Positions 1 to 32,812 of a DNA stretch of 32,812 nucleotides are shown piece after piece. This DNA comes from a virus. Made by a program: the position numbers and the translations under genes. Each line of letters starts with the position of its first letter. Within the stretch, counting starts at the first letter, position 1. The DNA lies in the IMG/VR virus record IMGVR_UViG_3300029259_000431, positions 1-32,812 of that record. One strand, 5' to 3'. A model generated the notes under the pieces. It was not told the DNA's origin. It was given only the letters and a program-made list of their open reading frames with translations, and ran no database searches.

Positions 1-50
1 CAATTGGTGCTTTTATAAATGTTCACCCATCATTACTTCAAAAAATATAA
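1..50 (+). CDS. C-terminal end of an upstream gene (partial)
   Basis: Reading from base 3 the frame is open from the window edge and gives IGAFINVHPSLLQKI followed by TAA at 48-50. The codons (GGT, GCT, TTA, CCA, TCA) match those of the confident genes downstream. Only 15 residues are visible, so no family can be assigned. A second frame starting at base 2 stays open to 110-112, but it uses Cys, Trp and rare codons and looks less natural. The call is therefore tentative. Confidence 0.4.
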   Translation, partial: IGAFINVHPSLLQKI

Positions 51-138
51 AAAGTAATGCACAGGTAGCTTGGATACCCGGGAGAGGGTTCGTATCTTCA
101 CGTATAAGTTAATAATTAATAATTAAAAATAAAGGTTT
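51..138 (+). other. Leader before the DUF932 gene with a GC-rich imperfect hairpin
   Basis: This 88-base gap is A/T rich except for a patch at about 60-100. The patch can fold imperfectly: GATAC at 73-77 pairs with GTATC at 92-96, and CC at 78-79 pairs with GG at 87-88, leaving a small bulge. The part nearest the start codon (110-138) is almost pure A/T with no Shine-Dalgarno sequence. It could hold a promoter or a terminator-like hairpin for the upstream gene, but no T-run follows. No TATTTATAAC box is present here, unlike the leaders of the late genes. Confidence 0.3.
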
Positions 139-948
139 ATGTTAAATTACGAAAGTCAAGAGTTCAAAAGTTTAGAAGAGTTAAGAGAAATCGCTCCAAG
201 TATTTTTACAAAATTAGGATCTAAAGATGTTTCTAAAAAGTACACACACATTCCTACTGATAAGGTAATTGCCGATATGGAATTATTAGGTTGGGGAGTA
301 GTTGATGCTAAAGAAGTTAAAGCTAGAAAAGAAGGAACAATAGGTTTCCAAAAACATTTAGTTGTATTTAGAAATAATGATGTTGTTATTAATGGAGAGA
401 ATGGAGATACAGTTTATCCTCAAGTAGTACTTACCAATTCTCATGATGGTAAAAATGCATTTAAATTTACTGCTGGATTGTTTAGAATGATTTGTGAAAA
501 TGGTTTAGTTATAGCTACCGATACATTCGAAGATGTAAAGGTTAGACACATGGGTTATGATTTCGAAACATTACAAGGAGTTGTTAAAGAGATGATTGAA
601 AGATTACCTTTAACTGTTGAATGTATGAATTCAATGAAAGCAGTTGAATTAGAAGAAGAGCAAATGTTTAATCTTGCAAAATCTTTTCTTGATATAAGAG
701 TAGAAGGTACCGAGAATACTTTTGATAGCCAAGCAATTGAAGACGTTTTATCATCTCAGCGTAAAGCAGATGAAGGAAATGGTTTATGGGAAGTATTTAA
801 TCGTGTTCAGGAGAATGTGATGGAAGGTAATTTCCAATACAAAACTTCAAAGGGAAGTGTTCGTCAAGCACGAGTTATTAAGAACTTTAAGCAAGACCAG
901 GATTTGAATAAGCAGTTATTTTCTAAAGCATTAGAATTCGCATCATAA
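139..948 (+). CDS. DUF932-type phage/plasmid protein
   Basis: The 269-residue product resembles the DUF932 / TIGR03299 family of phage and plasmid proteins, whose biochemical role is not known. What suggests this is the core at about residues 45-150: a GWGVVDAKEVKAR stretch, then a QKHLVVFRN strand, then VVLTNSHDGKNAFKFTAGLFRMICENG-like spacing typical of the family, followed by a mostly helical C-terminal half. The length is in the usual range. The start at 139 follows an A/T-only leader without a Shine-Dalgarno sequence, as elsewhere in the window. The stop overlaps the next start by one base (TAATG), so the downstream gene is probably translated by reinitiation. No DNA-binding motif or signal peptide is visible. 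The family call is by eye and fairly confident; function is unknown. Confidence 0.75.
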   Translation: MLNYESQEFKSLEELREIAPSIFTKLGSKDVSKKYTHIPTDKVIADMELLGWGVVDAKEVKARKEGTIGFQKHLVVFRNNDVVINGENGDTVYPQVVLTNSHDGKNAFKFTAGLFRMICENGLVIATDTFEDVKVRHMGYDFETLQGVVKEMIERLPLTVECMNSMKAVELEEEQMFNLAKSFLDIRVEGTENTFDSQAIEDVLSSQRKADEGNGLWEVFNRVQENVMEGNFQYKTSKGSVRQARVIKNFKQDQDLNKQLFSKALEFAS

Positions 949-1418
949 TGGAAAGAATAACAACACAGGAAGCAGAGGGATTTATTCCCTTGTCTGAAAA
1001 TTATTCAGACACGCATGTTAAAAATGCATCATATTTCACAATCTCTCCCTCTAAAAAGGGAGATGGTTGGGAAGATGTTACATATTTTACAGCTAGGAAG
1101 AGAAATTTATTTTCAAATAAAGGTGAAGGTGATCAATGGGTTTATGTTTTATCAAACCCTGTACAACCAGGTGTATACAAAATAGGATATACTAAACTTA
1201 CCCCAGATGAACGAGCTAAACAGATATCTAATGCGACGGGTGTGGCGCTTCCATACGAAGTAGCATGGGCTTTCGCGTGTTTTAACGCGGAACAATTAGA
1301 GGGCGCAGTACATCATGCGTTAGCAGAATATCGCGTTAACACGCAGAGGGAATTCTTTCAAATAGATTTAGATATGGCAATATCCTCTATAAAATTAATA
1401 GGTAAAGACTACATATAA
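948..1418 (+). CDS. T5orf172 / GIY-YIG-like domain protein
   Basis: The 156-residue protein has an N-terminal segment of about 60 residues that I do not recognise, then a T5orf172 (MUG113-like) domain, a relative of the GIY-YIG nuclease fold. Visible signature residues are VYVL at 65-68, YKIGYT at 77-82, Arg89 (in ERAKQIS), the His pair at 122-123 and Glu135 in REFFQI, which lie in the order expected for the GIY-YIG active site. Such domains occur in phage accessory genes and homing-like nucleases; the actual substrate is unknown. The start overlaps the DUF932 stop (TAATG), and the stop abuts the next start directly. The codons for residues 96-135 are unusually GC-rich for this genome, which suggests a recombined patch. 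Confidence 0.7.
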   Translation: MERITTQEAEGFIPLSENYSDTHVKNASYFTISPSKKGDGWEDVTYFTARKRNLFSNKGEGDQWVYVLSNPVQPGVYKIGYTKLTPDERAKQISNATGVALPYEVAWAFACFNAEQLEGAVHHALAEYRVNTQREFFQIDLDMAISSIKLIGKDYI

Positions 1419-1450
1419 ATGAAAAAGTACTTAAATAACATACCTAGGAA
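1418..1450 (+). repeat. 33-base direct repeat, copy 1 (start of FkbM gene)
   Basis: Bases 1418-1450 are identical to 1541-1573. This copy begins one base before the start codon and encodes the first 11 residues, MKKYLNNIPRK. The offset between copies is 123 bases, exactly 41 codons. Confidence 0.95.
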
Positions 1451-2030
1451 GGAGAAAATATTTATAGAAATAGGATCGTGTGATTTTGATACACTAAACC
1501 ACTTTGCAAATGAAGGATGGAGTGGGTTTATAATAGACCCAATGAAAAAGTACTTAAATAACATACCTAGGAAAGAAGGAGTGAAATATCTCCCTATTGC
1601 TATAGACCATGTTAAGGGGGAGAGAATAATCCATTATGCAGAAGATAATATTGTTGATCAAGATAAGGATTTTGCGGGGATGTCTACCTTTATACCTTTG
1701 AACGAAAGGGATTGGGGTTGCCGTAATGTAAAAGGGGGTAGGATGGATTTTTTAAGTGGTAAAATGTTAATACAAACTGATACATTTAGAAATGTTATTA
1801 GAGATTATAGTATAGAACGTATTGATTTTTTAAAGATTGATACTGAAGGGTATGATTTTGAAATTCTAAAGTCATTTCCTTGGGATAATGTATTATTAAG
1901 ACCTAAAATTATTAAAGTTGAACATTTTCACGTAGTAAATGGTATAAGTGAAATAACAAAGTATTTAGAAGATAGATCATACCATGTATATGCTGAATCT
2001 AATGATGTATATGCAATAAAATTAAATTAG
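1419..2030 (+). CDS. FkbM-family SAM-dependent methyltransferase
   Basis: The 203-residue protein matches the FkbM methyltransferase pattern, whose members methylate hydroxyl groups on sugars or polyketides using S-adenosylmethionine. Motif I is IFIEIGSCDFDTL at residues 14-26, the acidic residue expected to hold the SAM ribose is Asp40 in IIDP, and the family-typical DFLKIDTEGYDFEILK lies at about 135-150. In a phage it may modify a glycan on the virion or host surface, which is inference. Residues 1-12 (MKKYLNNIPRKE) recur exactly at 42-53 because the DNA carries a 33-base direct repeat. The internal copy sits where the family has a natural segment, so the N-terminal copy is probably the secondary one. 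The gene abuts the stop of its neighbour (TAAATG). Confidence 0.85.
   Translation: MKKYLNNIPRKEKIFIEIGSCDFDTLNHFANEGWSGFIIDPMKKYLNNIPRKEGVKYLPIAIDHVKGERIIHYAEDNIVDQDKDFAGMSTFIPLNERDWGCRNVKGGRMDFLSGKMLIQTDTFRNVIRDYSIERIDFLKIDTEGYDFEILKSFPWDNVLLRPKIIKVEHFHVVNGISEITKYLEDRSYHVYAESNDVYAIKLN
1541..1573 (+). repeat. 33-base direct repeat, copy 2 (inside FkbM gene)
   Basis: This is the second perfect copy, in the same reading frame, encoding residues 42-52 just after the Asp-Pro of SAM motif II. It carries its own in-frame ATG at 1542-1544. Recombination with copy 1 would remove 41 codons including SAM motif I without shifting frame. Confidence 0.95.
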
Positions 2031-2035
2031 ATATT

Positions 2036-2176
2036 ATGAGTAAAATAGTAATGAAAAAAACAATAGATTGGCTAGCAACTAGTAAGCAATTTGATGCTAT
2101 TGATAAATTAATGGGTACTGGTTTAGCTTGGAAAACCATAGAGATGAAAGATGAATCTATATATTATAAATTATGA
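2036..2176 (+). CDS. Small hypothetical protein, 46 residues
   Basis: An ATG at 2036, five bases after the FkbM stop, opens a 46-residue frame beginning MSKIVMKKTIDWLATSKQF and ending in TGA at 2174-2176. The product is soluble-looking and mixed charged, with one helix likely at residues 8-30. I recognise no family. Support comes from tight spacing: the stop overlaps the next start in an ATGA junction, which is common between real, translationally coupled phage genes. Codon use resembles the neighbours. Confidence 0.55.
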   Translation: MSKIVMKKTIDWLATSKQFDAIDKLMGTGLAWKTIEMKDESIYYKL

Positions 2177-2346
2177 TAACATATTTAACAATAGCCCTAA
2201 TTTGGTCAGTATTTACCGAAATAACATTTGAGTTTATGAAAGAAGAACTTACTTGGGAGATGAAATTACTCAATTTTGTATTTTTCCCAATAATTGTAAT
2301 AGCTTCTATTTATAATTTTATAAAAGAATTTAATAAACCACTTTAA
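2173..2346 (+). CDS. Small membrane protein, 57 residues, two hydrophobic helices
   Basis: The 57-residue frame starts at the ATGA junction with the preceding gene. It contains two hydrophobic stretches, about residues 2-16 (ITYLTIALIWSVF) and 34-49 (NFVFFPIIVIASIYNF), separated by a charged loop FMKEELTWEM, so an inner-membrane hairpin with both ends on one side is likely. The C-terminus is basic. No family is recognised. Small phage membrane proteins of this shape can be superinfection-exclusion, holin-like or host-takeover factors, but nothing here decides between them. A TATTTATAAT sequence lies inside the gene at 2307-2316. Confidence 0.55.
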   Translation: MITYLTIALIWSVFTEITFEFMKEELTWEMKLLNFVFFPIIVIASIYNFIKEFNKPL

Positions 2347-2357
2347 AAATAATAATT

Positions 2358-2531
2358 ATGTCAAACAAAACAGATTTAGTAAATGATTTAATGTCCACAG
2401 TTACAGTAATGGAAGAAATTTGGAGATACCATCCTGAAAATAAAGATAGATTCGATATAGTAGAATCCTACGCACAACTGCAAATAATAAAGGATAATAT
2501 TGAAGCAGAATTGGGAGGGTTGAAGAGTTAA
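2358..2531 (+). CDS. Small hypothetical protein, 57 residues
   Basis: The frame starts at an ATG preceded by AAAAATAATAATT, the same kind of A/T leader seen before other genes, and encodes MSNKTDLVNDLMSTVTVMEE through to ELGGLKS. It is acidic and predicted largely helical, with a WRYHPEN turn in the middle. No family is recognised. It ends five bases before the first TATTTATAAC box, so it closes the upstream gene block. Evidence is position, spacing and ordinary codon use. Confidence 0.6.
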   Translation: MSNKTDLVNDLMSTVTVMEEIWRYHPENKDRFDIVESYAQLQIIKDNIEAELGGLKS

Positions 2532-2535
2532 TATA

Positions 2536-2545
2536 TATTTATAAC
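2536..2545 (+). promoter_or_regulatory. TATTTATAAC box before the gene at 2547
   Basis: Exact TATTTATAAC, ending one base before the ATG. It is one of seven such boxes at the head of gene blocks. If it works as a -10 type element the transcript would start at or next to the start codon, making this mRNA leaderless. Confidence 0.5.
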
Positions 2546-2546
2546 C

Positions 2547-2969
2547 ATGATAGATAAAGATAAATTATTTAGCCTATTTGGTGGAGACGAAGAAGAAGCT
2601 AAAGCTATTTTAGAGACACCAGATACATTTCTGGATAATGCTAGAGCAAAGTTAGGCATGTTTACTAAGTTAATATATAACCATGAAATATTCCACCAGA
2701 AGTTAAAAAAGTTTCTAAAGGAAGTTAAATCTGAGTATGATGTTGATAAAACAAAGGATGCATCTACATTTGCTGTATATAATAGGGCGTGGTCTTATAT
2801 TAAAGATATAAATCTTAAAGACCGCAGCCATTTTGATGCAATAGTCGAATATAAGTACAAACCCCTTATGGATTCTTTAGTAAGAGCTATCCAATATTTT
2901 GAATCAACCGAACAGTATGAAAGATGTGCCGTTTTATTGAAAATACAGAAATTAAAAAACAAGGTATAA
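2547..2969 (+). CDS. Hypothetical helical protein, 140 residues
   Basis: The product starts MIDKDKLFSLFGGDEEEAKA and is rich in charged residues and predicted helices throughout, with no signal peptide or membrane segment. I recognise no catalytic motif. The length and the position just before the small 60-residue gene and the HD-domain gene give no clear function. The start is placed at 2547 because it directly follows a TATTTATAAC box; the next in-frame ATG, at about residue 38, would discard a conserved-looking acidic N-terminus. Being headed by the box suggests it is expressed with the structural genes, perhaps as a minor virion or assembly factor, which is inference. Confidence 0.75.
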   Translation: MIDKDKLFSLFGGDEEEAKAILETPDTFLDNARAKLGMFTKLIYNHEIFHQKLKKFLKEVKSEYDVDKTKDASTFAVYNRAWSYIKDINLKDRSHFDAIVEYKYKPLMDSLVRAIQYFESTEQYERCAVLLKIQKLKNKV

Positions 2970-3048
2970 ATTACGTGGATATTAAAAAGTTCCTTCGTAG
3001 ATTTGAAATGCCGGTTGTGAAAATGTAAAGGAAAATAAAAAATAAGGC

Positions 3049-3081
3049 AATAATAAAGCAATAATAAAGCAATAATAAAGC
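3049..3081 (+). repeat. Tandem repeat, three copies of AATAATAAAGC
   Basis: Three perfect head-to-tail copies of the 11-base unit AATAATAAAGC (3049-3059, 3060-3070, 3071-3081), preceded and followed by partial matches. It is outside any gene I can support. It could be a protein-binding iteron or slippage product. Confidence 0.85.
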
Positions 3082-3099
3082 AAAAATAATAGTAAAATA

Positions 3100-3120
3100 G
3101 GGGAATAAATAATCAACCCC
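3100..3120 (+). terminator. Possible weak hairpin GGGG-13-CCCC
   Basis: GGGG at 3100-3103 can pair with CCCC at 3117-3120 across a 13-base A/T-rich loop, in otherwise A/T-rich DNA. The stem is only four pairs and no strong T-run follows (GTTATTAAAA), so a terminator role is weakly supported; it could equally be an operator. Confidence 0.2.
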
Positions 3121-3140
3121 GTTATTAAAATCGAGAAATT

Positions 3141-3323
3141 ATGAGAAATAAAAACTTATTTGAACAAAAGTTATTACAATTATCATCATCACTACAAGAA
3201 CTTAAACGTATGGTGGGTGATTCAAGGGAAACAGGTGCAAGCTTTAGATCTAGAATAGATGGAGCAGAGGGTATCATTGAATCCTTACAAGATATGGTTG
3301 AAATGGACAATTCACGTAGTTAA
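3141..3323 (+). CDS. Small hypothetical protein, 60 residues
   Basis: The frame starts after GAGAAATT and encodes a short, mainly helical protein: residues 1-25 form a likely coiled-coil-like helix (LFEQKLLQLSSSLQELKRM) and residues 38-56 a second helix (GAEGIIESLQDMVEMDN). It is acidic and soluble. No family is recognised. It lies 17 bases before the HD-domain gene and probably shares its transcript. An antisense frame of similar size exists over the same bases but has no supporting context. Confidence 0.65.
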   Translation: MRNKNLFEQKLLQLSSSLQELKRMVGDSRETGASFRSRIDGAEGIIESLQDMVEMDNSRS

Positions 3324-3340
3324 ATTTAAAAAAATAGGTT

Positions 3341-4117
3341 ATGACATTAACAGCAGAACAAATCCAATCTAATTGGGAAGAATTTTTAAATAGTATTGAG
3401 AGGCATATTACTGGAGAACGTAAACAGAAATTACTTGATTTTTATAGTAAATTTGAGGATAGAGTTATATTAATGCCTGCAGCTAACCATAAAAAATACC
3501 ATTCAGCATTTCCTGGTGGGTATGTAGATCATGTTAATCGTGTTGTAAAAGGTGCATTAGCAATGTCTGCTACATGGGAAGCATTTGGTTGTGATATGAC
3601 TACATTTACCCAGGAAGAATTGGTATTCTCAGCTATTAATCATGATTTAGGTAAAATGGGTTCAGTAGAACATGAAGCATATTTACCTCAGACAGATAAA
3701 TGGCGTAAGGAAAAATTGGAGGAGGATTATACTTTTAATAAAGCGTTACCTTTTGCATCTGTTCCTGATCGTGGTTTATTTCTACTTCAACAACATGATG
3801 TTAAATATACTTTTAATGAAATGTTAGCAATCCAGACACATGATGGGATTTATGACGTTGCAAATGAAAAGTATCTAAAGGGATTTATGCCCGAGACTAA
3901 ACCTCGTACTTCATTGCCTTTTATTCTCCATCAAGCAGACATGATGGCTGCGCGTATTGAATTTGAGATTGAATGGTTACCAAAGTTTTCTAAGGATAGC
4001 GTGGTACCCCCAAAGAAGGGTTTTACATTGACATCAAATCAAAAAGGTAATCCAAAACAAAAAGCACTTAATACAGTAGCTAGTGTAGGATTAAAAAACA
4101 TGTTAGATAGCTTATGA
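3341..4117 (+). CDS. HD-domain metal-dependent phosphohydrolase
   Basis: The 258-residue protein carries the HD superfamily metal-ligand pattern: His64 in GGYVDHVNRV, the His101-Asp102 pair in NHDLGKMG, His167 in QTHDG, and Asp200 in HQADMMAARIE. This order (H, HD, H, D) is that of HD phosphohydrolases acting on nucleotides or cyclic nucleotides with divalent metal. Substrate cannot be told from sequence; in phages such enzymes may adjust dNTP pools or degrade host signalling nucleotides, which is inference. The N-terminal 45 residues are helical and the last 40 are basic and low-complexity. It ends in an ATGA overlap with the next gene, so the two are probably translationally coupled. Confidence 0.85.
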   Translation: MTLTAEQIQSNWEEFLNSIERHITGERKQKLLDFYSKFEDRVILMPAANHKKYHSAFPGGYVDHVNRVVKGALAMSATWEAFGCDMTTFTQEELVFSAINHDLGKMGSVEHEAYLPQTDKWRKEKLEEDYTFNKALPFASVPDRGLFLLQQHDVKYTFNEMLAIQTHDGIYDVANEKYLKGFMPETKPRTSLPFILHQADMMAARIEFEIEWLPKFSKDSVVPPKKGFTLTSNQKGNPKQKALNTVASVGLKNMLDSL

Positions 4118-4389
4118 TATTAAATATAGCAATTATTATATTAGGAATTTTGGTCGTTATCTTAGGATACACGACCATAAACCTATTCAGGAAAAACGAA
4201 AAAATGCTAGAAATTATAATTAATCAAAATAGTTATATAACAGAATTTTCAAAACAACTAGAAATTACAGATTCTCGTCTACAAGAAATTGACTCTAAAG
4301 GTGTATTTAAAAGCGATGATGAAATAGGTTGGATTTTTGATCAAATAAAGGTATTACAAGAACCATTATCAAGATTTAAAATTCAATAA
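4114..4389 (+). CDS. Membrane-anchored coiled-coil protein, 91 residues
   Basis: One hydrophobic helix at about residues 3-23 (LNIAIIILGILVVILGYTTI) is followed by a basic Arg-Lys stop and a long charged helix to about residue 62, then a short C-terminal part containing KSDDEIGWIFDQIKVLQ. The topology suggests a single-pass inner-membrane protein with a cytoplasmic coiled coil. No enzyme motif is seen. It overlaps the HD gene by four bases, which suggests a functional link, and lies seven bases before the sigma gene. The family is not known to me by name. Confidence 0.7.
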   Translation: MILNIAIIILGILVVILGYTTINLFRKNEKMLEIIINQNSYITEFSKQLEITDSRLQEIDSKGVFKSDDEIGWIFDQIKVLQEPLSRFKIQ

Positions 4390-4396
4390 AAAAATT

Positions 4397-5119
4397 ATGG
4401 CACCAATAAAGAAAAAAAGAAGGAAGAAATCTAAAAATTACTTTACACACGACACTGAACTAGCTATTGTTAGGTATAATGGTCTTGATTCTATAGAAGA
4501 CTATAGCAAAAGAAGTGATATTTATGATAAAGAAATACATTTTGCATTCTTCAAACTCACCCAGAATATAATCCATACCTTTAAATTTTACCATACTGAG
4601 GTAGATAATTTAGAACACCTACAACATGAGATTATTGTGTTTCTACTATCAAAGATTCACTTATTCGATCCAACCAGGGGAGCAAAAGCTTATTCTTATT
4701 TTGGTACTATAGTTAAACGTTGGTTAATACTACACAATACAAAAAATTACGCTAAAAAAATTAAAAAAGTACCTGTTGATGTGTTAACTGGAGAAAACTC
4801 TACACACACTTATAGAATGGGTGATGAGATTATAAAATCTGATTTAGATAAATACATTGATATATTTGTAGACCATGTTACAGCAAATATTTTTGAATTA
4901 TTCCCTAAAAAAAATGATGCTCAAATTGCAGATGCTATTTTAGAGTTATTTCGCAAACGTGAAACACTTGAGGTTTTTAATAAAAAAGCACTATATATCT
5001 ACATTCGTGAAATTATAGACGTAAAAACACCTAAAATTACCAAAATAGCAGACAAACTACACTTAATATTTAAACAACAATATATATTTTATTTAGAGAA
5101 CGGATACGCTAATTTCTAA
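4397..5119 (+). CDS. gp55-like late sigma factor (probable)
   Basis: The 240-residue protein starts with a very basic tail (KKKRRKKSKN) and then shows a sigma region 2-like core: helices at about 47-67 (FFKLTQNIIHTFKFYHTE), HEIIVFLLSKIHLFDPTRGA at 77-96 and AYSYFGTIVKRWLI at 98-111. The FDPTRGAKAYSYF step resembles the FDPxxGxFxxY stretch of sigma-70 family region 2. A separate region 4 is not evident, as in T4 gp55, which directs host RNA polymerase to late promoters. It is somewhat longer than T4 gp55 (185 residues). It sits immediately before the baseplate genes, and its stop lies 16 bases before a TATTTATAAC box, the candidate target of this factor. The sigma call is fairly firm; the late role is inferred from context. 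Confidence 0.7.
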   Translation: MAPIKKKRRKKSKNYFTHDTELAIVRYNGLDSIEDYSKRSDIYDKEIHFAFFKLTQNIIHTFKFYHTEVDNLEHLQHEIIVFLLSKIHLFDPTRGAKAYSYFGTIVKRWLILHNTKNYAKKIKKVPVDVLTGENSTHTYRMGDEIIKSDLDKYIDIFVDHVTANIFELFPKKNDAQIADAILELFRKRETLEVFNKKALYIYIREIIDVKTPKITKIADKLHLIFKQQYIFYLENGYANF

Positions 5120-5135
5120 TTCCTTCCTATATCCA

Positions 5136-5145
5136 TATTTATAAC
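5136..5145 (+). promoter_or_regulatory. TATTTATAAC box before the gene at 5157
   Basis: Exact TATTTATAAC ending 11 bases before the ATG, at the head of the hub and spike block (5157-8348). The leader after it, AAAATAACATT, has no Shine-Dalgarno sequence. Confidence 0.55.
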
Positions 5146-5156
5146 AAAATAACATT

Positions 5157-5504
5157 ATGGGCGCATTAGACAGTGTTGTATTTGGTAGTAAAAAATTCTC
5201 CGATATATTAAGTGAGATATATGACAACCAAAAAACAAAACAACAACAAATAGGGGGATTAATATCAGAATTAAAACCATTGATTAAAGATATCGGTGAT
5301 GCTACTTTGATTGTTCCCCTTATAAAAGAATATATGGAAATTGGTGTTCGTAATGACGAGCAACTAATTAAAATGGCTACTATCATTCAACGTGTTTTAA
5401 ACACCTCAGTTAGTGATGATCCTTCAGGCATTACAGATGCAGAAAAAGACCAATTAATGGCCGAATTAGATAAACTTAATGAAAACTTTGAAGATAAAAA
5501 ATAA
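5157..5504 (+). CDS. Small helical protein at head of hub operon, 115 residues
   Basis: The product begins MGALDSVVFGSKKFSDILSE and is predicted almost entirely helical, with a Gln/Lys-rich stretch at 24-33 and an acidic C-terminal helix (AEKDQLMAELDKLNENFEDKK). No motif identifies its function. It is the first gene after a TATTTATAAC box and overlaps the spike gene by one base (TAATG), so it is made with the hub proteins and may be a chaperone or minor hub part; that is inference. I do not recognise the family. Confidence 0.7.
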   Translation: MGALDSVVFGSKKFSDILSEIYDNQKTKQQQIGGLISELKPLIKDIGDATLIVPLIKEYMEIGVRNDEQLIKMATIIQRVLNTSVSDDPSGITDAEKDQLMAELDKLNENFEDKK

Positions 5505-6805
5505 TGTTAAAACAAGGTTTATCATATTTAAATAATTCTGCAACTGCTAATATTGGCAATGAACAACTTTCTAAATCTATAGGTGGGGAATTTATTACTG
5601 CAAGGGTAATTGATATTTCATTAAATAGTAATTCACAAATATTTGACGAAACAGGAGGTTGGAGTGGTATTGGTTCTATTAAGTTTCAACAACTAGATAA
5701 AACTGTTAGTCCTAATAATAAAAACCAAGAAAACACTACATTTGCAAAACCAATCAATGGTCAGCTTAAAACTTTTCCATTAGTAAATGAAGTAGTTCTT
5801 ATTTTTAGAGGACCATCTACACAAAAGACCCAATCATCAAATACTAAAACTTATTACTACATAGGTACATTTGCACTTTGGAATAATCAACACGTTAATC
5901 CCTTCCCTGATGTATTTTTTGATAATACCTCAGTAACACCATCGATGAATAAAAGCAATTCAGACCTACAAGCGGGTAGTGTTGCTAAAACATCTAAAAA
6001 AACTACACAATTAAGTTTAAATGGTAATAGTGGAGGTGCATTTGTTGAAAAAGGAAATATACACCCTATTTTACCATATGCTGGTGACAACATATTTGAA
6101 GGACGATTTGGTAATAGTATTAGATTAGGTAGTACATCAAAAACTGGCGGTCTAAGTAACAACTGGTCCGAATCTGGAGATAGTGGTGAACCTATTACTA
6201 TACTTAAAAATGGACAACCCACTTTAGGTAGTTCAAAAGGATTTGAGCCAATTGTTGAAAATATAAATACCGATCCTACATCAGTATATTTAACTTCCAC
6301 TCAGAAAATACCAATTATAGTTTCTACCTCTACTCAAGGTGTAGGAGAATCTGCTACAGTACCTTTTTCAAATCTAGTAGAAGTTACCCCTAAATCCCCT
6401 ACATCATATAACGCCCCACAAGTAATACTTAATTCAAGTAGATTATTATTTAATTCTACAACAGATAGTATATTATTTTCTTCACAAAAATCAATTGTAG
6501 CTGAAGCTAGGGAAGATGTGGGTATAAAGTCATTAGGGGGAAATTTAACTCTAACTGCAGATAAAGGAACAGTTTCTTTAGGTGCTAAAAATGCAGATCA
6601 ACCCTTAGTAAGAGGAAATGATTTTGCTAGTGATTATTGGGTATTACTCAATGCAATGGAAAACTTATTATCCTCTTTAAAAAATGAAGCTTCAATACCA
6701 GGTGCTGCATCTGCTGCTGCTTTACTTTTAACTCAATTAAAAGAAATTAATGTTTCGGATTCATCAAAATTTAAATTTTTGTCTAATAAAGTAAAAACCA
6801 TTTAA
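5504..6805 (+). CDS. gp5-like baseplate hub / central spike protein
   Basis: The 433-residue product shows the architecture of a tail-tip spike. Residues about 30-150 hold alternating beta strands with ARVIDISL at 33-40, GSIKFQQLD, and PLVNEVVLIFRGPS, consistent with the OB-fold domain of T4 gp5 and VgrG proteins. Residues about 310-370 hold short repetitive strands (LLFNSTTDSILFSSQKSI, GIKSLGGNLTLTADKGTVSL) that fit a triple-stranded beta spike. The segment after them is a short helical tail. No lysozyme domain is present between the two, unlike T4 gp5. As a trimer it would pierce the outer membrane during tail contraction. It lies in the order expected for a hub gene, before gp25 and gp6. 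Confidence 0.7.
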   Translation: MLKQGLSYLNNSATANIGNEQLSKSIGGEFITARVIDISLNSNSQIFDETGGWSGIGSIKFQQLDKTVSPNNKNQENTTFAKPINGQLKTFPLVNEVVLIFRGPSTQKTQSSNTKTYYYIGTFALWNNQHVNPFPDVFFDNTSVTPSMNKSNSDLQAGSVAKTSKKTTQLSLNGNSGGAFVEKGNIHPILPYAGDNIFEGRFGNSIRLGSTSKTGGLSNNWSESGDSGEPITILKNGQPTLGSSKGFEPIVENINTDPTSVYLTSTQKIPIIVSTSTQGVGESATVPFSNLVEVTPKSPTSYNAPQVILNSSRLLFNSTTDSILFSSQKSIVAEAREDVGIKSLGGNLTLTADKGTVSLGAKNADQPLVRGNDFASDYWVLLNAMENLLSSLKNEASIPGAASAAALLLTQLKEINVSDSSKFKFLSNKVKTI

Positions 6806-6806
6806 G

Positions 6807-8348
6807 ATGACGGACAAAGAAAAACAATCATTAAAAGATAAAGGTTTAAAACAAGGGGAGGCTTTATTAATCCGACTAGCACAAGCTTTTTTAAATTCTA
6901 CTAAGGGTAAAGAACTCATAGCAAAAACAGAGGACATTCCTGTTGAAGAAGTTAAAGGAATTATAAACGATCCTGTTCAATTTAAAAAATATAAACCCGT
7001 AATAAAAGTTTATACAACTGAGGGTAGATTATATGATAAACAAACTACTAAACCAATATCTGGTGTTAAGGTAGAGCCTAGATTTACTCTATTTCCCCTA
7101 AAATACGAAACGAAAACTAGAACAATTAAAGTACCAGACCCTACTGGTGAAAAAAATAAATTAGGAATTGTTAATAAAATTGATCAAACAGAAACATACA
7201 AGGCATGGTCCGAAGATAACAATAAACCAGCATTTATACGAACAGATGATGAAGGAAGGTTTAAATTACAATTCGGTATTCCTGTTATACCTGCATTAAA
7301 TGATAAAATTTTAGGTTTAAAACCAAGGATATTTTACCTTGAGGAAGAAGGATATGTTCCTGCGTCCCAAAGTATAATAGATGGAAACAATGAAGTTGCT
7401 CAAGAATTACCCATATTTAGTTTACTTAACCTTGAAGCGGCGGCCAAAGAAGCAAAAAGAGTAGCAGAAAAAGAATTAATACAAAGTGCACTCCTAGTTA
7501 CTAAGTTTTTTGCTGATGTCGCTGACTCTGCTTTAAATGCTCTTAGAAACATGATATTGGGGTTTGCAAGTGTAGTACAAACCAAATTGTTTCCTTTAGC
7601 ATTCCAAATTTATATTTTATTTGGTATAGCCAAAGAAGAACAAGCACTACAAGGTGAGGCAACTTGTCCTGATAATGATGTACTAAAAGGTATAATTAAA
7701 AAAAGAAATTCTGTAGTAAGACAAATAAACAATATGTACTCTATTATTATAGCTAATACAGCACTAGCCGGTGTATTTTTATACCTGTCATTACAGTTAC
7801 AAGCCTTTAAAGGAATTATTTCCTCAATACCCATCCCACTATCTGTTCCACCTGGAGTAGGTGTTCCTTATTCTTTAGTAGCTAAATTAGAAGATATAAA
7901 AGAAATTTTAGAAAAACTTACTAATGTATCTAGTGACATTAAAAAAGCACTATTAATATCTTTAGTATTTTTAATTATATCTTTAGTTATAATTTTAAGG
8001 TATTTAAAGGCTATTGATGGGTTAATAAATAGTTGTGCCTCTGAATCTAGTAATAATGGAAATGGTAGTGGATTATCAATGACAGAAATTGATGCTGGTT
8101 TATTAGCATTACAAAAACAAGATGAAGAACAAGGTGAACCTATTGTTACTAACGCAAACGGTTTTTCCATGTCTGTAGAAGTAGTTGATAAGTCTAATGT
8201 AGACGAATATTTTAGAAGACAAGCAATTGCTAAAAACTCTCAAGGTATTATTATTTTAAGGGGGGAACCTTCATTTAGTGGTACAGACCAAATACTAATC
8301 GACGAATTAGTGTTTTATATCAAACAAAACAATTTAAAAGCAGATTAA
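6807..8348 (+). CDS. Hub-cluster protein with regulatory-like beta domain and hydrophobic helices
   Basis: The 513-residue protein has a helical N-terminus (1-65), a beta domain at about 68-205 with PISGVKVEPRF and RTDDEGRFKLQFGIP, which resembles carboxypeptidase-regulatory-like (Ig-like) domains, then an amphipathic helix at 207-245. Three hydrophobic helices follow at about 263-275, 312-331 and 380-400 (ALLISLVFLIISLVIILRYL). A C-terminal alpha/beta domain covers about 445-513 (IIILRGEPSFSGTDQILIDE). I do not know a named family for the whole. Position between the spike and gp25 suggests a hub component; hydrophobic helices are common in tape-measure proteins, so a gp29-like role is possible but unproven. 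Confidence 0.6.
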   Translation: MTDKEKQSLKDKGLKQGEALLIRLAQAFLNSTKGKELIAKTEDIPVEEVKGIINDPVQFKKYKPVIKVYTTEGRLYDKQTTKPISGVKVEPRFTLFPLKYETKTRTIKVPDPTGEKNKLGIVNKIDQTETYKAWSEDNNKPAFIRTDDEGRFKLQFGIPVIPALNDKILGLKPRIFYLEEEGYVPASQSIIDGNNEVAQELPIFSLLNLEAAAKEAKRVAEKELIQSALLVTKFFADVADSALNALRNMILGFASVVQTKLFPLAFQIYILFGIAKEEQALQGEATCPDNDVLKGIIKKRNSVVRQINNMYSIIIANTALAGVFLYLSLQLQAFKGIISSIPIPLSVPPGVGVPYSLVAKLEDIKEILEKLTNVSSDIKKALLISLVFLIISLVIILRYLKAIDGLINSCASESSNNGNGSGLSMTEIDAGLLALQKQDEEQGEPIVTNANGFSMSVEVVDKSNVDEYFRRQAIAKNSQGIIILRGEPSFSGTDQILIDELVFYIKQNNLKAD

Positions 8349-8353
8349 TTTAA

Positions 8354-8363
8354 TATTTATAAT
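8354..8363 (+). promoter_or_regulatory. TATTTATAAT box before the gene at 8367
   Basis: TATTTATAAT, a one-base variant of the shared box, ending three bases before the ATG. It heads the wedge block (8367-18496). The short distance implies an almost leaderless transcript. Confidence 0.5.
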
Positions 8364-8366
8364 TAT

Positions 8367-8765
8367 ATGAAACTAAGTCAATTAAAAACAATCGTTAAAG
8401 AAGCAGTAAAAGAAGCGATCCAAGAAGAAATGAAAGATATTCTTATGGAAGCAGTACGTTCTCCTAAACAACAAGTTTATGAAACAGCAGTACCTACGCC
8501 TCAATACACACAACCCGCACCTGGACCATTAAACCCAGTAGCTCAAACAGACCTACCAGAAACTGATAGGTTAAAATTAAGAGAAAATATGATGGGTGTT
8601 TTAAATGGTATGAGACCAGGGGCAAACGGAACTTTAACAGCAACGTCCTCAGATGTAGTCCCATTACAAATGACAGGTAATATGGATACAGCAAGCCCAA
8701 ATGGTACTTTACCAGCAGGAGAAGTAGATATGAGTCAAATAATGGGATTAATGAATAGTAAATAA
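8367..8765 (+). CDS. Small virion or assembly protein, 132 residues
   Basis: Residues 1-31 form one strong amphipathic helix (KLSQLKTIVKEAVKEAIQEE and on), followed by a Pro/Thr/Gln-rich flexible linker at 40-70 and a low-complexity C-terminal half ending DMSQIMGLMNSK. There is no catalytic motif or membrane segment. The pattern of a helical N-terminus with disordered tail is seen in small phage scaffold or linker proteins, but no family can be named. It is the first gene of the block carrying gp25 and gp6, six bases before gp25, and is directly preceded by a TATTTATAAT box. Confidence 0.7.
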   Translation: MKLSQLKTIVKEAVKEAIQEEMKDILMEAVRSPKQQVYETAVPTPQYTQPAPGPLNPVAQTDLPETDRLKLRENMMGVLNGMRPGANGTLTATSSDVVPLQMTGNMDTASPNGTLPAGEVDMSQIMGLMNSK

Positions 8766-8771
8766 TAAAAT

Positions 8772-9179
8772 ATGGCATTTGGAGCAATACAACAATTCCC
8801 AAACGACACTAGACCTCGAGTAGGTATAGGTGTTAATATACCTTTTAACGAAGGTGGGGTTTTTACTCCAAACTATACTACAGCTCAAGCAATTAAAAAT
8901 AACTTAATAAACTATTTTTTAACAAACCCTGGAGAAAGACCAGGTAACCCAACATTTGGTGGGGGGTTAAGAGCTTTTATTTTTGAACAAATATCAACAG
9001 AAAACATTGATTATTTAAGAGATGATGTAGCAACTAAGGTTAGAGAAAAGTTTCCTAATGTAGAAGTTGAAGAATTAGATGTATTACAATCACCTGATAC
9101 CAATACGGTAACAGTACAGTTATATTATAGAGTAGTAAATACTTCTATCACAGATGAACTAGTATTAAACTTCGCATAA
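8772..9179 (+). CDS. gp25: gp25-like baseplate wedge protein
   Basis: The 135-residue length and pattern match the gpW/gp25 family. The family core is visible as AIKNNLINYFLTNPGERP at 40-57, with the conserved GER at 54-56, then PTFGGGLRAFIFEQ at 60-73 and the later DDVATKVREKFPNVEVEELDV. In T4, gp25 sits in the baseplate wedge, contacts the first sheath ring and helps start sheath assembly. The next gene, gp6-like, overlaps it by one base (TAATG), the usual gp25-gp6 neighbourhood of contractile-tail phages. Identification is firm. Confidence 0.92.
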   Translation: MAFGAIQQFPNDTRPRVGIGVNIPFNEGGVFTPNYTTAQAIKNNLINYFLTNPGERPGNPTFGGGLRAFIFEQISTENIDYLRDDVATKVREKFPNVEVEELDVLQSPDTNTVTVQLYYRVVNTSITDELVLNFA

Positions 9180-11020
9180 TGGCAGTAAGAAGAAACATAA
9201 ATTATATAAATAAAGAATTCCCTGAATTCAGGAATCAGTTAATTAACTATTCTCAAACATATTTTCCATCAACATATACTGATTTTACAGACACTTCCCC
9301 AGGAATGATGTTTATAGAACAAGCAGCTTATGTTAGTGATGTTTTGTCTTTTTACTTGGATAATCAAATCCAAGAAAATTTTATGCAATACGCAAGGCAA
9401 AATGATAATTTATATGATTTAGCTTATATGTACGGATATAAACCAAAAGCAACTGGTTTATCTGAAACTACTATGGAATTTTTTCAACAAATTCCTGCTA
9501 TACAAGTAGGGAACATTTACCAACCAGATTATTCTTATACGGTAACTATTCCTGCTAACACCGTTATTAAAACACAAGCGGCTACATCAGTAGCATTTAC
9601 TATTGAAGACCCAGTCAATTTCTCTGTTTCAAGTTCATCAGACCTTACTGAGGTATCTGTAGCTCAAACAAGTAATGGTATACCAACATATTATTTACTT
9701 AGAAAAACAAGAAATTCATTCTCAGGTAAAATCAATACTACTAGTTTTAGTTTTGGTGCCCCTCAAGAATTTGCAACTGTAGTTTTAGCATCACCTAATA
9801 TAGCAGGTGTAATAGATATTGTAGATTCTGAAGGTAACATATGGTACGAGGTAGATTATTTAGCTCAAGATTTAGTATATGATAGTTTAAGAAATACAAA
9901 TATTAATAGTCCTAATACATTTGAAGATAGTGATGCTCCATTTTTATTACAAACTAAAAACGTACAAAATAGATTTGCTACAAGATTTATAACCCCTACA
10001 CAATTACAAATCCAATTTGGTTCAGGTAACCCTGCAAATACAACAGAAGACATAATACCAAACCCTATGAATGTAGGTTTAGGCTTACCTTTTGAACAAG
10101 ATAAACTAACAACGGCTTACAGTCCAACCAACTTTATATTTACAAACACTTATGGTGTTTCTCCTACTAATACAACCCTAACAGTTAGGTACTATACAGG
10201 TGGCGGGGTTGCATCAAACGTACTATCAAATACCGTTAATTCTATAGATAGAACTAACATAATATTTAATACTAGTGGTTTAAGCACTAATGTTTCAAAT
10301 TATATATTTAATACAGTTGCTGCAAATAACACTACAGCGGCAAGTGGAGGTCAAGATGGTGATACAATTGAAGAAATAAGACAAAATTCAATATCACAGT
10401 TTTCTACACAGTTAAGAAACGTAACAGCTGAGGATTATTTAGTAAGAGCATTAAGTATGCCTTCTAAGTATGGTGTTATATCTAAAGCAGTAACCCAAAA
10501 ACCAATTGCTGGAACTGCCAATACAACATTGGATTTATATGTCTTAACCAATGATTTAAACAATAATTTAACCACGGCATCGGATACACTGAAAACTAAT
10601 TTGCGCACGTATATTAACCAATATAGAATGATTGGTGATACTATTAGTATTAAAGATGCTTTTATAATTAACTTTGGGGTTCAATTTGAAGTAATAACTT
10701 ATCCAAATTTTAATAGTAATGAAGTAATAGAAAGATGTATAATTGCTTTAAAAAATTACTTTTTATTAGATAAGTGGCAAATAAACCAACCTATAATTGT
10801 ACCTGATCTCTTTGTATTATTAGATACATTAGATGGAGTACAAACAGTAAGATCAGTAAAAATAGCTAACATAGCAGGAACATCTTCTAATTATTCAGAG
10901 TGGGCTTATGATATGGATGGCGCTAATCAAAATGGAACAATATACCCATCTTTAGACCCAAGTATATTTGAATTAAAATTTCCGGATAACGATATTAAAG
11001 GAAGAGTAGTAAACTTATAA
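9179..11020 (+). CDS. gp6: gp6-like baseplate wedge protein (J-like)
   Basis: The 613-residue product matches T4 gp6 / baseplate J-like proteins, which form the inner ring of wedges around the hub. The typical N-terminal segment is at about 36-75, TDTSPGMMFIEQAAYVSDVL then LDNQIQENFMQYARQ. The J-like core at about 395-430 has EEIRQNSISQFSTQLRNVTA followed by EDYL. The middle is beta rich and Asn/Thr rich. Length is close to that of T4 gp6 (660). The start codon overlaps the gp25 stop. No truncation is seen. Confidence 0.9.
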   Translation: MAVRRNINYINKEFPEFRNQLINYSQTYFPSTYTDFTDTSPGMMFIEQAAYVSDVLSFYLDNQIQENFMQYARQNDNLYDLAYMYGYKPKATGLSETTMEFFQQIPAIQVGNIYQPDYSYTVTIPANTVIKTQAATSVAFTIEDPVNFSVSSSSDLTEVSVAQTSNGIPTYYLLRKTRNSFSGKINTTSFSFGAPQEFATVVLASPNIAGVIDIVDSEGNIWYEVDYLAQDLVYDSLRNTNINSPNTFEDSDAPFLLQTKNVQNRFATRFITPTQLQIQFGSGNPANTTEDIIPNPMNVGLGLPFEQDKLTTAYSPTNFIFTNTYGVSPTNTTLTVRYYTGGGVASNVLSNTVNSIDRTNIIFNTSGLSTNVSNYIFNTVAANNTTAASGGQDGDTIEEIRQNSISQFSTQLRNVTAEDYLVRALSMPSKYGVISKAVTQKPIAGTANTTLDLYVLTNDLNNNLTTASDTLKTNLRTYINQYRMIGDTISIKDAFIINFGVQFEVITYPNFNSNEVIERCIIALKNYFLLDKWQINQPIIVPDLFVLLDTLDGVQTVRSVKIANIAGTSSNYSEWAYDMDGANQNGTIYPSLDPSIFELKFPDNDIKGRVVNL

Positions 11021-11022
11021 TT

Positions 11023-12192
11023 ATGGCAGTATATAAAATATTTCCCGAAAAAGATGCATCTATTTATAGTGCATATAAAACCATGAATACAGGGTTAGAT
11101 CCTATTTTAAGTGTATCTAATCTAGTAACAACGGACAACCCTACAGCTCAAGTAGCTAGATCATTAGTTAAATTTAACCAGAATGAAATAGTTAATGTTT
11201 TAGATAACTTGGCTAAAGTTACTAGTTCTGCTGTTTCTTGGACTTCGGATTTAAGATTATACGTAGCAAAAGCAACAAATGTAACTTTAGACTCAAAAAT
11301 TATGGTTGCACCTATTTCAGGTTCTTGGAATAATGGTACAGGCCAATATTTAGATAACATTATTAATACAACAGGAGTAAGTTGGCAATATCAATCCTAT
11401 TTAGGATCAAATCCTTGGGTAACTGGAGGTTATCAACCTTTAACTACTGCTTCCTTTGATCAAGCAAGTAATGCAGGTGGTGGTACCTGGTGGACAGGTT
11501 CAGCTTATCCTACTGTAACTCAATCATTAGAATCTTATCAAAACTTCAATTTAAGGAGTAGTAAAGATTTAAAAGTAGAAGTTAAAGGAGCAGTAGAAGT
11601 ATGGTATTCATCTTCCCAAGGTTTAAATTCGGGTTTAAGACAAATAACTAATGAAGGATTTATTGTAAGATGGGATACTGAATTTGAATTTGTTACCTCT
11701 AGTGCAGTTACCCCACAATTAAATTACTACTCTGTTGATACTAATACAATATATCCCCCACAATTAGAAATTAAATGGGACGATTCATCTTACGTTACAG
11801 CAAGCTTAAATGTAATAGATACACCAGATTTATTTGTAGCACTAGATAACAATCAAGGGGTATTCTATAGTGAAAGTGTAAATAATTTTAGATTAAACGT
11901 GCGACCGGAATTCCCAGTTCGTACATTTACAACACAATCCTCTTTTACAGTCAATTATGCATTACCTTCAGCTTCATATTACGCTATAAAGGATTTAGAT
12001 ACTAATGAATTTGTTGTAGATTTTGATAAAGAATATACAAAGATTAGCTGTGATTCAACTGGTAGTTTCTTTACTGTTTATATGAATGGTTTAGAACCTG
12101 AAAGATATTATAATATTCTAGTACAAACAGAGATTAAAGGACAAACTATAGTAATGGATGAAAACTATTACTTTAAAGTAGTTAACGGGTAA
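11023..12192 (+). CDS. Probable baseplate/tail structural protein, 389 residues
   Basis: Almost wholly predicted beta structure. The N-terminus, AVYKIFPEKDASIYSAYKTM, followed by NTGLDPILSV, looks like the start of DNRLRE-type beta-sandwich domains, which often open with a statement of this shape (a lattice strand with KDASIYS and NTG). A second beta domain at about 265-389 includes FRLNVRPEFPVRTFTTQSSF. Tryptophans cluster at 124-160. It lies two bases after gp6, in the place where T4 has gp7 and gp8, so a wedge or wedge-periphery role is likely, but I see no direct gp8 signature. Confidence 0.6.
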   Translation: MAVYKIFPEKDASIYSAYKTMNTGLDPILSVSNLVTTDNPTAQVARSLVKFNQNEIVNVLDNLAKVTSSAVSWTSDLRLYVAKATNVTLDSKIMVAPISGSWNNGTGQYLDNIINTTGVSWQYQSYLGSNPWVTGGYQPLTTASFDQASNAGGGTWWTGSAYPTVTQSLESYQNFNLRSSKDLKVEVKGAVEVWYSSSQGLNSGLRQITNEGFIVRWDTEFEFVTSSAVTPQLNYYSVDTNTIYPPQLEIKWDDSSYVTASLNVIDTPDLFVALDNNQGVFYSESVNNFRLNVRPEFPVRTFTTQSSFTVNYALPSASYYAIKDLDTNEFVVDFDKEYTKISCDSTGSFFTVYMNGLEPERYYNILVQTEIKGQTIVMDENYYFKVVNG

Positions 12193-12200
12193 GACATAAA

Positions 12201-12716
12201 ATGAAAGAAAATAAACAAAAGGTAGATCTTATTAAACAAGTGTATTCTAAAACAGGATACCCAACAATAATTGATACAAATTTCAATCAGTTAGGTAATA
12301 AATCTGTTAACGAACAACTTGACACTTCAGTATCTGTAGAACAATTTTTTGATCTTTATACACAATTATTTTATGAAATCCCCTCTTATGGTGAAATCGC
12401 TTCACATGAATATTTAATCACAACAAGTACAGAATATATAGGTTTTGAAGCAAATAATGATATTATTAATGCTTTACAAAAAGAAATTACCCAATTAAGA
12501 AAAGATTTATTAAAAGCACAGATTGAAAAAGCAGAAGCATTAACCGGGGAAAGTTTAGGTATTAATTTAGATGGTATTGAAGATGATAACCTACAAGGTA
12601 ATGCCTTTAATGAAATTCAACAACAAATACAAAAATCAGGAGCATACGCAGGGACAACAACTACTACAGTTGTAAGCAACACACCTGGAAACCCAAATAA
12701 TACAATAAGTAATTAA
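12201..12716 (+). CDS. Small coiled-coil baseplate-cluster protein, 171 residues
   Basis: The N-terminal half is mixed, with YSKTGYPTIIDTNFNQLGNK at about 14-33. A heptad-like helix follows at about 87-116 (INALQKEITQLRKDLLKAQI), then an acidic segment and a Thr/Asn-rich C-terminal tail. It overlaps the start of the giant gene by one base (TAATG). A small protein tightly coupled to a very large tail protein could be its assembly partner, which is inference. I recognise no named family. Confidence 0.65.
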   Translation: MKENKQKVDLIKQVYSKTGYPTIIDTNFNQLGNKSVNEQLDTSVSVEQFFDLYTQLFYEIPSYGEIASHEYLITTSTEYIGFEANNDIINALQKEITQLRKDLLKAQIEKAEALTGESLGINLDGIEDDNLQGNAFNEIQQQIQKSGAYAGTTTTTVVSNTPGNPNNTISN

Positions 12717-15700
12717 TGGAAGAATTAAATAGCATAACAGTTAATCCTGTAGACCCAACTACGTTTGAGTATCAAGAGTATTCTGAACAAGATAATAATT
12801 TAATATCATCTTCAAGGTTAGATACTTCTTTTACATCATCTACAGACTACATCGAGTATTATATTTATGATAATTCTCAACAACTAATTTTCCCACTTAA
12901 AGGTTCTTCAACAAGAATTTATGATCAAAGAAATTATAATGTATTAGATGGAGATGTTGTTTTATTCCCATCCGATAATTTAGAAGACATCGGTTTTGAT
13001 GATGGTACTTTTTATTCAACATACAATTTTTATAGAAAACAACTAGCATCTGATCAATTTTTAAATTACTATATTTGTGAAATAAGTGCAGATAGAACCG
13101 AGGTTAGATTAAAAAGTTCTACTATAGAAATTGATTTAATAGTAAGTTCATCTAATGCCTTTATTGATTATAGAGAAAATGCAGACTATTTTGTTGACTT
13201 TTTACTTAACTTTGGAGGTGACCAACAAGTTATAGCTAATAATTTAAGATTAGATACAACAACAGAGGTTGAACCTTCTTTGTTAGTAAAATTATATGAA
13301 CCTTTACCTGATAGTTTTAGTATAAAGGATACATTATGGGTTGTTGAAGAAATTTCAACACCACAAGCATATACTGTTGTCTTCCCACCTATAGAATTTA
13401 TTCCAAACGATTCTCAATTCATTAAGGGACCAAATTATAGTATATCTGTAACACAACAAACTGGGGAATCAACCCAAGATTTTAGTTTTAATACATTATT
13501 AAGTTCAGATGTAACTAGTTCTACTGATCAACTTAAAAATATATTAGATAGAAAAGAAATAGACATAAATGTAGACTATACTGATTACAATAATTTTATT
13601 AAGTTTAGTTCAGCACAAACACGTTTAGAAAACTTTTATTATAAAGTTGGTTTAATCCAATCTTCTAGTAATGCAATAGTTGCTTTAACAACCAATGATG
13701 GTTTTTATAGTTCTAGTAAGGCAGAAATATCAACAAGTATTCAAAAAGTGATTACTGGTTTTGATAGATATGAATATTTTTTATACTACGATAGTGGTTC
13801 AACTAAATCATACCCTAAATCTACAACAACCCCTCCTTACATATTATTACCAACTGGAAGTACTACTGTAAAAACATGGTTAGGTAGTGCAAATCCTGAA
13901 AATGAGTTTTATGGGGGTCAAGCATTAGTAGCCTCTGATTACGACAGTGATAACAAAGATTACTTATATAATACAATACCAGAATATTTAAGATCAGACC
14001 CAAATAACGAAAAGTATGAATTATTCGTTGATATGGTTGCTCAACAGTATGATAATACATGGTTATATACTAAAAATATTACTACAAGATTTGACGCGGA
14101 TAACCGTTTAGATTATGGTATTTCTAAGGATTTAGTAGCGGATGCTATTAGGGATTTTGGTGTAAAATTATATTCAAACAATTTTAATACTAGTGATTTA
14201 TATACCGCGTTTTTAGGTTTAACACCTTCTGGTAGTACGTTTCCACTACCCAACATGGTTGGGTTAGTAAATGGTATGGTTAACACACCTACTGGGTTTG
14301 AGTACATAGATACTCAAATATCTGCTTCGGACGATATAGTCCCATTAGACGATGTTAATAAGCGATTATATAAACGAATCTACCACAATATGCCCTACCT
14401 TCTTAAAACAAAAGGTACGGTAGCTGGTTTAAAAGCATTAATTACCTCATATGGTGTTCCTGATACCATTTTAAGAATAAATGAATTTGGTGGGAAAGAT
14501 AGAGATAATTATTTAGATTGGGATTTAAGTGAAAATGTTTTTAATTATGCATTTCATGCACAGGGTACCCCAAATAGTTATTTTAAATCAAGCTTTGACA
14601 TAAATACTAATTTTGATGTAACGAATCAAGCTCCTAAAACATTACAATTTAGATTTAAAACCCCAGGTATTCCTTTAATCGATGCTGACAACACAGCCTA
14701 TTATTACAATATTTGGAAAACAGATGATCGTAAAGCTAATATAACATTAGAATATACAGGGTCAGGTATGACTTCAGGTTCATATTCAGGCTCAACTCCA
14801 TCAGCAGATAATGCTTATGGTACTTTAACTTTTTGGCCTGATGGGTTCAGTAACACTACAGCAACTGCCTCAGTGTCCTTACCACTTTTTGATGGAGGAT
14901 GGTGGTCAGTAATGACAACTGTAGATTATGGAGTTTCAGATAAAGCAAATCTTTTTGTCGCTAATAGAATAGATGATAAAATAGGATTTACAGCTTCAGA
15001 TTCTACCACTTATAACTGGCAATATTATTACACTAGTACAGAATCATCCTTCTTTGAGGGAAATTATGAATTAAATACTAACATATATACTCCATTTACA
15101 GGAGCATTTCAAGAATTAAGATATTGGACTACAGTTTTAAAAGAAGATTTATTTTATGATTATGTAGTTAACCCTTATTCTACACAAGGTAACACAATTA
15201 ATTCAACACCTGATGATTTATGTTTTAGAGCGGATTTAGGTACACAATTAATTACATCAAGTAGAACATCAATTCACCCTAAAGTTACAGGTTCATGGGA
15301 AGCAACAAGCTCATTTGATAATGGTAATAGTAATTTCTTCATTGGTACAACCGAATTTGTAGAAAATACCGAAGAAATATATTTAAATCAAGTACCAGGA
15401 GGTATTAAGAATAGAATAAGTGACCAAATTACAATAGATAAAGAAGTATTACCATCAGGTTCTACTTTATCTCCATATAGATCAATACAACAAGAAACAT
15501 TCCCAAGTGGTAGTGATCCAAGTATTAATTATTTAGAGGTAGCATTTTCCCCTACTGACCAGGTTAACGATGACATTATAGCACAAATAGGTGCTTTTAA
15601 TTTAGGAGATTATATAGGTGACCCAAGACAAATAAACGAACCAAACTATTCATACCCTGCTTTAGATAAATTAAGGGATGCATATTTTACAAAATACATA

Positions 15701-18496
15701 GATAGTTATGATGTAAATGATTTTATTAGATTAATTTCATTCTTCGATAATTCATTATTTAAAATGATAGAAGATTTTACACCTGCTAGAACAAGTTTAT
15801 CATCTGGTGTTGTTATAAAACAAAATTTATTAGAAAGAAACAGACAAAGACCAACACAAGTATCTTCTGCTGTAACTATGTCTACTTACTTTAAAAACAC
15901 ACCTGCAGATCCATTTAGTGTAGTGGTGCCAATAGTACAAAAAGACCAAGTACTAGAAGGTACTGTATTAGCACAAGCTAGAGACTTCAACCCAGGATCA
16001 AATGATTACCCCCCAAGTAACACAATAAGTGGTTCTTCCATATATGTGTTTGATGGAGGTACAGGTGGTGTTTTTGAACCATTTAATAATATAAATAATG
16101 CTCCCGTAAGTTCATCTACAATAACTACTTGTTTTAAACAGTATTACTATTTAACAGGAAGTTTAGGTTTAGCTGAAACAAACGAGGGTAGTGTATTATT
16201 TGATTCTACAATTACTCAGACTACTAATACGATGAGTTGGAATGTTAGTAATGATGAAGGAACTCCATATACAGAATATTTTGATTCTCTAATAAATTCT
16301 TTTTCCCAATCCGGTTTATTTGTTGACGTAGGAACAGAAAGATGGGGGTCAGTTAAATATAAGGTAGATTATATAGATAGATTACCTGCTAACGGATATG
16401 GGGAAGCTATTTATAGTTTACAAGAAGAAAGAGATAATAATAAATACGGATACAAAACAACAGCTTCATTTATAGCATACTTATCAGATGTAGAAAATAA
16501 TACAAATCCTAGTGCACGTGATCAATTTTTAATTAATGATGAAGCCTTAAACCCATTTTGTTTTATAGTAGATGGTACCCCATATAGTGGGAAAACTACT
16601 GCTGAAGTATCAGCATCTACATTTGCTAAACAATACCCGGGTGTAGTTCAAGACTTTACAGAATATGTAGTACCCTCAATAGGTACCGGTTTTCCTGTAG
16701 GTTCTTCAAATACAACAAACCCAAACTTAAATGGTGCAGGTTTAACTCCTATACAAAGAATAGATCAACGTGAATTTTATAACGGTGAATTTCCAAATAC
16801 TATTGAAGTAGGGTTAAAGGATATATGTAGTGCTTTCTTTGGACAAAATGATATACCAGATTATCAATTTTATATACAATGGCTTAACGAAAAAACACTT
16901 TCAGAGACAACGATGTTGTCTTCTGACTTTTTACCTGATCTAAAAAATATATTATTATGGGCGGACACATTGTCAAACCCAAAGGTAGGATTTAGGAATG
17001 AATTAGAAATTATAACTATTGGGGGTAACAACCCAACTACCTCAACTATTACTGCGGATACTAACCTATTTACTTACAGTAAAATATCAGGAAATGCTCC
17101 TAATAAAGGTAGAATAGAAATAGTCTCAGATGGTACAAAAATTTCATCTGCTTACTTTAAAAATGATGCAAGTAATATCCCAAAAAATTATGAAGGAGAT
17201 GGTATAATAACAATTCTAAATTCTACCTTATCACTTTTAGGGTTTACAGGAGCAACTCAAGATTTAATTTTAAAACTATCAACTCAAACTTTATCCCCTG
17301 TACCTACAAATAAGGTAAAATATATTAAAATGGCTAATAGCGATATCAATGGTATTACTATATTACCATTTATTACTGATAGTGAATATATTACTTTAAA
17401 TTTAACAGGTGCTAGTGATTATAATAACAACTTAATAGAAGGGTACCAAACATGGTTTATTGCCAATTCAACAATACAAAGTGATGAGGACCAATCAACA
17501 CCTGATGCTACCTTATTAATAATTAATGAACCCCCTTCTTCGGAAGCAGTAACTTCATTTGATGGTGGTTTTGTAGATTTATCTTTTAAAGTAGGAGGTG
17601 GATTTGTTTACGATGCAACACAGTCAGGTGTAGACCCAACAGTTTTACCTACTACAGCATTTAGCTCCTCAGTACCACAAGGATATTTTCCACCTACGGA
17701 TAGATCACCTGGTTTTACAACTGAATCTTTCTTTAGAGGTTGGGCAAATGCAACATATTTTGAAACAAACACCGATGGTGGTGTAGATAGAGTATCTGAA
17801 GGTCGTGGGTTTAACACTGATATATTAGGTAACTTTAACATAGGTGCAACAGAAACAGATAATGATAGTGTTATTCCATATTTACCTAGTATAACACCTT
17901 GGTTTATGAATGCACCAGCATCAACAAACCATTTCCTAGTAAATTCTCCTATAGTAGTAGTAGGAGCGGGACAAACAGATTTACAATTGTATACCGGATC
18001 AATTACAGCTAGTTCAGTCCCAATTGGTCCATCTTTTCAAACTTTAGAAGACGTTACCCCAACAGAATCAGATATAATTCCCATTAATATAGTAGACCCA
18101 TTTGTTCCCGGAATTACAAGTATTACTTGGCCATCAGAATTTTCAACAGGTATACCAACCACACCAACATCTCTTTTCCCAATTGTTGTTGTTTGTGGTA
18201 GTGGAAATGTAACTTGGGAAGTTAGTGTATACTACAATAATAGTAATCAAGCAAATAACCCTTTTGTATCACTTTGGCCAACATCAACTGGGGGTTTACC
18301 TAATTATCCTACATCTCCTAATCTATATAAGATTACAGGAACAGGAACTACAACAATTTACGTTCAATTCGCTCAGACGCAACAATCTCCCGTTACAAGA
18401 ATTTCTAATTTTAAAGTAACTAATACTCAAAATACACAAAACAATTTTACATTCATCAACGTCCCCCAAGGAGGTAATATCCTAACTCCTCTTTAA
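12716..18496 (+). CDS. Giant tail protein with gpI-like core and LamG-like domain, 1926 residues
   Basis: The N-terminal 200 residues are beta rich and contain YIEYYIYDNSQQLIFPL and DGDVVLFPSDNLEDIGFDDG. At about 545-605 lies KRIYHNMPYLLKTKGTVAGL and then ALITSYGVPDTILRINEFGG, similar to the P2 gpI-type tail-formation region that links baseplate to fibres. A concanavalin/LamG-like beta sandwich seems to occupy about 635-825 (PKTLQFRFKTPGIP, GGWWSVMTTVD, FQELRYWTTVL). A conserved helical stretch with YPALDKLRDAYFTKYIDSYD follows at about 980-1040. The rest is Thr/Ser/Asn-rich beta structure. It is likely a wedge-to-fibre connector or large appendage protein; carbohydrate binding through the LamG-like part is inference. 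No frameshift is seen across 5.8 kb. Confidence 0.7.
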   Translation: MEELNSITVNPVDPTTFEYQEYSEQDNNLISSSRLDTSFTSSTDYIEYYIYDNSQQLIFPLKGSSTRIYDQRNYNVLDGDVVLFPSDNLEDIGFDDGTFYSTYNFYRKQLASDQFLNYYICEISADRTEVRLKSSTIEIDLIVSSSNAFIDYRENADYFVDFLLNFGGDQQVIANNLRLDTTTEVEPSLLVKLYEPLPDSFSIKDTLWVVEEISTPQAYTVVFPPIEFIPNDSQFIKGPNYSISVTQQTGESTQDFSFNTLLSSDVTSSTDQLKNILDRKEIDINVDYTDYNNFIKFSSAQTRLENFYYKVGLIQSSSNAIVALTTNDGFYSSSKAEISTSIQKVITGFDRYEYFLYYDSGSTKSYPKSTTTPPYILLPTGSTTVKTWLGSANPENEFYGGQALVASDYDSDNKDYLYNTIPEYLRSDPNNEKYELFVDMVAQQYDNTWLYTKNITTRFDADNRLDYGISKDLVADAIRDFGVKLYSNNFNTSDLYTAFLGLTPSGSTFPLPNMVGLVNGMVNTPTGFEYIDTQISASDDIVPLDDVNKRLYKRIYHNMPYLLKTKGTVAGLKALITSYGVPDTILRINEFGGKDRDNYLDWDLSENVFNYAFHAQGTPNSYFKSSFDINTNFDVTNQAPKTLQFRFKTPGIPLIDADNTAYYYNIWKTDDRKANITLEYTGSGMTSGSYSGSTPSADNAYGTLTFWPDGFSNTTATASVSLPLFDGGWWSVMTTVDYGVSDKANLFVANRIDDKIGFTASDSTTYNWQYYYTSTESSFFEGNYELNTNIYTPFTGAFQELRYWTTVLKEDLFYDYVVNPYSTQGNTINSTPDDLCFRADLGTQLITSSRTSIHPKVTGSWEATSSFDNGNSNFFIGTTEFVENTEEIYLNQVPGGIKNRISDQITIDKEVLPSGSTLSPYRSIQQETFPSGSDPSINYLEVAFSPTDQVNDDIIAQIGAFNLGDYIGDPRQINEPNYSYPALDKLRDAYFTKYIDSYDVNDFIRLISFFDNSLFKMIEDFTPARTSLSSGVVIKQNLLERNRQRPTQVSSAVTMSTYFKNTPADPFSVVVPIVQKDQVLEGTVLAQARDFNPGSNDYPPSNTISGSSIYVFDGGTGGVFEPFNNINNAPVSSSTITTCFKQYYYLTGSLGLAETNEGSVLFDSTITQTTNTMSWNVSNDEGTPYTEYFDSLINSFSQSGLFVDVGTERWGSVKYKVDYIDRLPANGYGEAIYSLQEERDNNKYGYKTTASFIAYLSDVENNTNPSARDQFLINDEALNPFCFIVDGTPYSGKTTAEVSASTFAKQYPGVVQDFTEYVVPSIGTGFPVGSSNTTNPNLNGAGLTPIQRIDQREFYNGEFPNTIEVGLKDICSAFFGQNDIPDYQFYIQWLNEKTLSETTMLSSDFLPDLKNILLWADTLSNPKVGFRNELEIITIGGNNPTTSTITADTNLFTYSKISGNAPNKGRIEIVSDGTKISSAYFKNDASNIPKNYEGDGIITILNSTLSLLGFTGATQDLILKLSTQTLSPVPTNKVKYIKMANSDINGITILPFITDSEYITLNLTGASDYNNNLIEGYQTWFIANSTIQSDEDQSTPDATLLIINEPPSSEAVTSFDGGFVDLSFKVGGGFVYDATQSGVDPTVLPTTAFSSSVPQGYFPPTDRSPGFTTESFFRGWANATYFETNTDGGVDRVSEGRGFNTDILGNFNIGATETDNDSVIPYLPSITPWFMNAPASTNHFLVNSPIVVVGAGQTDLQLYTGSITASSVPIGPSFQTLEDVTPTESDIIPINIVDPFVPGITSITWPSEFSTGIPTTPTSLFPIVVVCGSGNVTWEVSVYYNNSNQANNPFVSLWPTSTGGLPNYPTSPNLYKITGTGTTTIYVQFAQTQQSPVTRISNFKVTNTQNTQNNFTFINVPQGGNILTPL

Positions 18497-18514
18497 ATAA
18501 AGATTATTTGGAGT
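18485..18514 (+). terminator. Bulged inverted repeat at the end of the giant gene
   Basis: ACTCC at 18485-18489 pairs with GGAGT at 18510-18514 and TCTTT at 18490-18494 pairs with AAAGA at 18499-18503 with a four-base loop; a six-base bulge lies on the 3' side. It overlaps the stop codon and precedes the next TATTTATAAC box. There is no T-run, so termination is only possible. Confidence 0.35.
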
Positions 18515-18535
18515 ATTAAAAACAATATATTATAT

Positions 18536-18545
18536 TATTTATAAC
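18536..18545 (+). promoter_or_regulatory. TATTTATAAC box before the gene at 18557
   Basis: Exact TATTTATAAC ending 11 bases before the ATG, the same distance as at 5157. The leader TAAACACAACG has no Shine-Dalgarno sequence. Confidence 0.55.
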
Positions 18546-18556
18546 TAAACACAACG

Positions 18557-21500
18557 ATGCCAGAAGTACCAAAGTATATACAATATTATTATAAAGAGGA
18601 TACCAACCAGATATTGGTGTCGGGGTCTGCTACGGCAAGTGATCCCTTAACTGTGAGTAAAATGAATACCTTACTAAATGCTAGTAAGTCCCCAACAACT
18701 ACTTTTGATAGTGAATTTACTTCAAAAATATCTTCATTAGGGACTAATGTATCTTATGTGGTACAAAATGGTTTAGGTGTGGCAGATGTTGTAATTCCAA
18801 TTGCTAGTGATCAAGAATTATGGGTGTATAGAGGATATAATATTGAGGGTGGAGATGGACTTACATATAGATATAACCCATATATACATAGACCATATAA
18901 AGCATACATTTTAACAGAAACAGGATCAGGTGTTCCAAACTCCCCTTGGTTAAATCTAGGTACACTATATTATGGTAGTTACACAACGGGATTACCTGGA
19001 AGAAATATTGTTCCTGTAAGAGGAGGAGATGATGTATTTGATCCTTTTGACTCTCTTTTGTTCGACTCTCAAATAGGGAGTGTAGCATATGAATTAGGAA
19101 TAAATGGTAACTATATTAATAGTGAAAACACTTCTTCAACATACCCAGAACCTAATGGTCTAATATACACAGCATCAATTAGTGGTTCATTTACAGTATA
19201 TGGTGAATCAAGACAAATCCACCCTTGGATATATACTAGATACACTAATTCGGGGAATATATCTACACTAAACGGTTCCTCAGTTTTTATATATAAAGAA
19301 AATATAGTATCTGAAACATATTCCCAATCTTTTAATACAAACACATCACCTACAACACCACCAGCAACAGGTAAAATGAAATTTAATTCTACTACAGCTG
19401 CAGGTATAACTAAAATAACACTTTCACAAGTAGAAGATGGAGTTTCTAATAATATTTTGTCTCTTGATTCAAAGATGACAAATTTAGAAGGTATAACTAC
19501 AGATAAAGATTTAGGTAAAATACACATATCATCTAGTGCTACTAATTTTTTATCACTAAACATTACAGATGCTGTATCTATAGGAGATGGAAATTTAATA
19601 GCTAATGGTACTCGTCTCCAAGAACCAGTATCTCCTTATATAGTAAACCAACAGCAAACAGCATTATTTTTTGATGATACTAAGTACACTACAGACGGTA
19701 GTGGTACTGGAGTTATATTTGGTGTTTCTGCACGTTATGACTTCCCCGCCGTCGCCTACATAATAGATAATATTAAAGTAAATAATTCAACGGGTGGTTC
19801 TGGATGGCAAACTGGAGAAAAAATAACAATAACAGCAGCAACTTTAAATGCAAACGGATTCGTTGGAGCTACAGGCAATCTTGTATTTACTGTAACGAAT
19901 GCTAATATGGATCAATTAGAAACCAGTAATTTTTATGAAATAGTAGGTACACTTGATTCAACATCTACTCCATTTACAATGTTTACAAATGACGAAGATT
20001 TAAATTTTTCATTTGATGGTCCATTCCAACAAGGTACTTTACTACAACAACAATTATATTCCCCAAACAATTCCCCTACTACATACCCCAATAATACGTT
20101 AACCAATGGCTACTATACTTACACTAGTAGTATTTTTGAATCAACACCAGGAGCAGGTACTGGTCCTACAGGATCTACCCAATTTGGTCTTTATGCAGAT
20201 TTAGGAGAGTATGTATTATATAGAACCCAACTAGAACTTTTTGCTGCTAATAGTGTTAGAATTAATTTTACAGCAGACTCTGGATTACCCGAATTTATAG
20301 ATTTAGACCCAGGTAAAAAAGTAACTTATACTGCAATACCCGGTTCTGTAACTTTTACAGGAACATATAATTCGGCACTTTTATCAACTGAAATTTTAGC
20401 AGACTCCGCAAACGGAGAAACAATTCCAGATATATTCTCTACAAGATGGAGTGATGTTTATGTATCTTTTTCAGCCTCTAATTCATCTTCAATAGATGGT
20501 TTATATATATTTAACCAAATACCTAGTAACGATGTTGAAATTACAGCTTCAATGTTTTTAAGATCGTGGACAGGTAGTGATGCAGGACCAAAATATGGTG
20601 CGGCTGACTATGCTCTATCACCCGACGCCCCTCTTTATGGAGCAGGTGAAACAGGAGAAGGAAAAACATGGCCTACTGCTTCTATGAAAATATATACAGG
20701 TAGTTATCCTGATAATGTGCCCGTAATTGGTCCTGACAATATTGCATACGAGGTAGAATTTAAAAATGCAGATATAGATGTTAATGGTATAGCAATTACT
20801 ATGAGTTTTTCTATACCAGCAGACAACATATCACTTAGAGATTGTTTATCTTTATCATTAGCAGTTGACTCAGCAGAACCCCTATCAGAAATAGAAAATT
20901 CACTTGTTGTAACTGAATATAACTTAGAGTTTAATACAATTCCTTTAGCTTCTTCAGGAGATGGTAGAGTTCCTACTTTTATAGAAAATGCATTTGAGGG
21001 TACAAACGGTTTTTCAAATACACCAGATTGTCAACCTTTATTAAACAATGCCTTTACATATAGAAGAAATGACCAAATACAGGAAGTTGATTATTCAACA
21101 GACATATACACACCAATAAATTTCCAACAAATACTTAATGGTACAGCACAAAAATCTTCTGTACCTGCGTCAAACTATACTTCAAGGACTTGGACTTTAG
21201 CAAGATATAATGGTAGTAGATCAACAGCAGAAAGATTAAATGAAGCACCTACCTTACAACTAGAAAGATTTTATACATATGGTAATATACCTGTGATTGA
21301 TTATCAAAGAGCGTTTTTTGCTTATTGTGAACAAGTAACAGATCCTTATCCTGTATTAAACAATAAAACACAATTCAATATTAAATATTTGATTAATGGG
21401 GCAGGGGATGCAAATAATCCCAATCTTTCTCCTTATACTGCATTTGATATTCAAGGAACATGGTCACCAACAACAAACCCTTCTTCTTCTGAAGTAGGTA

Positions 21501-23866
21501 GAGTAGGTATGAACCAAATATCTGGTTCAACTTCATATAACCTATTAAATGGTTTCCAACCAATAGATAGAGTAACTCAACAAGCGGTTCCCATTTTATA
21601 CTCACAAACCTCATCAGTAGGTTACTCTAATTTTATTCCTATTAGATCTAAAGGAATATCTTCATACACCCCTCCATTTACACAGTATGGAATGACATAC
21701 CAAGGTACAGTTGTTGATGGTAGCAATGCAGCTAGTAAAGTTATTACAATACCAAATATATTATCACAAATAATTAATAATCCAAATGGTATTACCAAAC
21801 CGGATAGATATAGTTCTTTAGTAGTCGATTCTATAGTTTCTACCGCTGTAGCTTATGCAAATGAAGGTGAAGTATATTTTTCACCAGACCCTGATGTTAC
21901 AGCAATACAACCTCAATTATCTGCAAATTATACTCTAGATTTTAGAGGTAGTTTCCCCTCAACTGTACCTCAAACATATAGAACAGACGCAGGTGGTTTT
22001 TGGGATAAAAGTGATTTTAATAGTGGTGTTGTAGGTACTTTTACATTAGAAATGGAATTTTCGGATTCAACAAATCTAGGAGTTGGAACTACTTTTACAA
22101 GAATGTCAATTCAACAAACCGCTAATGTTACCTTAACATGTTATTTTGGTGGTACACAGTCATTAGTAATTGATTTATTTAACGCTTATGGTTCTTCCCA
22201 TGTTGGTTTTATCAATAACGGAAAAACACTTAGAGTAAATCTGTTAGGAGATGCTACTAAAAATGCAATTACACAGGCGGGTTTAAGTATAGACAATGTT
22301 AAATATACTACTTTAGATGTTGCTATTAAAAACGCTCCAAATGAACAATTAATATCTGACAGAAGATATAGAATATCAATTACTCAAGATTATCTTTCAG
22401 AGTCAGTAGATGCTGCAAAGAACTTTTGGAATCCAATAACCACCGACCCAATAATTCTAGGTCCTTTTGTTAACATGGTAGTTAACCCAAACCAACAAGA
22501 CCCCGATTCTACACTGGTAGATAATGCATTAAACGCTCCATATTGGGAATTTCCAGCAACAACAGAGGTTGGTACTACATTAACACCTGAAACTCAAATA
22601 GAAAGTGCAAATGCCAACCCAGTAACAATATCATTATCAAGTTTATCAAAAAACGCTGATAATCTTTTAGCTCAAGCAAATGCCTCATCTTTCAATATCT
22701 TAGGAGCAACAAATTTTGGAGAGCAAGCAGGCAAATCCTTAGCAGGTGGTAGTGGTGATGGTAATGCAGTAGCTACAATTACACTTACTGATGCTACAGT
22801 AATGGGAAATATACAAATAACTAATGGAGGTACAGGTTATGAAGTAGGCGATACACTTACAATCCCCTCGGCATCACTAGGTGCAGAAGACCCAGGTGGA
22901 GTTGATGTTTCAATAACTCTAGATGCTACAAATTTCACCCCAACCATATCTGCAACTATTAACTCAGACGAATATTCAGTAACTCCAGGTAATGCTGCAG
23001 GTTCTACTTTTACAATTGGGGCAGTAGTAGGTTCTACAGATATAACCTTATTATCACCTTCTACTCCAGGTAGTGGGTGGGCAGCAGGTCAAGTTATTAC
23101 AATTCCATACTCACTATTAATACAAAAAGGATTTATAATAACATCTCTATCAACTGTTAATGCCACTTTTACTGTAGCTGCAGATAATTTAAATACTATC
23201 CCACTTAGGTCACAAATAGAACTACAATCATCAAATGGTAATACTACATATAATGATGGGTTTATTATGGGAACTTTAACTTATGCACCATCAACAAATG
23301 TTAGATTCCCTGGTGGTTTAGAACCGGATGATACTACTTTTCCAGACTTTAATATACCATGGAATTTAGAGATAGGGGATGAAATAAGATTTGTTAATGA
23401 TGAAGCTGAATCATATACTATAAAAGCAATAACACCACCGGACCAAAATTCAAATAGCACAACACCTAAACTATTATTAGTTTTAGATAGAGAGGTACCT
23501 GCTAGTGTTGATAAAGATTTCTTTTTATTAAGAAGATTTGTTTACGAACCCTCAGCAATTTTAATAGATGCTGAATTTCCATATGGAGAGTTATCTTCAA
23601 CCACAGAATTTATCCCAACAATTGATAGCAAAACAACATATTTGTCTATACAAGGAGTAGCAACTTCAGCTTCAAACGCAGGGGAAGCAAATGAATCTAC
23701 AAATACATCCTCTACAACAGGTAGCTTTGTAACAACAGTTGATAGATTATTAAAAAAGAATAACACACCTTCAGGTTTCTTATTCCCAGAATTTCCGGCC
23801 CCTAGCATAGAATTAGAACCAGATGTAATAATGCGTGAACTAAGAGACAACAAACTAATAACTTAA
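18557..23866 (+). CDS. Giant structural tail protein, 1769 residues
   Basis: A Ser/Thr/Asn-rich, mostly beta protein with no enzyme motif. Three places carry a related glycine turn followed by a strand: GGSGWQTGEKITI at about 412, GGTGYEVGDTLTI at about 1421 and PGSGWAAGQVITI at about 1501. A region at about 830-900 with CQPLLNNAFTYRRNDQIQEV and then DYSTDIYTPINFQQILNGTA looks like a distinct conserved core. The C-terminal 150 residues contain IPWNLEIGDEIRFVNDE and end in a charged MRELRDNK helix. The gene has its own TATTTATAAC box and is followed by another, so it forms a one-gene block. Probable role is a large baseplate periphery or fibre-anchor protein; the family is not named by me. Confidence 0.65.
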   Translation: MPEVPKYIQYYYKEDTNQILVSGSATASDPLTVSKMNTLLNASKSPTTTFDSEFTSKISSLGTNVSYVVQNGLGVADVVIPIASDQELWVYRGYNIEGGDGLTYRYNPYIHRPYKAYILTETGSGVPNSPWLNLGTLYYGSYTTGLPGRNIVPVRGGDDVFDPFDSLLFDSQIGSVAYELGINGNYINSENTSSTYPEPNGLIYTASISGSFTVYGESRQIHPWIYTRYTNSGNISTLNGSSVFIYKENIVSETYSQSFNTNTSPTTPPATGKMKFNSTTAAGITKITLSQVEDGVSNNILSLDSKMTNLEGITTDKDLGKIHISSSATNFLSLNITDAVSIGDGNLIANGTRLQEPVSPYIVNQQQTALFFDDTKYTTDGSGTGVIFGVSARYDFPAVAYIIDNIKVNNSTGGSGWQTGEKITITAATLNANGFVGATGNLVFTVTNANMDQLETSNFYEIVGTLDSTSTPFTMFTNDEDLNFSFDGPFQQGTLLQQQLYSPNNSPTTYPNNTLTNGYYTYTSSIFESTPGAGTGPTGSTQFGLYADLGEYVLYRTQLELFAANSVRINFTADSGLPEFIDLDPGKKVTYTAIPGSVTFTGTYNSALLSTEILADSANGETIPDIFSTRWSDVYVSFSASNSSSIDGLYIFNQIPSNDVEITASMFLRSWTGSDAGPKYGAADYALSPDAPLYGAGETGEGKTWPTASMKIYTGSYPDNVPVIGPDNIAYEVEFKNADIDVNGIAITMSFSIPADNISLRDCLSLSLAVDSAEPLSEIENSLVVTEYNLEFNTIPLASSGDGRVPTFIENAFEGTNGFSNTPDCQPLLNNAFTYRRNDQIQEVDYSTDIYTPINFQQILNGTAQKSSVPASNYTSRTWTLARYNGSRSTAERLNEAPTLQLERFYTYGNIPVIDYQRAFFAYCEQVTDPYPVLNNKTQFNIKYLINGAGDANNPNLSPYTAFDIQGTWSPTTNPSSSEVGRVGMNQISGSTSYNLLNGFQPIDRVTQQAVPILYSQTSSVGYSNFIPIRSKGISSYTPPFTQYGMTYQGTVVDGSNAASKVITIPNILSQIINNPNGITKPDRYSSLVVDSIVSTAVAYANEGEVYFSPDPDVTAIQPQLSANYTLDFRGSFPSTVPQTYRTDAGGFWDKSDFNSGVVGTFTLEMEFSDSTNLGVGTTFTRMSIQQTANVTLTCYFGGTQSLVIDLFNAYGSSHVGFINNGKTLRVNLLGDATKNAITQAGLSIDNVKYTTLDVAIKNAPNEQLISDRRYRISITQDYLSESVDAAKNFWNPITTDPIILGPFVNMVVNPNQQDPDSTLVDNALNAPYWEFPATTEVGTTLTPETQIESANANPVTISLSSLSKNADNLLAQANASSFNILGATNFGEQAGKSLAGGSGDGNAVATITLTDATVMGNIQITNGGTGYEVGDTLTIPSASLGAEDPGGVDVSITLDATNFTPTISATINSDEYSVTPGNAAGSTFTIGAVVGSTDITLLSPSTPGSGWAAGQVITIPYSLLIQKGFIITSLSTVNATFTVAADNLNTIPLRSQIELQSSNGNTTYNDGFIMGTLTYAPSTNVRFPGGLEPDDTTFPDFNIPWNLEIGDEIRFVNDEAESYTIKAITPPDQNSNSTTPKLLLVLDREVPASVDKDFFLLRRFVYEPSAILIDAEFPYGELSSTTEFIPTIDSKTTYLSIQGVATSASNAGEANESTNTSSTTGSFVTTVDRLLKKNNTPSGFLFPEFPAPSIELEPDVIMRELRDNKLIT

Positions 23867-23868
23867 CA

Positions 23869-23878
23869 TATTTATAAC
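23869..23878 (+). promoter_or_regulatory. TATTTATAAC box before the gene at 23897
   Basis: Exact TATTTATAAC, beginning three bases after the preceding stop codon and ending 18 bases before the ATG. It heads the three-gene block 23897-26597. Confidence 0.55.
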
Positions 23879-23896
23879 ATATAATAACAAACACAA

Positions 23897-24562
23897 ATGG
23901 GATATTTAAATAATTCAGTAATAACAGTTGATGCTATCTTAACAACCAAAGGTAGAGAATTGTTAGCAGCTAACGATGGTTCGTTTAGAATCACACAATT
24001 CGCTTTAGCGGATGACGAAATTGATTATACATTGTATAATCCAACTCATCCCTCTGGTTCACAGTTCTATGGGGAAGCTATAGATGGAATGCCTTTATTA
24101 GAAGCATTTCCTCTAGAATCACAAATAATGAAGTATAAATTAACTACATTACCAAGAGGTACATCAAAACTACCAGTATTAAATGTTGGTTACAGTGCAG
24201 TAACACTTCAACAAGGTGCTACGTTAGCAATTACACCACAAACATTAAATTACTTAGGTAATGATCAGGTATTTGAAACATCAGGATACAGTTTAACTGT
24301 TGCCGACGTTAGGTTATTAAATACATTTGAAGCAACTGGTATTAATACAACAGCAGCTTCTTCATCAAACCTTAATGCTACAACAACAATTGGAACAAAC
24401 GTTTCATCAACTATAACGGGTACACAATTCTCACTAAGAGCAACTACAGTAAACACATTGTTTGGTGCTAATAACTCACTAGTAAGTACTTTAACATTTA
24501 CAGGTTTAGATAGTGGAGCTAGAATTACTATTCCAATTACAATAACTAGATCAACAACATAA
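23897..24562 (+). CDS. Conserved tail-appendage structural protein, 221 residues
   Basis: The N-terminal 75 residues carry a distinctive run: GYLNNSVITVDAILTTKGRE, then FRITQFALADDEIDYTLYNP. The remainder is beta rich, with Thr/Ser repeats in the last 90 residues. No enzyme motif is visible. To my reading the N-terminal pattern is the kind that recurs in virion proteins of environmental T4-like phages, but I cannot name a Pfam family. Its block mates at 24573 and 25623 are similar in style, suggesting that the three build one appendage. Confidence 0.65.
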   Translation: MGYLNNSVITVDAILTTKGRELLAANDGSFRITQFALADDEIDYTLYNPTHPSGSQFYGEAIDGMPLLEAFPLESQIMKYKLTTLPRGTSKLPVLNVGYSAVTLQQGATLAITPQTLNYLGNDQVFETSGYSLTVADVRLLNTFEATGINTTAASSSNLNATTTIGTNVSSTITGTQFSLRATTVNTLFGANNSLVSTLTFTGLDSGARITIPITITRSTT

Positions 24563-24572
24563 TAAAAAACAC

Positions 24573-25616
24573 ATGGGATTTAAAAGATTAGAAGCAGATG
24601 ATTTTGTAGTAAGTGCACAAGCACAAACTTCAACCGCTTGGACAGGTAACTTACCAAATTTAACTACATTTTTCACACAATCTAGTCAAGTTGTAGGTGC
24701 ATCTGGTGAATATTATGCGACAGTATATAATGCTGATCCTGCAACCAACACATTAGCGGAAGCACAATTTGAAATTGCTTATGGTAATGAAAATGGGGGA
24801 GGAACATTTGATTATAACAATGCTGCGGTTCCTGGAGTATCTCCTTCATTAACCATATATGGTCAATATAGAACATTAGTTTTGGAAGATGAAACTGCAC
24901 AATTTTCATTTGGTGGTGTTAAACAAGGTTCAATTTATGCATTAAGTATAGAAAGGTCAAGATATAAACAATCTTTATTCCCAGGCTCATTAAACCTAAA
25001 ATTAACAGACCCATCTACTGGAGGTACAAATGCTATAGAGTTAACAGATAACTCTAATATGGTAAGTGTCCCTGAGTATTATGGTACTATGAGAGCGTAT
25101 CAAATAATTAGTGGTTCTAATGGTGTTGCTGCAACAGGAACAGGAGCCAATAATTCTAATGGGTATACTGATACAGCAGGGTCATATGGTTTATTTCTAC
25201 CAGATATTGGAACAATATTATTAAATGGTGCTGCATTAGATTTAACTACTACACAGGGAATTAGCTTAGACACAACAACAACAGCAAATACACCAGGAGC
25301 TAATCAATTAAAATTATATGAGGCTATTAAAAAGGGCCAATCTTTTGGATTAAATTCTGAGGAAACAATAACGTCTGATTTTGTATTTGTTAGAACAAGA
25401 AATTCCGAATTTAACTATTCAGAAAACCCATCTTATATTTCAGGATCAACCGGTGAAGTAATTTATAACTATTTTATTAATAACCCACAAACGTATATTA
25501 CGACAGTAGGTATGTACAACGATAGTAATGAATTATTAGCAGTTGCAAAATTATCAAAACCTTTAAATAAAGACTTTACAAAAGAATCTTTAATTAGAGT
25601 TAAACTAGATTTCTAA
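24573..25616 (+). CDS. Structural protein with C-terminal module shared with its neighbour, 347 residues
   Basis: A beta-rich protein starting MGFKRLEADDFVVSAQAQTS. Residues about 275-347 form a module with SEFNYSENPSYIS and ITTVGMYNDSNELLAVAKLS that aligns with the end of the next gene's product, implying a common ancestor or a shared interaction surface. The middle is Gly/Thr/Asn-rich. A SFGGVKQGSIYALSIERSRY segment near 115-135 is the least repetitive part. No catalytic motif or signal peptide is seen. It lies ten bases after the previous gene and six before the next. Probable virion protein. Confidence 0.65.
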   Translation: MGFKRLEADDFVVSAQAQTSTAWTGNLPNLTTFFTQSSQVVGASGEYYATVYNADPATNTLAEAQFEIAYGNENGGGTFDYNNAAVPGVSPSLTIYGQYRTLVLEDETAQFSFGGVKQGSIYALSIERSRYKQSLFPGSLNLKLTDPSTGGTNAIELTDNSNMVSVPEYYGTMRAYQIISGSNGVAATGTGANNSNGYTDTAGSYGLFLPDIGTILLNGAALDLTTTQGISLDTTTTANTPGANQLKLYEAIKKGQSFGLNSEETITSDFVFVRTRNSEFNYSENPSYISGSTGEVIYNYFINNPQTYITTVGMYNDSNELLAVAKLSKPLNKDFTKESLIRVKLDF

Positions 25617-25622
25617 AAATGA

Positions 25623-26597
25623 ATGGCTGCTTACAAAACATTAAATTCACAGGATATAATAATATCACCACTAGAGGTAACTAAGGGATTCTCATTTGAA
25701 GGGAGTGCCCTAATTACCTCTGATGTAGGTATCGATCGTTTTTTAGGAGCAAAAAATAGCCCCAACGTTTCAACCGGATACATAACAGAATATTCTCAAT
25801 CTGCTATATACAACTCTACACAACAACTGTACTATTCCAACTATATTTCTAGTAGTAATGGTGAGGTACAAAATGCAAATATACAATCCATCAACCCCGA
25901 TGGTACCGTAACAGGTCTAATAGCATCTAACGCATTTGAAAATTTTACCCAAACAGACCTAAACCCAGAAAAATACTGGCCTACAGGATCTGAAGAATAT
26001 ATAGGTGTAATGTCAATACCAAAATCATTATTTGGTGATTATATTCAACCTAATTCATTACTAATCACTACATTAAGCGGAAGCTATAAGGATGATGGTG
26101 AGGGTAGATTAATTAGAACAAATAATAATAAAACAATAGTAGTAGGTAATGTTACATACGCACAAGGTATGATTGTCTTTACTGGGGGTTCAAGAAAAGA
26201 AGGTACTAATAGAGATGCTTTATATGGAACGGCTAATTATGGCCAACCAGTATATGGTGGTAGACCAGTAGATAATAATGATGTAGAAAATTTTGTTGAA
26301 CAAACCGACATTAGCGTTTCTTTTTCATCGTCTTTTACTATTTATGAAACACAATATAAATGTACTATTGCAGAAAATGAGTTTAATTATACATTAAACC
26401 CATCTACAATTTCAAATACAAGTAATGACGGGGCAGTATACGAATATGTTTCCTCTTCATACTTTTCTCCATTTGTTACAACTGTAGGGTTATATAACAA
26501 CAATAATGAATTAGTAGCAGTTGGTAAGTTAGCTCAACCCCTTCCTACATCAAGAACTACTGATACAACAATTTTAATAAACATTGACAGACAATAA
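25623..26597 (+). CDS. Structural protein, 324 residues, paralogous C-terminus
   Basis: The N-terminus, AAYKTLNSQDIIISPLEVTK then GFSFEGSAL, differs from that of the previous gene, but residues about 250-324 (NEFNYTLNPSTIS, VTTVGLYNNNNELVAVGKLA) match its C-terminal module. The central part includes YIGVMSIPKSLFGDYIQPNS, then a glycine/tyrosine-rich stretch with YGTANYGQPVYGGRP. I chose ATG at 25623; another ATG at 25619 is in a different frame. Probable tail-appendage protein; the role of the module is unknown. Confidence 0.65.
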   Translation: MAAYKTLNSQDIIISPLEVTKGFSFEGSALITSDVGIDRFLGAKNSPNVSTGYITEYSQSAIYNSTQQLYYSNYISSSNGEVQNANIQSINPDGTVTGLIASNAFENFTQTDLNPEKYWPTGSEEYIGVMSIPKSLFGDYIQPNSLLITTLSGSYKDDGEGRLIRTNNNKTIVVGNVTYAQGMIVFTGGSRKEGTNRDALYGTANYGQPVYGGRPVDNNDVENFVEQTDISVSFSSSFTIYETQYKCTIAENEFNYTLNPSTISNTSNDGAVYEYVSSSYFSPFVTTVGLYNNNNELVAVGKLAQPLPTSRTTDTTILINIDRQ

Positions 26598-26606
26598 CCT
26601 TTTATA

Positions 26607-26616
26607 TATTTATAAC
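26607..26616 (+). promoter_or_regulatory. TATTTATAAC box before the collagen-like gene at 26638
   Basis: Exact TATTTATAAC ending 21 bases before the ATG, the longest distance of the seven. It starts ten bases after the stop of the previous block. Confidence 0.55.
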
Positions 26617-26637
26617 AAAACATAATACCAATTCACA

Positions 26638-28578
26638 ATGGCAAATACATTATCACTAACAGGCATAGTAACAAACCAAACAATTGAGGCATCTCAAGTT
26701 TCTCAATCAGTAGATGCATTTACAGGGGCAGAACCTTACGATATAACAATATCAGGATCCTTAGCATTACTGGGAACAGGTTCATTATCTACACAAGGTG
26801 TTGTAAAATTTGAAACTCTTGCTTCATCACCAAACCCAAATACCCTTAATGTATTAAACATTGATGCAAATGGAAACTTAACTTCAGGTGCACCAGGTAC
26901 AGGTACACAAGGTCAAAAAGGTAATATAGGTGCTCAAGGAATTAGAGGTTTAAATCCTACACTTGAAGCTGGAACCGCAACCGCTGTATGTTTTAATTTA
27001 GCACCAACAGTTATAACCGCAGGAACAGCAACAGCTAGAATATTTGACTTTTGCATACCAGTAGGTGCCCAAGGTACGCCTGGTATCTCTGTTCAAGGTG
27101 TAAGAGGTGCTCAAGGAATAAAAGGAGAAATAGGTGCTCAAGGAATAAAAGGAGAAATAGGTGCTCAAGGAATTAAAGGTATTCAAGGTATAAAAGGAAA
27201 TGTTGGTACTGGTGCTCAAGGTATAAAAGGTGCTCAAGGTATAAAAGGTATTCAAGGACTTACAGGTACCGGAGCAGCAGCAACAATAAACGTAAATAAC
27301 ACATCAACCCTAGCAGCAGGTGCTTCAGCAACAGTTACTAACATTGGGACATCTACAGCCGCATCATTAAATTTTGGAATACCTGCTGGTCAAAAAGGTG
27401 AAACAGGAGAAGGTGGTGGTCAAAAAGGTGAAAAAGGTGAAAGAGGTGCCCAAGGTATAAAAGGTGCTCAAGGTATAAAAGGTGCTCAAGGAATAAAAGG
27501 AGAAACAGGTCAAAAAGGTGCTCAAGGTATAAAAGGTGCTCAAGGAATAAAAGGTGCTCAAGGTATAAAAGGAAATGTTGGTACTGGTGCTCAAGGTATA
27601 AAAGGTGCTCAAGGTATAAAAGGTGCTCAAGGAATAAAAGGAGAAACAGGTCAAAAAGGTGCTCAAGGTATAAAAGGTGCTCAAGGAATAAAAGGTGCTC
27701 AAGGAATAAAAGGAGAAACAGGTCAAAAAGGTGTTCAAGGTATAAAAGGTGCTCAAGGTATAAAAGGTATTCAAGGACTTACAGGTACCGGAGCAGCAGC
27801 AACTCTAGCACCAGGTACAGCATCAACTCTAGCATTTGGCGTTACACCAACCGTTACCAACTCTGGAACTAGTGCTGCAGCAGTATTTGATTTTGGAATA
27901 CCTGCTGGTCAAAAAGGTGAAACAGGAGCAGGTGGTGGAGGAGCAGCAGCAGTAAACCCAGAAATAAGTAATACAATTAGATATATAGCATCAGCAGAAG
28001 CTTCAGGAAGAGAATGGCAAATGATGTCTACTGGAGATATATATAAAGATTTAACATATTCAAGATCAGCAGCAGTTGTAACAGTTACATCAACTGCCCA
28101 CGGTTTAACAAATGGTGATTTTATTGTAGTAAGAGGAGGAGTAGATACATATCTATATGTTGCTGTTTCAAACGTAAGTGCTAATAATTTTGATTATACA
28201 TCCGCATCATCAGGTACAGCAAACGGAACAGACGCCGCATACATACCAGCATTTGGAGTAAGTGTTTTTAGTAGTGTAACATCAACTGTTGTAATACCTT
28301 CAGCCGGAAATATTCAAATGATATCCATGGTAGTAGCAAGAGGATTAGATTATACTACTGATTTTATTTTAAATATGCCTGCTAACATAGAAAGTGGTGC
28401 GGGTTTAAATACAAGTGTAACTAATCAAAACCCACCAATGATTGCTTGTTTTAATTTATCAAATGGTGGTTTTATAACAGCAGTAACAGTTGAAGTAGAA
28501 ACAGGTTCAAATTTCTCTCGTTTTTCACTAGGTGGTTTACCTTCAGGTGTAAATAATTTAATGAGATTTCAATTTTAA
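26638..28578 (+). CDS. Collagen-like tail fibre protein, 646 residues
   Basis: Residues 1-80 form a non-repetitive head. Collagen-like Gly-X-Y tracts follow at about residues 84-105, 143-211 and 251-385, with a short one near 424-436, built mainly from GAQ and GIK triplets with GET, GQK and GEK. Between them lie three copies of a 41-residue beta module (26953-27075, 27277-27399, 27796-27918) ending IPAGQKG or IPVGAQG. The C-terminal 200 residues are a globular domain with VTSTAHGLTNGDFIVVRG, which resembles a small beta domain often found in phage fibre tips. Gly-X-Y tracts form trimeric triple helices, so this is probably an elongated trimeric fibre with receptor-binding tip. The host target is unknown. 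Confidence 0.8.
   Translation: MANTLSLTGIVTNQTIEASQVSQSVDAFTGAEPYDITISGSLALLGTGSLSTQGVVKFETLASSPNPNTLNVLNIDANGNLTSGAPGTGTQGQKGNIGAQGIRGLNPTLEAGTATAVCFNLAPTVITAGTATARIFDFCIPVGAQGTPGISVQGVRGAQGIKGEIGAQGIKGEIGAQGIKGIQGIKGNVGTGAQGIKGAQGIKGIQGLTGTGAAATINVNNTSTLAAGASATVTNIGTSTAASLNFGIPAGQKGETGEGGGQKGEKGERGAQGIKGAQGIKGAQGIKGETGQKGAQGIKGAQGIKGAQGIKGNVGTGAQGIKGAQGIKGAQGIKGETGQKGAQGIKGAQGIKGAQGIKGETGQKGVQGIKGAQGIKGIQGLTGTGAAATLAPGTASTLAFGVTPTVTNSGTSAAAVFDFGIPAGQKGETGAGGGGAAAVNPEISNTIRYIASAEASGREWQMMSTGDIYKDLTYSRSAAVVTVTSTAHGLTNGDFIVVRGGVDTYLYVAVSNVSANNFDYTSASSGTANGTDAAYIPAFGVSVFSSVTSTVVIPSAGNIQMISMVVARGLDYTTDFILNMPANIESGAGLNTSVTNQNPPMIACFNLSNGGFITAVTVEVETGSNFSRFSLGGLPSGVNNLMRFQF
27064..27792 (+). repeat. 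Collagen-coding 18-base repeats in the first fibre gene
   Basis: Two tracts (27064-27275 and 27388-27792, split by a 41-codon module) are built from the 18-base unit GGTGCTCAAGGTATAAAA and its synonymous form with GGAATAAAA, interrupted by units encoding GETGQKG and GNVGTG. Units are nearly identical at DNA level, pointing to recent expansion. Confidence 0.9.
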
Positions 28579-28607
28579 TTTAAAACCAATAAAACACATT
28601 TAAAACA

Positions 28608-29624
28608 ATGGCATACAAAAAACAACTTTTTATTGGAAAGATATCAAGTTTCACCCCACAATATAACAATGTAGTATTCATAAATGGTACTATACAATCG
28701 GGGCAATCAACTATAACAGGAATAACACCACAAAGTGGAGTCCAAGATGTGAGTCTATTAAGAGTAGGTATGTCGATACAATCTTTTGGTGGAGGGTATG
28801 CTTCAAATCCTACTATTCTTAGTATAGATAGTTCAACACAAATAACAGTAAACCAAACCGCAACAGCTAATGTAACAAATGTATTTGGAGCTTCTTTACC
28901 AGAAGGTAAATACTTTTTTAACTCAGCATCCCTTTTAGACCCACAACAAATAGTTACTGTAAATAGTATTACAGGTAGTTTAGATGGGAATTATAATGCA
29001 TCCCTATCTCCAGCGTATGCTGTTGTAGGACAAGCTTCAACTAGTCTTGGTGGTACACAAATTCTTGGTAAATTTTTTAATTACAAAATAACAGAAGTAA
29101 CATATAGAGATTTAGGCTCTGCAGAAATATCAGCATTCATAGAATGGGGAGGAGAAGGTACAGAAGCAGATAGTGGAAATGCTTTATTATCATCTAATAA
29201 TCAAACATTAGCTATTGGCGCAATGTCAGAAACAGCTTCTGCTGTAACAATATTTGACCCTAGTTATATTACAGGAACAACAGCAGGTTCGTCTGTAGCA
29301 GGTTACCAACAAACAGTTGTTGGGGTAATAGATCAGGCAATAACTTCTTCAGTAGGAACAGGTTTCCCATTTACAGGATCAGCAGAAATTACAGGTTCAT
29401 TAGCTGTAACAGGTAGCAATCTTGTTTTGTTAGACAGTGTTAGTGAATTTAAAGTAACAGAAACTACAGGAAATCTTGATTTAATAAAAATAAAGGGTAG
29501 TACTGGAGCCATTAATTTTAATGCTTATGCCGATGCCGCTACAAAACCAACCCCACTTGCCGGAGGAATTTATTTTACCGAAACAGCATTCTTTGTAGCT
29601 CTTGATGAACCTACAGAACCATAA
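28608..29624 (+). CDS. Probable fibre or fibre-associated structural protein, 338 residues
   Basis: A beta-rich product starting MAYKKQLFIGKISSFTPQYN. Its C-terminal third (FTGSAEITGSLAVTGSNLVL, then a KVTETTGNLDLIKIKGSTGA stretch) has the repeating T-G-S beta pattern of elongated fibre shafts, and the end is ETAFFVALDEPTEP. No enzyme motif is seen. It lies between two fibre-like genes 30 bases after the first. The leader is AAAACACATTTAAAACA with no Shine-Dalgarno sequence. Likely a fibre or adaptor, not firmly identified. Confidence 0.6.
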   Translation: MAYKKQLFIGKISSFTPQYNNVVFINGTIQSGQSTITGITPQSGVQDVSLLRVGMSIQSFGGGYASNPTILSIDSSTQITVNQTATANVTNVFGASLPEGKYFFNSASLLDPQQIVTVNSITGSLDGNYNASLSPAYAVVGQASTSLGGTQILGKFFNYKITEVTYRDLGSAEISAFIEWGGEGTEADSGNALLSSNNQTLAIGAMSETASAVTIFDPSYITGTTAGSSVAGYQQTVVGVIDQAITSSVGTGFPFTGSAEITGSLAVTGSNLVLLDSVSEFKVTETTGNLDLIKIKGSTGAINFNAYADAATKPTPLAGGIYFTETAFFVALDEPTEP

Positions 29625-29697
29625 AAAAATAATATTAAAAAATAGGTTGTATATGTATAATAAATTAACAATAATAAACTAAAAAAAACAAAAATCA

Positions 29698-31302
29698 ATG
29701 GCAACTTGGAAAAAAGTAATCGTATCCGGATCGTCAGCAGCACTTAGTGCACTGACATTAGATACAGCCTTACCCGTAGCCTCGGGTGGTACAGGAGCAG
29801 CAACACTTACAGATGGTGGTGTGCTTCTAGGTAGTGGAACCGGTGCAGTAACTGCTCTTGGTCAAGCTACAAACGGTCAATTAATAATCGGTTCTACCGG
29901 AGCAGATCCTGTATTAGCAACCCTTACTGGTAGCGCAAATATTACAGTAACAAATACAGCAGGAGCAATTACTATTTCTGCTTCAGGATTAGGTTCAGGT
30001 ACAGTACAAAATGTTACTGGTACTGGTAATGTAAATGGAATTACATTAACTGACGATGGAGATAGTGTAGATCCAACTCTAACATTAGGTGGTACATTAG
30101 CAAACGTTACAAATGCTCAATTATCTAACAGTTCAGTAACACTAGGAACTACCTCAGTAGCTTTAGGTGCAACAGCAGCTACAATTGCTGGTTTAACACT
30201 TACAGGTGCAGTCGTAACAGGTTCATTTAATGGAACATTTACAGGAACTACCGATTTACCAGACTTAGTATCAGGAGATGGTTTAACAGGTGGACCATAT
30301 GATGGTTCATTAACAAAAACTTTCGCAGTAGGAGCGGGTACAGGAATTACAGTAGCAGCGGATACAGTAGGTATTTCAGATGGAGGAGTTACAGCAACTC
30401 AATTAGCAACTTCAGTTGCAGGAGCAGGTTTATCAGGTGGTGCTGGAACAGCATTATCCGTAGGAGTAGATGATACTTCAATTGAAATTACTACTGATGC
30501 CTTAAATGTAAAAGCATTAGGTATTAGTAATGGTATGTTAGGTGGAAGTATTACAAATGCTAAATTATCAAACAGTAGCATAACTTTAGGAACTACAGCA
30601 GTAGCTTTAGGTGCAACAGCAGCTACAATTGCTGGTTTAACACTTACAGGTGCAGTCGTAACAGGTTCATTTTCAGGAGATGGTTCAAATTTAACAGGTG
30701 TAGGTGCATCCTTAGATACTACAGGTAATACGGGTGCAGGTACTATTAACTTAACAACCCAAGGTTTAGCAGTAACAGGTACAGGAGCAATTGCTACAGT
30801 AGCAGCAGCACAAGGTATTGCAATTTCAGTAGCAGATGCAGCAGCAGGAACCAAAGGTGTAGCTCAATTCTCCAATTCTAATTTTTCAGTAACAAATGGA
30901 GATGTAAGTTTAGCACAAGACGTAAGCATTGGTCGAGATTTAGTAGTTACTAGAAACTTAACAGTTGTAGGTACAGCATCATTTAACAATGAGACAAATT
31001 TAGATGTAGCAGATAGATTTATTAGAATGGCTTCTGGTTCAGAAGCTACTGGAGATGGTGGTATTGCAATTCAACAAACTGGACCTACAGATGCAGAAGC
31101 ATTTGGGTGGGATTCAAATATAGCTCGTTGGGGTGTAACAGGATCATTCGATGCAGCACAAAACTCTCTAGTACCAGATGCATTTTTCTCTTTAATAACA
31201 GACGGTGGGGCTTCTAACGACCCAACAGCAACACCAACTAAGTATACAAAGAACGGTAACATGTTTATTGGAGGAGATGATAACATCTGGATTTATTCAT
31301 AA
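29698..31302 (+). CDS. Beta-repeat tail fibre protein, 534 residues
   Basis: The N-terminus MATWKKVIVSGSSA resembles that of the gene at 31828 (MAVEWKEVVVSGSDA), suggesting a shared docking segment. Residues about 22-110 carry LPVASGGTGAATLTDGGVLL, a GGTGAAT signature frequent in phage fibre shafts. The middle is made of low-complexity beta repeats with two copies of ALGATAATIAGLTLTGAVVT (about residues 155-177 and 303-325), encoded by a 74-base perfect DNA repeat. The C-terminal 120 residues (NLDVADRFIRMASGSEATGD and on to GNMFIGGDDNIWIYS) are non-repetitive and may be the tip. Probable trimeric fibre. The 73-base gap before it has no TATTTATAAC box. Confidence 0.7.
   Translation: MATWKKVIVSGSSAALSALTLDTALPVASGGTGAATLTDGGVLLGSGTGAVTALGQATNGQLIIGSTGADPVLATLTGSANITVTNTAGAITISASGLGSGTVQNVTGTGNVNGITLTDDGDSVDPTLTLGGTLANVTNAQLSNSSVTLGTTSVALGATAATIAGLTLTGAVVTGSFNGTFTGTTDLPDLVSGDGLTGGPYDGSLTKTFAVGAGTGITVAADTVGISDGGVTATQLATSVAGAGLSGGAGTALSVGVDDTSIEITTDALNVKALGISNGMLGGSITNAKLSNSSITLGTTAVALGATAATIAGLTLTGAVVTGSFSGDGSNLTGVGASLDTTGNTGAGTINLTTQGLAVTGTGAIATVAAAQGIAISVADAAAGTKGVAQFSNSNFSVTNGDVSLAQDVSIGRDLVVTRNLTVVGTASFNNETNLDVADRFIRMASGSEATGDGGIAIQQTGPTDAEAFGWDSNIARWGVTGSFDAAQNSLVPDAFFSLITDGGASNDPTATPTKYTKNGNMFIGGDDNIWIYS
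30155..30228 (+). repeat. 74-base direct repeat, copy 1
   Basis: Bases 30155-30228 are identical to 30599-30672, in the same frame and 444 bases (148 codons) apart, inside the fibre gene at 29698. Sequence just outside the repeat diverges. Confidence 0.95.
30599..30672 (+). repeat. 74-base direct repeat, copy 2
   Basis: Second perfect copy of 30155-30228. Recombination between the copies would delete 148 codons of the shaft in frame. Confidence 0.95.
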
Positions 31303-31320
31303 TTTACAATTAAGTAAAAT

Positions 31321-31536
31321 ATGGGTTTTGAAAGTGGACATATAGAAAAAGGAATGGTAGATCTTAGACAAGGTCTACCAGCCTTATCTATAGAAGAAAT
31401 AAATTTTTTACTATATTTTATAGGTGAATCAAGTTTTAAAGGTAAAGATATGGAAAGGATTTATTCCCTGTCCCTAAAATTAAATAGTATATTACAATAT
31501 CAATTAAAAATAAATGAAAAATTATCAAATCAATAA
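31321..31536 (+). CDS. Small helical protein, 71 residues (sister of the next gene)
   Basis: The protein starts MGFESGHIEKGMVDLRQGLP and continues ALSIEEINFLLYFIGES, then a GKDMERIYSLSLKLNSIL helix. Residues about 21-58 align without gaps to residues about 9-46 of the next gene's product, sharing a Leu-Thr/Ser-x-x-Glu-Ile start, a Gly-x-Asp turn and a Leu-x-x-Lys-x-Asn-Ser end. It is soluble and helical. Its place between fibre genes suggests a fibre chaperone or adaptor, which is inference; no family is named. Confidence 0.65.
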   Translation: MGFESGHIEKGMVDLRQGLPALSIEEINFLLYFIGESSFKGKDMERIYSLSLKLNSILQYQLKINEKLSNQ

Positions 31537-31560
31537 TTAATTATTTAAAAAAAAGTTATT

Positions 31561-31776
31561 ATGGAAGCAGAGTTATATTCATTAGAAAACCTAACACTTA
31601 GAGAAATTAAAGCACTAAGAACAGGACTAAACCATATCCAGATTACGGGCATAGATGCTTTTTTTGTGGGTACATTACAAATTAAAGTTAATAGTCAAAT
31701 CGAAGAAATTGAAAACCATTTAAATTCCCCACAACCAAAATCTATACCAAAAACTTCGGTATTGAAAACTCCATAA
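31561..31776 (+). CDS. Small helical protein, 71 residues (sister of the previous gene)
   Basis: It begins MEAELYSLENLTLREIKALR and carries a GIDAFFVGTLQIKVNSQIEE helix; the last 18 residues are a Pro/Ser/Lys-rich tail absent from its sister. The likely duplication and tight spacing (24 bases) support both genes as real. It ends 27 bases before a TATTTATCAC box, so it closes the block headed at 26638. Function is unknown. Confidence 0.65.
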   Translation: MEAELYSLENLTLREIKALRTGLNHIQITGIDAFFVGTLQIKVNSQIEEIENHLNSPQPKSIPKTSVLKTP

Positions 31777-31803
31777 CCTTAATAACCTAAAGACAAACCC
31801 TCA

Positions 31804-31813
31804 TATTTATCAC
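31804..31813 (+). promoter_or_regulatory. TATTTATCAC box before the second collagen-like gene
   Basis: A one-base variant (TATTTATCAC) of the shared box, ending 14 bases before the ATG at 31828. It has the same placement between gene blocks as the exact copies, but the mismatch lowers confidence. Confidence 0.4.
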
Positions 31814-31827
31814 ATATATATTAGAAT

Positions 31828-32812
31828 ATGGCAGTAGAATGGAAAGAAGTAGTAGTAAGTGGATCAGATGCACATTTAAAATCTATAATAGTAGAAACCA
31901 ATGTTACAGTTACTGGTAGTGTAGGAATTAAAGGTGCTCTTAAAGATACTACAAATGGAGCAGGTACCACAGGACAAGTATTAAGTTCCACTGTAACTGG
32001 AATAAGTTGGATAGATGCTGCTAGTGGTCAAAAAGGTGATAAAGGTGATAAAGGTGCTCAAGGTATTCAAGGTGCTCAAGGTCTTCAAGGTATTCAAAGC
32101 CCACAAGGTATTCAAGGTACGAATGGTACAAGTATAGTAGGCCCACAAGGTATAAAAGGTGATAAAGGAGAAATAGGTGCTCAAGGAATTAAAGGTGCTC
32201 AAGGTATAAAAGGTGAAATAGGTGCTCAAGGTCTTCAAGGTACTGAGGGTAACTTTGGAGGTGCCTCATTTGAATACTTATTTAATACTCAAATAAGCGA
32301 CGTAGATCCTGGAAGTGGTAAATTAAGCATAAACAATTCCTCAGACCAAACTTCAGCAACTAAATTATTTATAGATGTTGTAGATGAAAATGGTGTGGAT
32401 ATTACATCATTCCTTCAAACTTTAAAAGATGTGTCCTCAACTATTAAGGGATATGTTCGTATCTCTGAGCAAACAAATGCACAAATATTTTTATTATACC
32501 AAATAACGGCATTAACCGATAACACCACCTATTGGACTATAGACGTATCAAATCAAGCAGCCTCCTCCACGATGCCTTTTATGATAAATAATGAAGATTT
32601 ATTAGTATCATTTATTGCAAACGGAGACCAAGGTCAAAAAGGTGATAAGGGTGAAAAAGGTGCTCAAGGTATAAAAGGTGCTCAAGGTATAAAAGGTGCT
32701 CAAGGAATAAAAGGTGCTCAAGGTATAAAAGGTGCTCAAGGAATAAAAGGTGCTCAAGGTATAAAAGGTGCTCAAGGAATAAAAGGAGAAACAGGTCAAA
32801 AAGGTGCTCAAG
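31828..32812 (+). CDS. Second collagen-like fibre protein (3' end outside window)
   Basis: The frame from ATG 31828 is open to the window edge (328 codons and one base). Residues 1-65 are a head starting MAVEWKEVVVSGSDA, like that of the gene at 29698. A Gly-X-Y tract at about 68-147 (GQKGDKGDKGAQGIQ and on) has one Gly-to-Ser break (AGC at 32098-32100) and a short non-collagen insert near TNGTSIVG. A globular beta domain follows at about 150-266 (FEYLFNTQISDVDPGSGKLS onward). A second tract of GAQGIKG repeats begins at about residue 268 and continues past the edge. It is likely a second trimeric fibre, or an alternative to the first. Confidence 0.8.
   Translation, partial: MAVEWKEVVVSGSDAHLKSIIVETNVTVTGSVGIKGALKDTTNGAGTTGQVLSSTVTGISWIDAASGQKGDKGDKGAQGIQGAQGLQGIQSPQGIQGTNGTSIVGPQGIKGDKGEIGAQGIKGAQGIKGEIGAQGLQGTEGNFGGASFEYLFNTQISDVDPGSGKLSINNSSDQTSATKLFIDVVDENGVDITSFLQTLKDVSSTIKGYVRISEQTNAQIFLLYQITALTDNTTYWTIDVSNQAASSTMPFMINNEDLLVSFIANGDQGQKGDKGEKGAQGIKGAQGIKGAQGIKGAQGIKGAQGIKGAQGIKGAQGIKGETGQKGAQ
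32629..32812 (+). repeat. Collagen-coding 18-base repeats in the second fibre gene
   Basis: From 32659 the 18-base unit GGTGCTCAAGGTATAAAA alternates for part of the tract with its synonymous partner GGTGCTCAAGGAATAAAA, giving a 36-base higher-order unit. The last 70 bases (32743-32812) are identical to 27457-27526 in the first fibre gene. Confidence 0.9.

Follow-up and report, generated by a model that had tools for sequence, protein, structure and literature searches.

A short AT-rich box, ATATTTATAA(C/T), is almost certainly the late-gene switch of a group of Flavobacteriales phages, judging from its sequence context in related genomes and in the window analyzed here (the entire contig of record IMGVR_UViG_3300029259_000431, 32,812 bases). 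The refined form of the box is ATATTTATAA[T/C]nAAA, without a -35 element. The reading that we favor, and regard as likely, is that T4-superfamily phages infecting Flavobacteriales use the box as their late promoter, a single -10-like element that would be read by the product of ORF 4397-5119 with the host core polymerase.

The window phage carries gp25- and gp6-like baseplate genes, which place it in the T4 superfamily. Among annotated relatives, the Flavobacterium phage immuto isolates are the best by gp6 (43% identity), and close gp6 relatives are found in contigs binned to Flavobacteriaceae and Flavobacteriales MAGs, so that the host probably belongs to the Flavobacteriales, MAG binning being weak evidence. 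The group is large and mostly uncultured, and immuto is a cultured member.

Placement of the boxes in the window

A first-pass annotation of this DNA had listed seven boxes, oriented like the genes that they precede and lying 1, 11, 3, 11, 18, 21 and 14 nt ahead of the gene starts. All seven positions and gaps were reproduced (Table 1), and every one of these boxes is intergenic and in the sense orientation; the reported absence of exact copies within genes also held, with none in any window gene and none on the minus strand. The list missed a degenerate eighth box at 29652, which was revealed by the weight matrix described below. Two boxes had been called one-base variants. The one at 31804 does break an A that is elsewhere invariant, but the one at 8354 is not truly variant, because the tenth base of the family is T in 65% of sites and C in 32%. 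The blocks behind the boxes are for the most part tightly packed, as had been proposed, the exception being a 171-base gap ahead of gene 3141 in the 2547-5119 block. The block of gene 8367 holds the gp25 and gp6 baseplate genes, and the score at 5136 is the highest in the window.

Table 1. Putative promoter elements and candidate box reader in the window (PWM, weight-matrix score)
Feature	Position	Strand	Remarks
Other promoter class	70..98	+	TTGG at 70-73, TTCGTATCTT at 89-98; ahead of DUF932 gene 139; fits the TTGG-N15-TTCGTATATTnA logo
Late box TATTTATAAC	2536..2545	+	Exact; gap of 1 nt to ATG of gene 2547; PWM 12.4
Sigma-70-family-like protein, candidate box reader	4397..5119	+	240 aa; Pfam, fold, and profile alignment with gp55
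Late box TATTTATAAC	5136..5145	+	11 nt ahead of gene 5157; directly after the sigma-like gene; PWM 21.1
Late box TATTTATAAT	8354..8363	+	Gap of 3 nt to gene 8367; PWM 12.7
Late box TATTTATAAC	18536..18545	+	Gap of 11 nt to gene 18557; PWM 10.7
Late box TATTTATAAC	23869..23878	+	Gap of 18 nt to gene 23897; PWM 14.5
Late box TATTTATAAC	26607..26616	+	Gap of 21 nt to gene 26638 (collagen-like protein); PWM 15.8
Degenerate eighth box TATGTATAAT	29652..29661	+	36 nt ahead of gene 29698; PWM 11.0
Variant late box TATTTATCAC	31804..31813	+	Gap of 14 nt to gene 31828; PWM 10.0

Copies of TATTTATAAC with at most one mismatch number 11 in the whole window, all on the plus strand, against 13.8 expected, which is no excess over chance; the signal therefore lies in the placement of the boxes and not in their number. 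Within the 914 intergenic bases, the plus strand has five exact boxes (0.02 in shuffled intergenic DNA) and there are seven with at most one mismatch (0.49 in shuffled intergenic DNA), while the intergenic minus strand has none. A copy of TATTTATAAT at 2307 lies within an ORF and lacks conserved flanks.

Conservation and gene classes among related phages

The first-pass annotation had proposed a comparison of intergenic and coding counts as a check. Exact TATTTATAAC on the plus strand proved far commoner between genes in 58 related, non-redundant loci, with 47 copies in 32 kb of intergenic DNA versus 9 in 892 kb of coding DNA. An unsupervised search, in which 8-mers were counted upstream of genes and in coding sequence, placed ATATTTAT, TATTTATA and ATTTATAA ahead of all other words in the clade, each at 154-160 of 1,011 genes where 3-4 were expected. 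In the structural half of immuto (76-160 kb, virion genes), TATTTATA is the top word, with 16 occurrences versus 0.06 expected; it is not the top 8-mer of the other half in an identical search. Applied to the T4 late region as a positive control, the method yields TATAAATA. A weight-matrix fit found 154 sites in 990 upstream regions, not all independent because many are orthologous, with the form [CA]ATATTTATAA[T 65%, C 32%]nAAA, and ten bases of the logo are 97-100% invariant. The same box emerged from 95 sites in six whole genomes, with an A immediately ahead of it and with less than 0.2 bit at each position from -34 to -2, so that no -35 element is evident in this set. The base preceding the core tracks the clade of the sigma-like protein discussed below, being A in window-type loci and C in immuto-type loci, an agreement that is equally expected from shared ancestry. 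The most divergent relative examined, G005, has a weaker box with a looser tie to gene starts. The literature searched for the motif or for a Flavobacterium phage late promoter held no description of either, in keeping with the earlier surmise that this promoter family was undescribed for the phage group.

Inspection of the 72 nt upstream of the orthologues of each window gene points to a phylogenetic footprint that is limited to block heads. The box is exact upstream of 93 of 118 orthologues of gene 5157 and 85 of 89 orthologues of gene 8367, and is present with at most one mismatch in 117 of 118 and 88 of 89, respectively. Orthologues of gene 2547 have an exact TATTTATAA in 22 of 98 cases and at most one mismatch to ATATTTATAA in 47 of 98; for gene 18557 the box is exact in 9 of 22 and within one mismatch in 12 of 22, and it is retained in G017, G008 and G016 at 42-55% protein identity. 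An exact box precedes seven of nine orthologues of gene 23897, and the immuto orthologue of that gene, gp107, also has an upstream box. The boxes before genes 26638 and 31828 are kept in longer relatives, the former in G017, G009 and G008. The site before gene 31828 has the consensus in G017 and shares the A-to-C change of the window in G016, and before gene 29698 both G016 and G017 carry an orthologous CATATTTATAAA, a better box than the degenerate one of the window. Ten within-block genes (3341, 4114, 4397, 5504, 6807, 8772, 9179, 11023, 12201 and 12716) had no exact upstream box among their 25-118 orthologues, and at most three near copies each.

The genes behind the boxes belong to one class. 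In G001, G002, G004, G005, G006 and immuto, boxes head the genes for portal, sheath, tube and tape measure, the gene after portal, and others. A second class, TTGG-N15-TTCGTATATTnA, frequently with a hairpin between its two halves, heads genes for DUF932, primase, ssb and DNA polymerase. This TTGG-N15-TTCGTATATT promoter is host-like and distinct from the late box; DUF932 orthologues have TTCGTA upstream in 27 of 35 cases and an exact late box in none of the 35. Among labeled genes of whole relatives, virion genes have 29 late and no early promoters and replication-class genes have no late and eight early ones (Fisher P = 3e-8, ignoring kinship). Counted by gene family, the split is 11 virion versus 4 replication-class families, with no exceptions among labeled genes. 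PhoH was excluded from the count because it is located among head genes and has either box type depending on the phage. The box precedes virion genes and not replication genes, which is the T4-type arrangement, and this division by gene class supports the earlier suggestion of a late promoter family; both the label "late" and the presumed late timing of box-driven expression derive from it.

The candidate reader and the T4 late system

ORF 4397-5119 probably encodes a remote relative of T4 gp55 and is the candidate reader of the box. Weak Pfam Sigma70_r2 matches occur in 29 of the 40 members of its family alignment, and the match is below the Pfam cut-off for ORF 4397 (E 0.026) as it is for T4 gp55 (E 0.087). 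The sigma-like gene is the sole Sigma70_r2 match in each of four relatives (G002, G003, G004 and G006), just as gp55 is the sole match in T4, with a similar score. The gene is conserved with identical neighbors in relatives, and hundreds of contigs carry it; the G005 protein has 45% identity in its best segment. An AlphaFold model built from 93 sequences has a mean pLDDT of 81 and a pTM of 0.48 (an earlier model from 40 near relatives was poor, with a pLDDT of 63). The top PDB matches to this predicted fold are almost all sigma subunits, with E values of at least 0.1 in every case, and in a viral fold library the best match (E 4e-6) is unnamed and is followed by proteins that are named as late or ECF-type sigma factors. 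A comparison of profiles with seven gp55 proteins, taken from database records, gave P = 0.0003-0.002 and a colinear alignment of about 100 residues, beginning at the N-terminal Y-F/V motif and extending across region 2, with a probability of only 15-39%. Sequence-profile searches of the PDB with ORF 4397 returned no sigma factor, PHROGs placed it only in an unknown family, and scanning with the sigma homologue from Mel-JY01 gave no matches. The C-terminal helical part of the protein is longer than in gp55 and may be equivalent to region 4. This apparent domain could read a -35 element, yet none is conserved.

The individually weak scores leave some room for a late promoter with a different reader, an unrecognized phage protein or an alternative sigma factor of the host, with ORF 4397 doing something else. 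G001, G005 and immuto give no hit to the Pfam model, though all three have clear orthologues by direct comparison. We consider a different reader unlikely, given that ORF 4397 is the only sigma-like gene in four relatives, where its neighbors are conserved, and that its predicted fold matches are overwhelmingly sigma factors, phage late sigmas included.

The T4 late system comprises the promoter TATAAATA, the sigma factor gp55, the co-activator gp33 and the clamp gp45 (PMC2988020, PMC1524935). Both systems use one short AT-rich element that lacks a -35 partner, has an A/T-rich stretch just downstream and lies before virion genes, and the phages of this group have, as a putative counterpart of gp55, one sigma-like protein that can be aligned with it by profile in region 2. 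The box itself differs, TATTTATAA[CT] here and TATAAATA in T4, with six of eight positions matching in the same direction; the T4 consensus TATAAATA at -13 to -6 was not found, the consensus here being ATATTTATAA[TC]. Within the phage box, TATTTATA is exactly the T4 octamer in reverse complement. The sigma candidate also differs, in what seems to be an extra C-terminal domain, and the predicted leaders are very short. Matches to gp33 (PF16805) rose above the cut-off in T4 only, with none in immuto and one sub-threshold match in G005, and a diverged gp33 could escape this search. Similarly, the gp45 clamp (PF02916) was detected in T4 and in none of seven others, including the complete immuto genome, and a bacterial beta clamp was not detected in immuto or the relatives tested, with the reservation that diverged clamps could escape. 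The promoter is best filed as a variant of the T4-type late promoter, new for this phage group, because it agrees with T4 in architecture and gene class but not, at this sensitivity, in the consensus of the box or in two of three protein partners.

A precedent for a joint change of box and sigma factor comes from Aeromonas phage Aeh1, for which the late promoter CTAAATA is reported and whose gp55 is strongly diverged (PMC1524935). The Aeh1 box differs from that of T4 in the first positions only, whereas here the central AA has become TT, with an extension of the box to ATATTTATAA. Copies of TATAAATA in PAU and Mel-JY01 had hinted that the T4 box was the starting point of a switch; this idea was dropped because an unbiased search does not give TATAAATA as the main word of either phage.

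Host promoters, RNA elements and the predicted transcripts

The sigma-A promoter of flavobacteria has a -7 element, TAnnTTTG, and a -33 TTTG (PMC9723704, PMC6847099), and strong phage genes could in principle use it with no need for a phage sigma factor. The hosts are probably Flavobacteriales, the box resembles an AT-rich element of the -10 region, and TATTTATA retains TA and part of TTTG (four of six fixed positions). Host sigma-A recognition of the box is nevertheless very unlikely: the logos have an invariant TATAA in place of the diagnostic TTTG and no -33 TTTG (compare PMC9723704, PMC6847099), and it is the second phage promoter class, before other genes, that resembles the sigma-A promoter. 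The box is thus phage-specific, as first proposed: it ranks first among the enriched words of the phage group, is unlike TAnnTTTG and has no -35 partner.

In 1.85 Mb of sequence, 249 of 279 copies of ATATTTATAA[CT] lie at most 45 nt ahead of a start on their own strand (234 before a gene with a same-strand neighbor, 10 with a divergent neighbor and 5 at the edge of a contig); of the others, 12 fall within ORFs and 18 elsewhere. The ten boxes with a divergent upstream neighbor cannot be processing sites in that neighbor's transcript, and the distribution as a whole upholds the original view of the box as a promoter. That it is instead an RNA element, used for processing or to enhance translation and lying between the genes of longer transcripts, is highly improbable: the box is sense-oriented, AU-rich and located at gene junctions, and Shine-Dalgarno sequences are lacking in the probable host phylum, where A-rich upstream sequence therefore aids initiation (PMC6847099), but its gap to the ATG varies from 1 to more than 20 nt, even between orthologues, it is missing at nearly all within-block junctions, it is confined to one gene class, and the ten divergent cases also stand against it. 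Bidirectional promoters had seemed possible in G002, G003 and G004, where boxes occur in divergent pairs, but the idea was rejected because the minus-strand copy in G002 and G004 coincides with the conserved end (...TSYK-stop) of the upstream coding sequence.

Under the favored model of a phage late promoter, the protein from ORF 4397-5119 would join the host core RNA polymerase, then bind and melt the single -10-like element ATATTTATAA[T/C]nAAA, and transcription would begin about 3-7 nt beyond the box. The leaders of late mRNAs would be very short, with lengths of about 0-18 nt in the window, and earlier genes would use the separate host-like promoter TTGG-N15-TTCGTATATT. In T4 the late box lies at -13 to -6 (PMC1524935). 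Transcripts of T4-type late systems begin roughly a helical turn beyond the upstream edge of the box, late in infection. With this spacing, the mRNA of gene 8367 is predicted to be leaderless or nearly so, and the 1-nt gap of gene 2547 would put the ATG ahead of the predicted start. Gaps of 1-2 nt in general would make the ATG coincide with or precede the start expected from T4 spacing, so either the annotation of some gene starts may be wrong or transcription may initiate nearer the box than in T4. Most mRNAs of flavobacterial hosts carry leaders (PMC6847099, PMC9723704).

Coupling to the sliding clamp is the hallmark of T4-type late transcription, work on which has to our knowledge been almost wholly on Straboviridae and cyanophages. 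The present group is large and combines a changed box, a diverged sigma factor, an undetected clamp and gp33, and a clearly separate early-type promoter. It is conceivable, if doubtful, that this is a T4-lineage switch operating with neither gp33 nor gp45, in which a two-domain sigma alone brings the host polymerase to a single TATTTATAA box with no clamp coupling and many late mRNAs are leaderless. If true, many leaderless late mRNAs would be made in hosts where leaderless mRNAs are rare. The cultured phage immuto makes the mechanism testable, and the box allows late operons and expression class to be predicted directly from metagenomic contigs of Flavobacteriales phages.

Late boxes and their spacing

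A late box, the putative late-promoter element, stands at the head of both probable fibre genes with collagen-like repeats. The distance from box to ATG is bimodal among the orthologues of gene 8367 (about 3 or 13 nt) and among those of gene 5157 (about 8-12 or 18-20 nt), the two spacing modes lying roughly one helical turn apart. Some boxes of the cultured Flavobacterium phage immuto are extended to a palindrome, within which the T4 late-promoter octamer, TATAAATA, is also contained.

Features and their coordinates
Feature	Location	Remark
Probable fibre genes (2)	window 26638-28578; 31828-32812	collagen-like GAQGIKG repeats
Second-class promoter	window 70-98	TTGG-N15-TTCGTATATTnA; before DUF932 gene
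Boxes extended to palindrome	immuto NC_055915: 120597, 131296, 145346	TATTTATAAATA
FkbM-type methyltransferase ORF	window 1419-2030	
Divergent sigma-like homologues	L133:4332-5216; L138:5349-6260	region 2 insert
Intergenic gap	window 2970-3140	171 bases; in block ending with sigma-like gene

The sigma-like gene, its block and a repeated peptide

The product of the sigma-like gene is the candidate reader of the late box. In two divergent sigma-like homologues (loci L133 and L138), more than 50 inserted residues separate the FDPTRG and KAYSYF segments within region 2. The late box is absent from the tabulated gap, which carries about four tandem units of GCAATAATAAA. The peptide MKKYLNNIPRKE occurs twice in the FkbM-type ORF, at residues 1-12 and about 42-53.

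The second promoter class

An inverted repeat, e.g. GGCTCCC...GGGAGCC, frequently lies between the two halves of these host-like promoters, which are found genome-wide in G001, G002, G006 (related phages) and immuto upstream of DUF932 and other replication-class genes.
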